In this document: piece by piece, positions 1-64,000 of the stretch
How the letters are laid out: each line of letters opens with the position of its first letter
Numbering within the stretch: the stretch's first letter is position 1
NCBI RefSeq assembly: GCF_014762705.1
Contig: NZ_JABURL010000119.1
Location: 1-64,000 of the forward strand
From: Cyclobacterium sp.
Lineage (GTDB): Bacteria > Bacteroidota > Bacteroidia > Cytophagales > Cyclobacteriaceae
Length of the DNA: 64,000 bases
Reading direction: 5' to 3'
The notes under the pieces: model-generated
The model's database searches: none
What the model was told of the DNA's origin: nothing
What the model saw: only the letters and a program-made list of their open reading frames with translations
Translations under genes and position numbers: made by a program

Positions 1-552
1 TTAAAATGTTACCGAAAAAATCCCCTCCCGACTTTGGTCGGGACAGGCTCTGCCCCCTTAAAAGGGGGATTTGCCAATTTACCGAAGACGGATCTAAAAT
101 TGATTTCTATAAGGTATTGCTTGTGAAAAAATTTAAAAAAAAGAAGAACTATATTTTATATACGCAAAGCGCGCTGGCCCGACAAAAAACCGGGGGTGCG
201 GCAGGGTTGTGGGGAGAAGGATTTTTTTGTCTTGATTTTTTGCTACTTTTTGATCAAGCAAAAAGTACAATAGAAACAAGCTAAAATACCATAAATAGCC
301 TTTGACCCACCATTATCCATTAAACAATGAGAAGTTTATATTCCCATATAATGCAAAAAACCTATCGTCATCTCAATTTCTGCGTTTTTTAAAATGTTAG
401 TTCTACCGATGACGTGTTTTTAAATACCTGTAAATCAACACATTGAAAAGCCCACATCGTCATCCCGATTTCTGGGTTTTTTAAAATGTCAAGCCTTGCA
501 ATGACTGTTTGAGATCGGGTTTTTCTTAAATAAAACAATTGTCAGCATTCAC
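1..552. repeat. Non-coding stretch with small hairpins and a 36-bp direct repeat
   Basis: No credible gene is seen here. Perfect short hairpins lie at 26-43 (TCCCGA / TCGGGA), 53-68 (CCCCCTT / AAGGGGG) and 244-267 (TACTTTTTG / CAAAAAGTA). A 36-bp sequence at 364-399 recurs at 456-491 with few differences (92-bp period); both copies contain ATCGTCATC and GTTTTTTAAAATGT. These look like generic intergenic repeats. The 92-codon frame at 6-284 crosses the hairpins and resembles no protein family, so it is not called. Confidence 0.6.
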
Positions 553-1818
553 CTAGGCCTTTGCCAGCTCCTTACAAGCTTTTACCAGTACGTCCAGCTC
601 ATCCAGTGTCGTATAGAGATTTGGACTAATCCTGCAACCATGTACATTTGATCCGTCGATGGCAACGGTAAAAATCTTGTATTTTTCCATCAGGATTTTT
701 GCAAAGTCAGCTGGTTTCAGGCCTTCAATTCCAACATTTCCTATGCCGCAATGTCGGGCAGGATCCTCGGGCGTGTTTACAATTACCCCCGGGATATCCC
801 TGACTTTGCTGGTCCAGTAAGTTTGCAAATACCGGAGGCGTTCTTCTTTTCTTTTCCCCCCAATGGCATGATGGTAATCTATGGCATCGCTGATGGCCAG
901 GTCGGTATACGCCGGGTAGGTACCAATATGGTTCAGGCGATGAATGTCGTTGGGGTCTCGCTCTCCTTGGGCAAGCAAGGGCCAGACATGCTCCGCGTTC
1001 CCTTTCTTTACGTACAAGAGGCCCGCACCAAGCGGTGTGCTCAACCATTTGTGCAGGCTGGTACCGTAATAGTCGCAGTTCAGATCGGGTAGGTTAAACT
1101 GGAAATGGGCAAAGGCATGCGCCCCGTCCACCAACACCTGCACCCCTTTGCTATGGGCCATGTCACAAATTTTCCGCACCGGCAGGATCTGGCCCGTGAT
1201 GTTGATCATGTGCGAAATCATTAATAGCCGTGTCTTGGGTGTGATGGCGGCCGAATAGAGCGCTACAATTTCTTCGTCGGATTGGGGCAGGTTTGGCACG
1301 GATACCACCTTATTTACCACCCCGTACCGTTTGGCGGCCAGTTTGAACTGATTCAACATGGCGCCGTAGTCCTGCTCGGCCATGACGGCCTCGTCTCCTT
1401 CCTTCCAATGAATACCTGTGATGATCAAATCCAGCGACTCGGTGGCGTTTCGGGTTATGACCACCTCCTCGGGGCTACAGCCCCCCAATTCCGCCAAACG
1501 GGCAGTGGTGGCCGCTTTGTTTCCCTTGCGCTCGTTTCGCATGTACCAGGATCCCTGGTAATTTACCTCCCGCACGTGCCCGATTAAATTTTCAAGGGTT
1601 TCCTGTGGTACAAAGCAATAAAAGCCATTTTCCAGGTTGATATAATCGGGTTTGAGCTTGTAACCAGCCCTTATCCCCGCCCAGAAGTCTTCGTTGGAGG
1701 CAAGTTGAGCCGGGGGAATGTGCTCAAAACGGGACAGGAGCTGGCCAAAGGAATTGGTACCGGGACTGGCCGTAACACCCAGTGCCAAAAGGTTTTTCAG
1801 GAAGGTTCTTTTTCTCAT
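553..1818 (-). CDS. Exported class V aminotransferase-fold (isopenicillin N epimerase-like) PLP enzyme
   Basis: This 421-residue protein has the fold-type I PLP enzyme layout of the class V aminotransferase / cysteine desulfurase / isopenicillin N epimerase group. Visible marks are a glycine- and threonine-rich cofactor region (VVITRNATESLDLII, about residues 118-132), the Asp-Gly-Ala-His stretch (LVDGAHAFAHF), and the presumed Schiff-base lysine at Lys257 in SLHKWL. The N-terminus KRTFLKN followed by a hydrophobic run resembles a Tat leader with Lys-Arg in place of the twin arginines, which would suit export of a protein carrying a pre-bound cofactor. The substrate cannot be told. The gene stands alone, facing away from the sulfatase island. 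Confidence 0.85.
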   Translation of the reverse strand: MRKRTFLKNLLALGVTASPGTNSFGQLLSRFEHIPPAQLASNEDFWAGIRAGYKLKPDYINLENGFYCFVPQETLENLIGHVREVNYQGSWYMRNERKGNKAATTARLAELGGCSPEEVVITRNATESLDLIITGIHWKEGDEAVMAEQDYGAMLNQFKLAAKRYGVVNKVVSVPNLPQSDEEIVALYSAAITPKTRLLMISHMINITGQILPVRKICDMAHSKGVQVLVDGAHAFAHFQFNLPDLNCDYYGTSLHKWLSTPLGAGLLYVKKGNAEHVWPLLAQGERDPNDIHRLNHIGTYPAYTDLAISDAIDYHHAIGGKRKEERLRYLQTYWTSKVRDIPGVIVNTPEDPARHCGIGNVGIEGLKPADFAKILMEKYKIFTVAIDGSNVHGCRISPNLYTTLDELDVLVKACKELAKA

Positions 1819-2892
1819 CTTCTGGAAAATTTGTTTAAATATAAGAAAAAAACAAAGGGTTTAAAAAGGAGAATTCTACCCCTTGGAAGGATGGAGTGGC
1901 AGGAGGTTATTCAGGAGAATGGGGAAGAGAAGCGGTTAAAAATGTTGGTTTCAAAAAAATTCAGTAGATGAATTGCTTCTTGCTCAAATGTAATCCTGTT
2001 GCTACTTTGGAACGGAATAATCCGTCTACCGATATAAATACAAGTATTTTACAAATTAAATTTTTTTTATTTATAAAACACCGAATTTTATGTGATAATT
2101 GCACCGTAATCAGCAAGCTATTTCTAAGTGGTGAATTGATCAATTAATTTCTTAGGTTTTTAATATTAGGCAGGACGGATACCTCAGCTATTGGGATGAT
2201 TATCATGGAGAGATCCGGCTTAAACTGGCTAAAATACCATACGTTTTTGGTAAAATGAAGGACTGTAATTTTTAGCCTATCATTTACTTTTGGATTTTAT
2301 TAACTAATTAAGTTTTCTAAAAAGGTCTTGATACATAAAAAAACACAGAATTAGTTTGCTGAAAAGAAACAACTAAGGTTTCGTGCATGCTGAAAGCTGT
2401 TTGAGGGAATGGATACTGAAAAAAATAAATGGATTTATTTCGATTAAATTAGGTTAATTAGTCAGTAGTCTGTTATTATCCCCCTTATCCGGTTTTTCAG
2501 TGTGTGCGGACTTTGGTTTCTAATAAGTGATGCCATAACTAAAAAAAAAGCCATATTCATAGGTATAGTTTAGTTCTGTCTGTTGGAATAAAACTCTCCA
2601 TTGCCCATTTGGATAATGCGTTTTGCCTACTTTGTCGGTAATCATGGATTACAGGATTTTATCTACGCTATTAATGGAGCCGAAAGGTTTGAATCTGTAA
2701 AGGATGGCATTAGCTCATTGCCGGGATTTCTAAGTAAAGCGGGTTGGATACATTCACCAAGAAATAAAAAAAATATTGTGATGAAATCGAGCATGACGAG
2801 AACGTCACACACTGAGATGATTATTAAGCATGCGAGATTCCCTGTCTGTCGACAGGCAGTCATGTGGCCTATTAAAAACAAATTATAAACAC
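1819..2892. other. Long intergenic region, about 1.07 kb, AT-rich
   Basis: No gene is supported. Open frames of 60-95 codons on both strands lack any family resemblance or plausible start context. It contains one copy of the 30-bp motif (2234-2263) and, just before the next gene, a short palindromic stretch around 2841-2860 (CTGTCTGTCGACAGGCAG). A similar but weaker hairpin lies at 20920-20950. It could be the remains of deleted genes, because the following locus also carries a decayed gene. Confidence 0.6.
2234..2263 (+). promoter_or_regulatory. Copy 1 of a recurring 30-bp upstream motif
   Basis: Contains ATACCATAC, then TTTTTGG, then TAAAATGAAGGAC. It aligns with the motifs at 8480-8509, 11106-11135 and 20750-20779 if one extra T is allowed before the GG. 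It lies about 630 bp upstream of the next start, so its target is unclear. Function is inferred only from recurrence. Confidence 0.4.
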
Positions 2893-4551
2893 ATGAAAAT
2901 AAACCTTATTATAAAAAAACGGGTAGGAGCTTCTATCTTGTTTTTTATACATATATGCCTACTCTCTGCACAGCAAACGACTCAGGAAGATGAAATGCGG
3001 AACCTAAATGTCGGTGGGTACCTGATTAGCCAATTGGAGAAAGTAGATGAATCTTACAATGCGGGATACTCCATGTATATGGCTGCCTGGCCTTTGGTCA
3101 GGGAGTATCCGGGAAGGAGTTTTCAGTCGGGCTTGTTTGGTACCTGGATGCATCCGCAACATGACGGGCCCTTGCCTGTAGAAAGACTTTACACCGATAT
3201 TGAAGGAGGCCTTGGCTGGTGGCGGGATACAGAGTTCGCAACAGAAACGCCGAAATTCATTATGGGAGGTGTTCAACTAAACTTTGCAGGGTGGGCTAAC
3301 GGGCCGGGTGCCGGAAGGGGAAGAGACTGGAGCGATCCAAAAGGAAAATATGGAGTTGCCCAGCTGAGTCCATGGGTCTTGTGGCCTCCGGATGGACTGA
3401 ACCTGAAGCAGGGTACCTCCGGTGAATTATTTGGAAGTGGATACCTGCCTTTGCCACTTACTGAGCCGAAACCTACTACTGCCGGAATAGCGGTTCCTAC
3501 CGGAAATCAGTGCTGGACCCTGTTTTTAAACACTGGAAATTTCAAAGGCCCGGTTGCATTCTTTACCCCTTATTTTTGGACTCAGGCATCTGCAGAGGAT
3601 CCACGGCTGAGTGGTTTGTTTTTAGATCAGCGCCCCTCAAAAGCCAACAAACCCTTTCAGATGGAAACACAACACATTCATTCCAAAGAAGCTACTGACT
3701 CCGAGGGTCAGACTTACGCCCGTATGGCAACTACACAATATCCCGCAGGACCGGATGGATCTTCGGCGTTATTGCACCGCCTGATGGTTTATAACAAGAA
3801 AGCACTCTGGGATGATGTTGAATCCTGGTTTATGGGAGGAGAAGTAGCTAATGGAAACATACATATAGAGGAGGCGGCCATGCAAAGGTTTAAAAAGGGA
3901 GTCAGGTCAAACTGGAGTTTTTATGGCGAACACATTCAAAAAGACAAACGTGCATTATTGAATATCACTTCTTACTTAGATGCCAGTGTAACTGATTCAG
4001 CTACTTTGAGGGTTATTTGGGAAGGTGAGCACGTCTCAAGGAGAGAAATAAACAAGAGTACATTGGTGGTACTTCCTGAGTATTATAAACTGGTTAAAAC
4101 CGAAAATGACGATATCGGGGAGTGGGTGGCTGTGGCTCCCGGGGATGTACCCGCTGAAACAGGATTGCACGAAGTTGATTTTAGAAGCACTGACAAAAGA
4201 AACCCCTTGCCTTACGTTACCCCTGAGGATCCAGAAAGCAGCTGGAAGACCCCTGGCCCGGCAGCTGGGCCTTTTAAAGCGAAACTGGGAGACGGTAGTA
4301 CAGTAACTTATTATTGGTACCGGTTTGCCGACCAGCCTGCATTGCTCAATGCTGATCTGAGCGGAGAGGAGCGTGAAGAAATGCAGAGACGGGCTGAGTT
4401 GCTCCACAGACACTGGACAACGGAGCGCGAATACCTTCCTCCTCCATTGATAGGAGAATTGGCGGAGCTGGATCCGGCCCTTATCGTCAAGCCTCCGGCT
4501 GGGTTTGAAGTTGGCTATGTTCCTATAGTCACACAGCAGGGATTAGAGTAA
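2893..4551 (+). CDS. Secreted protein of unknown function
   Basis: The 552-residue product starts at the ATG at 2893, where a basic n-region, a hydrophobic core and LLSAQ form a classic signal peptide; the frame is open 21 codons further upstream but that stretch looks non-coding. I do not recognise the family. The mature protein is rich in Trp, Gly and Pro (LGWWRD, WVLWPPDG, NFAGWANGPG, VAFFTPYFW), which suggests a beta-rich extracellular fold. No catalytic signature is evident. It leads the sulfatase island and is directly followed by the decayed C-terminus of a glycoside hydrolase, so a role in glycan handling is possible but only by context. Confidence 0.75.
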   Translation: MKINLIIKKRVGASILFFIHICLLSAQQTTQEDEMRNLNVGGYLISQLEKVDESYNAGYSMYMAAWPLVREYPGRSFQSGLFGTWMHPQHDGPLPVERLYTDIEGGLGWWRDTEFATETPKFIMGGVQLNFAGWANGPGAGRGRDWSDPKGKYGVAQLSPWVLWPPDGLNLKQGTSGELFGSGYLPLPLTEPKPTTAGIAVPTGNQCWTLFLNTGNFKGPVAFFTPYFWTQASAEDPRLSGLFLDQRPSKANKPFQMETQHIHSKEATDSEGQTYARMATTQYPAGPDGSSALLHRLMVYNKKALWDDVESWFMGGEVANGNIHIEEAAMQRFKKGVRSNWSFYGEHIQKDKRALLNITSYLDASVTDSATLRVIWEGEHVSRREINKSTLVVLPEYYKLVKTENDDIGEWVAVAPGDVPAETGLHEVDFRSTDKRNPLPYVTPEDPESSWKTPGPAAGPFKAKLGDGSTVTYYWYRFADQPALLNADLSGEEREEMQRRAELLHRHWTTEREYLPPPLIGELAELDPALIVKPPAGFEVGYVPIVTQQGLE

Positions 4552-4833
4552 AAGTGACCTGGTACATATTGAAGTGAATGTGCTGGAACAAGACGACAAC
4601 TTTATACCTGATGCATCTAACCGGATCAATTTCAGGTAGAAGGGGATGCAAGAATAATTCCGTTAGATAATGGTGATCCTTTACATGAGGAGGGCTTTGA
4701 CAGTCCTTCACGAAAACCCTTTAACGGAAAATGCCTGGTCATTCTGAAATCAACAGGAAAGGCAGGAGCGTTCACCTTGTTAGCCGAATCTGATAGGCTG
4801 GCCAATGCACAGCTATCCTTACAGACAAGGTAA
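4550..4833 (+). pseudogene. Frameshifted remnant of a GH2 (beta-galactosidase-like) C-terminal domain
   Basis: Just past the stop of the previous gene, in another frame, the DNA reads SDLVHIEVNVLE followed by NFIPDASNRINF. After a second frame change near 4636 it continues with QVEGDARIIPLDNGDP, then KPFNGKCLVIL, then GAFTLLAESDRLANAQL, ending at a stop at 4831-4833. This is the hallmark of the C-terminal Ig-like domain of family 2 glycoside hydrolases, where the phrases 'lVhieV.V.D..G..vPdAdn.i.F' and 'G.g.v.v.aes.gl' recur. No start or catalytic domain is present, so it is a relic of a deleted or recombined gene rather than an expressed protein. Confidence 0.75.
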
Positions 4834-5005
4834 AAAGGCAAAATCGGTAATTACAGTTAATCCCTTTTAAACACGTTGTTTTTTCGGATTTTCAAAATGA
4901 ATGCCTGAATTCATTTTCAATTATACTATCTTAGAAACCTAAATATGATGGATATTCAATCATATGAACAGTCTTAGAATTAAAAAGTAGGTTTAATTTA
5001 TCCAA

Positions 5006-6427
5006 ATGAAAATCCTGAAATACCGGGGAGTTCTTCTTTTTGCGGTTATCGCCTTTATTTCGTGTAAAGAGCAAACGAAAACCCCTAATATTATTTTTAT
5101 CCTTACAGACCAGCAAAGTGAAAGCATGATGAGCAGTTCCGGCAATGACTACCTGCAAACCCCAGCCATGGATTATATTGCCAACAATGGCATTCGCTTT
5201 ACCCGTGCCTATGTGACAAATCCGGTATGTTCTCCCTCCCGGGTAAGTATCATGACAGGCAGATTTCCGGGTTTTTACAAAGATTCCAATGGCAATCTGG
5301 TAAGAAATAATGCCGGCTCCATGGATATTCCAGCAAACAGCCCTGAGGCATCCCATGAAAATTTAACCGGATACTTAAAAAATGCCGGTTACGATTTGGT
5401 TTATGGAGGTAAAAGACACCTGCCCTCCTTTCTGGACCCTGAACTGCATGGCTTTCAGATACTGACCGATGATGCCAGAGGAGAATTGGCTGACCGGGCT
5501 GCAAGCTTTATAAAAGAAGACCACGAAAATCCCTACTTTATGCTGGTCTCCCTGATCAACCCACACGATATCTGTTTCATGGCTATCCGGGATTTTGCCG
5601 ATTCCACCTATTTGCAGCAATTGCAACGGAATTTTCAAACGGAGTTAACGAACCTGGACAAGGCCCTGGAATTGCCGGAAGGAGTAAGTCGCGAGGCCTT
5701 TTTTGAACAATATTGTCCACCTTTGCCCCCCAATTTTGAGCCCCAGGAAGATGAGGCCAGGGCCATCCAGCTTTTTTTGGATCGGGATCCCCGTTCCTTT
5801 CGCAGCGGGGCGCGGAATCAATATACGGAAGAGCAATGGCGCATGCACCGGTGGGCCTATGCCCGATTGACAGAAATGGCAGATGCCCATGTTCAGGTAA
5901 TCCTCGATGCGCTAATTGAGAGTGGAACCGAGGAGGAAACCCTGGTTATTTTCAGCAGCGAACACGGAGACAATGATGGATCCCATAAACTGGAACACAA
6001 AAATGTATTGTACGAAGAATCAATAAAAGTGCCATTTACCGCCATGTGGAAAGGGAAAATTCCGGCAGGTCAGGTAGATGACCGACATCTGGTTTCCGTG
6101 GGATTGGACATCTTGCCGACAGTAGCGGATTATGCCGGGATACCAGCGGAAGCGGATCCCCGGGGGAGAAGTTTAAGACCCTTATTTGAGGGCAGGGATA
6201 TTGACTGGCGAACCTCCTTGGGAATTGAAGGGGAGATCAGCAGGGCGGTGATCCGGGAAGACGGGCTGAAATACATCCGCTATGATGCCGCCGGGTTTGA
6301 AGAGCGGTTGATGGACCTGAAGAAGGACCCTTATGAGACTACCCATTATACCCGGGACCCTGGTTATAAGGAGGAATTGGAACTGATCCGAAATGATTTT
6401 GAGCGGCACTGGTTTGAAGGTCATTAA
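5006..6427 (+). CDS. S1-family sulfatase 1, predicted lipoprotein
   Basis: A 473-residue formylglycine-dependent sulfatase. Residues 1-20 form a lipoprotein signal ending IAFISC (Cys20). The CxPxR maturation motif is CSPSR with Cys75 as the residue to be oxidised, and the later lysine/histidine motif reads GGKRHLP. Two metal-site positions differ from the usual pattern: residues 35-36 are Asp-Gln where Asp-Asp is common, and 319-320 are Glu-His (SSEHGD) where Asp-His or Asp-Asn is usual. The segment HKLEHKNVLYEESIKVPF resembles choline-sulfatase-like branches, but the substrate is unknown. It is followed 66 bp later by another sulfatase, probably on the same transcript. Confidence 0.93.
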   Translation: MKILKYRGVLLFAVIAFISCKEQTKTPNIIFILTDQQSESMMSSSGNDYLQTPAMDYIANNGIRFTRAYVTNPVCSPSRVSIMTGRFPGFYKDSNGNLVRNNAGSMDIPANSPEASHENLTGYLKNAGYDLVYGGKRHLPSFLDPELHGFQILTDDARGELADRAASFIKEDHENPYFMLVSLINPHDICFMAIRDFADSTYLQQLQRNFQTELTNLDKALELPEGVSREAFFEQYCPPLPPNFEPQEDEARAIQLFLDRDPRSFRSGARNQYTEEQWRMHRWAYARLTEMADAHVQVILDALIESGTEEETLVIFSSEHGDNDGSHKLEHKNVLYEESIKVPFTAMWKGKIPAGQVDDRHLVSVGLDILPTVADYAGIPAEADPRGRSLRPLFEGRDIDWRTSLGIEGEISRAVIREDGLKYIRYDAAGFEERLMDLKKDPYETTHYTRDPGYKEELELIRNDFERHWFEGH

Positions 6428-6493
6428 TGGATAAAAGGGCAGCGAAGAATAATCAACTTTACAAGCGACAAAAAAAATTAAAGCAGGAATACC

Positions 6494-8146
6494 ATGAAAA
6501 TTATTGCCATTTTCCTTCTTGCCTGTTCGTTAAATGCATGGCCATTTTCCCACCTGTTGGCTCAAAAAAGACCCAATATCCTGATCATCATGGCAGATGA
6601 TATGGGATATTCCGATATGGGGAGCTTTGGGGGAGAGATAGCCACGCCAAATCTGGACAGGCTGGCAGAGGAGGGAATTAAATTCACCCAATTTTACAAT
6701 GCTGCCCGATGTTGTCCCACCCGGGCTTCCTTGCTGACAGGCTTATATCCCCATCAGGCCGGAATAGGTGGAATGACCAATGACAGGGGGCTGCCGGCAT
6801 ACAGGGGAGACCTAAGCAATCAATGCGTGACCATTGCCGAAGTCCTGAAGAATAGCGGCTACCAAACCTTTATGAGTGGAAAATGGCATGTGACCAAGCA
6901 CGTGGATATTTGGAGAACCTGGTTAACAGAGGACCAAAAAATCCGGACTTCCAAGCACAATTGGCCTTTACAGCGGGGTTTTGACACTTTTTTTGGGACC
7001 ATCCATGGCGCTGGCAGTTACTACAATCCGGCGACGCTGACCAAAAACAATACGCCAATAGATGCAGGGGAGGACTTTTATTATACAGATGCCATTAGTG
7101 AACATGCTTCGGAGCTAATCAGAAAACTTGGTAAAGGGGACAGGGATGAAAAGCCCTTTTTTGGCTATATCGCCTATACGGCGCCCCACTGGCCTTTACA
7201 TGCCTTGACCGCGGACATTGAAAAATACAAAGGTAAGTATGACCGGGGCTGGGATAAGATCCGTGAAGAGCGAAAGGCCAGGATGGAGGCCATGGGCTTG
7301 ATTCATCCCGAATGGAAACTGAGTGTTCGGGACCCGAATAATCTTTCCTGGGAAGAAACCGGAGACAAGGCCTGGTGGGCGGCTTGTATGGAAGTCTATG
7401 CGGCCATGGTAGACAGGATGGATCAGGGAATTGGAAGCATCATACAGGCATTGGAAGAAACCGGCCAATTGGACAATACTTTGATATTCTTTTTGCAGGA
7501 TAACGGGGCTTGTCACGAGGTGTTGACTGATAACTGGCCCAGGTCCCTGCATTTCCCTGCCTTTCAGCGGGATGGCAGCCCCTTGCTCAGGGGCAACGAT
7601 GTCACTGTGATGCCTGGTCCTGAAAGTACCTATATGAGTTATTCTTCCGAATGGGCAAATGCCAGCAATACGCCTTTCAGGCTTTACAAACACTATATCC
7701 ATGAAGGGGGCATTTCCACGCCATTGATTGCCTACTGGCCGGAAGGTATACAGCAAGCCTCCCGGATTTCAGGTCAACTGGGGCACATCACCGACATCAT
7801 GCCTACTATTGTAGAAGTGGCTGGAGCCAGTTATCCGGAAGAATACAAAGGGGAAAAGATCAAGCCCATGGAAGGACAAAGTCTGGTGCCGGTATTCCGC
7901 AATCAAACTTTTGATCACCATGCAATAGGGTGGGAGCATGAGGGGAACCGTGGTTTCAGGGATGGAAAATGGAAGTTGGTGGCAACCAACCGTCCGGGGG
8001 CGGAATGGGAATTATACAACATAGAAGCTGACCGTACGGAACTACAGGATTTGGCAAAGGTACAACCCAAGATTACAGCGGCCATGGTTCGAAAGTACAC
8101 CGAATGGGCCAATCGGGTAGGGGTGGTTGACTGGGGAAATCGATAG
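6494..8146 (+). CDS. S1-family sulfatase 2, arylsulfatase A-like, secreted
   Basis: A 550-residue sulfatase with a signal peptide ending near SHLLAQ. It has the metal-binding MADDMGYSD start, the maturation motif CCPTR (Cys73 is the predicted formylglycine), GKWHV, and QDNGA as the second metal segment. Length and the motifs AARCCPTRAS and GFDTFFGTIHG match the arylsulfatase A/AtsA-like branch, which often acts on monosaccharide or aryl sulfates. Without a Cys lipobox it is expected to be periplasmic or secreted, unlike sulfatase 1. A 460-bp gap follows before the exporter gene. Confidence 0.93.
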   Translation: MKIIAIFLLACSLNAWPFSHLLAQKRPNILIIMADDMGYSDMGSFGGEIATPNLDRLAEEGIKFTQFYNAARCCPTRASLLTGLYPHQAGIGGMTNDRGLPAYRGDLSNQCVTIAEVLKNSGYQTFMSGKWHVTKHVDIWRTWLTEDQKIRTSKHNWPLQRGFDTFFGTIHGAGSYYNPATLTKNNTPIDAGEDFYYTDAISEHASELIRKLGKGDRDEKPFFGYIAYTAPHWPLHALTADIEKYKGKYDRGWDKIREERKARMEAMGLIHPEWKLSVRDPNNLSWEETGDKAWWAACMEVYAAMVDRMDQGIGSIIQALEETGQLDNTLIFFLQDNGACHEVLTDNWPRSLHFPAFQRDGSPLLRGNDVTVMPGPESTYMSYSSEWANASNTPFRLYKHYIHEGGISTPLIAYWPEGIQQASRISGQLGHITDIMPTIVEVAGASYPEEYKGEKIKPMEGQSLVPVFRNQTFDHHAIGWEHEGNRGFRDGKWKLVATNRPGAEWELYNIEADRTELQDLAKVQPKITAAMVRKYTEWANRVGVVDWGNR

Positions 8147-8606
8147 CTTTCCGGGTCCTGCCTGCAAGAATCTCATGGAGTTGAACTGAGGAGCGGCTAT
8201 TTAAGGCTTCGCCAGCGAAAGCAGAAAGACTTTACCACCTGCTCCCAAAAGTCGGTGGCCTGGTTGTTTTTTGCCGTTGATACCTCGGGTTTCAGGGGCA
8301 TGGAATTGGCTGACAGCCAGCAGTAAGAATTGTCCTTGAGCTATTTACACAACTTTCATCCAGGGAATGCCATGGAAAAAAATGCATTAAATCCCCAAAT
8401 TTCTTCGTTTCAGGCCCGCTGACAATGATTATTTGGCGCTTGTAACTCTCCGTTTTTTCCGCAAACTAGCGGTGTTAACATACGACACATTTTGGTTAAA
8501 ATACTGGATAATTAAGACAGGAGGTCTTAATACTTTTATCCATAAATAAGTTCGATTATAAAATGGTATCAATTGGGAATGCCATTACCTTCCAAAGCGA
8601 TTGGTT
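8147..8606. other. Intergenic region upstream of the exporter-sulfatase pair
   Basis: No gene is supported. It contains a copy of the 30-bp motif at 8480-8509, about 97 bp upstream of the next start, so the distal half is likely the promoter region of the exporter-sulfatase pair. The proximal half (about 8197-8340) has a short open frame on the - strand with protein-like composition but no recognisable identity. Confidence 0.5.
8480..8509 (+). promoter_or_regulatory. Copy 2 of the 30-bp upstream motif
   Basis: Reads ATACGACACATTTTGG then TTAAAATACTGGAT. It matches the copy in front of susC at 25 of 30 positions and lies about 97 bp before the TauE/SafE start. It is best read as a promoter or operator element shared with the SusC and M24 peptidase loci. 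Confidence 0.55.
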
Positions 8607-9488
8607 ATGAGTATCATTCTAAAAGTAATTTTGGGGATCATGACGGGAACGTTTGGGTTCTATTATATTAGAGATGTTTTTAGACATAGAAAGCTGTTTT
8701 CCGGTAAACCATGGTCAGGTCTTTTAGCAACCGGATTTGTTACCAATTTTTTTGACACTCTGGGGATTGGGAGTTTTGCGCAGCAGACTGCCATTTTTAA
8801 GTTTTTTAAGCTTGTCGATGACCGCCTGATTCCCGGAACAATGAATGTTGGAAATACTATTCCCACTGTAACGCAGGCTTTTATATTCATGACAGTAGTT
8901 CAGGTGGACCCCATCACCCTGGTCAGCATGGCAACAGCCGCACCTCTGGGTGCATTGCTAGGTGCGGATATGGTTTCCAGGATGTCACGCCGCGGTATAC
9001 AGATGGGACTTGGTTTCGGCCTGTTGGCGGTGGCCCTGATTATGATAGCTGGTTTTTTAAATTTGATGCCCGTAGGCGGAGAGGCCATAGGATTGACAGG
9101 ATGGAAGCTGGCGCTTATTGTTGGTATGAGCTTTATTTTTGGTGCTCTGCAAACCGTAGGGGTCGGCTTTTATGCACCCTGCATGGCAATGGTCTATGCG
9201 CTCGGTATGCATCCGCTCACTGCCTTTCCAATTATGATGACCGCAACTGCCATGTTAATGGCAGCAGGCGGGGCCCAGTTTGTCAAAAAAGGGGCCTATG
9301 ACAGGAAAGTTTCCTTTTCGCTATCGATTGCCGGGATTATAGGCGTGTTTCTGGCCGCCTTTGTTGTCAAATCTTTACCCCTGTTAATGCTCAAATGGGT
9401 GGTCTTGTGTATCATTCTCTATACATCAGTATGGATGTTTCTTTCTGCTTTCAGAAAAGAAAGGGAGTCGAAAATCAAAGTAATTTAA
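8607..9488 (+). CDS. TauE/SafE-family anion (sulfite/sulfate-type) exporter
   Basis: A 293-residue integral membrane protein with about eight hydrophobic segments. The N-terminal TGFVTNFFDTLGIGSF and the matching second-half segment (GALQTVGVGFYAPCMAM) are the internally duplicated signature region of the TauE/SafE permease family. Members export sulfite, sulfoacetate or related anions, and some may act on sulfate. I chose the ATG at 8607 over the TTG two codons earlier. Only 5 bp separate it from the next sulfatase, so the two are co-transcribed. Removing sulfate released by the sulfatases is a natural role in this context, although substrate specificity cannot be read from the sequence. Confidence 0.85.
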   Translation: MSIILKVILGIMTGTFGFYYIRDVFRHRKLFSGKPWSGLLATGFVTNFFDTLGIGSFAQQTAIFKFFKLVDDRLIPGTMNVGNTIPTVTQAFIFMTVVQVDPITLVSMATAAPLGALLGADMVSRMSRRGIQMGLGFGLLAVALIMIAGFLNLMPVGGEAIGLTGWKLALIVGMSFIFGALQTVGVGFYAPCMAMVYALGMHPLTAFPIMMTATAMLMAAGGAQFVKKGAYDRKVSFSLSIAGIIGVFLAAFVVKSLPLLMLKWVVLCIILYTSVWMFLSAFRKERESKIKVI

Positions 9489-9493
9489 TAGGG

Positions 9494-10936
9494 ATGAAAT
9501 TTATTCTCTTATCTTCTATTCTTGTCCAGTTGTATACCAGTATTACTCTTACCCAAGAAAAAGCCGATCGCCCAAACATCATCCTGATTTTTTGCGATGA
9601 TTTGGGTTATGGGGACCTATCCGGCTATGGGTCTGTCTGGAACCAAACCCCGGAAATTGACAAAATGATGGTAGAAGGACTCCGATTTACCCAATTTTAC
9701 GCAGGGGCACCTGTATGTACCCCTTCGAGAGCGGGCCTCATGACCGGTTCCTATGCCCGGAGAGTTGACCTGGATTTGGATGCAGCTAATCGATGGGTGC
9801 TTTTTCCAAAATCACAGAAGGGAATCAACCCTGATGAAGTGGTCATGCCGGAAATCCTTAAAGATGCCGGATATGCCACCGCCATCATTGGTAAATGGCA
9901 CCTCGGCGATCAACGGGAATTTCTACCAATGAACCATGGATTTGATTTTTGGTACGGTTTGCCCTATTCCAATGATATGGGGATTCGTGTAAATGATGAG
10001 CCTACACTTCCCCTGATGAGAAATAAAGAAATTGTAGAAAGGATAAAAGGTGGAGCGAAGAATAGGGAACATCAGGCCACTTTGACGCAAAAATATACCG
10101 AAGCAACGGTAAAGTGGATTGATGAAAATAAAGAACAGCCATTTTTTCTTTACCTCTCTCATACCATGCCTCATGTCCCGGTAGCCGCCAGAGAAGCTTT
10201 TTATCAGCAAACCAATCACCCCAATAGCCATTATGGAGCTAGTGTTGCCGAAATCAGTTGGTCGACCGGAGAGATATTGGATTACCTCAAGGAAACACAA
10301 CTGGCAGAAAACACCCTGGTAATTTTCACTTCGGACAATGGGGGTGCGGTCAAGTTTGGAGCCAGTAATGGTGTATTGAAAGGGAATAAAGGTTTGGTCT
10401 ACGAAGGTGGGATCAGGGTCCCTTTTATTGCCTGGTGGCCAGGTAAAATTGCCCCGGGCACCACCTGTCATGCGCAGGCATCAGTTTTAGACTTGTTACC
10501 CACCTTTGCTTCATTGGCCAATAGGGAAATAGACAGAAAGATAAAAAGAGATGGGACTGATATTTCATCCTATTTTTTTGATCCTGAAAAAGTCAGAGAA
10601 GCCAGGCCTTTTTTTTATTGGCATGCAGGATACCTGATGGCTGTAAGGAATGGTGATTGGAAACTCAATCTTTTGGGGGAATTTTCTGCTCAAGAGCGGG
10701 AGAATATCATGAAGAGCACCTATAATTTGACCCGCTTTCCGGAAAACATTGAATTGTACAACTTGAAAGAAGACCCGGGGGAAAGTTTGGATGTCTCTGA
10801 TGAGCATCCTGAAATGGTGGACCGCTTGTTTAAAATGGCCCAGGCAGAAAGAAAGGCCCTTGGGCAGTACGAACAGTACGGTCCGGAGGTCCGAAAAACC
10901 CTTTTAATAGAAAATCCCAAATACCTTTTCGATTAG
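9494..10936 (+). CDS. S1-family sulfatase 3, secreted
   Basis: A 480-residue sulfatase. I start it at the ATG at 9494, which gives a clean signal peptide (ILLSSILVQLYTSITLTQ); the open frame reaches back into the exporter gene but that part is the exporter read in another frame. Key motifs are FCDDLGYGD (metal), CTPSR with Cys75 as formylglycine, GKWHLGD, and SDNGGA (metal). These match the large arylsulfatase / N-acetylgalactosamine-6-sulfatase-like group. Motif set and length are complete, so it should be active if matured. It is translationally close to the TauE/SafE exporter upstream. Confidence 0.94.
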   Translation: MKFILLSSILVQLYTSITLTQEKADRPNIILIFCDDLGYGDLSGYGSVWNQTPEIDKMMVEGLRFTQFYAGAPVCTPSRAGLMTGSYARRVDLDLDAANRWVLFPKSQKGINPDEVVMPEILKDAGYATAIIGKWHLGDQREFLPMNHGFDFWYGLPYSNDMGIRVNDEPTLPLMRNKEIVERIKGGAKNREHQATLTQKYTEATVKWIDENKEQPFFLYLSHTMPHVPVAAREAFYQQTNHPNSHYGASVAEISWSTGEILDYLKETQLAENTLVIFTSDNGGAVKFGASNGVLKGNKGLVYEGGIRVPFIAWWPGKIAPGTTCHAQASVLDLLPTFASLANREIDRKIKRDGTDISSYFFDPEKVREARPFFYWHAGYLMAVRNGDWKLNLLGEFSAQERENIMKSTYNLTRFPENIELYNLKEDPGESLDVSDEHPEMVDRLFKMAQAERKALGQYEQYGPEVRKTLLIENPKYLFD

Positions 10937-11105
10937 CTGTTGCAAAGAAAGGATGTAAGTTTGAACACCCACGTAATGCTTGTCTATTTTATAGGCAAAA
11001 TCAGGTTTACAGTGCAAAGTAATGTGCGCTTAAACCCAGTATCTTTTTGAAAATTAGGTAGTTTACTAATTTCATAATTCAAGCATTATTGTGGCAAAAG
11101 GCAAA

Positions 11106-11135
11106 ATACCACACAATATGGTTAAGATATTGGAT
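11106..11135 (+). promoter_or_regulatory. Copy 3 of the 30-bp upstream motif, in front of susC
   Basis: Reads ATACCACACAATATGG then TTAAGATATTGGAT, about 52 bp before the chosen susC start. It is the best-placed copy: close to a start, in a 250-bp gene-free gap, and most similar to the copy at 8480-8509. It probably belongs to the promoter/operator of the SusCD operon. Confidence 0.55.
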
Positions 11136-11188
11136 GCATGGTCAGGGGCATCTTAATAGCTTTAGCATCATCAATTAATCATATTGTT

Positions 11189-14100
11189 ATGAAAACAAAT
11201 TATACTAAAAAAAGTAAAGCAGCTGGTTGCTGTTTTGATCAAAACCAGATAAGGCAAAAACCTATTCCCTTTACAAGGGCTTGGGCCGTTTATTGTTTAT
11301 CACTGGTGTTTATCCTTCCGGTGGCTTCGTTTGGTTCAACGAACCCAGGCAGTAATTTTATTGGGAAAGAAAATGGTGCATCCCATCTTACTGTTGGAAA
11401 TGCCTCCTACGATAAATTCGATGAAAATTTATCTGCTCTTTTAGCGGATATCCAGGTTTCCGGGACAGTAAAGGATGATAACGGGGATCCATTGCCTGGT
11501 GCATCTGTTACGGTAGCAGGTACCACCATGGGTACGGTTACGGATATAGATGGGAAATATACGCTGGAAGTGGACGAAAACGCCACATTGGTTTTTTCCT
11601 TCATAGGGTTCGAACCTCAGGAGGTGGCTGTTGGCAACAAATCGCAAATAGATATCACTTTGCAGGCCAATTTATCCTCCCTGAATGAAGTCGTCGTTGT
11701 AGGCTACGGTACCAAAAAGAAGATCAATCTGACCGGGGCCGTTTCTACGGCAAGTGGAGAGGACATGGCAAATCGTCCGGTAACTAACGTGCAGCAGGCG
11801 ATGCAAGGACTGGTAAGTAATCTGGTCATTACCCCCAATACGGCAGGTGGGGAGCCGGGAGCGGATATGGCCATGACCATCCGGGGTTTAGCATCGTTCG
11901 AAGGAAATACAGCTCCTTTTGTCATTGTGGATGGGGTTCCGATGGGTATCAACGACATCGACCCTAACGATATAGAGTCCGTTTCTGTATTGAAAGATGC
12001 CGCCTCAACTTCTATCTATGGAGCAAGGGCAGCTTACGGAGTTATCCTGATTACCACGAAAAAGGGGAGTAAAGGATCAAGGATTTCCTATTCCACAAAT
12101 GCCGGGTTTAGTTCGCCTACCATATGGCCCGAATTACAGGGAGGTACGGACTGGGCACATGCACTGAATGATGCAAGAACCAATTTTGGTGCTTCTCCAT
12201 TTTATCCGGAAGAGGCCATAGCCCGTTTGGAGCAGAATCTGGCCAATCCGGGAAGTGCACCCGGGATGTTGCCAAATGCATCAGGTGATAATTGGGATAT
12301 ATTGAACACCGGTACCATGGGTGTAGCCAATGATGGTATCAGAGATTTGATCATGAAGAATAACTCCTTCAGAGTGAAACATAACCTGTCTATTTCTGGG
12401 GGAAATGAAACCATGAATTATTATTTGTCCGGCGGCATGTATGATGAAGAAGGACTATTGAGATTTGGTGATGAGTCATTTAGTCGATTTAATGTGGATG
12501 CCAAGATCGGGGCAAAGGTCACTCCCTGGATGAACCTCGATCTATTTGTGAAATACAAGTCTGAAAATGAAGATTTCCCCTGGAACCAGAATTATGGTCG
12601 TGCCTGGTACATGAACTGGATTGGTAAAATAAAATTTGGCACACCTGCCAAGTATCCCGGGACAGATATTTGGACGCAACAAACCAATGTGGAGGCCTGG
12701 AGAAGAGTTCGCCAAACGATCACAGATAACCAGCTGGTCCTTTCACCCAAAATAGAAATAAAACCCATAGAAGGTTGGGTAACGACCGTACAGCTGAATT
12801 ACACATCCACTCAGGTCGAAGACACAAGAACTGGTTTACAATATCCATGGGTCAGGCCCGGAGATGGTGTTAATTTTGCCGGTGGTGATATAGAATTTAT
12901 ACCACAAAACCGGGAATCAACAGAATATCACAATGAACTGAGAAGAAATACCTATCTCTCCCCAAACATTTATTCATCGTACTCAAGGGTATTGGGTAAT
13001 CATGATCTTCAGTTGATGGTTGGATATCAACAAGAAGAATATACCTTCAGTAATTTAGGTGCAAGAAGTTTCTTCCTGCTGAGTGATGCCATTCCATCGA
13101 TCAGTACCGCAGTTGGGGATCAACTGGTGAATGACGGCATTGGACACTGGTCTACCAGAAGCTTTTTTGGAAGGTTTAATTATATTTTTGACGAAAAGTA
13201 CCTGCTTGAAGTAAACATGCGGACGGATGGGTCCTCCAGATTTGAAGAAGATGAGCGATGGGGCGTATTTCCGTCGGTATCGGCCGGTTGGATTATTTCG
13301 GAAGAGAACTTCATGTCATCATCTGGTATATTTGACCTGTTAAAATTAAGAGGTTCTTACGGAACATTGGGTAATCAGGATGTGGACAATTATTTATTCA
13401 TCCCGACCATGCCCATTCGTCAAACCAATAATTGGTTATTTGGTGATCAGCGGGCCTGGACCGTTCGTGCACCCAATCTGAATAGTGTGAATTTATCATG
13501 GGAAACTGTATCCACCCTTGATTTGGGCATTGATACCTACCTGCTGAATAATCGATTGGGCGTTTCATTTGGTGTATATGAAACAAGGACATCCGACTTG
13601 GTTGGACCGGGACAACCCCTTCCGGCGGTATTGGGATCAACAGTACCAAAAAGGAATGAAGGAGAAATAAAAACACGTGGATGGGAGCTGGAGCTTTCCT
13701 GGAAAAATCAGGTTAGCCCGGATTTCCGTTATGAAATCAGAGGCCAATTGGCGGATTACAGAAGTACTGTAGTGAATTATAATAACCCGACCGGATTGTT
13801 GAATACCTTTTACCCGGGACAGGATCTTAATGAAATCTGGGGATATCGCTACGACGGACATTTTCAAACAGAAGCTGAAATTAACGAGGGAGTAGACCAA
13901 AGCTTTATTTATTCCGGCTTGTGGAGAACGGGTGATTTCAGGTACAAAGATCTGAATGAAGATGGTAAAATTGATATAGGAAACAATACACTTACTGATC
14001 CCGGAGACCTTGAAATCATAGGAAATACTACCCCCCGATTCACTTATGGTCTTAACCTGAACGCCCAATGGAGGAATTTTGATTTTTCTCTGTTTTTCCA

Positions 14101-14557
14101 GGGAGTGGCCAAAAGGGATTGGACATTTGGAAACAGTTCTGTATTCAGGGGGCCTGCAGCAGGACCCATGCACAATAATGTCTTAGAGGACCATATGGAC
14201 TACTGGCGTGATGAGACAAGTGCTTTAGGTGCCAATCCAGACGCCTATTTCCCCAGACCCTATGCCCAGTTTTTTGGTGAAAATGCAAAAAATTATGGAA
14301 CTCCCACCGATCACCTTCTGCAAAATGCCGCTTACTTAAGGCTGAAAAATCTGCAGATTGGCTATTCACTTCCTCAAAAAATTGCGGAAAAAGTGTTATT
14401 GACGAATGCCAGGATATTTGTGTCTGGTGAGAATCTATTGACCTTTACCGATTTGATGTTTTTTGACCCGGAGGCACTTGCCGGAAGATGGTATGGGGCT
14501 GGCGATGCTTATCCATTGAGCACGACTATGTCTGCAGGTTTAAACCTTAATTTCTAA
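11189..14557 (+). CDS. susC: SusC/RagA-type TonB-dependent outer-membrane transporter
   Basis: A 1122-residue SusC-family transporter that imports oligomers across the outer membrane with TonB energy. After an N-terminal leader (hydrophobic WAVYCLSLVFILPVASFG) comes the carboxypeptidase-D-like regulatory domain (about residues 90-165, SGTVKDDNGDPLPGASV). A TonB-box-like EVVVVGYGT follows, then the plug domain with MTIRGLASF and VDGVPMGINDIDPNDIESV, and a long beta-barrel ending in a C-terminal aromatic (LNLNF). I prefer the ATG at 11189; an earlier in-frame ATG at 11138 lies next to the 30-bp motif and adds no signal-like sequence. SusD follows after 11 bp. The cognate glycan is unknown. Confidence 0.95.
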   Translation: MKTNYTKKSKAAGCCFDQNQIRQKPIPFTRAWAVYCLSLVFILPVASFGSTNPGSNFIGKENGASHLTVGNASYDKFDENLSALLADIQVSGTVKDDNGDPLPGASVTVAGTTMGTVTDIDGKYTLEVDENATLVFSFIGFEPQEVAVGNKSQIDITLQANLSSLNEVVVVGYGTKKKINLTGAVSTASGEDMANRPVTNVQQAMQGLVSNLVITPNTAGGEPGADMAMTIRGLASFEGNTAPFVIVDGVPMGINDIDPNDIESVSVLKDAASTSIYGARAAYGVILITTKKGSKGSRISYSTNAGFSSPTIWPELQGGTDWAHALNDARTNFGASPFYPEEAIARLEQNLANPGSAPGMLPNASGDNWDILNTGTMGVANDGIRDLIMKNNSFRVKHNLSISGGNETMNYYLSGGMYDEEGLLRFGDESFSRFNVDAKIGAKVTPWMNLDLFVKYKSENEDFPWNQNYGRAWYMNWIGKIKFGTPAKYPGTDIWTQQTNVEAWRRVRQTITDNQLVLSPKIEIKPIEGWVTTVQLNYTSTQVEDTRTGLQYPWVRPGDGVNFAGGDIEFIPQNRESTEYHNELRRNTYLSPNIYSSYSRVLGNHDLQLMVGYQQEEYTFSNLGARSFFLLSDAIPSISTAVGDQLVNDGIGHWSTRSFFGRFNYIFDEKYLLEVNMRTDGSSRFEEDERWGVFPSVSAGWIISEENFMSSSGIFDLLKLRGSYGTLGNQDVDNYLFIPTMPIRQTNNWLFGDQRAWTVRAPNLNSVNLSWETVSTLDLGIDTYLLNNRLGVSFGVYETRTSDLVGPGQPLPAVLGSTVPKRNEGEIKTRGWELELSWKNQVSPDFRYEIRGQLADYRSTVVNYNNPTGLLNTFYPGQDLNEIWGYRYDGHFQTEAEINEGVDQSFIYSGLWRTGDFRYKDLNEDGKIDIGNNTLTDPGDLEIIGNTTPRFTYGLNLNAQWRNFDFSLFFQGVAKRDWTFGNSSVFRGPAAGPMHNNVLEDHMDYWRDETSALGANPDAYFPRPYAQFFGENAKNYGTPTDHLLQNAAYLRLKNLQIGYSLPQKIAEKVLLTNARIFVSGENLLTFTDLMFFDPEALAGRWYGAGDAYPLSTTMSAGLNLNF

Positions 14558-14568
14558 AAAACGACACC

Positions 14569-16296
14569 ATGAAAAAGATATTTTATATGCTAATACTGGT
14601 AATGGGAACAGCTATGTATTCCTGCCAGGAAGATTTTCTGGAGAGATCACCGCTTGATCAGATATCTGACCCGGAATTCTGGAACAGTCAATCCGATCTG
14701 GAATTATTTCTAAATTCGTTTTATGACTCATTTGAGGGCTGGCCAGCCTCAGGCGGTGGTAAGGCACCGACCAAAGACGAGGGAACAGACTTTGCATTAG
14801 AAGGACTCAATGCTTTTGGTGGCACTTTTACGCAACGTATGGATGGGGTAGTCAATGTTCCGGGTTCCGGCGGTGGCTGGAATTGGGGAAATATCCGAAA
14901 CATCAACTATTTCCTTGCTAATGTTGATCGTGTTCCCGAAGGCGGTAATATGAGAGACCATTATGTTGGTGAGGGACATTTTTTCAGGGCTTGGTTTTAC
15001 TTTGACCTGTTTAAGGATTTTGGTGCTCTTCCAATTATTACCGTACCGGTTACAGCTGAAGATGAAGATATTCTTTATGGCAGCCGTGCCAACAGAACAG
15101 AGGTTTTTGATTTTATTCTCAGTGATATCGATATGGCCATCTCTCTGATGGATCATAGCCACCAACTGGCAACACCAGGAACCCGCCTGAGTAAAGATAT
15201 TGCCTTATTGTTTAAAGCAAGGGCAGCGCTATACGCAGGTACCTGGGAGAAATACCATCAAGGATCTGTTTTTGAAGGGCAAACCAATGGTTCGGCCTAT
15301 TTACAGGAAGCCGCTGATGCCGCAAAGCAGCTCATTGACGAGGGGAATTTTTCTCTTATTACAGGGGATAGCAGCAGCGTTTATTTTGATCTCTTTAACC
15401 AGGTAGACTACTCGGGCAACCGCGAAGTGATTTTCTACCAGCATTTCGACAGAGCAGTTGGAGATAGCTTTAGCAATCAATTGTGGAACTGGCCAAATGG
15501 TTATGGTTATACCTACGATGCATCGAGATTTTATTTGAGCAATGATGGATTGCCCATAGCCGTTAGCCCCAATTTTATAGGAGATGAAACCCTGGATATT
15601 CTCGAAGTGAATAGAGATCCACGACTTGCCCAAACATTTATGGTTCCGGGAGACATCAGAAGAATACAAGGAACCGATACGCTTTACTTTGAGAACCCGG
15701 ATGTGGACAACAGTGGTACTGGTATAGAATCACAAAAATTCCGGCACATTGTGGTAGACCCTGCAGTAGGAATTAACAATGGAAATGTGGATTATATTTT
15801 CATGCGTTATGCCGAAGCATTGCTGATTTATGCTGAAGCGAAAGCCGAATTGGGTACATTGACACAGGCAGATGTTGACATGACCATCAATCAGTTAAGA
15901 GATAGGGTGGGAATGCCACACTTAACTATCGGTAATATAACTTCCGACCCCAACTGGCCTGATTATGGCTATCCCTTGTCCGACGTGTTACAAGAAATCA
16001 GAAGAGAACGTGTAGTGGAATTGTTTGCTGAAGGGTTTCGTTTTGATGATTTGATGCGTTGGAGAGCACACGAATATTGGATGGGAGAACGATTTGTAGG
16101 CACATTTGCCACTCCCGGGTTAAAGGAATTATCCAATGTTCCGGTCAATGCTGACGGTTTCTTTGATCCCTTTCAGAACAGGTTAAGTGGACCGGATGGG
16201 GGATATGGATTTGATCCGGAAAGGGATTACCTGATGCCGCTACCTACCAATGAACTGACCTTAAATACCAACCTGGATCAGAATCCGGGCTGGTAA
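14569..16296 (+). CDS. susD: SusD/RagB-type surface glycan-binding lipoprotein
   Basis: A 575-residue SusD homologue, the lid and capture protein for the SusC pore. The lipoprotein signal ends MYSC (Cys19) and is followed by Gln-Glu-Asp, an acidic stretch that fits the Bacteroidota surface-export signal. Family marks are FLERSPLDQISDPEFW near the N-terminus, the helical TPR-like core with FRAWFYFDLFKDFGALPII, and the C-terminal block YAEALLIYAEAKAELG ... IRRERVVELFAEGFRFDDLMRW. It sits 11 bp behind susC and a strong terminator follows, so the two form a discrete operon. Confidence 0.96.
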   Translation: MKKIFYMLILVMGTAMYSCQEDFLERSPLDQISDPEFWNSQSDLELFLNSFYDSFEGWPASGGGKAPTKDEGTDFALEGLNAFGGTFTQRMDGVVNVPGSGGGWNWGNIRNINYFLANVDRVPEGGNMRDHYVGEGHFFRAWFYFDLFKDFGALPIITVPVTAEDEDILYGSRANRTEVFDFILSDIDMAISLMDHSHQLATPGTRLSKDIALLFKARAALYAGTWEKYHQGSVFEGQTNGSAYLQEAADAAKQLIDEGNFSLITGDSSSVYFDLFNQVDYSGNREVIFYQHFDRAVGDSFSNQLWNWPNGYGYTYDASRFYLSNDGLPIAVSPNFIGDETLDILEVNRDPRLAQTFMVPGDIRRIQGTDTLYFENPDVDNSGTGIESQKFRHIVVDPAVGINNGNVDYIFMRYAEALLIYAEAKAELGTLTQADVDMTINQLRDRVGMPHLTIGNITSDPNWPDYGYPLSDVLQEIRRERVVELFAEGFRFDDLMRWRAHEYWMGERFVGTFATPGLKELSNVPVNADGFFDPFQNRLSGPDGGYGFDPERDYLMPLPTNELTLNTNLDQNPGW

Positions 16297-16335
16297 AACA
16301 TGCCTTTTTCTACATAAAAGAAAGAACATCATCTC

Positions 16336-16376
16336 AACACTCCAGGTTAAAGGTCCTTTGACCTGGAGTGTTTTTT
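16336..16376 (+). terminator. Intrinsic terminator of the susCD operon
   Basis: A 12-bp perfect inverted repeat (AACACTCCAGGT at 16336-16347, ACCTGGAGTGTT at 16361-16372) with inner pairing AAGG/CCTT is followed by an uninterrupted T run. It lies 40 bp after the susD stop and separates susCD from the DUF1080 gene. Confidence 0.85.
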
Positions 16377-16524
16377 CCAGTTTATTCCGCAACCAGATCC
16401 AGGATTATGCTCATTTTCCTGAATCGATAGGGATTGAACCATTGATGTAAATATTTCTATACCCAATGATACAAAATTGTAAGTTGCTTCAACTATTGCA
16501 AGCCATCAATCAAATCAGGAAACC

Positions 16525-17217
16525 ATGAATAAAAAGCAAATTCTTTTCGGTATCCTCTTTCCGCTCCTCATGTTCAACCAAGTCTGGTGCCAGCAAAAAA
16601 AAATGCATTTGGATGATTTTGAAGCACCAATAGGAGAATGGTTTGAATGTGGGGAGGCAAAATTGAATTCGGTAGACGCTAAACGATTAACAAGCCTGAG
16701 AGGGGAGGGAGTATTTGTTAATGGAAAGGCTGGCCGGATCATCAATCTTATTAGCAAAGAAAATTTTCAAGATGTTCATCTAACACTGGAATTTATGGTG
16801 TCTCTGGGATCCAATTCAGGAGTTTATTTACAGGGAAGGTATGAAATCCAGATTTTTGATAGCTGGGGAAAAGAAAACCCGGTTTCCTGGGATTGTGGAG
16901 GCATCTATGCCAGATACGATGGTACTAAAACCTATGAAGGAATTGCTCCATCGACAAATGCTTGCAAAGCACCAGGGGAATGGCAGCACCTGGAAATAGA
17001 ATTTAACGCCCCCCGGTTTAATTCCAATGGAGAAAAAACAAAGCATGCAATGTTTAAAAAGGTGAAGCTTAATGGCATCACTGTGCACGAAAATGCAGCG
17101 GTTACAGGGCCTACAGCATCTTCCTTAGATGAAAAGGAAGAACCCTTGGGGCCCCTAATGCTCCAAGGTGACCATGGACCCGTAGCCTACCGCAACATAA
17201 TCTTAACAAAACTTTGA
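16525..17217 (+). CDS. Secreted DUF1080 (3-keto-disaccharide hydrolase-like) protein
   Basis: A 230-residue single-domain protein with a signal peptide ending near QVWCQ. The jelly-roll phrases LTLEFMVSLGSNSGVYLQGRY, EIQIFDSWG and GEWQHLEIEFNAP are typical of DUF1080, also called the 3-keto-disaccharide hydrolase domain. Some members have been reported to cleave glycosides already oxidised at C3; others may only bind glycan. It lies between susCD and a sulfatase and so probably belongs to the same degradative programme. No oxidoreductase partner is adjacent here, unlike the DUF1080 gene at 58651-62058. Confidence 0.85.
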   Translation: MNKKQILFGILFPLLMFNQVWCQQKKMHLDDFEAPIGEWFECGEAKLNSVDAKRLTSLRGEGVFVNGKAGRIINLISKENFQDVHLTLEFMVSLGSNSGVYLQGRYEIQIFDSWGKENPVSWDCGGIYARYDGTKTYEGIAPSTNACKAPGEWQHLEIEFNAPRFNSNGEKTKHAMFKKVKLNGITVHENAAVTGPTASSLDEKEEPLGPLMLQGDHGPVAYRNIILTKL

Positions 17218-17308
17218 TTAAAAATCGAAAATAGAAAAAAGTTCGAAACATTTTGGCAATCACCGAAAAATTCCAATCTCCCGGATTAACCAGATAATTA
17301 ATTTGCCC

Positions 17309-18718
17309 GTGCGCTTTATACTTTACCCCATGTTATTAATACTCAGTTTTCTGTTTATTTGCATAGGGCCTATCTCAGCCAAAAAGGCCCCTGAAAAACC
17401 AAATTTAGTGTTAATACTGGTCGATGACCTGGGGTATGCTGATCTGGGAATGCATGGAAGCAAACAAATTCCAACGCCAAACATCGATCGGCTGGGAGCA
17501 GAAGGAATTATTTTCAAAAGTGCCTATGTATCCTCCCCGGTATGTGCTCCTTCACGAGCTGGTATTATAACTGGAAAAAATCAGCTTCGATTCGGTTTTA
17601 ATAATAATTTTGCTCCCACCCAACCCGGATTTGATCCTGCATACCAAGGCCTTCCATTGACTGAAGCAACCTTGGCGGAGCGGCTTGGTTCTCTTGGCTA
17701 CGCGACCGGATTGATAGGTAAATGGCATCTTGGAGAAAAGCCACAATTTCATCCGTTAAAAAGAGGGTTTGACAATTTTTGGGGATTTCTGGGTGGCGGA
17801 CATGACTACTTCAAGGCAAAACCAAACGGAAATGATTTGCTTTCCCCTATTCAGTGTAACTATAAAAAGCCGGCACCGCTCACGTACATGACCGATGATA
17901 TTGGAAATGAAAGCGTTGATTTTATTAAGCGTCACAAGAATGAACCTTTTTTTTTGGTTGCCTCATTTAACGCACCTCATGCTCCAATGCACGCACTTGA
18001 AGAGGATTTAAAATTATTCTCTGCTATTGAAGATGATTTACGACGAATATATTGTGCTATGGTTTATCGCCTGGACAAAAATGTAGGGAAACTACTCGGT
18101 GCACTTCATCAAGAAGGATTGGAAGAGAATACCCTGGTTGTTTTTTTAAGTGACAATGGAGGACCTGCGGTAGATCCAATATCAAATGGTTCAATAAACG
18201 CACCCTTTCGGGGGCAAAAAACCACATTGCTTGAAGGAGGGATTCGGGTGCCTTTTATAGTAAAATGGCCGAAAGTACTGCCCGCCGGGGAGGAAATCGA
18301 TGAAGTTATTTCAGCATTAGATATATTTCCAAGCTTTGTTGCAGCAGCCGGAGGAACAGTGATGCCGGGTGACGAGTTGGATGGAATAGATCTCATTCCT
18401 TTTCTGCGGGAGCCATTACTTAAGATCCCCGACAGATCTTTAAAATGGGGGTATACCGTATCCATGGCTTATCGAAAGGGAGACTGGAAACTCATTCGAT
18501 TACCAGACCGCCTACCTTTGCTTTATAATCTTTCGGAAGATCCTTCCGAAAAGAACAATGTTGCCCTGCAGCACTTGGAGCAGACCAACACCATCCTGAA
18601 AGAACTGGGAAGCTGGGAGGTTCAGTTACCACAACCTCTTTTTCTGGAGCCACCCAGTTGGCGGATCCGTCACCTGAAGTTTTATGATGCGGAATACCAG
18701 CTTATTCAACCCGACTAA
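17309..18718 (+). CDS. S1-family sulfatase 4, secreted
   Basis: A sulfatase of about 469 residues. The start is uncertain: TTG at 17303, GTG at 17309 or ATG at 17330 are in frame. I favour GTG because it keeps an arginine in front of the hydrophobic signal core (LLILSFLFICIGPISA); the ATG would leave no positive n-region. Motifs are VDDLGYADL, CAPSR with Cys79 (from the GTG start), GKWHLGE, HAPMHA and SDNGGPA, all intact. The sequence best matches the common secreted arylsulfatase / GalNAc-6-sulfatase-like branch. It follows the DUF1080 gene by about 90 bp. Confidence 0.92.
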   Translation: MRFILYPMLLILSFLFICIGPISAKKAPEKPNLVLILVDDLGYADLGMHGSKQIPTPNIDRLGAEGIIFKSAYVSSPVCAPSRAGIITGKNQLRFGFNNNFAPTQPGFDPAYQGLPLTEATLAERLGSLGYATGLIGKWHLGEKPQFHPLKRGFDNFWGFLGGGHDYFKAKPNGNDLLSPIQCNYKKPAPLTYMTDDIGNESVDFIKRHKNEPFFLVASFNAPHAPMHALEEDLKLFSAIEDDLRRIYCAMVYRLDKNVGKLLGALHQEGLEENTLVVFLSDNGGPAVDPISNGSINAPFRGQKTTLLEGGIRVPFIVKWPKVLPAGEEIDEVISALDIFPSFVAAAGGTVMPGDELDGIDLIPFLREPLLKIPDRSLKWGYTVSMAYRKGDWKLIRLPDRLPLLYNLSEDPSEKNNVALQHLEQTNTILKELGSWEVQLPQPLFLEPPSWRIRHLKFYDAEYQLIQPD

Positions 18719-18828
18719 CCTTCCATAGAACGAGAAATTATGGATTATAGAAATAGTGTGTTCTTTAGGGAGAGTAGCTAGCTGTATAATTGTTTTGAAA
18801 ATCATCAATTGAAAAGTAGACGTACCTA

Positions 18829-20331
18829 ATGAATCGCACCATGAGAAAAAGAAAAACAAAGTCCGTTGTTATCCCGTTATTGATTGCTTTGGTCCTTATC
18901 CTGCTTACTTTGGGAATAGGAATCGGGCAGACGGAAAATCAGGTTTCAAAAGCCAATGAAGCCATCGATGGTTTCGAACCTAAGGTAGAACTAATGGGCA
19001 ATCGATTCCTTACCTTTGCCTCTGTGGTTCGGGTAAACCAAATCGAAACCACCCGTGCCGAATCTCATGGCGTGGATGAGTCGGCCGTACACAGTCCCGG
19101 CGAGGCCCGCATCTTCCGGGAAGCCATCGAAAAAGCCTGGCCCGGAGCAAGAATGACCTGGGCCTTTAGCTGGCTTGCCCTGCAGGATGAACGCCAGAAT
19201 TATAGGGACTTGAGGGAACTTATCGTCTCTTACCATAAAAAATATGGAGATGAAATCACCTTTATACCTGGTGCCTACTTTTCACCGATGTACAACTCTC
19301 GGGAACAAACCAACCGTGACTTGCATGATGGCTTGCAAATGGTGGCTGAAATGGTGGGGGATGGGTACAGGCCCCAGGCTGTCATTGGAGGCTTCCTATC
19401 TGCCGATAACCTCCGGTACCTGTCAGAGGAAGAAGACATACACGTCAGCCAAGGGACCATCTGGAGCCAGTATGCCGTGGACAATGGCGATGGTGACGGA
19501 TCCATTGTGTATCCCTATTATCCTTCTACCGAACATTTCAACAAACCGGCACAGGGAGATGCCGATTTCATCGACTGTGTAAATTTGGATGGCTGGACAG
19601 TGGATTTTCTGAATGCCAGGTATCCTGGCGCCAGACGAATCGATGGCGTCAATTGTGGTAGCCGGATGGGGGTAGGCCCCATAGAAACACTTATCCGACT
19701 GGGTACAGAACCCGGTGTGCGGCAAATGCTTTCAACTACAGCAACTCATTTCGACAAGGGATTCGAGTTGAATGGTTTCGCATGGGTAACCTCTATTTGG
19801 GAACTTAGCCTTGTGGAAGCCCGGAAGCTTTGGCCCGGTTACCAGGGAAGGAATGGTATGGAAGGGCTGGATATCTGGCTTAGTGAAATTCGCCGGCGCT
19901 GGCCGGATGCAAAGGCCATCACCCATGGAGAATTCGGAATGCTTTGGCGGGAGCATTTCAAAAGCAATGATGAATTGGATTATCGCTTTGTACACCGGGG
20001 GTCCGGCATCTGCGGATCCGAACCGGAACTGGAGATCCGCTGGTTCATGAACAAGGATTTCCGAATGGCCACGCTCAGGGATTGGATTGCCCAAACTCCT
20101 GAAAAGCTGATTGATTTTACCCGATATGATTTGAAAGCAGAGGAACCTGGTAATCCCGAGCCGGGCAAGCCGATCCGCAACTGGAGCCTGATGAACCGCC
20201 TGAACCAAAAGGGGACCAGGCCGCACGATGTGCCCATGAAAATAGAAGCACTTTATCCAGAAGAACAGGAAATGATCAAAAAGAGGTATCCTGTTTTGTT
20301 TGAGGAGGGGCATCCGCTGAGGATTAAATAA
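18829..20331 (+). CDS. DUF3863-like exported protein
   Basis: A 500-residue protein with an N-terminal basic stretch and one hydrophobic segment (IPLLIALVLILLTLGIGIG), either an uncleaved anchor or a signal. The conserved block with GTIWSQYAVDNGDGDGSI, YPYYPSTEHF and DFIDCVNLDGWTVDF recalls the DUF3863/DUF3864 proteins of Bacteroidota, whose biochemical role is not known to me. Asp, Glu, His and Trp residues clustered around 200-270 and THGEFGMLWREHF near 365 would suit a carbohydrate-active or metal site, but that is a guess. It closes the sulfatase/SusCD block before a long repeat-rich gap. Confidence 0.65.
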   Translation: MNRTMRKRKTKSVVIPLLIALVLILLTLGIGIGQTENQVSKANEAIDGFEPKVELMGNRFLTFASVVRVNQIETTRAESHGVDESAVHSPGEARIFREAIEKAWPGARMTWAFSWLALQDERQNYRDLRELIVSYHKKYGDEITFIPGAYFSPMYNSREQTNRDLHDGLQMVAEMVGDGYRPQAVIGGFLSADNLRYLSEEEDIHVSQGTIWSQYAVDNGDGDGSIVYPYYPSTEHFNKPAQGDADFIDCVNLDGWTVDFLNARYPGARRIDGVNCGSRMGVGPIETLIRLGTEPGVRQMLSTTATHFDKGFELNGFAWVTSIWELSLVEARKLWPGYQGRNGMEGLDIWLSEIRRRWPDAKAITHGEFGMLWREHFKSNDELDYRFVHRGSGICGSEPELEIRWFMNKDFRMATLRDWIAQTPEKLIDFTRYDLKAEEPGNPEPGKPIRNWSLMNRLNQKGTRPHDVPMKIEALYPEEQEMIKKRYPVLFEEGHPLRIK

Positions 20332-20340
20332 ATGCCAAGG

Positions 20341-20621
20341 TTATATTCCAGCCCTAAAAGGGCGAGATATTTTTACCGTTAACAGAAATATAGAACGGGT
20401 AATATATTCCGCCCCTACAGGGCTTGGGTAGCGGTAATAGGTATTTCACAGGGCTTCACCCTGTGTTTTGATATTCCGCACTTTCAGTGCTTGGGTTTCG
20501 AGCAATTTTAATTCGTTTATACCCTAAAAAGAGTTTAGGAATTTAAATTTCCCCTACTCCAAGTTAACATTCAACTCAGCTCTGAAAGGCGATATAACTC
20601 AGCGATGGGTGCAGCCCATCG
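20341..20621. repeat. Cluster of five short REP-like hairpins
   Basis: Within 280 bp there are hairpins at 20351-20363 (GCCCT / AGGGC), 20411-20423 (GCCC / GGGC), 20447-20465 (CACAGGG / CCCTGTG), 20478-20490 (GCAC / GTGC) and 20603-20621 (CGATGGG / CCCATCG). The context phrase ATATTCCG precedes several. The last hairpin recurs in altered form at 38997-39015. This looks like a Bacteroidota REP-type intergenic repeat cluster. No RAYT transposase is in the window. Confidence 0.65.
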
Positions 20622-20990
20622 TTATAGAATGACTCAGGTAAATAGGTTTCCGAAACGATTGTTCCTCTGAGGATTTTTTTTTGAATATCAAATTTGAGTA
20701 TTCATGAAAGACGAAGAAAATTTTTAAACCCAGCCCCATCATTGTTAACATACCATATTTTTTGGCTAAGATGATTGAGGGTTAGCCAGTTCAAACCCCT
20801 TAATTTTAAGGAATGATAGCAAATGGGCTGCGCTTCACAACAACCAGTAAATTAGGTTTTTATTGTTTTAATCTTCCTTTTGATCGAATAATAACAACTA
20901 ATGTACCCATGACAGCTTACCTGTCTGACGGTGTTCCAACCGTCTGGCAGCTGTGCAGGCTATATATCGAATGAAAACAACGATAATCAC
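20622..20990. other. Gene-free leader region of the peptidase block
   Basis: No gene is seen. It holds the fourth copy of the 30-bp motif (20750-20779) and an imperfect hairpin at 20920-20950 (CCTGTCTGACGG facing CCGTCTGGCAG) that ends 40 bp before the M24 peptidase start. The hairpin could act in the 5' leader of the peptidase transcript or be another intergenic repeat. Confidence 0.5.
20750..20779 (+). promoter_or_regulatory. Copy 4 of the 30-bp upstream motif
   Basis: Reads ATACCATATTTTTTGG then CTAAGATGATTGAG and matches the susC copy at about 20 of 30 positions. It lies 211 bp before the M24 start, the first gene of the peptidase series. Its presence links the peptidases to the SusCD and exporter-sulfatase loci. 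Confidence 0.45.
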
Positions 20991-22340
20991 ATGATAAAAT
21001 CTGTTTTTTTTCTAACGCTGACGCTATGCCTCTCGGTAATTGAGGTAAAGGCGCAGCTCATCTTTGAAAAGGATGAATACGCCTACCGCAGGGAGAAGCT
21101 TATGGATAATATTCCTGATGGAATTGCCATCATCCGGGGTGCATCCGAACCTCTGGGCGATACGCCTTTTAGCCAATACAACAACATGATGTATTTTGCC
21201 GGGGTTGAAATTCCCGATGCCATTCTTATCGTGGATGGAGAAAGGCGGGAAAGTGCTCTGTTTTTCACTATCAGTGAGCAGTATGCCGAAGGGGAAAATA
21301 TACCCCTTGACCTGGTCAGGGAGCCTGTAAAAGTTACCGGAATTGAAAACTATTTTCCCTACGAAGATTTTTCTGAAACGCTAAAGGACAGATTAAAGCG
21401 CAGTACGGTAATTTATACGCCCTTCAGTCCGGAGGAATATATAGGCGAAAATTCCATGGAAAAATACAACAAATTCAGGCGTTCCGTAACCGAAAATGAA
21501 TGGGATGGCAGGCTAACCCGGGAAATGCAATTCGTGGCCGTTTTAAACCAGCGATTCCCAGACAATCAGGTGTTGAATTGTACACCATTTATATGGGAAC
21601 TGCGAAAGATCAAGTCCAAAGCTGAAATTGATGTACTGCGTCAGGCAGCCCAACTTTCTGTCGAAGCACACAAAGCAGTCATAAGAAATACCAGGCCGGG
21701 TGTGGAGGAGGTAAAACTGGCCGCCCTTTTCCAGCAGGTTTGCATGTCCGGCGGGGCAAAAGGATTGGCATTCGGGACCATTATCATGTCGGATAAAAAC
21801 CATGCCTATGGTCATTACATGCAATATGACCGCACATTGCAGGAAGAGGACTTTATCATTCTGGATGGTGGTGCCAATGTGGGGTATTATGCATCAGACG
21901 TTTCAACCACCTTTCCGGCAAGTGGAAAATTCACCGAAACACAGCGGGAAATTTACGAGCTGGGTCTTTTTATAAGGGAAATATGCCAGAGCCTTTACCG
22001 GCCGGGGATTTCTTTGACAGAGATCGGTGCGGTAGTGAAAGGAGAGCTTGAAAAATTGGGTTTTGACACCACCGATCCCCGGTTTAAGTTATGGATTCGG
22101 GACGGCGGATTCAACCATAGCATTGGCATGGCCGTGCATGACAGGATGCTTGACTTCGACCGTGGAGAACCGCTGAAACCCGGGTTTGTCTTTGCCTGTG
22201 ATATTATGGGAAAAGCGGACGAGGTAACCGGTATACGGATCGAAGACACCGTGGTGATCACTGAAGATGGCTTTGAAATCCTGTCAGCAGGTTTGCCCCG
22301 GACCATTGATGAAATTGAAGCATTCATGAAGAACAACTGA
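20991..22340 (+). CDS. Secreted M24 metallopeptidase (Xaa-Pro aminopeptidase-like)
   Basis: A 449-residue exported M24 enzyme; the ATG at 20991 gives the signal SVFFLTLTLCLSVIEVKAQ. Residues to about 160 form a creatinase-type N-domain, followed by the pita-bread catalytic domain. Metal ligands are visible as LDGG and SDVSTTF (two Asp), NHSIGMAVHD (His) and IRIEDTVVIT (last Glu). The usual fourth ligand, Glu in the TIEPG phrase, is replaced by Asp404 in VFACDIMGK. The family removes N-terminal residues preceding proline. Here it would process peptides from a glycoprotein substrate, and it is the first of six peptidase genes. The next gene begins 29 bp after it. Confidence 0.9.
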   Translation: MIKSVFFLTLTLCLSVIEVKAQLIFEKDEYAYRREKLMDNIPDGIAIIRGASEPLGDTPFSQYNNMMYFAGVEIPDAILIVDGERRESALFFTISEQYAEGENIPLDLVREPVKVTGIENYFPYEDFSETLKDRLKRSTVIYTPFSPEEYIGENSMEKYNKFRRSVTENEWDGRLTREMQFVAVLNQRFPDNQVLNCTPFIWELRKIKSKAEIDVLRQAAQLSVEAHKAVIRNTRPGVEEVKLAALFQQVCMSGGAKGLAFGTIIMSDKNHAYGHYMQYDRTLQEEDFIILDGGANVGYYASDVSTTFPASGKFTETQREIYELGLFIREICQSLYRPGISLTEIGAVVKGELEKLGFDTTDPRFKLWIRDGGFNHSIGMAVHDRMLDFDRGEPLKPGFVFACDIMGKADEVTGIRIEDTVVITEDGFEILSAGLPRTIDEIEAFMKNN

Positions 22341-22369
22341 TACAAAACCCCATTTAATTCTCCACTACC

Positions 22370-24508
22370 ATGAAGCATACTTTTGTTTTATTTTTTTTAA
22401 TAGTCGTTCATTCGGGTCTTTTTGCACAACAGATGGATATTTATCAAAGGCCGGTTACCCTCGAACCGGACAGGGATTTCGATGCCCTACATTACAGCAT
22501 AAAACTGGATATCGATGTGGAGGGGAAGCAATTGAAGGGACAAAACACGGTTACCCTGACACCGCTCAGAAGTGATCTGAACAAGGTCAGCCTGGATGCG
22601 GAATCCCTGCTTGTAAGCGATGTGCTCGACAGTAAGGGTTTTCCCCTTGCTTTTACACAGGGCGAAGACAAAGTCCATATTTACCTTTCCCGCACGTATT
22701 CCTACTCAGACACCCTCACTTTTACGATAAAGTACAATCTCTCCAAACAAGTACCAGGCCTGAAGTTTATAGATCAAACGGAAACCAACCCCTTGCAGGT
22801 TTCTTCCGATTGCTGGCCCAACAAAGCCAGGCAATGGATTCCCTGTTATGACTATCCCCATGACAAAGTAACACAGGAAATGATCGTCACCGTTGACAGT
22901 GCCTACAAGGTATTGTCAAATGGTAAGCTAATGCGCATTACGGAAGACCAGGAGAGGGGAAAACATACCTACCATTGGAAACAAAGCCTGCCACACTCCA
23001 CCTATCTCACAAACCTTAGCATTGCAGATTATACGGTCATCGAAGATTCTCTGGACGCGCTACCGGTAAACTATTGGGTATATGAAAGGCATGAGAAGGA
23101 CGCAAAAAGATCATTTGCCAAGACACCTTATATGATTGATTTTTTTAACCAGCTATATGGCTATGCCTATCCCTGGGAAAAATATGACCAGGTGGTCTCT
23201 GCGCATCAGGGAGGGGGAGCCGAAGCCACGTCGGCAACCCTACTTGGAGAAGGGGCCGTAACTACTGTAGCCGAAGCAATCGACTTTTCTTTTGAAGGTA
23301 TTCTCGCTCATGAGGTGGCGCATCAGTGGTGGGGAGACCTGGTTACACTCAGAAGCTGGGAGCATTCCTGGATAAATGAAAGTTTTGCCACCTATTCCGA
23401 CTACCTGTACAAAAGATACGACTGGGGTGAAGATGAGGCGGCATATGACTTGCTGCGTAAAAAGAACGCCTACCTGCGCGAAGCGAATAACAGGTATATG
23501 CGACCCATTGTCTTTAACCGGTATGAAAATCCGGGACAGAATTTTGACAGCCATGCCTATCCCAAGGGGGCCAATGTCTTGCACATGCTTCGGTTTGTTT
23601 TGGGTGATGACACTTTTTTCAGGGTGATCAGTCAGTTTCTGCATCAATACGAATTTCAGGCAGTTAGCACCCAGGATTTTATGCGATGTGTGAAAGAAGT
23701 CAGTGGCCTGAATATGGATTTGTTTTTCGAGCAATTCCTGTTTCATCCGGGACATGCTGTATTTGAGGTCAGCAAAAACTGGGACGAATCAACCAGGACG
23801 CTCGTGTTGGAAATAAAACAAACGCAGGATAAGTGGGAGGATGTGCCCATTTACACGATTCCAGTCAACATTGGATTTTACCACAAGGAGGGAAAGACGA
23901 TTGAAAAAGTTGCATTGAAAGATCCTGTGGAGAAATTTACATTTAAATTCGATGCGGAACCATTGATGGTTCGTTTTGATGAGGGTAACCACCTGCTTAA
24001 AGAATGGACCTATCCTAAAAGCGAGGAAGAGTTAATGTTTCAGGTGAAAAACGATGATGTACCCGGCAGATTATGGGCCATTGACCAACTTAAGGCCTTT
24101 AGCAGCTCTCCGAAAACGATTCAGAAATGGACCGATCTCGCCACAAACGATCCCTTTTGGGCCGTTCGGGAAGCTGCCGTTCAGTACCTGTCTGAATTCC
24201 ATGAAAGCGGTAGTAAAGCTATTTTCTTACAGACCATTGGTGACAGCAATTCAAAAGTCAGAGCAGCATCCGTAAAGGCATTGGGGAGATCCAAAGATCC
24301 TGGAATGCTACCTGATTTCAAGGGAATATATGAAATGGATGACAGCTTTCTGGTAAGGGCGGAGGCACTTATAGCCATCGGGGCAAATGGCAATGCGTCC
24401 CATCTAAAATTTCTCAATGAAGCCGCAAAAGTCAGGTCGCCTCGCAATACATTAAAAAATGCTGCGGAGCAGGCGATTGAGCTTATTCGTGATTCGAACG
24501 GTAAATAA
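22370..24508 (+). CDS. Secreted M1-family zinc aminopeptidase with C-terminal helical repeats
   Basis: A 712-residue gluzincin. The signal ends SGLFAQ. An N-terminal beta domain leads to the zinc motif HEVAH (His314, Glu315, His318) with Glu337 in WINESFATY as third ligand. The substrate-amine loop reads GGGAEAT in place of the textbook GAMEN, keeping the Glu but not the Asn. After about residue 545 comes an alpha-helical region with HEAT-like repeats (DPFWAVREAAVQYLSEF, DSNSKVRAASVKALG, DDSFLVRAEALIAIG). It follows the M24 gene closely and is followed by paired hairpin repeats whose first copy overlaps its stop codon. Confidence 0.92.
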   Translation: MKHTFVLFFLIVVHSGLFAQQMDIYQRPVTLEPDRDFDALHYSIKLDIDVEGKQLKGQNTVTLTPLRSDLNKVSLDAESLLVSDVLDSKGFPLAFTQGEDKVHIYLSRTYSYSDTLTFTIKYNLSKQVPGLKFIDQTETNPLQVSSDCWPNKARQWIPCYDYPHDKVTQEMIVTVDSAYKVLSNGKLMRITEDQERGKHTYHWKQSLPHSTYLTNLSIADYTVIEDSLDALPVNYWVYERHEKDAKRSFAKTPYMIDFFNQLYGYAYPWEKYDQVVSAHQGGGAEATSATLLGEGAVTTVAEAIDFSFEGILAHEVAHQWWGDLVTLRSWEHSWINESFATYSDYLYKRYDWGEDEAAYDLLRKKNAYLREANNRYMRPIVFNRYENPGQNFDSHAYPKGANVLHMLRFVLGDDTFFRVISQFLHQYEFQAVSTQDFMRCVKEVSGLNMDLFFEQFLFHPGHAVFEVSKNWDESTRTLVLEIKQTQDKWEDVPIYTIPVNIGFYHKEGKTIEKVALKDPVEKFTFKFDAEPLMVRFDEGNHLLKEWTYPKSEEELMFQVKNDDVPGRLWAIDQLKAFSSSPKTIQKWTDLATNDPFWAVREAAVQYLSEFHESGSKAIFLQTIGDSNSKVRAASVKALGRSKDPGMLPDFKGIYEMDDSFLVRAEALIAIGANGNASHLKFLNEAAKVRSPRNTLKNAAEQAIELIRDSNGK

Positions 24509-24578
24509 CTTTTCCAAAGTTAGGTCCCAACAATCGGGAGGAATGGTAAAGAAGGTTGAACATTGGAAAAGTTCCTTA
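24500..24578 (+). repeat. Hairpin repeat copy 1, overlapping the M1 gene stop
   Basis: Outer arms AACTTTTCCAAAGTT (24507-24521) and AACATTGGAAAAGTT (24559-24573) pair with one mismatch around a 37-nt loop. Inside, TCCC (24525-24528) and GGGA (24536-24539) pair around AACAATC. The unit starts within the last codons of the M1 gene, whose TAA is at 24506-24508. Copy 2 lies 112 bp downstream. Confidence 0.8.
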
Positions 24579-24611
24579 TAAAATTTGGAGAATAGTAAAA
24601 ATAAAAGTCAA

Positions 24612-24690
24612 GGTAAATAACTTTTCCAAAGTTAGGTCCTAACAATCAGGAGGAATGATAAAAAAGGTTAAACTTTGGAAAAGTTCCTCT
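24612..24690 (+). repeat. Hairpin repeat copy 2
   Basis: Outer arms AACTTTTCCAAAGTT (24619-24633) and AACTTTGGAAAAGTT (24671-24685) are perfectly complementary around a 37-nt loop. The inner stem is TCCT (24637-24640) with AGGA (24648-24651) around the same AACAATC loop as copy 1. The innermost pair changed from C-G to T-A, keeping the pairing. It may act as an attenuator or RNA 3'-end structure between the M1 and S9 genes. Confidence 0.8.
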
Positions 24691-24766
24691 TATACCCATA
24701 ACTAGAAGACCTTGAAGTAAAGTTGTAACAAACGATAAATTTTAAATTATTTAACATGCTTTCGAT

Positions 24767-27031
24767 ATGATAATAAAAACCAGGATGAGGAAGATTAAAC
24801 AGTTAACATTGATAACAGCAATGTTCTTGTATCAGGGGTTATTATTGTCGCCTATTGCTTATTCTCAGTCAAATTTTTCCCAGTCGCATAGCAGCACTAT
24901 TGTTCCGGATAATGCGAAAGAAAGGCTGAAAGAAATTTATGAAGAGAATATTTTTTCGGTAAATTCATTCAATGGGAGCTGGCTTCCTGATGGTTCGGGG
25001 TATCTTGATCTTGAGGATTTACCCGGACAAGACACACAGGCACTTGTCCGCTATGATGTGTATAGTGGCCAGCGTACTGTTTTGTTATCGAAAGCCAACT
25101 TTGATGGTCAAGGGTATACAGGTCGTTTTAAGATCAAAAATTACGTTTTGTCTTCGGACGGGGACAGAATTCTCGTAGAATTGTCCAGTAAGGAGGAGGA
25201 TGACAGTAAGCCGGATTATTGGATGCTTGAGCGGAAGACGGGAGATCTTGAAAAGATTGTCGCCGGAACAAACAACAGTATTTCCCCTGATGGCAAGCAA
25301 ATTCTCTATGCAGAAAAGGGAGACCTTTACATGTATCACCTTGTAAATGAAAAAATCACCCAGCTAACCAATGATGCAGTTGCCCAAACGATTTCTAACG
25401 CAAGGGCTGTTTGGAGCCCCGATGGAAAAAGGATTGCATTTGTACAATCTGATGCATCGGATGTCAGAAAGAGATCCTCGCTTATTCCGGGTGATCCCTC
25501 TTATCCGGAAGTAATAGAACAACGGTTTGCCAGGGTAGGTGGAGCTATTTCCAAACTACGGGTAGGCATTTTGGACATTGAGGGAAAAGAAACGCGATGG
25601 CTTTCAATACCCATGCCAAAAGAAGGGTATTATTTGGGAGAAGTAGCCTGGGCAGGGAATTCGGAAGAAGTACTTTTAGAAAAGAGAAGCCGTTTCAGGG
25701 ACGAAAGGAAGTTTTTAATGGCTAATGTTAACAATGGTAAAGTCACTACTATTTACGAGGAAGCTGATCCGGCCTGGGTTGTAGCAAGCTACCGGACTAA
25801 TGGAGGAGTGGATTGGGTCCATGATTACAGTAATTTTATTGTTCTTTCTGAAAAAGACGGCTGGAGACATGCCTATTTGTGTTCACGTGAAGGAAAGAAA
25901 GAGGTATTGCTGACTTCTGGAGATTATGACGTCATCGGACGAGCCGGTTTGGATGAAAATAAAGGATGGTTTTACTATTATGCATCGCCTGATAATGGTA
26001 CCCAAAAGTATTTGTATCGGACTCGAATTGACGGGAAAGGAAAAGCTGAACGGATAACACCGATGGATCAACCAGGGACTCATACCTACAACATCTCCCC
26101 TGATGGCCAATGGGCCTTTCATACCTACTCCACGGCAAATACACCTCCGGTAACTGAGCTTGTCAGCCTACCGGATCATAAAGTTGAGCGTGTACTTGAG
26201 GAGAATGATGAGCTGCATGGAAGAATTAAGGAACTGGATTTCCAGCCAAAGGAATTCTTCAACCTTGATATCGGCAATGGTGTGGTTATGGATGCATGGA
26301 TGATCAAACCCCGGGATTTTGATCCTTCCAAGAAATACCCTGTATTTGTTTATGTTTATGGCGAACCTCATGGGCAAACAGTAATGGATTCCTGGGGACA
26401 TGCCATGACTGATTTTCATCGTGTTATCGCCGATCTTGGTTATCTGGTAGTATCCATTGACAACCGCGGCACGCCATGTCCCAAAGGAGCAGCCTGGCGC
26501 AGGGCAGTTGCAGGAAGTTTGGGGCCGTTGTCTACCGAAGAGCAGGCTGCAGGTTTACAAGAATTGGGCCGGACCTACAACTATGGTGACCTTGACCGCG
26601 TGGGCATCTGGGGCTGGAGCGGAGGAGGATCAAATACCCTTAATGCGATGTTCCGTAAACCGGAATTATATAAAGTGGGAATAGCTGTTGCCCCTAAACC
26701 CCAACCACAGCTTTACAATGCCTGGTTTCAGGAGATATATATGAACACTCCTGAAGTCAATCCTGAAGGATATCGGGAGTCGGCTCCAATTAACTTCGCA
26801 GAGGGACTAAAGGGAGATTTGCTGATAATCCATGGAACAGGGGAAACCAATACGCATATTGAAATTACCGAGGGACTGGTTGATCGCCTCATCGAATTGG
26901 GGAAGCCCTTTGATTACATGGCTTATCCCAATAGAGACCATGGTCTGAATGAAGGGAAAGGAACTCCTGTGCATATGAGGCTTCATCTTTTGAGGTATTT
27001 GCTTTCGCATTTGCCGCCAGGTGGCCGCTAA
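24767..27031 (+). CDS. Secreted S9 prolyl oligopeptidase / DPP IV-type peptidase
   Basis: A 754-residue S9 peptidase with a signal peptide ending SPIAYSQ. Residues about 60-480 form the beta-propeller with WSPDGKRIAF-type blades; the C-terminal part is the alpha/beta hydrolase. The nucleophile is Ser618 in GWSGGG and the histidine is His725 in NRDHGL. Where dipeptidyl peptidase IV has the catalytic Asp (HGTADDN), this protein has Glu693 in HGTGETNTH. I recall that phrase from a wider S9 subgroup, so it is likely a subfamily trait rather than damage. Expected role: removal of dipeptides or cleavage after proline in peptides released from the substrate. Confidence 0.92.
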   Translation: MIIKTRMRKIKQLTLITAMFLYQGLLLSPIAYSQSNFSQSHSSTIVPDNAKERLKEIYEENIFSVNSFNGSWLPDGSGYLDLEDLPGQDTQALVRYDVYSGQRTVLLSKANFDGQGYTGRFKIKNYVLSSDGDRILVELSSKEEDDSKPDYWMLERKTGDLEKIVAGTNNSISPDGKQILYAEKGDLYMYHLVNEKITQLTNDAVAQTISNARAVWSPDGKRIAFVQSDASDVRKRSSLIPGDPSYPEVIEQRFARVGGAISKLRVGILDIEGKETRWLSIPMPKEGYYLGEVAWAGNSEEVLLEKRSRFRDERKFLMANVNNGKVTTIYEEADPAWVVASYRTNGGVDWVHDYSNFIVLSEKDGWRHAYLCSREGKKEVLLTSGDYDVIGRAGLDENKGWFYYYASPDNGTQKYLYRTRIDGKGKAERITPMDQPGTHTYNISPDGQWAFHTYSTANTPPVTELVSLPDHKVERVLEENDELHGRIKELDFQPKEFFNLDIGNGVVMDAWMIKPRDFDPSKKYPVFVYVYGEPHGQTVMDSWGHAMTDFHRVIADLGYLVVSIDNRGTPCPKGAAWRRAVAGSLGPLSTEEQAAGLQELGRTYNYGDLDRVGIWGWSGGGSNTLNAMFRKPELYKVGIAVAPKPQPQLYNAWFQEIYMNTPEVNPEGYRESAPINFAEGLKGDLLIIHGTGETNTHIEITEGLVDRLIELGKPFDYMAYPNRDHGLNEGKGTPVHMRLHLLRYLLSHLPPGGR

Positions 27032-27112
27032 ACCTCAAAAAGGATGTTTTAATCAATAATTCCCCTTAAGCGAGGTCCGCAATTGTTGCGTCTAACGAAG
27101 GAAAGAAAATAT

Positions 27113-29308
27113 ATGAATTCAAAACTATTTACCGAGAAACCTCCCATTACAGGCATCTTACTTTGTATTCTGTTTATTTTGATTGCAATACCTACAATGG
27201 GTCAGGGGCCGGTAGGCTATGTGGAATGCAAAATGGAGGAAACTTTTGAAGAACCCACCAATGTTGCTTTTGGCAGTGATGGGAATTACAAATACCTGTT
27301 TAATCAGGTGGGGCCGATGGTTTTTTCTCGGGGACAGTTTTTTGGAGGGCCGAGTTCGGCAAAAGTGGAAAAAGCATGGTACCAAACCATTAGTGAAATG
27401 GATGTGGAGGGGCCATCTGCCAAACTTGCCCAAGCCTTTGCCAGGTTAAAAAAGCATTTGACCGGTGAATCAGTGCTTAGCCCGGATCAGATAATGGAGC
27501 AGGACACCATTATTCAGGCCAATATTTCAGCGATCGGGATAAAGAAAGAAATCATTGAGCAGTCCTTTGATCTGATAAGGACCTATGAGGAAACGGCAGG
27601 CCCCCTATTCGATATCCATGGAAAAAAAATAATGTTACCCCGGGAAGTACAGCCAGGTATGGAGATTCACTACGCCCTTTTTTATATCATGGATGCCATT
27701 ACCCGCAGCTACAGTGCTGCAAAACTGGAAGAATTCCCGCAGGTATATGAGGGAGCGATGTTCAAGACATCAGCTTATTTTCCGGGCAAGGTGGATCCCC
27801 CTAAAGACCAGCAAAATGTTTACCGGGTCAAGGTAAAGGCATCACAAGCCCCCAATTGGGGAACGCCCATCTATTTTCACCAGGATGCCTATTCCCGACG
27901 TCCGACTGGAGCTTATGTTGCGCCGGGCACTATTGTCAAAATAAAAGTACCATCTGCTGTTGTAAATAAGGATTACACCATTAGGGTAGGTACTCATTTT
28001 TGGGATTTAAAATATAGGAACAGAATTGCCCGGTTGGACAGGGCTACCATCATCTATCCTGTGGTAGATGAAACCATCACAGTGGGTTCTCCCCTTGGGG
28101 GGAACATTTATTTTGAAGTCCCCGAAGGAAAAGAGGATGGAATCATTGAATTGGAAATTACCGGAGCCGTACGCTCTCCTTATTTTTCGACCAGGGATTA
28201 TAACAAAATCAGCCTGAAAGAATGGAAAGAAACCGAGCGCCATTACACCGGAGCATGGGCAGACTTTGAAACCGATAAATTTCTAATGCAGGTGCCCACA
28301 AGTTGGATCGATGATTTTGATGACCCGGAGACCATGCTGAAGCAGTACGATACAGCGATGGATGCCGTTGCCGATCTCTTGGGCAAGCCATTGCCACAGG
28401 GTACCCACTTTATGTTTCGTCAGGTAGATGCGATCATGCGGGCAGGGGTTCATGCCCCGGGATATCCGGAGATCAACGTTAGGTATGACCCTACGGAAGA
28501 ATCGGACGGAAAAGGAAATCATATCATGCTGCAGCCACCAGTAAAGCAGCCCTGGGTCATTTTCCACGAAATGGGCCACTCTCATGTTCCTTCCTTTTTT
28601 GTTGACGAAACGGAATCTATTGTTAACCTCTTACATGTAGCCGTGGCAAATGACGGATTTGGTATGGAACTGGATTCGGCTTTCGGATCGTCGATAAGCA
28701 ATCGGCTTGATGTAGATCTGGACGTGGCTGCCATCAATTTAATGGTTACGGATCCATTTCGAAACAATCAACCCTTAAACAGGGACCGCATGTCGTACCA
28801 ACACCGGGGGCACGGCAAGTATGTGGATGTGGTGCGCCTATTTGGATGGGATGCCTTGGGAGACATGTTTATAAAAGTGAATGAGGACTATAACCGGGGT
28901 ATTGTCATCAAAAAGACCCATCATCCAACCGATGACAGGATTTTGCGCATGTCTGTTGCGGCAGGGGTAGACCTCCGCCCATTGCTTCACTTTTGGGGCA
29001 GGCCACCCGAAAACAATAAGGCATTGGCTGACAGCCTTGATGTGGCAGGATTAACACCTTCAAGGGAAATATTTGAGACGCTGGAACACTATAAATCCAT
29101 CCTTCCCAAAACTCTATCCGAGGCCAGGACCCATGCAAAGCTAATGTTTCCAAAAGACGGCCATCCTTCATCCGATGGGCATGACCTGGAGCGGGACATG
29201 GCCTTTATTTATAGCAGTTGGAACGAAGAATTTGCTACGCAATCGATAAAGCAAATTGAATTAATCCAAACGCTTTATTTCCCTGAAGAATGGCTTGATG
29301 GTGAATAA
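27113..29308 (+). CDS. Secreted M60-like (enhancin/mucin-type) metallopeptidase
   Basis: A 731-residue exported protein; the ATG at 27113 gives a signal ending AIPTMGQ. The catalytic region contains HEMGH (His485, Glu486, His489) followed 12 residues on by Glu501 in ETESIVNLL. This matches the M60 pattern HExxH-x(8,28)-E. The M60 family includes enhancins, SslE-like mucinases and O-glycopeptidases that cut next to glycosylated Ser/Thr. The preceding domain (about 205-400) is beta-rich with GAYVAPGTIVKIKVPS and YTIRVGTHF, like the accessory domain usually in front of M60 catalytic modules. It is the strongest pointer to a glycoprotein substrate for this island. A sulfatase gene follows after 32 bp. 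Confidence 0.88.
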   Translation: MNSKLFTEKPPITGILLCILFILIAIPTMGQGPVGYVECKMEETFEEPTNVAFGSDGNYKYLFNQVGPMVFSRGQFFGGPSSAKVEKAWYQTISEMDVEGPSAKLAQAFARLKKHLTGESVLSPDQIMEQDTIIQANISAIGIKKEIIEQSFDLIRTYEETAGPLFDIHGKKIMLPREVQPGMEIHYALFYIMDAITRSYSAAKLEEFPQVYEGAMFKTSAYFPGKVDPPKDQQNVYRVKVKASQAPNWGTPIYFHQDAYSRRPTGAYVAPGTIVKIKVPSAVVNKDYTIRVGTHFWDLKYRNRIARLDRATIIYPVVDETITVGSPLGGNIYFEVPEGKEDGIIELEITGAVRSPYFSTRDYNKISLKEWKETERHYTGAWADFETDKFLMQVPTSWIDDFDDPETMLKQYDTAMDAVADLLGKPLPQGTHFMFRQVDAIMRAGVHAPGYPEINVRYDPTEESDGKGNHIMLQPPVKQPWVIFHEMGHSHVPSFFVDETESIVNLLHVAVANDGFGMELDSAFGSSISNRLDVDLDVAAINLMVTDPFRNNQPLNRDRMSYQHRGHGKYVDVVRLFGWDALGDMFIKVNEDYNRGIVIKKTHHPTDDRILRMSVAAGVDLRPLLHFWGRPPENNKALADSLDVAGLTPSREIFETLEHYKSILPKTLSEARTHAKLMFPKDGHPSSDGHDLERDMAFIYSSWNEEFATQSIKQIELIQTLYFPEEWLDGE

Positions 29309-29340
29309 ATCAAAATAGTGGGATAACATTTTATAATAAT

Positions 29341-30777
29341 ATGGAATCATTTCACAAATTAATTTTATTCCTTTTCCTATCTATAGCGGGTATATTTTCC
29401 TGCAATCAGGTAAAAGAAAAAAGGGTAAAGCCCAATATCGTTTTCATCTTTATTGATGATATGGGATGGAAAGATGTAGGGTTTATGGGTTCAGAATATT
29501 ATGAAACACCACATATCGATCAATTGGCAAAAAAGGGTATGGTATTCACCCAGGCCTATGCCAATGCGGCCAACTGTGCGCCAACCCGCGCCTGTTTGCT
29601 TAGTGGTCAGTATTCAGCCCGGCATGGTGTTAATACCGTTGCCAGACCAGATCGTGGAGATCCGGAGGACAGGCGTTTGATCCCTATACCCAATTCCAGA
29701 ACGGTGCCACTTGAGCATGTGATGATTTCAGAAGCTTTAAAACCTGCAGGGTACCGGTCTGCAGCAATAGGGAAATGGAATGTAGGAAATTCTCCTGAAA
29801 AACAAGGTTTTGATTTGGGCATACCCGGGTCAGGATTTCAAGGCCATTTCAATGAGGAAGGAGAATATCTTACGGACCATTTGACGGAAAAGGCAGTAAA
29901 ATTTATCAAAGAAAACAATCCGCAAAAAACAGGAAATCCTTTTTTTCTTTACCTGGCCCATTATGCGGTTCATACACCCATACAGGCAAAAGACAGTCTG
30001 GTTCAAAAGTACCAGGAAAAGCAGGGAACCCCGTATCACAATAATTCCACCTATGCAGCCATGATCGAAAGTGTGGATCAAAGTGTGGCTAAAATAAATG
30101 GAATATTGGAGGAGCTCGGCTTGGTTGAAAACACCTTGCTGGTCTTCTTTTCAGACAATGGTGGACATGGAACCTATACGAGCCAAAAACCTTTGCGTGG
30201 AGGAAAGGGAATGTTTTATGAAGGAGGTATTCGGGAACCCATGTTTGCTTACTGGCCGGGTAAAATAAAAGCGGGAACAGTATGCCAGGAGCCCGTTATC
30301 GGCATCGACTTTTACCCGACTTTTCTGGAGCTTTCCGGTGTGGAAAAACCAATAGGTTATGTGTTGGACGGCCGGAGTATTGTCCCTTTGTTAAATGGAG
30401 AAAAAACCCTAAACCGGGAGGCACTTTTTTGGCATTTCCCTGCCTACTTGCAATCCTATGAGGGAATGAAAAAGGAGTCACGGGATACGCTTTTCAGATC
30501 AAGGCCGGTGAGTGTAATAAGGAAAGGAGATTGGAAGTTATTACAGTTTCACGAAGAGTGGGTGCTTGATGGCGGTCGGGAGAATTTGATGGAGAACAAT
30601 GCCGTTGAATTATATAACCTTGCGACTGACATTGGTGAAACGAAGAACCTATCAGCCGTCGAAACTGATAAACGAGATGAGTTACTTGACGATCTTATAA
30701 ACTGGCAAGAGGAGATTGATGCGCCGATTCCCAGCGAAGCAAATCCAAAATATGTAGCAAAGGGCAAAGGAAAGTAA
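29341..30777 (+). CDS. S1-family sulfatase 5, lipoprotein, with altered GKWH motif
   Basis: A 478-residue sulfatase with a lipoprotein signal ending AGIFSC (Cys21). It keeps IDDMGWKD, the maturation motif CAPTR (Cys79) and SDNGGHG. The active-site motif usually written GKWHLG reads GKWNVG, with Lys145 kept and Asn147 in the position of a catalytic histidine. Everything else looks intact, so either the activity is altered or the subgroup uses another residue. The gene is wedged between the M60 and HEIGH metallopeptidase genes with gaps of 32 and 61 bp, tying desulfation to proteolysis in one probable operon. Confidence 0.92.
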   Translation: MESFHKLILFLFLSIAGIFSCNQVKEKRVKPNIVFIFIDDMGWKDVGFMGSEYYETPHIDQLAKKGMVFTQAYANAANCAPTRACLLSGQYSARHGVNTVARPDRGDPEDRRLIPIPNSRTVPLEHVMISEALKPAGYRSAAIGKWNVGNSPEKQGFDLGIPGSGFQGHFNEEGEYLTDHLTEKAVKFIKENNPQKTGNPFFLYLAHYAVHTPIQAKDSLVQKYQEKQGTPYHNNSTYAAMIESVDQSVAKINGILEELGLVENTLLVFFSDNGGHGTYTSQKPLRGGKGMFYEGGIREPMFAYWPGKIKAGTVCQEPVIGIDFYPTFLELSGVEKPIGYVLDGRSIVPLLNGEKTLNREALFWHFPAYLQSYEGMKKESRDTLFRSRPVSVIRKGDWKLLQFHEEWVLDGGRENLMENNAVELYNLATDIGETKNLSAVETDKRDELLDDLINWQEEIDAPIPSEANPKYVAKGKGK

Positions 30778-30838
30778 CAAATAGCATTATAAATCAGTGG
30801 GTTTTTAAAAAGCCTTCCATCCAATTGTAAATATCAAA

Positions 30839-32872
30839 ATGAAAAGCATTTATTTCTTATTTATCATTTCCTTGATCTTTGTCTCGTTTAATACTTTCGG
30901 ACAGGAGATTTTCAATGACAGTCTACAGAACGATGTAAATCAGGTTACTGAGAAACTGGTCACGAAATATGGAGATGAAAATGCTGAACGCATCGGTCGT
31001 GGTGTCAGGCACCTTTCTGATCTTTGGTTTGAAGAAAACGGTGATGGGCTTGAATTTCAGGAGTTCTGCATGAAACAGTTTATCCCTTCCGGTCCCGAGC
31101 TTGATCATGCGCTGCTTATTGCTGAACAACAATTTAGTGCCATCAATGGGTATCAGAGGGAACTCTCCCTTGCACTCGATTACCCATTGGTAACAATGAC
31201 AAGACCTATCACTGAGCTCGACAGATTATTCAGCGATTCAAAAATTACGATTGATTTTTTCAAAAGTAAACTTGCCCTCGCCATCGCACTTAATTTCCCT
31301 TATTACACCAATGAAGAAAAGGAAGCATTTGGGCCAAACTGGAGTCGGAAAAAGTGGGCAATGGTAAGATTGGGAGATAAATTTGATTTTAGGTCCGATC
31401 CGGATAAGGAGCCCGACTCCATGCCGATTCCCGATGAGCTTCGTGATTACACCACCCGCTACATTCTTTCAATGGACCACGTGTTATCACCCGAACATAA
31501 AATTCTTTTTCCTGAAGGTACCCGGTTAAACAGCCATAATGGACTAAGGGATGAAATCAAAGGGCTCTACTTTAGGGATAACCCGTTGGAAAAGCAGCGA
31601 GTAATAAGTGCAATAGTGATGCATATCATCCATCAAACCATACCCGAATGCATGGTAGGAGAAACTTCTTATTATTGGGAACCCATAGCCAATAAGGTGT
31701 ATCTGAAAGAAGGAGAAAACTTTATAGAAACAGATTTTAAGGCGGAACCTGATAATAGGTACAAAGTTTTACATCACAACATGTTATCGAAGATGCAACA
31801 GGATGCCAAATATCCTGAAGGATCAACCTATTTGACCCGAACCTTTAAAAACGGTCAACTCAGTGAAGAAAAAATTGTCTCCTTGCTGGAATCAGTTTTA
31901 AGCGCTGCAGAAAAGAAAGCCGTAGCGGCCTTGATTGAAAAAAAGATTGGGAGAAAGTTAGAACCCTTCGATATTTGGTACAACGGATTCAGCGACAATA
32001 CCAATTACAAAATGGATGAACTGGATCAGCTGATCAAAGAAAAATATCCTACACCGATGGCATTCCAGCAAGATCTGCCCAACATCCTCAAAAGAATTGG
32101 TTTTCCGGATTTTGAAGCCGATTTTTTTGGCAATCACGTGGTTGTTGATCCAATTCCCTCCGGAGGACATGCCAATGGACCTCAAATGAAAGGCGCTAAA
32201 GCACATTTGCGTATCCGTTTTGAAAAGGATGGCCTAGATTACAAGAATTACAGGGTAGGCATGCATGAAATCGGCCATACCATTCAGCAGAATGTAGGCA
32301 CTTACATGTCGGATTATTATTTACTGAAAGGCATCCCAGGCAGCCCCTATACAGAAGCCATGGCAGATCTTATTGCTTACCGCAACTTGATTGCCTTAGG
32401 AGTAAATCAGGAATACAGCGCCCGGGAAAAGCAGGATAATGCATTGGCTGCATTTTGGTTTGTTTGTGAAATGGGATCGGAAGCGCTCCACGAGATCAGG
32501 GTTTGGCATTGGCTGTATGAGCATCCGGATGCTACTGTTGACGAGCTTAAGGCTGCAACCATTACTATTGCGAAGGATATCTGGAACCAGTATTTTGCAG
32601 AAATTTTTGGTGTGAGAGATGTCCCAATCTTAGCCATTTATAATCATTTCATTTCCGGAGCGCTCTATTTGCACAGTTATCCCATTGGAAATATAGTCGT
32701 CATGCAATTGGAAGAGCAGTTCGAGGGAAAGGATTTTGCAACAGAAATGATACGAACATGCAAAATCGGTAAGCTTACACCCGATCTGTGGATGATAAAA
32801 GCAACCGGTGAACCTTTAAGTTCCAGGCCATTATTGACTGCCATGCGAAATGCGCTTGAAGCATATAAATAG
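30839..32872 (+). CDS. Secreted HEIGH metallopeptidase, M3-like gluzincin of uncertain family
   Basis: A 677-residue exported protein (signal ending FNTFGQ) that is mainly alpha-helical by composition. The zinc motif is HEIGH (His476, Glu477, His480) with Glu506 in PYTEAMADL 26 residues after the second His, the spacing seen in M3-type oligopeptidases. Sequence between the motifs and outside them does not resemble the M3 members I know, so I keep the family open. The motif GGHANGPQMKGAKAHLR upstream may shape the active-site cleft, as in related gluzincins. The neighbours are peptidases and a sulfatase, which suggests oligopeptide trimming. Confidence 0.75.
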   Translation: MKSIYFLFIISLIFVSFNTFGQEIFNDSLQNDVNQVTEKLVTKYGDENAERIGRGVRHLSDLWFEENGDGLEFQEFCMKQFIPSGPELDHALLIAEQQFSAINGYQRELSLALDYPLVTMTRPITELDRLFSDSKITIDFFKSKLALAIALNFPYYTNEEKEAFGPNWSRKKWAMVRLGDKFDFRSDPDKEPDSMPIPDELRDYTTRYILSMDHVLSPEHKILFPEGTRLNSHNGLRDEIKGLYFRDNPLEKQRVISAIVMHIIHQTIPECMVGETSYYWEPIANKVYLKEGENFIETDFKAEPDNRYKVLHHNMLSKMQQDAKYPEGSTYLTRTFKNGQLSEEKIVSLLESVLSAAEKKAVAALIEKKIGRKLEPFDIWYNGFSDNTNYKMDELDQLIKEKYPTPMAFQQDLPNILKRIGFPDFEADFFGNHVVVDPIPSGGHANGPQMKGAKAHLRIRFEKDGLDYKNYRVGMHEIGHTIQQNVGTYMSDYYLLKGIPGSPYTEAMADLIAYRNLIALGVNQEYSAREKQDNALAAFWFVCEMGSEALHEIRVWHWLYEHPDATVDELKAATITIAKDIWNQYFAEIFGVRDVPILAIYNHFISGALYLHSYPIGNIVVMQLEEQFEGKDFATEMIRTCKIGKLTPDLWMIKATGEPLSSRPLLTAMRNALEAYK

Positions 32873-32942
32873 CCGTTGTACAAGGCCTAGGGCATTTGCG
32901 GAAAAAATATAAAAAGTTTAACCCCTAAATAAATACCTTATC

Positions 32943-34448
32943 ATGTGTAATAAAACCGGCAAATTTCTCTATCAACTAATTTCCCCTTTTCTTTTACTAC
33001 TCGTTTGCGTTACTTCTGTGCATGCCCAAAAGAGTACGTTACCGGCAGACACTACTATTGTCTCTTCTGATGAAGTGACCGTTAATGGGAAAAGAATATC
33101 CTATCAGGTGACGGTAGGCACGCAGCCGGTATACGGTGCAGATGGAGCACCTGATGCAGCAGTGTTTTATACCTATTACAAGCGAAGTGATGTCGATCAG
33201 GTAGAAAATCGACCCATTGCATTCTCATTCAATGGAGGGCCGGGAGCTGCATCGTTGTGGATGCATTTGGGTTATACAAGTCCGAAACGGCTGGAAATAA
33301 GTGATGAGGGATATCCCATACAACCCTATGGTATCGTAGATAACCCGCATTCAATTATAGATGTAGCCGACATCGTATATGTTGATCCGGTTAATACGGG
33401 TTTTTCACGCATATTGAATGACGGCAAGCGTGAAGATTTTTTTGGGGTGTATCAGGACATTACCTACCTGGCTGACTGGATTGACAATTTCCTATCACGG
33501 CAAGGACGTTGGAGATCCCCAAAATATCTGATTGGGGAGAGTTATTCGGCAACACGCGTAGCGGGTTTATCAGGTGAACTGCAAGACATGCATGGGATTT
33601 ACCTCAACGGAGTAGTTATTGTTTCCGGGACTAAAATGGAACTACCTATCTCAAGTAATGAAGTACTTCAATTACCTAACTACACGGCGGTAGCATGGTA
33701 TCACAATAAGCTACCTGAAGATTTACAGAAAAAAGATCTTACTGAAATTCTCTCAGAAGTTGAAAAGTACGCCATCGAGGAATATTTACCTGCAGTCGAA
33801 AGAGGGGGATTTATCGATGAAGATCAGAAACAAGCCGTTGCAGAAAAAGTAGCCCGGTACACCGGTCTCAAAAAGGAATTCATATTGGACCACAACCTGA
33901 CAGTCCCCACTAAAGCGTTCAGAAAAGAGTTACTAAGGGATGAAGGATATTTCCTGGGTTTTTCTGATGCACGGTATAAGGGTATTGATAAAATGGATGC
34001 TGGCGATACCTTTACCGGAAGTACTCCACCTGAGTCAGCTGCCTGGGATAATGCCTTCATGCCTGCCATTAATACGTATCTTCGAAAGGATTTAAATTTT
34101 AAAACAGACCTGCAATACCTTGTTTCTGGTCCTGTATTTCCCTGGCCATGGGATAGATTTACTGATGGGACAGGAGAGAAATTGCGTAATGCCATGATGC
34201 AAAACCCCAAACTTGAAGTATTATTTCAAGCAGGATATTACGATATGTTGGTCAATTATTTTAGACAAAAAAATGGTATGTGGAAGCTTGATCCAAGCGG
34301 TAAAATGAAAGACCGTTTACATTTTAAAGTGTATGAAAGTGGTCACATGATGTATGTGAGGGAGGAAGATTTGGTAAAGTCTACCAATGATCTCCGGGAG
34401 TTTATTCAACAAACAATCCCCATGAAAGGTGAACCGGCAAAGTATTGA
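32943..34448 (+). CDS. Secreted S10 serine carboxypeptidase-like protein
   Basis: A 501-residue alpha/beta hydrolase of the S10 family with a signal ending SVHAQ. It shows the oxyanion segment FSFNGGPGAASLW, DVADIVYVDPVNTGFS, and the nucleophile Ser200 in GESYSATR. Asp434 in QAGYYDML and His468 in ESGHMMY complete the triad. S10 enzymes remove C-terminal residues, generally at acidic pH. As such it complements the aminopeptidases upstream. It is the last peptidase of the series, 70 bp after the HEIGH peptidase. Confidence 0.92.
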   Translation: MCNKTGKFLYQLISPFLLLLVCVTSVHAQKSTLPADTTIVSSDEVTVNGKRISYQVTVGTQPVYGADGAPDAAVFYTYYKRSDVDQVENRPIAFSFNGGPGAASLWMHLGYTSPKRLEISDEGYPIQPYGIVDNPHSIIDVADIVYVDPVNTGFSRILNDGKREDFFGVYQDITYLADWIDNFLSRQGRWRSPKYLIGESYSATRVAGLSGELQDMHGIYLNGVVIVSGTKMELPISSNEVLQLPNYTAVAWYHNKLPEDLQKKDLTEILSEVEKYAIEEYLPAVERGGFIDEDQKQAVAEKVARYTGLKKEFILDHNLTVPTKAFRKELLRDEGYFLGFSDARYKGIDKMDAGDTFTGSTPPESAAWDNAFMPAINTYLRKDLNFKTDLQYLVSGPVFPWPWDRFTDGTGEKLRNAMMQNPKLEVLFQAGYYDMLVNYFRQKNGMWKLDPSGKMKDRLHFKVYESGHMMYVREEDLVKSTNDLREFIQQTIPMKGEPAKY

Positions 34449-34571
34449 TGTAGACTATTCATAAGTCTAATCGATGGAAAGAATAAATGACACCTGGTTC
34501 ATCTGATCCGGACGGTTTATGAGTTATAAAAATCCGGTTATAATTATTAAGAAAAAGAAAAAAACCTAAAA

Positions 34572-37013
34572 ATGAGTCGTTTACAATTAAGGTTACCAAA
34601 AGTAATTTGCCTTTGCTGTTCAGTATTCCTTTTGTTACTATTTTCCTGCCAGGAAGCCTCCGTAGAGCAGCCTGATTGTGGATTATGCGCGGAAACGGGC
34701 GCGGAGTGGATTCAGGATGAAAAGCCCCTTCCGGCTTACGATTCGCTTTTTTATGAAGACAGGCCAGCACCCATATTCAGAAAGGAATTTTCGGTGGCTA
34801 CAGAAATAGACAGCGCCATTCTATACATCACTGCCGCGGGATATTATAAAGCCTCTATCAATGGAGACAGCATTGGGAACAGGGTGCTGGATCCTGCATG
34901 GACGGATTACAGTAAAAGAATATATTATTCCCGGTATGCCCTTACCGATAAAATTCGGCAGGGGGAAAATTGCCTGGGTGTGACCCTGGGGAATGGGTTT
35001 TATAATCCACTGCCCTTGAGAAAATGGGGAAGGAGAAACCCCCGGGTAGACCTTACGGTTGGCAAGCCCACTTTTATGGCGAGGCTTGTAATCTATTATC
35101 CAAACGGGGAAATAAATGAAGTAAAAACAGACGCTTCCTGGACCTACGGATACGGCCCCCTGGTGAAAAACAGTGTCTACATTGGTGCCGTGTACGACCA
35201 GGGAAAGCAAATGGAAGGATGGGACCTGCCTGGCTTTAAGCCCGAATCCTGGCAAGCTGCCCAGGTGGGAGAAGGCCCTGGGGGTGAGCTACAACCCGCC
35301 TTTTTTCCTCCTGTCCGGATCATGGAGGAAATCCAACCCAAGGCCGTTTCTACCCTTTCCAATGGAAAACACATGGTGGACATGGGAGTAAATTTTACGG
35401 GGACCTATAGGATAAGAATTCCTCCCCATGCGGGGGATACCATTACCTTTAGGTTTGGAGAACGGGTGTACGAAGATGGAACACTGAATCCGATGACCAC
35501 TGTAGTAGGGCAAATCAAGCGGGAGGGTATAGGAGGCCCGGGTGCCCCTCCCGTAGCCTGGCAAACGGATAGTTATATTTCAGGTAATAAAGAGGCCTTT
35601 TTTACACCGGATTTTGTCTACAGAACTTACCGCTACATGGAGATAGACGGCTTAAAAGAGCAGCCCGCCCTGGCTGATGTGCAGGGCTTGTTTATCTATT
35701 CAGACGTTCCGGATAAAAATAATTTTACCAGTTCAAATGCCTTGCTCAATGATATTCAGGATGCCGTAAAAAGGACTTTTCTTTCCAATTTGGTAAGTGT
35801 GCAATCTGACTGTGCCGTCAGGGAGAAATTTGGATATGGGGGAGATCTCAATGCGACGAACGAATCCTTTATTTACAATTTTGACATGCAGGATTTTTAC
35901 ACAAAAACGGTTTATGATTGGGTGGATGCCATGAATGATTCGACTTTTGTGGATACGGCTCCCTATGCCGGCATCAAGTATTGTGGTATCAGCTGGGAAT
36001 CTGCCTACCTGATTACCCAGTATTACCTGTATTTGTATTACAACGATACGGATCTGGTGGAGGAGTTGTATGAGCGAAACCTGCAATGGATGGAAAAAGT
36101 GGCCAGGATCCATCCGGATGGATTGGTAGAAAGTGGCCTGAGTGACCATGAGTCCCTGGAGCCCGTGCCGGTACAATTGACAGGTACCGCCCATTACCTG
36201 CAATGTGCCCGCATCATGAAAACATTTGCTGCTGTCATGGAAGATGGAGAAAACGAGCGGCATTTCGAAGCACTGTCGGTAAGCTTGAAAAACCGGATCA
36301 AAGCAGCTTTTTGGGATCAGCCTGTAGAAGAACCGATAAACAGACAAACCCTGTTTTCCACGCTGCTTTACCACGATATCATTCCCGATCAGGAATTGGA
36401 AGCAGCAAGAGATTCCTTGTTGAAGGCTGTTTACAATGGCCCTTCAGGTCATTTTAACACAGGAATTTTTGGAACCAAGTACATCCTGGAGACCCTTTCC
36501 GGGCATGCCCCTATCAACAGGGTATTCGATATTGTAAACAGTACCGATTATCCGGGATGGGGCCATATGATCGATAGAGGAGCGACAAGCATTTGGGAAA
36601 CCTGGAAGGAGAGTGACAACACTTTTACCAATAGTCATCCGATGTTTGGTACGGTGACCGAGTGGTTTTATCGCTGGCTGGGTGGAATCCGACCGGACCC
36701 CCAAAATCCCGGATTTAAGGTATTTGTACTGGCACCCAGAGTGCCCGATGAGTTGGATTCCATAGCCAGCAACTACCATTCACCCCATGGTGAAATCATA
36801 TCTAATTGGAAAAAAGGGCTAGATGGGTCCATCACCTATGAAATAAAAATCCCCAATGGCAGTACCGCAAAGGTCTCTTTGTTGATGCGAACTGCTCAAA
36901 GCTTGTCAATTGAGAAAAGGGAGGGAGATTTTAATCCGGAAAACGTGAAGGGTTTGGCAACCGGCAATTTTGAACTGGAAGAAGGTGAATATACCATTCG
37001 CATTTCCAGCTAA
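34572..37013 (+). CDS. GH78 alpha-L-rhamnosidase-like lipoprotein
   Basis: An 813-residue predicted lipoprotein (signal ending LLLLFSC, Cys26). N-terminal beta domains contain the family phrases YYKASINGDSIGNRVLDPAWTDY and YSRYALTD. The (alpha/alpha)6 barrel follows from about residue 390, with the acidic block DCAVREKFGYGGD (Asp425) and, later, RGATSIWETW, NSHPMFGTVTEWFYRWLGGI, and a C-terminal beta domain. These are hallmarks of glycoside hydrolase family 78 and related rhamnosidases. It is the only intact classical glycoside hydrolase in the island, implying a rhamnose- or related deoxysugar-containing glycan. Exact specificity is not readable. Confidence 0.88.
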   Translation: MSRLQLRLPKVICLCCSVFLLLLFSCQEASVEQPDCGLCAETGAEWIQDEKPLPAYDSLFYEDRPAPIFRKEFSVATEIDSAILYITAAGYYKASINGDSIGNRVLDPAWTDYSKRIYYSRYALTDKIRQGENCLGVTLGNGFYNPLPLRKWGRRNPRVDLTVGKPTFMARLVIYYPNGEINEVKTDASWTYGYGPLVKNSVYIGAVYDQGKQMEGWDLPGFKPESWQAAQVGEGPGGELQPAFFPPVRIMEEIQPKAVSTLSNGKHMVDMGVNFTGTYRIRIPPHAGDTITFRFGERVYEDGTLNPMTTVVGQIKREGIGGPGAPPVAWQTDSYISGNKEAFFTPDFVYRTYRYMEIDGLKEQPALADVQGLFIYSDVPDKNNFTSSNALLNDIQDAVKRTFLSNLVSVQSDCAVREKFGYGGDLNATNESFIYNFDMQDFYTKTVYDWVDAMNDSTFVDTAPYAGIKYCGISWESAYLITQYYLYLYYNDTDLVEELYERNLQWMEKVARIHPDGLVESGLSDHESLEPVPVQLTGTAHYLQCARIMKTFAAVMEDGENERHFEALSVSLKNRIKAAFWDQPVEEPINRQTLFSTLLYHDIIPDQELEAARDSLLKAVYNGPSGHFNTGIFGTKYILETLSGHAPINRVFDIVNSTDYPGWGHMIDRGATSIWETWKESDNTFTNSHPMFGTVTEWFYRWLGGIRPDPQNPGFKVFVLAPRVPDELDSIASNYHSPHGEIISNWKKGLDGSITYEIKIPNGSTAKVSLLMRTAQSLSIEKREGDFNPENVKGLATGNFELEEGEYTIRISS

Positions 37014-37160
37014 TGGATTTTAATGATATTGTCATTTTTGCATACTTGAGATCGGTTTAAGTAGGATAACTTACCTTGAAATCGATCTCTTCTCAGGTGA
37101 AAATCTAAATTAAAACTTAAAAATATAGTCATTTATCAAGTAATAGAAAATTGAATAAGC

Positions 37161-38609
37161 ATGAATTTAAAATTGAAAACCAGCATTCCCCTGGTGATTT
37201 TGCAAAGCTGGTTGATTTTTTCCTGCGGTGACCCTGTCGAAAAAAAGCAAACGGATTACCGCCCAACCAACGTTTTGTTGATCACAGCAGATGACCTGAA
37301 TTACAATTCAGTGGGAGTGTACGGTTGTACGGTACCTGATATTACCCCAAACCTGGACAAGCTGGCCCGAGAGGGCATGCGTTTTACCAATGCATTTGTG
37401 AATATTGCCGTTTGCCAACCCTCCCGCCAATCCATCATGACGGGCAGGTATCCGCATACCAATGGTGCACTGGCCTTCGATCCCATAGATAAGGCTGTTC
37501 CTACCCTGCAGGAGCAACTTACAAGGGCAGGATACCTGAATGGGATTTTGGGAAAAGAAATACACCTGAAACCTACAGAAAAATTCAATTGGGATTATTA
37601 CATCCGGGAGGGGGACCTTTCCTCAGGACTTGGAATCGGCAGAGATCCGGATCTGTATTACCAGCATGCGCTGGAATTTTTCAACAAATCCAAAAAGGAA
37701 GACAAGCCCTTTTTTCTGATGGCCAATAGCCATGACCCCCACCGCCCTTTTGCCGACAGCGAACAGGAGAAGCGTATATGGGGAGAAGACCTCCCTGTCT
37801 TTACCCGAAAAATCACACCGGAAGAAGTTACCGTACCTGCTTTTCTTCCCGATCTGCCGGAGGTCAGGTTGGAAATTGCCGAGTACTACACCTCGGTATA
37901 CAGGTTGGATCAGACAGTCGGTGCGATCATGAGCGCACTGGAGGACTCAGGACTTGGGGACAATACCCTGGTGATGTTTATCAGCGATAACGGCATGGCA
38001 TTGCCCTTTGCCAAATCGAATTGTTACCTGAACAGCAACAAAACCCCCTGGATCGTAAATTGGCCGGGTGTGATCCCTGAAGGAAAAGTGGATAGTACCC
38101 ATTTTATTTCAGGAATTGATTATATGCCTACTGTTCTTCACGCACTTCACTTACCGGTAGTACCGGATATGGATGGAACTTCTTTCCTACCGGTGCTGCA
38201 GGGAAAGACCCAACAAAACAGGACCAGGGTATTCACTGAATTTCACCGCATTTTCGCGGGCATTGATTATTCCATGCGCTGTGTACAGGAGGGGGATTAT
38301 GGATACATCGTGAATTTCTGGAGCGATGGGGAGCACAAGATCCGCGGTGATGCAGCCAGCGGCAGGACCTATTCCGCCATGGTGGACGCGGCTCCTCAGG
38401 ATGAATCCGTGGCCGAACGCCTGAAGATGTACGAGTACCGGGTTCCTGAAGAGCTATATGATTTTTCTAAGGACCCCGATGGACTCCACAACCTGATGGC
38501 TGATCCGGCTTACCAGGAAATCGCCGACGGGTTGAAGGCCCGGCTTCTCAGGGAAATGAAACGCACCGATGATCATTTGGCGGGTGATTTTGAGGAGGGG
38601 TTTTTATGA
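37161..38609 (+). CDS. S1-family sulfatase 6, heparan N-sulfatase-like, lipoprotein
   Basis: A 482-residue sulfatase with lipoprotein signal ending LIFSC (Cys22). It has ITADDLNYNSVGVYG, the maturation motif CQPSR (Cys85), NSHDPHRPF and ISDNGMALPFAKSN. The lysine/histidine motif is spread as GKEIHLKP instead of GKWHLG. These features, especially the aspartate-asparagine segment ending in AKSN, recall the N-sulfoglucosamine sulfohydrolase-like branch, which would suit a glycosaminoglycan-like substrate. I am sure of the sulfatase fold and less sure of the branch. The repeat region begins 9 bp after its stop. Confidence 0.92.
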   Translation: MNLKLKTSIPLVILQSWLIFSCGDPVEKKQTDYRPTNVLLITADDLNYNSVGVYGCTVPDITPNLDKLAREGMRFTNAFVNIAVCQPSRQSIMTGRYPHTNGALAFDPIDKAVPTLQEQLTRAGYLNGILGKEIHLKPTEKFNWDYYIREGDLSSGLGIGRDPDLYYQHALEFFNKSKKEDKPFFLMANSHDPHRPFADSEQEKRIWGEDLPVFTRKITPEEVTVPAFLPDLPEVRLEIAEYYTSVYRLDQTVGAIMSALEDSGLGDNTLVMFISDNGMALPFAKSNCYLNSNKTPWIVNWPGVIPEGKVDSTHFISGIDYMPTVLHALHLPVVPDMDGTSFLPVLQGKTQQNRTRVFTEFHRIFAGIDYSMRCVQEGDYGYIVNFWSDGEHKIRGDAASGRTYSAMVDAAPQDESVAERLKMYEYRVPEELYDFSKDPDGLHNLMADPAYQEIADGLKARLLREMKRTDDHLAGDFEEGFL

Positions 38610-38617
38610 ATATGGGG

Positions 38618-38880
38618 AACCATATAAGGGATAGAAGGGCATATAAGAGGAGTAAGGATGGATTTTATCTGTGTGGATGGGAATAATCAGGGGAGGTATT
38701 TTTTATTCACCACAGATGGTCACAGATTTTCACGGATTTTTTTTCTGGACCTAAGCCAAACCTTATGATCCCTTATATGTCTTCTATGGTTAAAAAAAAG
38801 GGAACCATATATAGAAGGGCATATAAGAGGAGTAAGGGCGGATTTTATCTGTGTGAATGGGAGGAATCTGTTGCCTTTTC
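38618..38880. repeat. Long palindromic repeat, one full copy plus a left half-copy
   Basis: Unit A (38618-38791) opens with AACCATATAAGGGATAGAAG and closes with the near-complement, CTTATATGTCTTCTATGGTT. Its centre contains CACCACAGATGG and CACAGATTTTCACGGATT. A second unit begins at 38803 (AACCATATATAGAAGGGC) but loses its right half near 38880. Both resemble the three tandem units at 40075-40588 downstream of the aldolase gene. No coding content is credible in any frame. Confidence 0.8.
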
Positions 38881-38959
38881 AGGGCTTAGATTGTGTAAGT
38901 TGATTGGGCACATTGCATCATTTATTGGTAAGATGTATGATCTTCGAATTCTCGATAGT

Positions 38960-39100
38960 TTTTCCATTTTAGCCATGCAAGGGCGACATCCCTCAGCGAT
39001 GGGTGCAGCCCAACGTCCGAGGAGTGCAATTTGACTCGGCCTGAGCCCTGTAGGTGCGTGATATTTTATTCATTTCCATACCGTTAACCTTTATCTTGGG
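38960..39100. repeat. REP-like hairpin and start of the aldolase leader
   Basis: The sequence CGATGGGTGCAGCCCAACG at 38997-39015 is a degenerate copy of the hairpin at 20603-20621. AGCCCTGTAGGTGCGTGATATTTT next to it resembles the other REP-like units in inverted orientation. At 39080-39098, CCGTTAACC then TTTATCTTGG resembles CCATTAACC then CTTATCTTCC at 40637-40655 upstream of the symporter. This is a possible shared promoter element (TAnnTTG-like -7 box). Confidence 0.45.
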
Positions 39101-39148
39101 AAAAATAATGTAAAGCCCTAATGCACATTATATTTCCTGCTTTTAAAT

Positions 39149-40075
39149 ATGGACAAAATGAACAAAACACTGTATCCGCTTTTTGGCATCGTAACGGTTT
39201 TAAATACGCCCTTCAAAACCGATGGGGCCATTGATTTTGTGGCCCTAAGAAAGAATGTAAAGCAGGCAATGAATGCGGGCGTGGCCGGGTTTCTGGTGCC
39301 GGCTATGGCTGCAGAAGTATACTCCCTTTCCCATCCGGAACGGATCAAAATAGTAGGAACCGTTTTGGAAGAAGTCAATCAGGCCGTTCCTGTGATTGCC
39401 GGTGCAGGTGAAACGGACCTGGTAAAAGCGAAATCCTTGTTAAAATCTTACATTGATTTGGGTTGTAGGCAGGTGCTTTTTCAAATCCCCTATCAAAACG
39501 AGGTGCAATTTAAAGCTGATTTTTTTCGACTGGCCGAGATCGACGCAGAAATGATCATGTTGCAGGATTGGGATGCCACCGGCTATGGTCTGCCTGAAAG
39601 GCTTATTTGCGAATTATTCGATAGCGTGGAAGCATTCCGATGCCTGAAGATCGAAACGGTTCCGGCCGGATACAAGTATTCCAGGATACTTTCTCTGACC
39701 AAGGGGCTTTTGAATGTCAGCGGGGGATGGGCGGTAACCCAGCTGATAGAGGGTTTGGAAAGGGGAGTCCATGCCTTTATGCCCACCGGCATGCATTGGA
39801 TCTATACGGAGATTTTCCAACTTTGGACGCAAGGGAAAACCAGAGAGGCAGTGGAGCTTTTCGAAAACATCCTTCCGGTCCTGGCTTTTTCCAATCAGCA
39901 CCTGGAGATTTCCATCCATTTTTTTAAAATGCTGCTTTACCGTCAGGGAATTTACCCTACACCACATGTACGTCATTCCCGCATTACTTTTGACAGCTAC
40001 CATCAAAAAACAGCAGAAGGGTTAATCCAGCGAATAATTAAGCTGGAAGAAGGAATTAGGGCGAAAAAGAGGTGA
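39149..40075 (+). CDS. DapA/NanA-family class I aldolase
   Basis: A 308-residue TIM-barrel enzyme of the dihydrodipicolinate synthase / N-acetylneuraminate lyase superfamily. The N-terminal GIVTVLNTPFKTDGAID, the GETD segment and the Schiff-base lysine Lys167 in CLKIETVPAG are clear. The tyrosine that normally sits in the LYNxPxxTG segment is not there (MLQDWDATGYG), so it is not a standard lysine-biosynthesis DapA. Family members act on sialic acid, 2-keto-3-deoxy sugar acids, hydroxyproline derivatives and others. Its position between a sulfatase and a sodium:solute symporter suggests cleavage of an imported keto-acid sugar. Related repeats flank it on both sides, and its TGA abuts the downstream repeat. 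Confidence 0.85.
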   Translation: MDKMNKTLYPLFGIVTVLNTPFKTDGAIDFVALRKNVKQAMNAGVAGFLVPAMAAEVYSLSHPERIKIVGTVLEEVNQAVPVIAGAGETDLVKAKSLLKSYIDLGCRQVLFQIPYQNEVQFKADFFRLAEIDAEMIMLQDWDATGYGLPERLICELFDSVEAFRCLKIETVPAGYKYSRILSLTKGLLNVSGGWAVTQLIEGLERGVHAFMPTGMHWIYTEIFQLWTQGKTREAVELFENILPVLAFSNQHLEISIHFFKMLLYRQGIYPTPHVRHSRITFDSYHQKTAEGLIQRIIKLEEGIRAKKR

Positions 40076-40588
40076 ACCATATAAGGGATATAAGAACATA
40101 TAAGTGGGGGCTGTTAAAGCATTTATTTGTGGTAATTTATGGTGGACAATATTAATTTACCACAGATGAACAGAGATTTCCACGGATTTTTTGCTGGATT
40201 GAGCCCAAACCTAATATTCCCTTACATGCCTTACATGGTTCAAAAAAAGGGGAAACATATAAGGAATAGAAGGACATATAAGGGTGGATTTTATCTATGT
40301 TAATCCGAAAAATTTGTGGTGTTTTTTGATTCACCACAGATGGGCACAGATTTTCACGGATTATTTTTCCTGTGTCCAACCCAAACCTTATATTCCCTTA
40401 CATGTCTTATATGGTTTTAAAAAAAGGGAACCATATATGACATATAAGAAGAGCAGTGGTGGGTTTTCTTTGTGTTAATCCGAGAAATCTGTGGTGTGTT
40501 TTTTTGGGTCACCACAGATGGGCACAGATTTTCAAGGATTATTTTTTCTGGCTCTAACCCAAACCATATATTTCCCTTACATATGGTT
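40075..40588. repeat. Three tandem long palindromic repeats with about 177-bp period
   Basis: Units start at 40075, 40253 and 40429 and end at about 40240, 40416 and 40588. Each opens with AA(C/A)CATATA and closes with a complementary TATATGGTT-like arm followed by a run of A and G. Each has a centre with TTTACCACAGATG or TTCACCACAGATGGGCACAG and GATTTTCACGGATT or a variant. ATCTGTGGTG on the left complements CACCACAGAT on the right, so each unit can fold into one long hairpin. They match the units at 38618-38880. A fragment, CACCACAGATTACTCAG, also appears near 46062-46080. Confidence 0.85.
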
Positions 40589-40659
40589 CAAAAAAAGACA
40601 ACCAGTCTTTTAAAGTTCTTCCTGATAATTTTTTAACCATTAACCCTTATCTTCCCGAC

Positions 40660-42438
40660 ATGTTACTACAGGGGATAGATTGGCTGATTTTACTTTCTTT
40701 TTTCGTTCTTTCTTTGGGTATAGGCTTGTATAGCTCCAGGAAATCAGCAAAAAACATCAATGAGTTTTTTAAAGCCGGAGGCAACTTGCCCTGGTGGGTA
40801 TTGGGTACTTCCATGGTGGCCACAACATTTTCTACAGATACCCCTAATCTGGTAACTGATATTGTCCGGAAAAATGGTATTTCCGGCAATTGGGTTTGGT
40901 GGAGTTTTTTATTGACAGGCATGCTCACCGTTTTTTTCTTTGCCAAACTCTGGAAAAGATCGGGCGTGTTGACGGATATTGAATTTTATGAATTGAGGTA
41001 CAGTGGAAAGGCAGCTTCTTTTCTCAGGGGATTCCGGGCCATCTATCTGGGTGTATTCTTTAATATCGTCATCATTTCAGGAGTATCCCTGGCTGCCATC
41101 AAAATCGGGACAGTCTTGTTGGGCATCAGCCCCATGGCCACGCTGATGGTTTCCGGATTGGTCACCGTCATCTACAGTTCCCTGGGCGGGTTAAGGGGAG
41201 TCGTATTTACTGATTTTATTCAGTTTATTTTATCGTTGGCAGGAGCCACGGCAGCCGCCTGGGTAGCGGTTAATCATCCCGCAGTCGGGGGTTTGGAGAA
41301 TTTGGTCAACCATGACATGGTGGTGGGAAAGCTGAACTTTATACCTGATTTTTCCAATAGGGAGATATTCCTTGCGGTATTTTTGATCCCCCTCTTTATC
41401 CAATGGTGGTCGGTTTGGTATCCGGGTTCGGAACCCGGAGGGGGTGGATTTATTGTTCAGCGGATGCTGGCAGCAAAGGACGAACAAAACGCCCTTTCTT
41501 CCGTCATGTTATTTACCATTGTCCATTATGCCATCAGGCCCTGGCCCTGGATCATTGTGGCTTTGTGCAGCATTATTGTTTTCCCTGATTTGCAAACCCT
41601 GCAACAGGCTTTCCCGGGTGTTGATCCTGCGATTGTTCAGGATGATTTGGCTTATCCGGCCATGCTTTCCTTTATGCCTGTGGGGATTATGGGGCTGGTG
41701 GTGACTTCTTTGGTGGCGGCCTACATGTCCACCCTGTCTACCATGCTCAACCTGGGTTCTTCCTATGTGGTCAATGATTTTTACCTGAGGTTTATTCATC
41801 CCAAAGCCTCACAGCAACACCTGATTACCGTAGGCCGGCTTTCCACAGTACTGATCATGGTTTTGGGAGGATATGTGGCCCTGCAGTTAGAAAATGCCCT
41901 CCAAACTTTTGGTATTTTGCTGCAGATTGGGGCTGGTACGGGATTGATTTATATATTGAGGTGGTATTGGTGGAGGATCAATGCCCTTAGTGAGATTGTG
42001 GCCATGGCCGTTTCCTTTCTGATAGCCCTGTATTTTGCATTCCTTCACGATTATTTTTTTGATCCCCTATCCAATTCGGTGGAGTTGATCACAGGTATCC
42101 TGATTACCACCACAAGCTGGATACTGGTGGCACTTTTGACACCAGCAACGGATAAAGGAGTGTTGAAGGCATTTGTCCGCAAAACGAATGCCCCTGGTCC
42201 GGGATGGAAAAGGGTTTACGGATGGATGAAGGTAAAGGGAGAACAAGCAGCTGTTTCGGGTTATTTTGACTTTCAGGCGGCGGTATTGGCCTTTGCTGCC
42301 GGTATTACCGGCGTCTATGCCTTTTTGTTTGGCACCGGTAGTTTTTTGTTGGGAAGTCCGGGGCAGGGTTTGCTGTTGATGCTGCTCGCCGGCTTGGGAT
42401 TCGGTGCATTGGTCTTTCTGAGAAAAAGGTTTCAATAG
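40660..42438 (+). CDS. Sodium:solute symporter (SSS family)
   Basis: A 592-residue polytopic membrane protein with about 14 hydrophobic segments and the sodium/solute symporter signature. An N-terminal YSSRKSAKNINEFFKAGG is followed by LPWWVLGTSMVATTFSTDTP, and VIYSSLGGLRGVVFTDFIQF forms the core with its sodium-site residues. Such carriers import sugars, sialic acid, amino acids or carboxylates with sodium. Relatives linked to glycan loci in Bacteroidota usually take up the final monomer. The DapA-like aldolase directly upstream may act on the same solute. A possible -7-like box sits only a few bases before the ATG, so the transcript may be nearly leaderless or start further upstream. Confidence 0.92.
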   Translation: MLLQGIDWLILLSFFVLSLGIGLYSSRKSAKNINEFFKAGGNLPWWVLGTSMVATTFSTDTPNLVTDIVRKNGISGNWVWWSFLLTGMLTVFFFAKLWKRSGVLTDIEFYELRYSGKAASFLRGFRAIYLGVFFNIVIISGVSLAAIKIGTVLLGISPMATLMVSGLVTVIYSSLGGLRGVVFTDFIQFILSLAGATAAAWVAVNHPAVGGLENLVNHDMVVGKLNFIPDFSNREIFLAVFLIPLFIQWWSVWYPGSEPGGGGFIVQRMLAAKDEQNALSSVMLFTIVHYAIRPWPWIIVALCSIIVFPDLQTLQQAFPGVDPAIVQDDLAYPAMLSFMPVGIMGLVVTSLVAAYMSTLSTMLNLGSSYVVNDFYLRFIHPKASQQHLITVGRLSTVLIMVLGGYVALQLENALQTFGILLQIGAGTGLIYILRWYWWRINALSEIVAMAVSFLIALYFAFLHDYFFDPLSNSVELITGILITTTSWILVALLTPATDKGVLKAFVRKTNAPGPGWKRVYGWMKVKGEQAAVSGYFDFQAAVLAFAAGITGVYAFLFGTGSFLLGSPGQGLLLMLLAGLGFGALVFLRKRFQ

Positions 42439-42772
42439 CAACAATTGAAAACAAATTAATTAGTTTGGAAAAAGGGTATACCTGGAAAGATATGTCAGAT
42501 CTCCTTTTTAAATCCTAAATAGATGGTAAGTCTTGTAGCAAAATGAAGCTTCCCTTCGTCCAATATTTAGGGCTTAAATCAGGTTTGGTTTAGAAAATTG
42601 TCTACTGGTGATTTTTCTATTCCTGATATCCAATCTCCTGGTAGAAATCGTCTTGCAGGAGGAAGCCCTGAACAATTATTTATTATCAAGAACGAAATAT
42701 TATTTTAGTTAATTCAATTAAATTCGCAAAAATTTTCAGGTTATTGTTTTGTTAATTTAGGGTGTTGATCAC
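42439..42772. other. Intergenic region, 334 bp, AT-rich
   Basis: No gene, strong hairpin or recognised repeat is seen. The distal part (about 42680-42772) is very AT-rich and likely contains the promoter of the TonB receptor gene. It marks the end of the catabolic island. Confidence 0.5.
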
Positions 42773-45121
42773 ATGAAAAATTTAATTTTTATACTTTTCC
42801 TTTTTGGTTTGAACCTACCTGGTCTGGCTCAGAAAATAACTATAAGCGGCACCATCACAGAAGAAGGTACTGGCGAACACCTGATAGGAGCGAATATTTA
42901 TGATAAAATTTCGCAAAAAGGTACCGTAGCCAACCAGTTTGGTTTTTACAGTTACACAACCAATAGTGATAGTCTGGACCTGTTTTTCAGCTTTGTGGGT
43001 TTTCAGACCCAGCATATAAGGCTAAAAGCAAGCAAGGATACGGTGATCAATGTAGACTTAATGCCAGATGGCAACCTGCAGGAAGTGGTGGTGTCCGCTT
43101 CGGAAATGGACCAGATCCAGGAAGTGAGCCGGATGAGTTCTATCAATGTTCCCATCAAACAGATCAAGGAATTGCCGGCCCTGATGGGAGAGGTAGATGT
43201 GTTTAAAGTATTGCAGTTGCTTCCCGGAGTGCAATCGGGTACTGAGGGAGGAAGCGGTTTATATGTCCGGGGAGGGGGCCCGGACCAAAACCTGATCCTG
43301 CTGGACGGGGTACCGGTGTACAACGCTTCGCACCTTTTTGGCTTCTTTTCCATCTTCAACGCCGACGCCATCAACAATGTCGAGTTGATCAAAGGGGGCT
43401 TCCCTTCCAGGTATGGCGGCAGGTTGTCTTCCGTGATTGACGTAAGCATGAAGGAAGGCAACATGCAGGAATTCAAAGGGGAGGGTTCTATTGGCCTGAT
43501 AGCCTCCAAAGTGACCGTGGAAGGCCCCCTCAAAAAGGATCAGACCTCCTTTATTTTTTCAGCCCGGCGAACCTACCTGGATCTTTTGGCCAGGCCCATC
43601 ATCAAGGCGGCTACCTCGGGCAATGAAAATGTAGGTTATTATTTCTATGACCTTAACGGCAAAATCAACCATATTGTCAACGATAAAAACAGGCTGTACC
43701 TGAGCGTTTATTCCGGGGACGACAAGGCTTATTCCAAATACAAGGACTTCTATGTCAATAACAATGAAAGGACGGATTACGATGAAGAGTTTGGCCTGAA
43801 ATGGGGCAATTTCATCACTGCCTTGCGCTGGAACAATGTGATCAACAGCCGTTTGTTCAGTAACCATACTTTTACCCACAGCAGGTATAAGTTTGACCTT
43901 TTCAGTAACTACGAGGAGAAAATTACCGGTGCTGGTGTAAACGAAACCAATATTTATTCAGAGCGGTACTTTTCAGGCATCCGGGATTGGGCAGTTAAAT
44001 CGGATTTCGATTATATTCCCAATCCGGACCATTATATCCGGTTCGGTACCAATGTGATTTTCCATAAATTTTCGCCTGGTGTGTATGCCAGCAAAAGCAC
44101 CGAAGCGGAAAATGACCTGAGACTGGGTGCGGATGAACTCAATTCCGTGGAATATGCCCTGTATGCGGAAGATGATATCAACCTCAGCTCCAGGTTAAAG
44201 GCCAATCTGGGACTGCACTATTCCGGTTTCCTTACAGAAGACCAACATTACAACAGCCTTCAGCCAAGGATTGCAGCCAGGTACCTGGTGAATTCCAGCA
44301 CATCCTTAAAAGCATCCTTTGTGACCATGGTCCAGTTTATTCACCTCCTGACCAATGCAGGCCTGGGGCTGCCCACCGACCTTTGGGTGCCGGCCACCCC
44401 GAGAATAGGCCCCCAGGAAGCCATGCAGGTGGCACTGGGAGGGGTACGCAATTTCAAGGGTTTTGAAATAACGCTGGAAGCCTACTACAAGACCATGGAT
44501 GGGCTGATTGAATACAAGGATGGAGCCACTTACCTCAACCTGGATGAGGACTGGCAGGACAAGGTAGCCGTAGGAGAGGGCAGGAGCTACGGGGCGGAAT
44601 TCCTGGTTCAGCGAAAAGTAGGCAAAGTCTCCGGATGGTTGGGATATACCCTTTCCAATACGGAGAGGAGATTTGATGAGGTTAATTTTGGCAAATGGTT
44701 TCCCTACAAGTATGACCGCAGGCATGATGTAAGTTTTGCCCTCACCCATGAGTGGAGGGACAATAAGGATTTTTCCCTGGCCTGGGTCTATGGTACCGGC
44801 AATGCGGTTTCTCTCCCTACGCAGCGGTACGAGGGATTGGAAGTAAGCAGGTATGGAGGGTTCTCCAGGCCCAATGTGGAATATTACGAACGCAGAAATA
44901 ATTTCAGGAACAGGGATTACCACAGGCTGGATTTGAGTTTCAGTTGGTGGAAAACCAAAAGCTGGGGGGAAAGAAAATGGACCCTGGGCATTTATAATGT
45001 GTACAATCGCATGAATCCATTCTTTATGGACCTGGGCAGTGACAATCAGGGCAACCGGAAAGTGATGCAATACAGCCTGTTTCCAGTTATTCCCTCCTTT
45101 TCTTATAGTTTTAAATTCTGA
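42773..45121 (+). CDS. TonB-dependent receptor with carboxypeptidase-D-like N-domain
   Basis: A 782-residue outer-membrane receptor, shorter than SusC proteins. After the signal (NLPGLAQ) comes a regulatory beta domain (ISGTITEEGTGEHLIGANI) and a plug with YVRGGGPDQNLILLDGVPVYN and LIKGGFPSRYGGRLSSV. The barrel ends in FSYSFKF. In Bacteroidota this layout with a following DUF4249 lipoprotein is a recurrent pair distinct from SusC/SusD, and its substrate is generally unknown. The DUF4249 gene starts 3 bp after the stop, so they are translated together. The phrase LLPGVQSGTEGGSGLYVRGGG is typical of this receptor class. Confidence 0.93.
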   Translation: MKNLIFILFLFGLNLPGLAQKITISGTITEEGTGEHLIGANIYDKISQKGTVANQFGFYSYTTNSDSLDLFFSFVGFQTQHIRLKASKDTVINVDLMPDGNLQEVVVSASEMDQIQEVSRMSSINVPIKQIKELPALMGEVDVFKVLQLLPGVQSGTEGGSGLYVRGGGPDQNLILLDGVPVYNASHLFGFFSIFNADAINNVELIKGGFPSRYGGRLSSVIDVSMKEGNMQEFKGEGSIGLIASKVTVEGPLKKDQTSFIFSARRTYLDLLARPIIKAATSGNENVGYYFYDLNGKINHIVNDKNRLYLSVYSGDDKAYSKYKDFYVNNNERTDYDEEFGLKWGNFITALRWNNVINSRLFSNHTFTHSRYKFDLFSNYEEKITGAGVNETNIYSERYFSGIRDWAVKSDFDYIPNPDHYIRFGTNVIFHKFSPGVYASKSTEAENDLRLGADELNSVEYALYAEDDINLSSRLKANLGLHYSGFLTEDQHYNSLQPRIAARYLVNSSTSLKASFVTMVQFIHLLTNAGLGLPTDLWVPATPRIGPQEAMQVALGGVRNFKGFEITLEAYYKTMDGLIEYKDGATYLNLDEDWQDKVAVGEGRSYGAEFLVQRKVGKVSGWLGYTLSNTERRFDEVNFGKWFPYKYDRRHDVSFALTHEWRDNKDFSLAWVYGTGNAVSLPTQRYEGLEVSRYGGFSRPNVEYYERRNNFRNRDYHRLDLSFSWWKTKSWGERKWTLGIYNVYNRMNPFFMDLGSDNQGNRKVMQYSLFPVIPSFSYSFKF

Positions 45122-45124
45122 TTT

Positions 45125-46036
45125 ATGGCTATTCCACAAACATTTAAATTTTTCCGATCACTGGTGATCCTTGGGGTACTTTTTGTCTATTCCTCCTGCG
45201 AGACTACCGTGGACATAGACATTCCATTTGAGAAACCGCAGGTTACGGTCAATTCCAGCCTTGCGCACAATACTTTTCCTAAAGTGCGGGTAACCTACAG
45301 CAAGCACATTCTGGATAACAATTGGGAGTTTGAGCCCATCAGGGAGGCTGAGGTAAAGCTGATCCATCAGGGAGAAACTTATCTGCTCGATTTTGATGAA
45401 GCCACCGGAGAGTTCATCAGTCTGGACCATATGATTTCGGAAGGCAACGAATACAGGATCGAAGTGCTGGTGGAAGGATATGAGCCGGTCACTGCCACCG
45501 AAATTATTCCGACTATAGTACCCATAAAAAACCTCGTTTACCAAGGTCAGGTACAGGTAGATTCCTGGTCCTCCAGGGATGATATTCAGTTGACTTTTGA
45601 TGATCCTGCAGGGGAAAACTATTATGAGATTTCAGCCCAATATTACAGAGCGTACACTTACACGGATCAGGATGGCAATTTGGTATATTACGAAGACAAT
45701 TATCCACTTTATCTGGAGCCTAAAAATCCAAGTTATGAAAAGGATTTCAATACGGATGGGGAGTTGTTGATTGATGACAAATTATTTGATGGTGCTGAGG
45801 CCAAAATCGATTTGTTTATTGATGGCTCCTACTTTTCGGAAGAAATGGACGGTGAAGTGTCATTTACCCTGAAGGTTGTGACAAGGAATTACTACCTGTT
45901 CCATTCTACCTATGGCCTGCAATGGTGGAACGATGGTGATCCTTTTGCCCAGCCGGTGCAGGTTTATTCCAATATATCGAATGGCATAGGTATCGTTATG
46001 GGGGAGAGTATTTCGGTAAAGAGAATGGAGGAGTAA
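45125..46036 (+). CDS. DUF4249 lipoprotein
   Basis: A 303-residue predicted surface or periplasmic lipoprotein (signal ending VYSSC, Cys25, then Glu-Thr-Thr). The sequence PQVTVNSSLAHNTFPKVRVTYSKHILD followed by IREAEVKLIHQGETYLLDF matches DUF4249, an Ig-like beta protein family that accompanies TonB receptors of this type. It probably acts as an accessory ligand-binding partner of the receptor upstream. No enzymatic signature is seen. Confidence 0.88.
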   Translation: MAIPQTFKFFRSLVILGVLFVYSSCETTVDIDIPFEKPQVTVNSSLAHNTFPKVRVTYSKHILDNNWEFEPIREAEVKLIHQGETYLLDFDEATGEFISLDHMISEGNEYRIEVLVEGYEPVTATEIIPTIVPIKNLVYQGQVQVDSWSSRDDIQLTFDDPAGENYYEISAQYYRAYTYTDQDGNLVYYEDNYPLYLEPKNPSYEKDFNTDGELLIDDKLFDGAEAKIDLFIDGSYFSEEMDGEVSFTLKVVTRNYYLFHSTYGLQWWNDGDPFAQPVQVYSNISNGIGIVMGESISVKRMEE

Positions 46037-46159
46037 TTGGCTGAAGTTGATTAAAAAGGGTGCACCACAGATTACTCAGATTAACACATATAAACTGGAT
46101 TTGCAATCCTGGTTTCGTAAACAAATTGGAATTGTAGCTTATTCCGGTACAAGGTACTT

Positions 46160-46774
46160 TCAAAACTCCAAACCCTTCAGCTCTTCGGGAGAATTGATGG
46201 TGGTTTCCTCAAAATGCAAACTCCAGCCCATGGTTTTGGTAATGATATAAATCCTGGATAACTCGGTATGTAATCGTTCCCTGGCGTCGGATTTCAGGTC
46301 TGATTGATTGATTTTTTCCTCCAGAATAGTATTGATCCTCCCCTTGATTTTGTTGTAATCCGCCGCATCGAATTTATTGAAATAATCTTGGCTGATATCG
46401 TAGTACTGCAGGTCAGGATAGATATTGACTTCTGGTTCAGGTATATGGGTTATCCGAACCTGCCGGGCCTCAGGATCTATTTCTGTTTGAATCTGGCGGA
46501 GATCGTAGCCTATGGTGACCTTTGCATTCACGATCACCAGGGCTTTTTTATTGGCGGAGAAAATATCAAAATAATTTCTCCGTGTATTTTTATAACTCAA
46601 TATCTGGGAGAAATGGCCCTCTGTCACGATGAGCTTACCCACCTGCTTGATTTCCTGTTCAATTAAAGCGGTATTGAGCTGTAATTCTTCTTTTTCATTT
46701 TTCTTTTTTACAAAGTAGAAGATCATTAAGAATAACAGTATTGCCGTAACTATACCGGCTAGAAACCTGTACAT
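46160..46774 (-). CDS. DUF4230 membrane-anchored protein
   Basis: I start this 204-residue protein at the ATG at 46774, which has AGGA just upstream; the frame also extends 18 codons to a TTG at 46828. A single N-terminal transmembrane helix (FLAGIVTAILLFLMIFYFV) precedes a charged extracytoplasmic domain. The phrases KLIVTEGHFSQILSY and VTIGYDLRQIQTEID resemble DUF4230 proteins, widespread in Bacteroidota and Firmicutes but of unknown role. It is convergent with the DUF4249 gene and separated from fadD by a 300-bp divergent gap. Confidence 0.8.
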   Translation of the reverse strand: MYRFLAGIVTAILLFLMIFYFVKKKNEKEELQLNTALIEQEIKQVGKLIVTEGHFSQILSYKNTRRNYFDIFSANKKALVIVNAKVTIGYDLRQIQTEIDPEARQVRITHIPEPEVNIYPDLQYYDISQDYFNKFDAADYNKIKGRINTILEEKINQSDLKSDARERLHTELSRIYIITKTMGWSLHFEETTINSPEELKGLEF

Positions 46775-47078
46775 AATCCTGGATAATATGGTGGAAAATA
46801 CATTCCTAAAAAACGAATTGAATGCCAATAGGTAAAGTAAATATATTCCTTTTTGGTTAGGGATTTTGGTAGAATCACCAAAAAAACCAGGAAAGTGCTA
46901 TTAGCTACCCGGTAAAATAAAGTAGAATATGTTTGGCTTCCTAAAAACCAGGAATGGAAAGCAAGTTTTTATTTAAAACGGGAAGGAAAAAATATTATTG
47001 GAATAATCATTTTAAAAAAAGTATTACATTGAATATCTTAGTAGCATTGCCCATTTCAATAACCTCAAAAAAACAGAT
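46775..47078. other. Divergent intergenic region between DUF4230 and fadD
   Basis: No gene is present. The stretch is AT-rich with several A runs and must hold the promoters of the two divergent genes. I could not settle on a convincing -33/-7 pair for either direction. Confidence 0.5.
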
Positions 47079-48755
47079 ATGCAGGACTTTCCATGGTTTA
47101 AATTTTATCCGAAAGCCGTCCCCACGACAATAGACCCCGATGAATTCAGTTGTGTTGTAGATTTATTTGAAGAAAGCATCCAGAAATATGGGGATGCGGT
47201 AGCTTATGAATGTATGGGCAAGACCATGTCATTCAATGAGCTCGATGAGCTGTCCAGGCACTTTGCTACTTTTTTGCAACAGGAACTCCATATGGAAAAG
47301 GGAGATCGGATCGGCATTCAGATGCCCAACCTGTTACAATATCCGGTAGCCATGTTTGGTGCCCTGAGGGCGGGGCTGATTGTGGTGAATACCAACCCCT
47401 TGTATACTTCCTCTGAGATGAAACACCAGTATTCGGATGCCGGCGTCAAAACTGTCGTTATTCTGGCAAATTTTGCCCATAACCTGGAAAAAATCAGAGA
47501 GGAACTAGGGATAAAGCATATCGTCACCACCGAAATTGGAGACCTCCTTGGAGGGCTAAAAGGGACCATTGTTAATCTGGTGGTCAAATACATCAAAAAA
47601 ATGGTACCGGCCTATTCCTTGCCCGGAGCCTGGACCTTCAATAAAGCCCTGGCTGCCGGGGAAAATAAAACCCTTGAAAAACCAACTTTAAAATCGGAAG
47701 ATTTGGCATTTTTACAATATACCGGAGGCACTACCGGGGTGTCTAAGGGAGCCATGCTGAGCCATGGAAACATTGTGGCCAACATGCAACAGATTTCCGC
47801 CTGGATGAAACCCAAACTCAAAGAGCGGGAGGAAACCGTTATCACCGCCTTACCCTTATACCATATCTTTGCTTTGACAGTCAACTGTCTGGCCATGATG
47901 AAGATTGGTGCACACAATGTGTTGATCACCAATCCCCGGGACATGCCGGCATTTTGTAAGGAACTTAAAAAGCATCCCTTCAGTGTATTTACCGGCGTGA
48001 ATACGCTTTTTAACGGATTGCTCAATCAGGCCTCTTTCCGGGATTTGGACTTTAGCTCGCTGAAGATCGCCGTAGGTGGGGGCATGGCCGTACAAAAATC
48101 GGTTGCCAGGCGCTGGGAGCAAGTTACCGGTACGCCATTGGCCGAAGGTTATGGTCTGACAGAAACTTCCCCTGTTGTTTCCTGTAATCCCATAGATGGC
48201 ACAGAAAGGTTAGGTACCATTGGCGTACCATTACCCAATACAGAGGTCAAGATTGTGGACGATGAAGGAAAATCATTGCCCGTGGGTGAAAGGGGCGAAT
48301 TATGTGTCAGGGGTCCGCAGGTCATGCCTGGTTATTGGCAGCGGCCCGAAGAGACAAAGGATGCTTTTTACGAGGAATGGTTCAAAACCGGAGACATTGC
48401 CGTACAGGATGAGGATGGCTTTTTACAGATTGTTGACCGGAAAAAGGAAATGATACTGGTCTCCGGCTTCAACGTTTACCCCAATGAAGTAGAGGATGCC
48501 CTGGCTGCACATGATGCTGTCAATGAGGTAGGCGTGATCGGCTTACCGGATGAGAAATCTACAGAAAAAGTAGTGGCCTATGTGGTTAAAAATGATGCTC
48601 CATTGACTGCAGAAGAACTGATAGCTTTCAGCAGGGAAAACCTCACCAGCTATAAGGTGCCCAAGGAAATTTATTTTGTCGATGAACTTCCGAAATCCAA
48701 TGTGGGTAAGATTCTCAGGCGGGTAATCCGGGAGAACCATGAAAAAAACCACTGA
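47079..48755 (+). CDS. fadD: Long-chain fatty acid-CoA ligase
   Basis: A 558-residue adenylate-forming enzyme close to enterobacterial FadD along its whole length, for example GDRIGIQMPNLLQYPVAMFG and NTNPLYTSSEMKHQ. The ATP/AMP signature YTGGTTGVSKGAMLSH starts at residue 214. YGLTETSPVVSCNP, the TGD aspartate in FKTGDIAV, the hinge DRKKEMI and the C-terminal catalytic lysine in PKSNVGKILRR are all present. It activates fatty acids to acyl-CoA for beta-oxidation or lipid synthesis, at the cytoplasmic membrane. Its stop directly touches the stop of the convergent acetyltransferase gene. Confidence 0.96.
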   Translation: MQDFPWFKFYPKAVPTTIDPDEFSCVVDLFEESIQKYGDAVAYECMGKTMSFNELDELSRHFATFLQQELHMEKGDRIGIQMPNLLQYPVAMFGALRAGLIVVNTNPLYTSSEMKHQYSDAGVKTVVILANFAHNLEKIREELGIKHIVTTEIGDLLGGLKGTIVNLVVKYIKKMVPAYSLPGAWTFNKALAAGENKTLEKPTLKSEDLAFLQYTGGTTGVSKGAMLSHGNIVANMQQISAWMKPKLKEREETVITALPLYHIFALTVNCLAMMKIGAHNVLITNPRDMPAFCKELKKHPFSVFTGVNTLFNGLLNQASFRDLDFSSLKIAVGGGMAVQKSVARRWEQVTGTPLAEGYGLTETSPVVSCNPIDGTERLGTIGVPLPNTEVKIVDDEGKSLPVGERGELCVRGPQVMPGYWQRPEETKDAFYEEWFKTGDIAVQDEDGFLQIVDRKKEMILVSGFNVYPNEVEDALAAHDAVNEVGVIGLPDEKSTEKVVAYVVKNDAPLTAEELIAFSRENLTSYKVPKEIYFVDELPKSNVGKILRRVIRENHEKNH

Positions 48756-49331
48756 TCAGGCCAACTTTGGGCCTTCTTCCAGCGATTTGATAATTCTGGC
48801 AGGGTTTCCTCCCGCCAGCATATCTGAAGGGATACTTTTGGTCACCACTGCCCCGGCTGCAATGATGCTGCGATCGCCTATGCTTACTCCCGGGCAGATG
48901 ATGGCTCCTCCTCCGATCCATACATCAGAGCCTATGCTGACCGGCTTTCCAAATTCCAGCAGGCTACCGCGGGTTTCAGCGTTTATGGGATGCGTAGCTG
49001 CATAAATCTGAACATTTGGACCGAACAGGCAACGGTCTCCTATCGTGACCTGATTGACATCCAGAATGACACAGTTAAAATTAAAAAATACCTGCTCACC
49101 AATATGTATATTGTACCCATAATCGCAGAAAAAAGGTGGCTCTAAACCGAAATCCCTGCCCATTCTTCCAAAAAGTTCCTCCATGATTTCCTTTCTTTTG
49201 TGGACTTCATCGGGGAAGCTGTCGTTGAGTGCTTTCAAAAGTCTACGGGCATGAAGCCTTTCCCGGGTAAGGGTTTCATCGGAGGCAAGGTATAATTCTC
49301 CTGCCAACATCTTTTCTTTTTCAGATTTCAT
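48756..49331 (-). CDS. Maltose/galactoside O-acetyltransferase-like hexapeptide protein
   Basis: A 191-residue left-handed beta-helix acetyltransferase. The Mac-type N-domain (EKEKMLAGELYLASDETL) precedes hexapeptide repeats such as VTIGDRCLFGPNVQI and VSIGSDVWIGGGAII. The catalytic histidine is in YAATHPIN. It would transfer acetyl from acetyl-CoA to a sugar in the cytoplasm. Its start overlaps the end of the DinB gene by 4 bp (ATGA), so translation is coupled. Its stop meets fadD in the palindrome TGATCA, leaving no intergenic base. Confidence 0.93.
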   Translation of the reverse strand: MKSEKEKMLAGELYLASDETLTRERLHARRLLKALNDSFPDEVHKRKEIMEELFGRMGRDFGLEPPFFCDYGYNIHIGEQVFFNFNCVILDVNQVTIGDRCLFGPNVQIYAATHPINAETRGSLLEFGKPVSIGSDVWIGGGAIICPGVSIGDRSIIAAGAVVTKSIPSDMLAGGNPARIIKSLEEGPKLA

Positions 49332-49861
49332 TTCAGGATTTTTTCGAGTTGATTCAGGTGTCTTTTTTCGTGGGTTATTATGATTTCAAAAGCATCATCC
49401 AGGGAATAAAAGATCCAATCGTTGGCTGGAGACCTGATCATGAGATTTTGGTCCAGCAAATGATCTAAATCCTGAATGTAGACTGAAAGTTCATCTTGTT
49501 GCTTGAAAAAAGCCGTTAAAAGGTCATTGTTATAAGTGGAACCCGATGGTTCCCAGGTCTTGAATGTTTTGATTTTTTGCGGTTTTTTGTTGGCCTCTAA
49601 AATCATTTGGCCCATTTTTTTCCCGATAAAAGGGATTTTTCCCAAAAATGGGCTTTGGTGTGTGTTTTCGACAAGCTGATCAAAGGTTGGGAAATAGGAA
49701 GTATTGACCAAAACCAGGTGATGGATAATTTCCATGGGACTCCAATGATTGGGGGCTGGTTTTAGGTTCAACCGGGTTAAATCATAATCTTGGAGTAGTT
49801 TTTCAAACTTCCAGGTCAATTGGGTCAATTCCATTTGCCAGGTATCGGCTTTTTCTTTCAT
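49328..49861 (-). CDS. DinB-superfamily protein
   Basis: A 177-residue four-helix-bundle protein of the DinB/YfiT type. Putative metal-binding histidines are in NHWSPMEIIHHL (about residues 38-49) and ITHEKRHLNQLEKIL at the C-terminus, the usual arrangement of the three ligands. The family includes thiol-dependent detoxification enzymes and stress-induced proteins, so the precise role is open. It is co-translated with the acetyltransferase gene through a 4-bp overlap. Confidence 0.85.
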   Translation of the reverse strand: MKEKADTWQMELTQLTWKFEKLLQDYDLTRLNLKPAPNHWSPMEIIHHLVLVNTSYFPTFDQLVENTHQSPFLGKIPFIGKKMGQMILEANKKPQKIKTFKTWEPSGSTYNNDLLTAFFKQQDELSVYIQDLDHLLDQNLMIRSPANDWIFYSLDDAFEIIITHEKRHLNQLEKILK

Positions 49862-50279
49862 TGGATGTATTATTAAGGGCAGGTTTAACTAATTGGGTTG
49901 AGGGTTCAGGAGAACAAGCAAATTTCAAACCAAAAACTAAAAGTTAAAACCTATAATCCGCAGCATCACACTTTAATCAATTGATTAATAGGGGTAAAAA
50001 CCTGTCAGGTTTCATCTACTCAAAGTTTGTTGTTGGTTGAATATCACCATAAACCTGACAGGTTTGCGGATTTTAAGTATTATAAGCTATTGATGCGTAT
50101 GGATAAAGACCATTTGGATTTCACTTGTTAAATTTCAACAAACAGCTGATTACCGACAATACCTGATAGGTTTGTGGTAATAAAGTAATATTAAGCATTT
50201 GCAGTTAGTAATTCAAGAAAGAAATTAAAACTTTCTATTTTGATTTTCCCGGCTAATGCCTTTATTTAGTTCCTAAAAT
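49862..50279. repeat. Intergenic region with three copies of an AAACCTGWCAGGTTT palindrome
   Basis: Palindromes lie at 49998-50012 (AAACCTGTCAGGTTT), 50051-50065 (AAACCTGACAGGTTT) and, degenerate, about 50159-50172 (ATACCTGATAGGTTT). No gene is seen. They could be a repeated operator upstream of the exonuclease gene or one of the short palindromic repeats dispersed in Bacteroidota genomes; the irregular spacing favours the second. Confidence 0.65.
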
Positions 50280-51647
50280 ATGTATGCCATCGTTGATATT
50301 GAAACTACAGGTGGGTTTTCCGCCAGCAACAGAATCATAGAAATTGCTGTAGTTCTTCATGATGGACAAAAGATAACCGGCCATTATGAAAAGTTGTTGA
50401 ATCCCGGCAGGGCTGTTCCGGGATTTATTACCGGGTTGACGGGTATCGACTCCGGGATGCTGGAAGGAGCCCCCTCTTTTGAGCAAATAGCGGATGAGTT
50501 GCTCGGTTTGCTGGAAGATAAAATTTTCGTTGCACATAATGTGTCCTTCGATTATAATTTTGTCAAGCGTGAATTTGAACAGGTCAACAAGGTGTTTAAA
50601 CCAAAACGCCTGTGTACGGTCAGGCTAAGCCGGAAGATTTTTCCGGGATTGAAAAGTTACAGCCTGGGCAGGCTATGCGAATCAAGGGGCATTCAGGTCA
50701 ATGACCGACACCGGGCACTGGGGGATGCCTGGGCCACCGCCATTCTTTTTGGACAGCTGCTTCAGGCAGACCAGCAGCAAGAGATCAGCCAATCGGTAAA
50801 GGGCAGGAACAAGTCCCTTACCTTACCACCAAATATCAGTAGTGAGCAATACGAACAATTGCCACAAGCCACAGGTGTATATTATTTCCATGATAAAAAT
50901 GGCAAGGTCATATACGTGGGCAAGGCCATCAATATCAAGAGTAGGTTTATGGGTCATTTTACTGGCAAATCTAAAATAAACCTGAAAACGGAAATTTTTG
51001 ATGTCAGTTATGAATTGACAGGTAGCGAATTGCTGGCACTGTTGTTGGAGGCGATGGAAATCAAAAGGCTGTGGCCAAAATACAACCGCTCTCTTAAAGT
51101 AAGGTCCGTTTCATGGGGAATTTATGCTTATATGGATCAGGATGGCTTCAATAGGTTTCAAATCAATAAGATTGTCCCCGGTGTAAAACCATTGATGTCC
51201 TTTTCCAGTCATGCAGAAGCCTGGAAGAACCTGTCAGATAAAATTGAAGCATTTGATCTTTGCCCAAAACTCAGTGGCATACAGAAAACATCCGGAGCAT
51301 GTTACGATTATCAGTTTGGCAAATGCAAGGGAGCCTGCTGTGGAAAAGAGCCTTTTGAGGTATATAACCAAAGGGCTGAAAAGGTTTTTGGCAATGCTTT
51401 CAAAGAGGGAGAGCGGTTTTTGATTAAGGACAAGGGAAGGAGACCGGAGGAAGAAGCGGTGTTGTTATTTGAAGAAGGTTTCCTGGCAGCATTCGGCTAT
51501 GTAGACCTGACCTTGGATTTCAACCATGTTCAGGAAGTGGTAGATTGCCTTAAGCCTGTTAAAAGGGTGGCTGAGACCCGGCTATTACTTCAATCTTTTA
51601 TTGGTAAATTTTCAACGGATCGAATCATTCAATTAGGCTCGGGTTGA
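50280..51647 (+). CDS. DnaQ-type 3'-5' exonuclease fused to a GIY-YIG (UvrC/Cho-like) nuclease
   Basis: A 455-residue two-nuclease fusion. The N-terminal DEDDh exonuclease has Exo I as VDIETTG (Asp6, Glu8), Exo II around HNVSFDYNFV and Exo III as HRALGDAWAT. From about residue 197 comes a GIY-YIG domain (TGVYYFHDKNGKVIYVGKA and NIKSRFMGHF), followed by a region like the C-terminal part of UvrC/Cho proteins with a Cys-rich DYQFGKCKGACCG segment. Such fusions are known in bacteria and are annotated as epsilon-subunit-like or Cho-like repair nucleases. It probably makes or trims incisions in nucleotide excision repair. It stands alone on its transcript. Confidence 0.92.
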   Translation: MYAIVDIETTGGFSASNRIIEIAVVLHDGQKITGHYEKLLNPGRAVPGFITGLTGIDSGMLEGAPSFEQIADELLGLLEDKIFVAHNVSFDYNFVKREFEQVNKVFKPKRLCTVRLSRKIFPGLKSYSLGRLCESRGIQVNDRHRALGDAWATAILFGQLLQADQQQEISQSVKGRNKSLTLPPNISSEQYEQLPQATGVYYFHDKNGKVIYVGKAINIKSRFMGHFTGKSKINLKTEIFDVSYELTGSELLALLLEAMEIKRLWPKYNRSLKVRSVSWGIYAYMDQDGFNRFQINKIVPGVKPLMSFSSHAEAWKNLSDKIEAFDLCPKLSGIQKTSGACYDYQFGKCKGACCGKEPFEVYNQRAEKVFGNAFKEGERFLIKDKGRRPEEEAVLLFEEGFLAAFGYVDLTLDFNHVQEVVDCLKPVKRVAETRLLLQSFIGKFSTDRIIQLGSG

Positions 51648-51703
51648 ATTTCCAATGCAGGTAATAAAGTGTACCTTTAATTTAAAATAACCAATAGAAA
51701 GCT

Positions 51704-52720
51704 ATGAAAATAAACGATCAGGACCCTTTGTTGCCGTATCAACCAAACTCCAACAGGTATACATCGATGAAATTCAGAAGATGTGGGAAAAGTGGTTTGG
51801 ATTTGCCCCTGATTTCTTTGGGCTTATGGCACAATTTCGGTCACAGCGATGATTTTAAGAATGGGCGTAATATATTGAGAACCGCCTTTGACCTGGGCAT
51901 TACCCATTTTGATCTGGCCAATAACTATGGACCACCCTATGGAGCTGCAGAGGAAAATTTTGGGAGGATCTTTGAGAAGGACTTTAAATCACTGAGAGAT
52001 GAATTGATCATTTCTTCTAAAGCCGGCTGGGACATGTGGCCTGGACCTTATGGCAACTTCGGTTCCAAAAAATACCTGATGGCCAGCCTGGACCAAAGCT
52101 TGAAAAGAATGGGTTTGGACTATGTGGATATCTTCTATCACCACCGGCCGGATCCCAAAACACCTTTGGAAGAAACCATGGGGGCACTGGACCTGATGGT
52201 CAGGCAGGGGAAAGCACTCTATGTGGGCATTTCCCAATACAATGCTGAGGATACAGCCAAAGCATCCCGGATATTAAAAGACCTGGGAACGCCTTGTTTG
52301 ATTCATCAACCCCGCTACAGCATGATGGACCGCTGGGTAGAGGATGGATTGTTGGATACCCTGGAATCAGAAGGAATAGGGGCCATTGCCTTTTCCCCAT
52401 TGGAGCAGGGCTTGTTGACCAATAAATACCTGAATGGTTTTCCTGAAGATTCAAGAGCGGTGAAAGATGGAAGGTACCTGAATACCGAAAAGATCACTCC
52501 GGAATTGCTGGCCAAAGTGGAGAAATTGAATGGACTGGCCAGGGACAGGGGTCAAAGTCTGGCCCAAATGGCCATCGCCTGGCTATTGAAAGACCAGCGG
52601 ATCACTTCTGTTTTGGTGGGCGTTAGTAAGTCGGAGCAGCTTAGGGATAATGTAGACAGTTTGAACAAGCTAGATTTTTCAGATGCCGAAATTGGAGAAA
52701 TCGAACAAATATTAAAATAA
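51704..52720 (+). CDS. Aldo/keto reductase, YghZ-like
   Basis: A 338-residue TIM-barrel NADPH-dependent reductase. The catalytic tetrad is visible as Asp in HFDLANNYG, Tyr in NNYG, Lys in SSKAGWDMW and His in FYHHRPD. The phrases GPPYGAAEENFGRI and WPGPYGNFGSKKYLMASLDQSL place it near E. coli YghZ (L-glyceraldehyde 3-phosphate reductase) and KCNAB-type beta subunits. It may detoxify reactive aldehydes such as methylglyoxal. A terminator follows about 25 bp after the stop. Confidence 0.93.
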   Translation: MKINDQDPLLPYQPNSNRYTSMKFRRCGKSGLDLPLISLGLWHNFGHSDDFKNGRNILRTAFDLGITHFDLANNYGPPYGAAEENFGRIFEKDFKSLRDELIISSKAGWDMWPGPYGNFGSKKYLMASLDQSLKRMGLDYVDIFYHHRPDPKTPLEETMGALDLMVRQGKALYVGISQYNAEDTAKASRILKDLGTPCLIHQPRYSMMDRWVEDGLLDTLESEGIGAIAFSPLEQGLLTNKYLNGFPEDSRAVKDGRYLNTEKITPELLAKVEKLNGLARDRGQSLAQMAIAWLLKDQRITSVLVGVSKSEQLRDNVDSLNKLDFSDAEIGEIEQILK

Positions 52721-52745
52721 TAGTAAAAAATATCTCCGTTTTATT

Positions 52746-52786
52746 AACCCTGTACAATGATTGTAATTGTGCAGGGTTTTATTTTT
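52746..52786 (+). terminator. Intrinsic terminator after the aldo/keto reductase
   Basis: A 13-bp stem (AACCCTGTACAAT at 52746-52758 with ATTGTGCAGGGTT at 52766-52778, one G-U pair) is followed by TTTATTTTT. It ends the reductase transcript and precedes the next gene by about 100 bp. Confidence 0.8.
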
Positions 52787-52883
52787 ACAATACAAATGCT
52801 CTTGCTGGCAAAAAAAACTGATTAACGGTATTTATTTTGTTTTAAACTTTGTATATTGGTTTTGTACCCAAATAACCAAAGTC

Positions 52884-53681
52884 ATGAAAAAGCAGCTAGC
52901 AGTATTGTTTATCACTTTATTCACCTGTTTCAATTTATATGGACAGGAACAGCAGTATGTGGTCCTTGAATTTATCAAGGTTGAGCCAGACAGGGTGCTG
53001 GATTATTTGGAATACAAGGATTTTTTGGCCACTGTGCACAAGGTATCCAAAGAAGAGGGGCACATCAATGGATGGGATCTTTGGTCTTTGCAATCCGGTT
53101 CAGATCTGGAAGGGGAAAATTTTCAGTATGTTACGGTAACCTATTACAGTGATCCTGTTAAAATGATGAATGGCAACGATATGGAGCAGTTGGTGGCCGA
53201 TGCCATCAAAGCTTTCCCTGATATGAGTGCAGCAGAGGCCAGACAAAAAATCAGAGATGCGCTGGACATGCGGGACCTGGCGGTTAGAAACTATATGGTG
53301 CAAGTGTCCAGAACCGCTGATAATTTTGAATTTCAACCAGGTATTCTTGCCTCCTTTGACCTGATGAAGGCGGTAGAAGGTAAATTTCAGGATTACGAAA
53401 GAGCAGAACAAGAAGTTTTTTTGCCCCACCACCAGAGAAAAATTAATGCCGACCTGATGGAAAGTTGGCGCTTTCTAAGGACTGCCTTACCTACAGGAAG
53501 TGAAGCCAAGTCTACGCACCTGACCATGAATGTTTATTCGGATTACCTGCAATTTTTTAATTCCATGGAATTTGAAGACATGGAAATTACCGATGAGCAA
53601 CAAGAGGAGGTAGAGGCAGGCTTGAATTCCAGAGATCAGAAATGGGTCTATCTGGCCACTTTGGAGACGGTGGTGAGGTAA
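52884..53681 (+). CDS. Secreted protein of unknown function
   Basis: The ATG at 52884 gives a 265-residue protein with a signal ending CFNLYGQ; the frame stays open 39 codons upstream but would run through the terminator just described. I do not recognise the family. The mature part looks like two alpha/beta ferredoxin-like units (VVLEFIKVEPDRVLDYLEY and a related segment further on), similar in feel to dimeric alpha/beta-barrel proteins. Its substrate is unknown and its neighbours give no hint. Confidence 0.75.
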   Translation: MKKQLAVLFITLFTCFNLYGQEQQYVVLEFIKVEPDRVLDYLEYKDFLATVHKVSKEEGHINGWDLWSLQSGSDLEGENFQYVTVTYYSDPVKMMNGNDMEQLVADAIKAFPDMSAAEARQKIRDALDMRDLAVRNYMVQVSRTADNFEFQPGILASFDLMKAVEGKFQDYERAEQEVFLPHHQRKINADLMESWRFLRTALPTGSEAKSTHLTMNVYSDYLQFFNSMEFEDMEITDEQQEEVEAGLNSRDQKWVYLATLETVVR

Positions 53682-53687
53682 ACAAAA

Positions 53688-53737
53688 GGATGGAAAGATG
53701 AGATTTTTCAAGGATTAAAAACCTCATTTTTCCATCC
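53688..53737 (-). terminator. Terminator hairpin in the convergent gap, mainly for the - strand gene
   Basis: GGATGGAAA plus ATGAG (53688-53702) pairs with CTCAT plus TTTCCATCC (53723-53737), with single-base bulges. Read on the - strand the stem is followed by TTTTGTTT. The right arm lies inside the last codons of the membrane protein gene. On the + strand the T run is missing. Confidence 0.5.
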
Positions 53738-54331
53738 AAAATACCGGCAACACAGCACCATTAAAAAATTGAGTCCTGTATGGAAAATGACCAGCAATAA
53801 GATGGCCAGCAGTGGAACGCCAAAAACCTGATAGGGCCAGGTATAGGTCCATACTCCCATATTAATGGTTATGATTTCTCCATAGGTAGGAAATACCATG
53901 GCTACCAGCAGGGTGATGATGATTTTACCTGATAACTGTTTGACTCCTGTAAGTAAAAACAATTCTTTTTCAAGTTGATAGATAAAGGTAAAGGCCAAAG
54001 CCCAGGCAAAAGGGAGCCAGTAAGGAAAAGCCCTTCCAGAACCTAAATCATGGTATTCCCAATAGCCAAAATAAATCCCCCATAGCTCGCAACAAACGCC
54101 TAAAAGGCCACTGAGAATCGTTCCAATCAGGAAAATGTACCTGTCCTTAGCAGTTGTTTTCCATTTTTTGACCAGGGAATAGACCAGGTAAGCTGCCAAC
54201 AAAAGAGCCACCCAGCCATCCTGCGGATAAAGGAAGCCAATAAATAATCCTGCCAGGGTTAATTTCAGTGTATTTTTACCGAGGATTATTCCTAAACTCG
54301 TCTGACTGTTCGTTTTTATTGCTGTTTTCAA
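53708..54331 (-). CDS. Integral membrane protein of unknown function
   Basis: A 207-residue polytopic protein with about six hydrophobic helices (for example LAGLFIGFLYP, FLIGTILSGLLGVCCELWG, FGVPLLAILLLVIFHTGLNFLMVL). The conserved-looking CELWGIYFGYWEYHD and RAFPYWLPFAWALAF segments recall small membrane families without assigned function; no transport signature is evident. It is adjacent to, and in the same direction as, the sirtuin gene (39-bp gap), so the two may be co-transcribed. Confidence 0.8.
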   Translation of the reverse strand: MKTAIKTNSQTSLGIILGKNTLKLTLAGLFIGFLYPQDGWVALLLAAYLVYSLVKKWKTTAKDRYIFLIGTILSGLLGVCCELWGIYFGYWEYHDLGSGRAFPYWLPFAWALAFTFIYQLEKELFLLTGVKQLSGKIIITLLVAMVFPTYGEIITINMGVWTYTWPYQVFGVPLLAILLLVIFHTGLNFLMVLCCRYFGWKNEVFNP

Positions 54332-54370
54332 GGTGTTGCGTTTAAGCTCAAAAGTAAAAAAAATATGGGA

Positions 54371-55084
54371 TTAGTTTTTGAAGTCCCATGATTTCAAAAG
54401 ATTTTCCATTTTCATCACTCCTGTACCGGCTTTTTCTTCTATGGGAAACAGGTTCTCCATGGGGTACAGGGAGGGTATTTTGGGGTCAATGATGAATTTC
54501 GGGATAGTTGCTGCCACATAATCTATCAATCCGGCAGCAGGATAAACAAGCATGGAGGTTCCGATTACAGCCAGGGCATCCGCCTGTTGGACTGCAGCAA
54601 TGGCTGCTGTCATTTTGGGGACGGGTTCGCCAAACCAAACCACAAAAGGCCTCAATTGAGATCCCTTTTCACATTTATCTCCGAGTTTTAATTCCCAACC
54701 CTCTATGGGATAGGTGATTTCCGGGTCTATGCTGCTTTGGGATTTGCACAATTCCCCATGAAGATGAATGATCTGAGAAGAGCCCGCTTTTTCATGCAGA
54801 TCATCCACGTTTTGGGTGATGATGGTCACCTCATAGCTGCTTTCAAGTGCCGCCAGCTTTAAGTGGGCCTGGTTGGGCTTGGCTTTCAAACAGGCTTTTC
54901 TTCTTTGGTTGTAAAAATCCAGTACCAACTCCCTGTTTCTCTGCCAGCCTTCCGGTGTGGCTACATCCATTACATCATGTCCCTCCCAAAGGCCATTGTC
55001 ATCCCTAAAAGTCTTAATGCCACTTTCGGCAGAGATACCAGCCCCGGTCAGCACCACTAACTTCCTTTTTTTGTGCAATCCCAT
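54371..55084 (-). CDS. cobB: Sir2-family NAD-dependent deacylase
   Basis: A 237-residue sirtuin. NAD-binding GAGISAESGI (residues 14-23), TQNVDDLH and the catalytic-His segment HLHGEL are intact, as are VVWFGEP and GTSMLVYPAAGL. The Tyr-x-x-Arg pair in FYNQRRKA marks the SIRT5-like class III group that prefers succinyl or malonyl lysine. The paired zinc cysteines of many sirtuins are not seen. It acts in the cytoplasm on acyl-lysine proteins such as acyl-CoA synthetases. The gene is followed by a membrane protein gene. Confidence 0.93.
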   Translation of the reverse strand: MGLHKKRKLVVLTGAGISAESGIKTFRDDNGLWEGHDVMDVATPEGWQRNRELVLDFYNQRRKACLKAKPNQAHLKLAALESSYEVTIITQNVDDLHEKAGSSQIIHLHGELCKSQSSIDPEITYPIEGWELKLGDKCEKGSQLRPFVVWFGEPVPKMTAAIAAVQQADALAVIGTSMLVYPAAGLIDYVAATIPKFIIDPKIPSLYPMENLFPIEEKAGTGVMKMENLLKSWDFKN

Positions 55085-55108
55085 AAATGCTTATTTATTT
55101 CTCCAAAA

Positions 55109-56923
55109 TTAAAATAAGATTTGTATTTCCACCATGCGATCCTCCTTCATTGGTTTTTTGTTGGGGCTTCTGACCAGTAAGGCACCAGGTTGGATTTTTA
55201 TTTTATTCGGCAAAATACCAAAATTATCTTTTAAAGCCTGAGCAACTGCATGAGACCTTTTTTCTATCAATGCCATGTTATAGGCGATACTTCCGGTATG
55301 GTCGGCGAAACCTTTCAGGGAAATCACTGCCTCTGGGTTATTCTGGAGGGTGCTGGCGATTGCTTTTAGTTTTTCCAGCGCAATCTCCGAAATTTCGCTT
55401 TGTTCGTTTTCAAAATAAATTACAGCGTAGGTGACCGGTAGCTTAATCGGAACGGTCTCTGTAGTGTCTATTTCGGGATTGATTGAAAAAGCTGGCCTTA
55501 TAAGTGTTGGCCAAAAGCTCTTGCCTATTTTAAAACCCCCTGAAGGTACGTTGGGATCCAGTCTCAATCCCGGGGATAAGTTTTTTTCCGGTTCAAGAGG
55601 ATCCAGATTGGTGTTGCCACTGCTTTTAACGGAAGATGTATCCACAGGTATGGGGTCAGCAGCTGATCTGCTGAGGGCTGCTGGAAGCGCCATGGCCGGT
55701 ACTGCCCATAGAGGTGAACGCCAGAATTCGTTTCTTTTAATAGGTTCCCGGGATAATCTGTCAGAGGAGTTGAATGGTCTACCATAATTTCTGCTATAAT
55801 TTTCTTCCTGGCCACTGCCATTAAATGGGGGGTTATTGTAGATAACCCTATACCGGTATTCTGGTACAGGTGAACTGCTTATGATAGATTGTGCCGGAGT
55901 TGGTGTAGCGCCATAGTTGTAATTGGGATAAAAATACCTTGGTTCCTCCCGGATTTCCCCGGATGTGGCGATTGCTGGCTGCTCTCCTGCCAATTTAGGC
56001 ATTGCTCCAAGTAGGCTATCCTGAAAAATCAACAAGGAATCATTTTTTGAAACTTCCGGTTGAGTTCTTGTTGTTTGGGCCGGGGTTGCAGGCTTGTTTT
56101 TCCCTCCGGATGGGGCCATCGAGGTGGATGGGCTGATCACATTGGCCCGATAGGCTGATTTTGCCGGAACAAAGCTGAATTTCAGGCCAAGGCGATGATT
56201 AAAAATCCAATCCATGGATGGGACAAAATTTTCGTCCTGCGTACTATTTTGGCCAATTAAGACCATGGAGGCCTCATCCTCATTATATGTTGAAAAGTTT
56301 CCCAGCATATTAGATTGGATAAATAATTCCAATTGATTGTTTATTTTTAGCCTGATTCCTACCCCCCCTGTCCAGTAAAAATCCTCATCCGAAAAGGGGA
56401 TTTCCTTGTCCATACCTCCGGCTAAAGCCGAAGTTAAGGCATCCGGCCGAGACAGGTAGCTTTCTCCCTGCTTCTGCATCCATACAGCACCAATGCTCAG
56501 GTATGGGGCTACCCTTGCATTTTCCCGGATAATTTTCCCATTATCCGTTCGGAATACCAGGGAAGAGCCGAAATTCACAACCGATGTCCGAAAATATCGT
56601 TTTTGATCTGTGCTTAACTGTTGGGGGTCGCTGTATTTGACGGATCCTTCCACATTGAGCTCCCCGCCATGGAAAGCCAGACCAAAGCTTGGATTCAGCC
56701 GTTTTTCCAGGCTTAGGGTCCAGTTTTTCTCCGGACGTAAAGGCAGCTCCAGATCGTAAATCCTCTTCAAATTTGAAAATTCCTTCATTTGATCCTTACT
56801 CAGATAGCTGCTATAACCCGTACTTAGCCCCAACCTCCATTGGTAGGGGTTAAGCTGCCCATGACTCTCCATGACCAATAATATAAATAAAAGACAGAGA
56901 AATGCTAAGGTTTTGATTTTCAT
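55109..56923 (-). CDS. OmpA-family outer-membrane protein
   Basis: The product has 604 residues from the ATG at 56923, which gives the signal FLCLLFILLVMESHGQ; the longer frame to 57145 would overlap the neighbouring gene and lacks signal character. An N-terminal beta-barrel-like domain (about 20-250) is followed by a low-complexity Pro/Ser/Arg-rich linker, then a C-terminal OmpA/MotB domain (from about 500: VIYFENEQSEISEIAL, GFADHTGSIAYNMAL). The last domain binds peptidoglycan. The protein probably links outer membrane and cell wall and pairs with the gene just upstream. Confidence 0.88.
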   Translation of the reverse strand: MKIKTLAFLCLLFILLVMESHGQLNPYQWRLGLSTGYSSYLSKDQMKEFSNLKRIYDLELPLRPEKNWTLSLEKRLNPSFGLAFHGGELNVEGSVKYSDPQQLSTDQKRYFRTSVVNFGSSLVFRTDNGKIIRENARVAPYLSIGAVWMQKQGESYLSRPDALTSALAGGMDKEIPFSDEDFYWTGGVGIRLKINNQLELFIQSNMLGNFSTYNEDEASMVLIGQNSTQDENFVPSMDWIFNHRLGLKFSFVPAKSAYRANVISPSTSMAPSGGKNKPATPAQTTRTQPEVSKNDSLLIFQDSLLGAMPKLAGEQPAIATSGEIREEPRYFYPNYNYGATPTPAQSIISSSPVPEYRYRVIYNNPPFNGSGQEENYSRNYGRPFNSSDRLSREPIKRNEFWRSPLWAVPAMALPAALSRSAADPIPVDTSSVKSSGNTNLDPLEPEKNLSPGLRLDPNVPSGGFKIGKSFWPTLIRPAFSINPEIDTTETVPIKLPVTYAVIYFENEQSEISEIALEKLKAIASTLQNNPEAVISLKGFADHTGSIAYNMALIEKRSHAVAQALKDNFGILPNKIKIQPGALLVRSPNKKPMKEDRMVEIQILF

Positions 56924-57062
56924 TTGTTTGTTATTGATTTCAAACTGAAATGGCTTGTCACCTGCCAAAGTTCTGGCTAGCCTGTTCCGCCTTCGGGAGA
57001 AACTCCCCATGATGATCATCCCGTTGTTTCTTGTCCTTGCCATGCCCGGTTTCATCGGAAGT

Positions 57063-58214
57063 TTACTTGTCCAATCCCAGCCAGAGGTTAAATTCTGCAC
57101 TGAAGCCAATAAAAGGGTACAGGGTAATGTTTTCAATATTGGCATTTACATCTGAAGCAGTCAGCACCGTTCCCGCATTGAATCTCAAAATCCTGAATAT
57201 GCGGTATCCAAGGCCTACATATACCGGCCTTCCGATCAGTGGGCCACTTATTTCGGTTTGATCGCTGTTGCGCATGTTGCTGAAAAACACGCCGGTAGAA
57301 ACAGAAGCATTGCCGAGAAATCGCGTAAAGCTCTTGTTGCCCAGGGGAACGGAAATACCGGCAAATGCGGATGTACCATAATCCAGGTCATTAAAGCCCC
57401 CGCTAAAGTAAGTTCCTGCATAGCCCAGATTAAGGGGAAGGTAAAATGGCTTTTTCTCCGTGGGATAATTTTCAAGTTCCCGGATATCCACCAACATCAG
57501 CAGATTTGCCCGAAGGTACTGGTCCACTTCAGCATGAAGCAAGTCTATCAGCTCGTTTTTTAATTGAGCAGTGTATTCAGCCTGTCCTGCATCGTCCTTA
57601 TCCCTGTTTTTGGACAATAGGTTGAACCTTGCCCCTTTCAATTTGACCCCTTGAAATTGTTCGATCTTTAATTTGACCATATCGCTGAAACCCCTAAACT
57701 CCTGCTCCAGGGGATGGGTATAATTTTGCATGCCCTGTAGTACCACCTGATCCAGATGTGTCAACATGGCTTTGGGATTGGTAAGCGCTTTGATGCCCCG
57801 TTTATTGGCCATAAAATTGGCGTTGACATAGCTTTCCAGATTGGTATGCAATGCTTCCTGAAGGGCAGCCAACTCTTCAGGTGCAGCCTGACTGTAATAG
57901 TAAAATTTTAAGGTGTAATTTTCACTACTGCGAAGGGGATAGGCTACAAAAATTTCATAATTCTGCGGCTTGCTCAGATAAGCAGCTTTCCAGGAATAGG
58001 AATCAGCCAGGTTTTCATTTTTTTTGCTTTTGAATATTTTTAATTTCACCCTTTTGACCCCATCGGGCAGGTTGCCTTCTATGTAAAAGGGGTTCTCGGC
58101 AGGTAGTGGACGGCCACTGTTGATTTGGTTTCTCTCAGGAGAAAAGCTGACGGATTGATCTTGTGCCATAGCCGGCAAAGTGAGTATTGAAAGAAAGAAT
58201 AAAAGTTTTTTCAT
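57063..58214 (-). CDS. Secreted outer-membrane-associated protein of unknown function
   Basis: A 383-residue protein with signal ending LTLPAMAQ. The central part is helical and charged, while the C-terminal 120 residues (LNLGYAGTYFSGGFNDLDYG, SVSTGVFFSN, YVGLGYRIFRILRFNAG) look like beta strands of an outer-membrane barrel. I do not recognise the family. The OmpA-family gene starts 140 bp downstream in the same direction, so they are likely partners in the same envelope structure. Confidence 0.75.
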   Translation of the reverse strand: MKKLLFFLSILTLPAMAQDQSVSFSPERNQINSGRPLPAENPFYIEGNLPDGVKRVKLKIFKSKKNENLADSYSWKAAYLSKPQNYEIFVAYPLRSSENYTLKFYYYSQAAPEELAALQEALHTNLESYVNANFMANKRGIKALTNPKAMLTHLDQVVLQGMQNYTHPLEQEFRGFSDMVKLKIEQFQGVKLKGARFNLLSKNRDKDDAGQAEYTAQLKNELIDLLHAEVDQYLRANLLMLVDIRELENYPTEKKPFYLPLNLGYAGTYFSGGFNDLDYGTSAFAGISVPLGNKSFTRFLGNASVSTGVFFSNMRNSDQTEISGPLIGRPVYVGLGYRIFRILRFNAGTVLTASDVNANIENITLYPFIGFSAEFNLWLGLDK

Positions 58215-58593
58215 GGAAACAAATCTTAGGTTAAATGAAACAAGAATTTAATGCCTGTGCACTGAAATCCCCTTACAAAAGTTAAAAGATGCAAAAATTG
58301 ATCCTATTTTGGTTTTAATGGCAGCCTGCCACAAAAGGGGTTGCTAAGGTTTTACTACAGCTATTAAACACTTGAAAAGGGCTATTGTTAGGAATCGGGA
58401 GTTTTTACCTGAATTTTGGATTGTGCTTTAAGGTAGTTTTCAAAAATAATAGCGCGACTGTCAAATTGTTGAACAAACAAAAAACAACACCTGAAATCAG
58501 CTGCTCTAAATGGTTGAAATTTTCAGTTTTTCCATTTGAATTAAAGAATGCCGGTAATCAACTTTACCTGTATGGTTTTTGGATTTTTATAGC
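58215..58593. other. Intergenic region between the envelope genes and the DUF1080 gene
   Basis: No gene is seen apart from an unconvincing 81-codon frame at 58385-58630 that runs into the terminator. The part nearest 58214 must contain the promoter of the 383-residue envelope protein gene. Nothing else stands out. Confidence 0.5.
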
Positions 58594-58628
58594 CCATAAA
58601 AAAAGGTTGCCCCACCTGAGGCAACCTT
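58594..58628 (-). terminator. Intrinsic terminator of the HEAT/DUF1080 gene
   Basis: AAGGTTGC (58603-58610) pairs perfectly with GCAACCTT (58621-58628). Read on the - strand it is followed by a run of seven T. It lies about 23 bp past the stop codon of the - strand DUF1080 gene. Confidence 0.85.
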
Positions 58629-58650
58629 GAATACAATTGGCATTCGTCTG

Positions 58651-61600
58651 TTACAATTCTTTTACCCGGATATCCTTAAAATATACGATATCTCCATGGC
58701 CTAAAAATCCAATATGGCCTTTATCACGGAATAGACCAGGATGTTCTCTGCCGTCCAGTGTGCCGTTTTTCTTGGCTTCGGCAATGTTGACATCCAGTGT
58801 TTTGGTCCCGTTAAGGATTACCTGAATCCGATCACCTTTCACAATTACCCGTTGGTAATTCCATTCTCCCACTGGATTTTGATGTCCCTTTTCAGCGGCC
58901 GCGACCCCATAAAGAGATCCATGGTACTGATAAGGCTTAAGTTCACTGTAAATTTCAGCCGTATCATCCAAAATTTGTAGCTCCATCCCTGCATAGGCTG
59001 CATCTCCTTCCAAAGGGGCTCTGATCCCCAGTCCATTATTGGCTCCGGGGGTAAGTTTGAAAGCAAAACGGAATTCAAAATCCCCGTATTCTTTTTCTGT
59101 GAGGAGATTACCTTGTCCGCCTCTGCCCGGATAAATGGCCAAAACACCATTTTCTGCCACGTAGTCGGTTTTGTTTCCTGTCCATTTGTCCAGGTTAGTA
59201 CCGTCAAACAAGACCTCAAAACCTTCAGCCTTTTCCTCCTCGCTCAATTCAAACCTGGGAGCACCAATCAATTCCCTGATGTAAATATCCCGATAGGCCA
59301 CGTAGGTGCCGTGAGCCTGCAGCTCAATCTGGCCTTCCGGAAAGATGGTCTGTTCCCTATCCCAGTAATTTTCCAGAGGCACCTCATCTACCACCAGTTC
59401 CCCATTTAAATAAACGGTTACATTTTCTCCCTGCATTTTGATGTGGAAAGTATTCCATTCGCCTACAGGATTATCGGCTACTTTAAGGGGCTTGCTGGGG
59501 TGTTTTTGGTTGTTATAGAGCCCACCTGACCCCACTTCGGCTCCTACGTCCGTCCTGGCGGGATCCCAGATTTGCACCTGAGGTGTACCTCTCAGGTAAA
59601 TGCCTGCATCCCCTTCTTCGGTGATTTTCCAGTCTACAAACATTTCAAAATCCCCATAGTCTTTGGTAGCGGCAATATTCTGACCCTCTCCAAGGAATAC
59701 CAGCAGACCGTCTTCTGCTTTCCAGCCCTTCTCCATCATCTCGTTGGCTTTATCCTGTTCCCGGTTGTATTCCCTTTCACTCATGGCCGCCCTTTTTATC
59801 GGGTTGCTGAATACACCTTTCCATCCATCCAGATTTTCTCCGTTGAACAGGGAATAAAAGCCTTTACCTTCAGGCATTTCATCCAGGTATTTCTGCAGGG
59901 AAGTTTTGTAATATTGACTGTCCTGTCCACTGATTACAGCTTTGGTTTTCTCAACAATTTCCCTTACCTGATCTCCAAAGATGTTTTCGTTGTTTAATAC
60001 AATTTTCATAACCGCTCTGGCGGCACTTTGCTGAAAAGCTACCTTTTCCTGGTAATCAGCTGCCACAAGCAAAGCCTGGAAGGTTGGGTAATTGCCCATC
60101 TGGTCAATTGCTGCCAAAATGGTTTCATTATTCTCAGCCAGCTCCAATGCATTTCTTAGCATCAATACTTTTTGCGCGTCGGGGCTGTCTACAGCCGGAA
60201 TCAATCGGATATATCCCATCAAGGCACCTTCTTTCAGGCTGTTGTTCCGGGCATTTCTGGCGATATGCAACAAGGCTTCGGTGGCATTGGCATCATCTGC
60301 CTGGTTTAAGGCCGCAACGATAGCCTGTTTTTGCTGATTGTTTCCATTCTCATATATGTCCTGTAATTTTTCCAGGGCCATTTCCCCTCCTGTTTTAGCC
60401 AATACCTTATACAGGTACAATTGCTTGTCCGGAGCAAGGCCTGGAAGTAAATTCATTGCCCAGCTGGTTTGTGAAACCACATCCTCTTTTTGCGCATTCG
60501 CCACAATGATTGCTTCCTGGATTTTTTCAAGGTTTGTGGTATTTGATTCTGCCTTTAACAAAGATACCAATTGATCCAGGTCTTTGGGTGTGGCCATAGC
60601 CGATAAGGCAGTCATTGCGGCCTCTTTCACAGCAGGTTCACTGCTTTTTGCAGCATTCAATACTACATCAATCTGGTCCTCTGCGGCTCTTGAGGCCAAT
60701 AAATCCAAAAGTAAAATTTTGTTATTTGTATTTGCCTCCGGAATTTTTGAGGCAAATGCGGCCGTAACATTATCACCGTTCATACTTTTGAGCGCTGATA
60801 CCAGTGCTTCAGTTTCTGCTTCTCCTGCCTGCGCCAGCCTGTCAAGCAAGTGTTCCAGCGCCAGATTTTCACCAGCTGCTACTACCGCGGCAATCGCCTC
60901 TATTCGGATCATTTCATCGTCACTTTTCAGATAAGGGACGATGGCCCGGGCAATTTTTTCATTTTTTACCTCGCCCATTCTGCGAATGATCGCAGCTTTT
61001 GCCTCTGGGGATCCCTTTTCCAAAGTTTTCTCCCAGGCTTCCAGATTCGTGACCAACCTATCATCAGAAAGGAGTTTCAGGGCTGTTCCCCTGTATCGGA
61101 ATTGCTCGTTCAGGGCTGCTGAAGTAAGCCATTTTCCGGCCTTTTCCGGGTTAAATTTAACCATTAAACCCAAGGCACCTGCCTTGGTATGGAAATGGTC
61201 CTGTGTATTGGTTTTTTTGTTTAACTTTTTAGCTAGCTTAAAGGCGGTTTTGCCTTGTCCCTTTTCACCCAAATTGTCGATATACCGCAGGTAAAGGGCT
61301 GCGGCATTGCTAGGGTCATAGGTAAAACCCGAACTTTCTGCTGCGGCGTAAAATTGTTTGGCACTGCCTGGGTCAGCAATATTGGCCAGGGCATATAGGG
61401 CAACTTTCTTAACCGATGGGTTGGGGGAATCTGCAAAAGAGGAAATTTCTTGCACAGCTTCCTTACTTCCGAAGTCTCCCAGAGCCTCAATATAATTGAG
61501 TTGTTGCGCCACATTTTCAGAAGCTCCCAAGGCCAGGATTAGCGCCCTTTCCGCAGAACTGGTGCCAATGTTGGCCATGATCCGGGAAGCAATGCCTGAT

Positions 61601-62058
61601 AAGCGCTCATCCTGAAGGTAAGGCTCCACATAGGGTACAGCGTCCTCTTTTGCTATCCACTTGAACTGTGTCAGCAAGAAGTGTTTGGATTCAGAATCAG
61701 CTATTTTATCGAGTGCCTTCCCATATGCCTGAACGGCCATTCTGGCCAGGTTTTCTTTTTCGGGATTGCTGGCGTAAAAGGCGAATCCTGACAGGGCATA
61801 TTCCAATTTCTCGTTATTTGTTCCCGGTTTCAGCATGGAAGCCATCTGGCTGATCCCCTCTTGTCCCAATTCTTCCATCTGCTGCATGGCAGTTTCCAGG
61901 CCTTGAGCGTTTGAGGCAGGAAAGCGGTTGAGCAAATCTGCTATTTTGGTAGCGGTGGTCCTGCCATCGTCCAATTGATTTTGTGCCCTTAAGAAAAATA
62001 CCTGCCCAAGCAGCAAAGCAACTATCAGGGTGGTTTTATAAATAGATTGTTTTTGCAT
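58651..62058 (-). CDS. Secreted HEAT-repeat protein with two DUF1080 (3-keto-glycoside hydrolase-like) domains
   Basis: An 1135-residue protein. After a signal (LLLGQVFFLRAQ), residues about 40-700 are HEAT repeats (for example DDEMIRIEAIAAVVAAGE and SEPAVKEAAMTALSAMA). Two DUF1080 domains follow: about 730-935 (GFYSLFNGENLDGWKGV, VDWKITEEGDAGIYLRGTP) and 945-1135 (GFEVLFDGTNLDKWTG, FKLTPGANNGLGIRAP). DUF1080 enzymes act on 3-keto glycosides. The HEAT superhelix may present or scaffold the substrate. The Gfo/Idh/MocA oxidoreductase gene ends 33 bp upstream, so oxidation and cleavage are probably encoded in one operon. Confidence 0.9.
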   Translation of the reverse strand: MQKQSIYKTTLIVALLLGQVFFLRAQNQLDDGRTTATKIADLLNRFPASNAQGLETAMQQMEELGQEGISQMASMLKPGTNNEKLEYALSGFAFYASNPEKENLARMAVQAYGKALDKIADSESKHFLLTQFKWIAKEDAVPYVEPYLQDERLSGIASRIMANIGTSSAERALILALGASENVAQQLNYIEALGDFGSKEAVQEISSFADSPNPSVKKVALYALANIADPGSAKQFYAAAESSGFTYDPSNAAALYLRYIDNLGEKGQGKTAFKLAKKLNKKTNTQDHFHTKAGALGLMVKFNPEKAGKWLTSAALNEQFRYRGTALKLLSDDRLVTNLEAWEKTLEKGSPEAKAAIIRRMGEVKNEKIARAIVPYLKSDDEMIRIEAIAAVVAAGENLALEHLLDRLAQAGEAETEALVSALKSMNGDNVTAAFASKIPEANTNNKILLLDLLASRAAEDQIDVVLNAAKSSEPAVKEAAMTALSAMATPKDLDQLVSLLKAESNTTNLEKIQEAIIVANAQKEDVVSQTSWAMNLLPGLAPDKQLYLYKVLAKTGGEMALEKLQDIYENGNNQQKQAIVAALNQADDANATEALLHIARNARNNSLKEGALMGYIRLIPAVDSPDAQKVLMLRNALELAENNETILAAIDQMGNYPTFQALLVAADYQEKVAFQQSAARAVMKIVLNNENIFGDQVREIVEKTKAVISGQDSQYYKTSLQKYLDEMPEGKGFYSLFNGENLDGWKGVFSNPIKRAAMSEREYNREQDKANEMMEKGWKAEDGLLVFLGEGQNIAATKDYGDFEMFVDWKITEEGDAGIYLRGTPQVQIWDPARTDVGAEVGSGGLYNNQKHPSKPLKVADNPVGEWNTFHIKMQGENVTVYLNGELVVDEVPLENYWDREQTIFPEGQIELQAHGTYVAYRDIYIRELIGAPRFELSEEEKAEGFEVLFDGTNLDKWTGNKTDYVAENGVLAIYPGRGGQGNLLTEKEYGDFEFRFAFKLTPGANNGLGIRAPLEGDAAYAGMELQILDDTAEIYSELKPYQYHGSLYGVAAAEKGHQNPVGEWNYQRVIVKGDRIQVILNGTKTLDVNIAEAKKNGTLDGREHPGLFRDKGHIGFLGHGDIVYFKDIRVKEL

Positions 62059-62091
62059 GTTACTGGATTGATTCTTTTAATGTTAATTGGA

Positions 62092-63357
62092 TCAAATGGT
62101 ATAAGGTGCCCGCATGGGTTGGTCTATAAGCCTGTTGGCTCCCTCATCATTAATAAAGCGTTGATTTTCAGGGTCAAAATCAAGTGATCTGCCCAGTCTC
62201 AAAGCAACCAAGCCCATATTTACGAGGGTACAGGAGCGGTGACCATTTTGTTCATTCAAAGCGAATTTTTTTCTGTTTTTAACCGCATCCACAAAGTCTG
62301 TCACCTGTGGATCGGGATCCGGAAATTGTGCCAGTTTTCTTTCCATGTTGGGAATATCCGATTTAAAGCCCCTGTAAAGCTTACCATTTGGTCCTTCAAT
62401 GTAAGGGGCCTCAGTGGTACCCTCACCATCCAGGATAATCTGGCATCCATCGGCATAGGTGTAGGTGATCTTTCTCCAGGTACCTACCGCATCCGGATGC
62501 TGCTGAGGTGCATCTATCTCTACTTTTATGGGATTGGTCTGATCCTTTCCAAGGAAATACTGAATGGGATCCATATAATGTTGGCCCATATCCCCCAATC
62601 CGCCACCATCATAATCCCAGTATCCCCTAAAGGTGCCATGGGTTCTGTGTTCATGATAGGGTTTAAAGGGAGCGGGTCCCAACCAGCGGTCATAATCCAG
62701 TTCTTTGGGTACCGGCATGGTATCCAGACCGGTTCTTCCCACCCAATAAAATTTCCAATCAAATCCGGTCAGCTTTCCAACGGTAACTTTGAGTGGCCAG
62801 CCCAACATACCGGAATCCACCAGTTTTTTGATGTTTTTGACTTCCGTATTCATGCCATAAAAATTGGAATCGAAGCGGAACCAGGTATTCAGGCGGAAAA
62901 TATTGCCATGTTGTTTGATGGCTTCTACTACTTTTTTTCCTTCACCTATGGTTCTGGTCATCGGTTTTTCACACCAGATGTCTTTCCCTTCTCTGGCAGC
63001 ATCCACGGCCATGATACCATGCCAATGGGGTGGGGTGGCGATATGGACAATGTCTACTTCAGGCAATTGGATCAGCTCCCGGTAATCTGAAAAGGTCTTG
63101 ACTCCTTTTCCCAGTGTTTCCTGGGCTATACCTATATGCCGGGTATCTACATCACAAATGGCCACAGTTTTGGTGCCAGCATAATTGAAGTGCCCTCTTC
63201 CCATTCCTCCTACGCCAATAATACCTTTGGTAAGTTGGTCACTGGGGGCCAGATGACCCTTCCCCAGCACATGTCTAGGTACTATGCTGATGCCTCCCAG
63301 GGCCAGAAGGCTTCCCTTGAGAAATGACCTTCTGGAATTTTTTGTTTTATGATTCAT
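62092..63357 (-). CDS. Tat-exported Gfo/Idh/MocA-family oxidoreductase
   Basis: A 421-residue dehydrogenase with a twin-arginine leader (SRRSFLKG at 8-15, then a hydrophobic stretch), which indicates folding with NAD(P) bound before export. The nucleotide fold shows GVGGMGRGH (48-56) and CDVD; the EKP motif is at 130-132 (IWCEKPMTRT). The C-terminal substrate domain contains GGGLGDMGQHYMDP with the usual catalytic histidine region. Members oxidise or reduce sugars; periplasmic ones have been linked to C3 oxidation of glycosides. It heads the operon with the double-DUF1080 protein. Confidence 0.93.
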   Translation of the reverse strand: MNHKTKNSRRSFLKGSLLALGGISIVPRHVLGKGHLAPSDQLTKGIIGVGGMGRGHFNYAGTKTVAICDVDTRHIGIAQETLGKGVKTFSDYRELIQLPEVDIVHIATPPHWHGIMAVDAAREGKDIWCEKPMTRTIGEGKKVVEAIKQHGNIFRLNTWFRFDSNFYGMNTEVKNIKKLVDSGMLGWPLKVTVGKLTGFDWKFYWVGRTGLDTMPVPKELDYDRWLGPAPFKPYHEHRTHGTFRGYWDYDGGGLGDMGQHYMDPIQYFLGKDQTNPIKVEIDAPQQHPDAVGTWRKITYTYADGCQIILDGEGTTEAPYIEGPNGKLYRGFKSDIPNMERKLAQFPDPDPQVTDFVDAVKNRKKFALNEQNGHRSCTLVNMGLVALRLGRSLDFDPENQRFINDEGANRLIDQPMRAPYTI

Positions 63358-63526
63358 AATTACTCAATTTTTTTTAAAATCAACACGTGAATATATTTCC
63401 TTGAGAAAGGATTAACAAATAAAATGGGACATAGGGTAATATATTGCTTTAAAAAAAGTCAGAAAATCCAGATTGGAATGGTTTTGGTACCATTAATTGG
63501 AAGAAAAATTTAAAATTGACGAAATA

Positions 63527-63745
63527 ATGACCCAAAACAAGAAAAACAAGAAGCCTGAAAATTTCGAAGACAACAGTTTCGACAAGGCGCAAAAGGAAGC
63601 ACAGGATGGGAGTGGACCAAAGGCTACCAAAAAACTTTCTAAAAAGGAGGCGGATCAAAAATCCAAAGATGAATTGATGCGCGCAAAGGAAGCGGATAAA
63701 GAGTGGAGCAGTGAAAGTGATCGGTTCAGAAGGGACAATGCCTAA
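63527..63745 (+). CDS. Small highly charged protein, hypothetical
   Basis: A 72-residue protein from the ATG at 63527; an in-frame TTG 10 codons earlier is less likely. It is dominated by Lys, Glu, Asp and Ser (KKPENFEDNSF, LSKKEADQKSKDEL, ADKEWSSESDRF) with almost no hydrophobic residues, so it is probably disordered. I do not recognise it. It is divergent from the oxidoreductase gene. Coding is suggested by its polar, repeat-free composition, but it could be spurious. Confidence 0.5.
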   Translation: MTQNKKNKKPENFEDNSFDKAQKEAQDGSGPKATKKLSKKEADQKSKDELMRAKEADKEWSSESDRFRRDNA

Positions 63746-64000
63746 ACCCGAAATAGGCATTCTTCGCTGCGACTTTTGTAAGGTATACTCAACCTATGGA
63801 ACAATTAGTCGATCCTTGCAGTGGTCAACTTCACTTCAGTGATAGTGTTTTCAGAATGCCTGATTTTCATCTGTTTATGATTTGTTTCTATAAAGGTCAT
63901 AACCTGCTCCGTATCGGATTGTCCCTACTTGCGGGAAAATTTTGCATGTTACCTCAGTCCCGTAAGTTAACGGGGTTATGGGGGAATGCCTCATTGAGTC
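63746..64000. other. Window end, no gene seen
   Basis: Nothing coding is supported in these 255 bp. The phrase ATTCTTCGCTGC (63760-63771) is the reverse complement of a short stretch at about 6439-6450 and is a common intergenic word, so I attach no weight to it. Confidence 0.4.

Follow-up and report, generated by a model that had tools for sequence, protein, structure and literature searches.

Organization of the locus

The stretch of DNA analysed here (the window) comprises 64,000 nt, positions 1-64,000 of the forward strand of contig NZ_JABURL010000119.1 (Cyclobacterium sp., GCF_014762705.1). Pfam matches and active-site motifs bear out the core of the original prediction, a row of peptidases enclosing a sulfatase and followed by a rhamnosidase and another sulfatase: nine genes lie in the same direction on the + strand in the order M24, M1, S9, M60, sulfatase, HExxH protein, S10, GH78, and sulfatase, separated by eight intergenic gaps of 29, 258, 51, 32, 61, 70, 123, and 147 bp (Table 1). 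For M24, the ATG at 20991, located at the signal peptide, is a likelier start than the mechanical ORF start at 20931. The system is larger than this block, for upstream there are also four further sulfatases, TauE, the SusCD pair, and the DUF1080 and DUF3863 proteins; susC and susD are adjacent with degradative enzymes alongside, as in a SusCD-type utilisation locus. The proteins scanned with Pfam between 2.8 and 42 kb gave no match to a regulator.

Scans for the Bacteroidota promoter consensus (3 + strand matches in 64 kb, none in the gaps of the block) and for sigma-70 promoters (45 found between 20 and 40 kb, 37.1 expected) do not help to define transcription units, and terminator-like hairpins are weak evidence because 34 were found against 22.5 expected.

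Table 1. Genes and features of the SusCD locus and its surroundings
Feature	Position	Strand	Remarks
unk573	2830..4551	+	signal-like N-terminus; no significant Pfam, NCBIfam, or PDB match
Sulf1 sulfatase	5006..6427	+	CSPSR; lipoprotein-like signal
Sulf2 sulfatase	6494..8146	+	CCPTR
TauE/SafE-family membrane protein	8601..9488	+	81-97% identity in eight relatives, 50% in G425
Sulf3 sulfatase	9395..10936	+	CTPSR; true start probably 3′ of TauE stop
SusC-type TonB-dependent transporter	11138..14557	+	
SusD-type lipoprotein	14569..16296	+	anchor for 13-locus comparison
DUF1080 / 3-keto-disaccharide hydrolase domain	16525..17217	+	
Sulf4 sulfatase	17303..18718	+	CAPSR
DUF3863+DUF3864 protein	18829..20331	+	PDB relative 3lm3; near-whole in 9/13 loci
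Terminator-like hairpin	20447..20465	+	between DUF3863 and M24; pattern only
M24, Xaa-Pro aminopeptidase type	20991..22340	+	PF00557, E 1e-40
M1 aminopeptidase with HEAT repeats	22370..24508	+	E 3.4e-39
S9, dipeptidyl peptidase IV type	24767..27031	+	S9/DPPIV_N, E 1.2e-50
M60-like metallopeptidase	27083..29308	+	E 5.5e-15; no sugar-binding domain by Pfam; 5/13 loci
Sulf5 sulfatase	29341..30777	+	E 5.1e-59; CAPTR; lipoprotein-like signal; whole in 4/13 loci
HEIGH677, HExxH protein	30839..32872	+	signal-like N-terminus; no Pfam match
S10 serine carboxypeptidase	32943..34448	+	E 3e-12; 11/13 loci
GH78 alpha-L-rhamnosidase	34572..37013	+	E 4.3e-59; lipoprotein-like signal; 11/13 loci
Sulf6 sulfatase	37161..38609	+	E 2.2e-42; CQPSR; lipoprotein-like signal; 10/13 loci
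DHDPS-family enzyme	39149..40075	+	best solved relative by profile, L-2-keto-3-deoxyarabonate dehydratase
Sodium:solute symporter	40660..42438	+	possibly in system; 2/12 relatives within stretch read

Identity of the peptidases and sulfatases

All six sulfatases of the window carry the C-x-P-S/T-R motif, and the expected motifs are found in M1 (HEVAHQWWGD...NESFA), S10 (GESY and GH), and S9 (GWSGGG and DHG). M24 matches Xaa-Pro aminopeptidases (E 3.5e-41) and S9 matches bacterial DPP-IV (E 7.7e-80), which together suggest that proline-rich peptides are the target; the Glu of the M24 EPG motif, which we take to be a metal ligand, is replaced by Asp (FACDIMG) in all 8 sequences checked, so that the activity of M24 is uncertain. 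The window S9 shares 81% identity with that of G386, 73-75% with those of genus g132, and 74-76% with those of other Cyclobacterium, while unk573 is 82-83% identical to g132 copies and 76-77% to those of other Cyclobacterium. We considered transfer of both genes from another genus, but faster change in the other Cyclobacterium, whose copies occupy a long branch (about 0.21) in both unrooted trees, would explain these identities equally well.

M60 is assigned by PF13402 (56.1 bits against a curated cut-off of 25.8) and also by M60-like_N, and HEMGHx9E is present in 5 of 5 sequences; at E 0.001 Pfam yields only these two domains and no CBM32 or BACON. M60 was originally taken as the key enzyme, a role that its distribution does not support: it occurs in only five of the 13 loci compared below, all Cyclobacterium, close relatives are found in 5 of 12 genus genomes, and 290 other genomes of the order gave just three weak partial matches (26-32% identity). 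We have therefore dropped M60 as a mucin diagnostic for this system.

Of the six peptidase families proposed, M24, M1, S9, M60, and S10 are recovered by Pfam, but the earlier M3 label of HEIGH677 is not, as none of 17 family members has an M3 match (limit E 10, with filters that drop most matches above 0.1). Assignment to M49 (DPP III) was likewise rejected, because the motif is HExxH rather than HExxxH and Pfam gives no M49 match; hhalign to two M49-family proteins gave nothing significant (0.3% probability for an M49 protein). Residues H476, E477, H480, and E506 are invariant across the 17 sequences, the HExxH...TEA spacing is, to our eye, reminiscent of M2/M3, and 7 of the 17 have weak Reprolysin_3 matches (best E 0.012). 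HEIGH677 belongs to an HExxH family scattered across the phylum (19 of 395 genomes sampled), which searches of Pfam, PDB sequences (phmmer and profile), and NCBIfam (window member only) do not connect significantly with any named family. Structure predictions had a mean pLDDT of 38 for HEIGH677 and 31 for unk573, too low for use; in relatives, unk573 is linked to HEIGH677, S9, or sulfatases. Among 15 distant HEIGH677 loci (from 18 genomes, leaving out G1062, G950, and G871), whose neighbors were compared with window proteins only, one aminotransferase is the sole nearby relative of a window gene. Relatives of S10 are widespread in the order: 159 of 390 genomes have them, mostly at 49-58% identity, some near 40%. 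Because S10 is so frequent and the distant HEIGH677 loci otherwise lack relatives of window genes, neither family is dedicated to glycoproteins.

Conservation across related genomes

We compared 13 loci (the window and 12 related loci) anchored on SusD, leaving matches below 55% identity out of the gene-presence matrix; rows left out elsewhere are the G295 copy in A1 (which spans two stretches), the G301 fragment in A4, and, in A5, seven of the ten copies from Cyclobacterium and g132 as well as G759, a near-duplicate. Peptidases, sulfatases, rhamnosidase, and SusCD keep company across several genera, as the original prediction anticipated. Specifically, i) SusD is accompanied by S10 in 11 of 13 loci and by GH78 in 11 of 13; ii) the M24-M1 cassette is present in 10 of the 13 SusD genomes, linked to SusCD on one contig stretch in 8 of them, and recurs with its order unchanged in four further genera (g132, g143, g3, and g14); iii) M24-M1-S9 is contiguous in five genomes from three genera (the window, G386, G411, G317, and G376), with SusCD on a separate contig in G317 and G376; and iv) among 196 family genomes, close relatives of M1 (at least 76% identity) occur in 10 and of SusD (at least 71%) in 11, with 9 in common (Fisher p 5.6e-13, counting genomes as independent despite kinship). 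For iv) the 196 genomes were taken as one draw, with at most 5 (M1) or 7 (SusD) candidates scored per genome; G295 and G301 hold SusD and are absent from these matches, presumably because they were not drawn. The recurrence of M24-M1 in four genera and the 9 genomes shared by M1 and SusD exceed chance, and since these gene classes travel together, the simplest interpretation is a substrate in which peptide and sulfated sugar are combined.

Unlinking of peptidases from sulfatases had been named as evidence against a joint system, and the comparison partly shows it: G297 and G298 have whole peptidases next to a Sulf5 remnant, and in G259 TauE-M24-M1 occurs without this SusCD, the nearest recognised sulfatase being 7.7 kb off; other sulfatases, however, remain in both the G297 and G298 loci. 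GH106, GH127, GH2, GH123, or a SASA esterase is added to the region in some relatives, and G259 encodes a GH101-like protein about 11 kb upstream of TauE-M24-M1; GH106, GH127, GH2, GH123, and GH101-like families serve glycoprotein or plant-type glycans.

Alternative explanations

An ordinary locus for a sulfated rhamnose-containing polysaccharide, in which SusCD recognises the glycan as nutrient and the peptidases merely clear peptide that is cross-linked to the cell-wall glycan or trapped with it, strikes us as somewhat unlikely. It would account well for G425, where SusD is followed by GH78, sulfatases, and GH106-like and GH127-like proteins on a 14.8 kb contig with no window-type peptidase, and for SusCD, GH78, and sulfatases in G301, which has SusD and neither M24 nor M1, and in G299, which has SusD, no M24, and M1 only as a 9% remnant; SusC/SusD clusters are also described as following substrates, mostly glycans (PMC6298971). 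It fits poorly with the association of this SusCD with M24-M1 in four genera (g1, g3, g132, and g143) and with S10 in three (g1, g132, and g143), and with peptidases that stay intact beside a decayed sulfatase in G297 and G298.

Alternatively, a sulfated-glycan locus may end at the hairpin that follows DUF3863, and an independent peptide-scavenging operon may begin by chance at M24. The hairpin (a weak pattern) and a 599 bp gap do separate the two halves, and in G259 TauE-M24-M1, which lacks this SusCD there, adjoins a serine dehydratase; yet S10 directly follows DUF3863 in G317, G376, G386, and G411, and GH78 and Sulf6 of the window stand 3′ of the peptidases, so that the halves are interleaved. 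Given also the M1/SusD co-occurrence, we regard chance adjacency as quite improbable.

A putative glycopeptide utilisation locus

We lean toward reading the region from about 5 to 40 kb as a SusCD-based locus for the use of sulfated, rhamnose-bearing glycopeptides. SusCD would import peptide-bearing fragments across the outer membrane; the lipoprotein sulfatases would strip sulfate and the GH78 rhamnosidase rhamnose; M24, S9, M1, S10, and HEIGH677, plus M60 in some strains, would trim the peptide in the periplasm; and enzymes of the cytoplasm, the DHDPS-family protein among them, would receive the sugars. What the sequences show is gene content and order, active-site motifs (one M24 metal ligand altered), and co-conservation with this SusCD; the locations, activity, and order of action of the enzymes, and a single substrate bearing both moieties, are our inference. 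Signal peptides were judged by eye; the Cys boxes of M24, M60, and S10 lie inside the signal core by pattern scan (in M60 ILLC, with none at the core end) and were taken not to be lipoboxes, and Pfam found no T9SS tail. The peptidases thus look periplasmic and would work after import, so that the stepwise removal of sulfate, sugar, and peptide first envisaged is not borne out; and because no surface endoprotease is evident, the first protein cut is unexplained.

Comparison with known systems

The premise that polysaccharide utilisation loci normally lack a peptidase set is not supported as worded, as published loci do contain peptidases (PMC6298971, PMC11992087); the present locus differs from them in make-up. 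The mucin O-glycoprotein locus BT4240-50 of Bacteroides thetaiotaomicron, which has been interpreted as targeting protein and glycan alike, likewise unites glycosidases and an M60-like peptidase with a SusCD pair, but its M60, the sole peptidase named in the available text, is described as a lipoprotein of the cell surface that carries BACON and CBM32 domains (PMC11992087), whereas the window M60 has no such Pfam domains, is absent from the majority of related loci, and is joined by five more peptidases and six sulfatases. In North Sea Flavobacteriia, mannan loci rich in sulfatases share marine Bacteroidota origin, SusCD, and co-located peptidases with the window, and a glycoprotein substrate was proposed for them; they are described as having GH92-type mannosidases (PMC6298971), in contrast to the rhamnosidase here (GH78, with GH106 in relatives). 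GH92 is absent among the 30 window proteins scanned.

We know of no sulfatases or rhamnosidase in RagAB of Porphyromonas gingivalis. RagAB shares with the window a SusCD-type complex tied to protein uptake (PMC11817032). The gene set from which Latescibacteria are predicted to degrade algal hydroxyproline-rich and arabinogalactan glycoproteins (HRGP/AGP), comprising GH127, GH78, GH106, GH2, sulfatases, and peptidases including M24 and S9, is described as a whole-genome inventory (PMC4454575), whereas here one SusCD locus holds a conserved proline-type peptidase cassette.

The substrate is possibly an arabinogalactan- or extensin-like glycoprotein. A system specific for HRGP/AGP would be expected to have an arabinofuranosidase or galactanase for Hyp-linked glycans next to the peptidases; GH127 and GH2 occur in some relatives and are absent from the window proteins scanned. 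We rejected a role for the DHDPS gene in hydroxyproline breakdown, since no proline racemase-family epimerase (PF05544) was found in its own genome and its best solved relative points elsewhere (Table 1). The more specific proposal, of a system dedicated to importing and digesting sulfated, proline-rich glycopeptides that bear rhamnose/arabinose and come from arabinogalactan- or extensin-like proteins of algae or seagrass, with uptake by SusCD and completion by proline-adapted periplasmic M24, DPP-IV, M1, and S10 together with the HExxH family, is speculative and, taken whole, unlikely. If true, it would describe a type of SusCD locus whose hallmark is its peptidases and not its glycosidases; this SusCD with M24-M1-S9 would be a genetic marker for the breakdown of sulfated algal or seagrass glycoproteins; and whole-glycopeptide uptake by marine Bacteroidota would become testable through one SusD protein.

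Gene content and genomic setting

The ORF positions and Pfam matches bear out the row of nine forward-strand genes described in the original prediction (M24, M1, S9, M60, Sulf5, HEIGH677, S10, GH78, Sulf6; Sulf1 to Sulf6 are the six sulfatases of the window), of which the HExxH protein HEIGH677 alone is without a Pfam match. The same region holds Sulf1-Sulf4, TauE/SafE, SusC, SusD, DUF1080, and DUF3863/DUF3864 proteins on the 5′ side; 3′ of the row lie an enzyme of the DHDPS family and then a sodium:solute symporter. Six sulfatases in one window is dense, yet the organism is sulfatase-rich in any case, since its whole genome has 70 sulfatase matches (69 above the cut-off, a few being pieces of one gene). 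Because M60 relatives are 83-91% identical in C. roseum, C. salsum, C. plantarum, and Cyclobacterium sp. SYSU L10401, and four further genomes carrying the gene are of the window's own genus, the window's genome is placed in Cyclobacterium.

Coordinates of individual features (window positions unless a contig or locus is named)
Feature	Position	Observation
unk573	2830-4551	no significant family match
TauE/SafE protein	8601-9488	81-97% identity in eight relatives, 50% in G425
DUF3863/DUF3864 protein	18829-20331	near-whole in 9/13 loci with the same SusCD; a relative of solved structure, 3lm3, carries just the name "uncharacterized protein"
HEIGH677	30839-32872
Second dense sulfatase region	G000:C20:98281-158731	12 matches, farther along the window's contig
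GH101-like protein (genome G259)	L137:4748-6337

Conservation of the locus

We compared the window with 12 genomes sharing the same SusD: six other Cyclobacterium (G292, G295, G297, G298, G299, and G301), three of genus g132 (G317, G376, and G411), and one each of g143 (G386), g3 (G091), and g170 (G425). With presence scored at about 80% coverage and at least 55% identity, and with counts that are lower bounds since some contigs stop early, SusD (the selection criterion) is found in 13/13 loci, SusC in 12 (G425 is truncated by a contig end), S10 and GH78 in 11 each, Sulf6, HEIGH677, M24, and M1 in 10 each, S9 and DUF3863 in 9 each, M60 in 5, and Sulf5 in 4. Presence in the three g132 genomes is pooled across several contigs; among them G411 is the sole genome that links M24-M1-S9 to SusCD, and G317 the sole one that links HEIGH677 to it, at a distance of 20-24 kb.

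The original prediction of a stepwise removal of sulfate, sugar, and peptide from a sulfated glycoprotein is weakened in any strict form by loci missing peptidases or Sulf5. Specifically, i) Sulf5 is reduced to a 79-86-residue remnant in G297 and G298, where M24, M1, M60, HEIGH677, and S10 are whole around it, other sulfatases are retained, and DUF3863 is also just a remnant; ii) G299 lacks M24 and Sulf5 and has mostly lost M1; and iii) G301 lacks M24, M1, M60, and Sulf5. Thus neither the peptidases nor Sulf5 are essential to the locus. Co-occurrence of M1 and SusD is nonetheless far above chance: among 196 genomes of the family, close relatives of M1 occur in 10 and of SusD in 11, with 9 common to both (Fisher p 5.6e-13, relatedness left uncorrected), the exceptions being SusD without M1 in G299 and G425, and M1 without the same SusD in G259. 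M60 is lineage-restricted: it is present in 5 of 12 genus genomes, and a search of 290 further genomes from the order gave nothing beyond three weak partial matches.

S9 and unk573 are paired on the opposite strand in G297, G298, and G299; in the window they lie apart, with S9 directly after M1 as in g143 and g132. Window S9 is closest to that of G386 (81% identity, against 73-75% for g132 and 74-76% for other Cyclobacterium), and unk573, which adjoins HEIGH677 in three g132 genomes, is closest to g132 (82-83%, against 76-77% for other Cyclobacterium). In unrooted trees the copies from other Cyclobacterium sit on long branches, so a different origin and faster change would account equally well for these affinities.

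Properties and location of the peptidases

HEIGH677 belongs to a widespread, unassigned HExxH family that has one of its branches in this locus. It has no significant match in Pfam, NCBIfam, or PDB; relatives occur in 18 other genomes (19/395 phylum genomes sampled), at 33-39% identity in the 14 distant relatives aligned, and 17 sequences share H476, E477, H480, and E506 without exception. For 15 of these 18 genomes we searched 7-20 kb neighborhoods (L119-L133) by blastp against the window's proteins and found no other relative except one aminotransferase (29%).

The closest structures to S9 are bacterial DPP-IV (5olj, E 7.7e-80), and its GWSGGG and HG motifs are kept in 9/9 sequences; M24 is closest to Xaa-Pro aminopeptidases (3ig4). 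The EPG-motif Glu of the latter, which we take to be a metal ligand, aligns with Asp in M24 (FACDIMG in 8/8 sequences). S10 keeps GESY and GH in 11/11 sequences. Jointly, the proline-type exopeptidases suggest proline-rich peptides.

All six peptidases have ordinary signal peptides as judged by eye. A pattern scan matched Cys boxes in M24 (LTLC), M60 (ILLC), and S10 (LLVC), which we provisionally discount as lipoprotein boxes because they lie inside the hydrophobic core with further signal behind; Sulf1, Sulf5, Sulf6, and GH78 have a Cys box at the signal end, as does SusD (YSC, outside the pattern used). Since the signals look ordinary and Pfam detected no C-terminal sorting domain in the nine proteins, the peptidases are predicted to be periplasmic and to act after SusCD, a placement by eye that departs from the scheme originally proposed.

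Candidate substrate and prior work

GH78 is the only glycoside hydrolase in the window. The same region of some relatives holds GH106 (by gene cluster in G091, G297, G298, G301, G411, and G425; Pfam-checked in G298 and G091), GH127 (G298, G301, and G425) and GH2 (G297, G298, and G299), both Pfam-checked in G298, GH123 (G411, Pfam-checked), and a SASA esterase in six genomes (Pfam-checked in G299). A profile search puts L-2-keto-3-deoxyarabonate dehydratase closest to the DHDPS-family protein (E 2e-16), followed by plain DHDPS proteins. Rhamnose, arabinose, sulfate, and proline-rich peptide together would fit arabinogalactan- or extensin-like glycoproteins. In the portions available to us, Ulva AGP-like fractions are described with rhamnose, arabinose, and possibly rhamnose sulfate (PMC9164130), and Zostera AGPs with Hyp linkage and low leaf rhamnose, sulfate on the AGP itself going unreported there (PMC7237498). 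Against such a substrate, a search of the window's own genome turned up no hydroxyproline enzyme of the proline-racemase family. GH101 and GH123 presumably point equally to mucin-like O-glycans, which also counts against it. The locus is real and partly conserved; on balance we lean slightly towards a sulfated-glycopeptide locus as its best reading.

The locus is a variation on published peptidase-bearing SusCD loci rather than wholly new: the sections available to us describe peptidases in SusCD loci with an inferred glycoprotein substrate (PMC6298971, PMC11992087), and a peptidase plus GH127/GH78/GH106 scheme for algal HRGPs proposed in Latescibacteria (PMC4454575). The last was the only paper found on HRGPs, utilisation loci, peptidases, and Bacteroidetes; in the same searches, which left subscription journals mostly uncovered and so give weak absences, nothing was found on Cyclobacterium sulfatases with polysaccharide utilization loci, nothing relevant on Cyclobacterium and sulfatases, nothing on DUF3863, and nothing on utilisation loci combining dipeptidyl peptidase, proline, arabinogalactan, and rhamnosidase.

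In G259 a serine dehydratase adjoins M1, and a FGGY kinase, a class II aldolase/epimerase, and the GH101-like protein lie 11-16 kb 5′ of TauE-M24-M1, in a region that also has a different SusCD pair and a protein resembling unk573 (33%). The TauE/SafE gene is there directly 5′ of M24-M1; a sulfite-exporter role beside sulfate-releasing sulfatases is puzzling.
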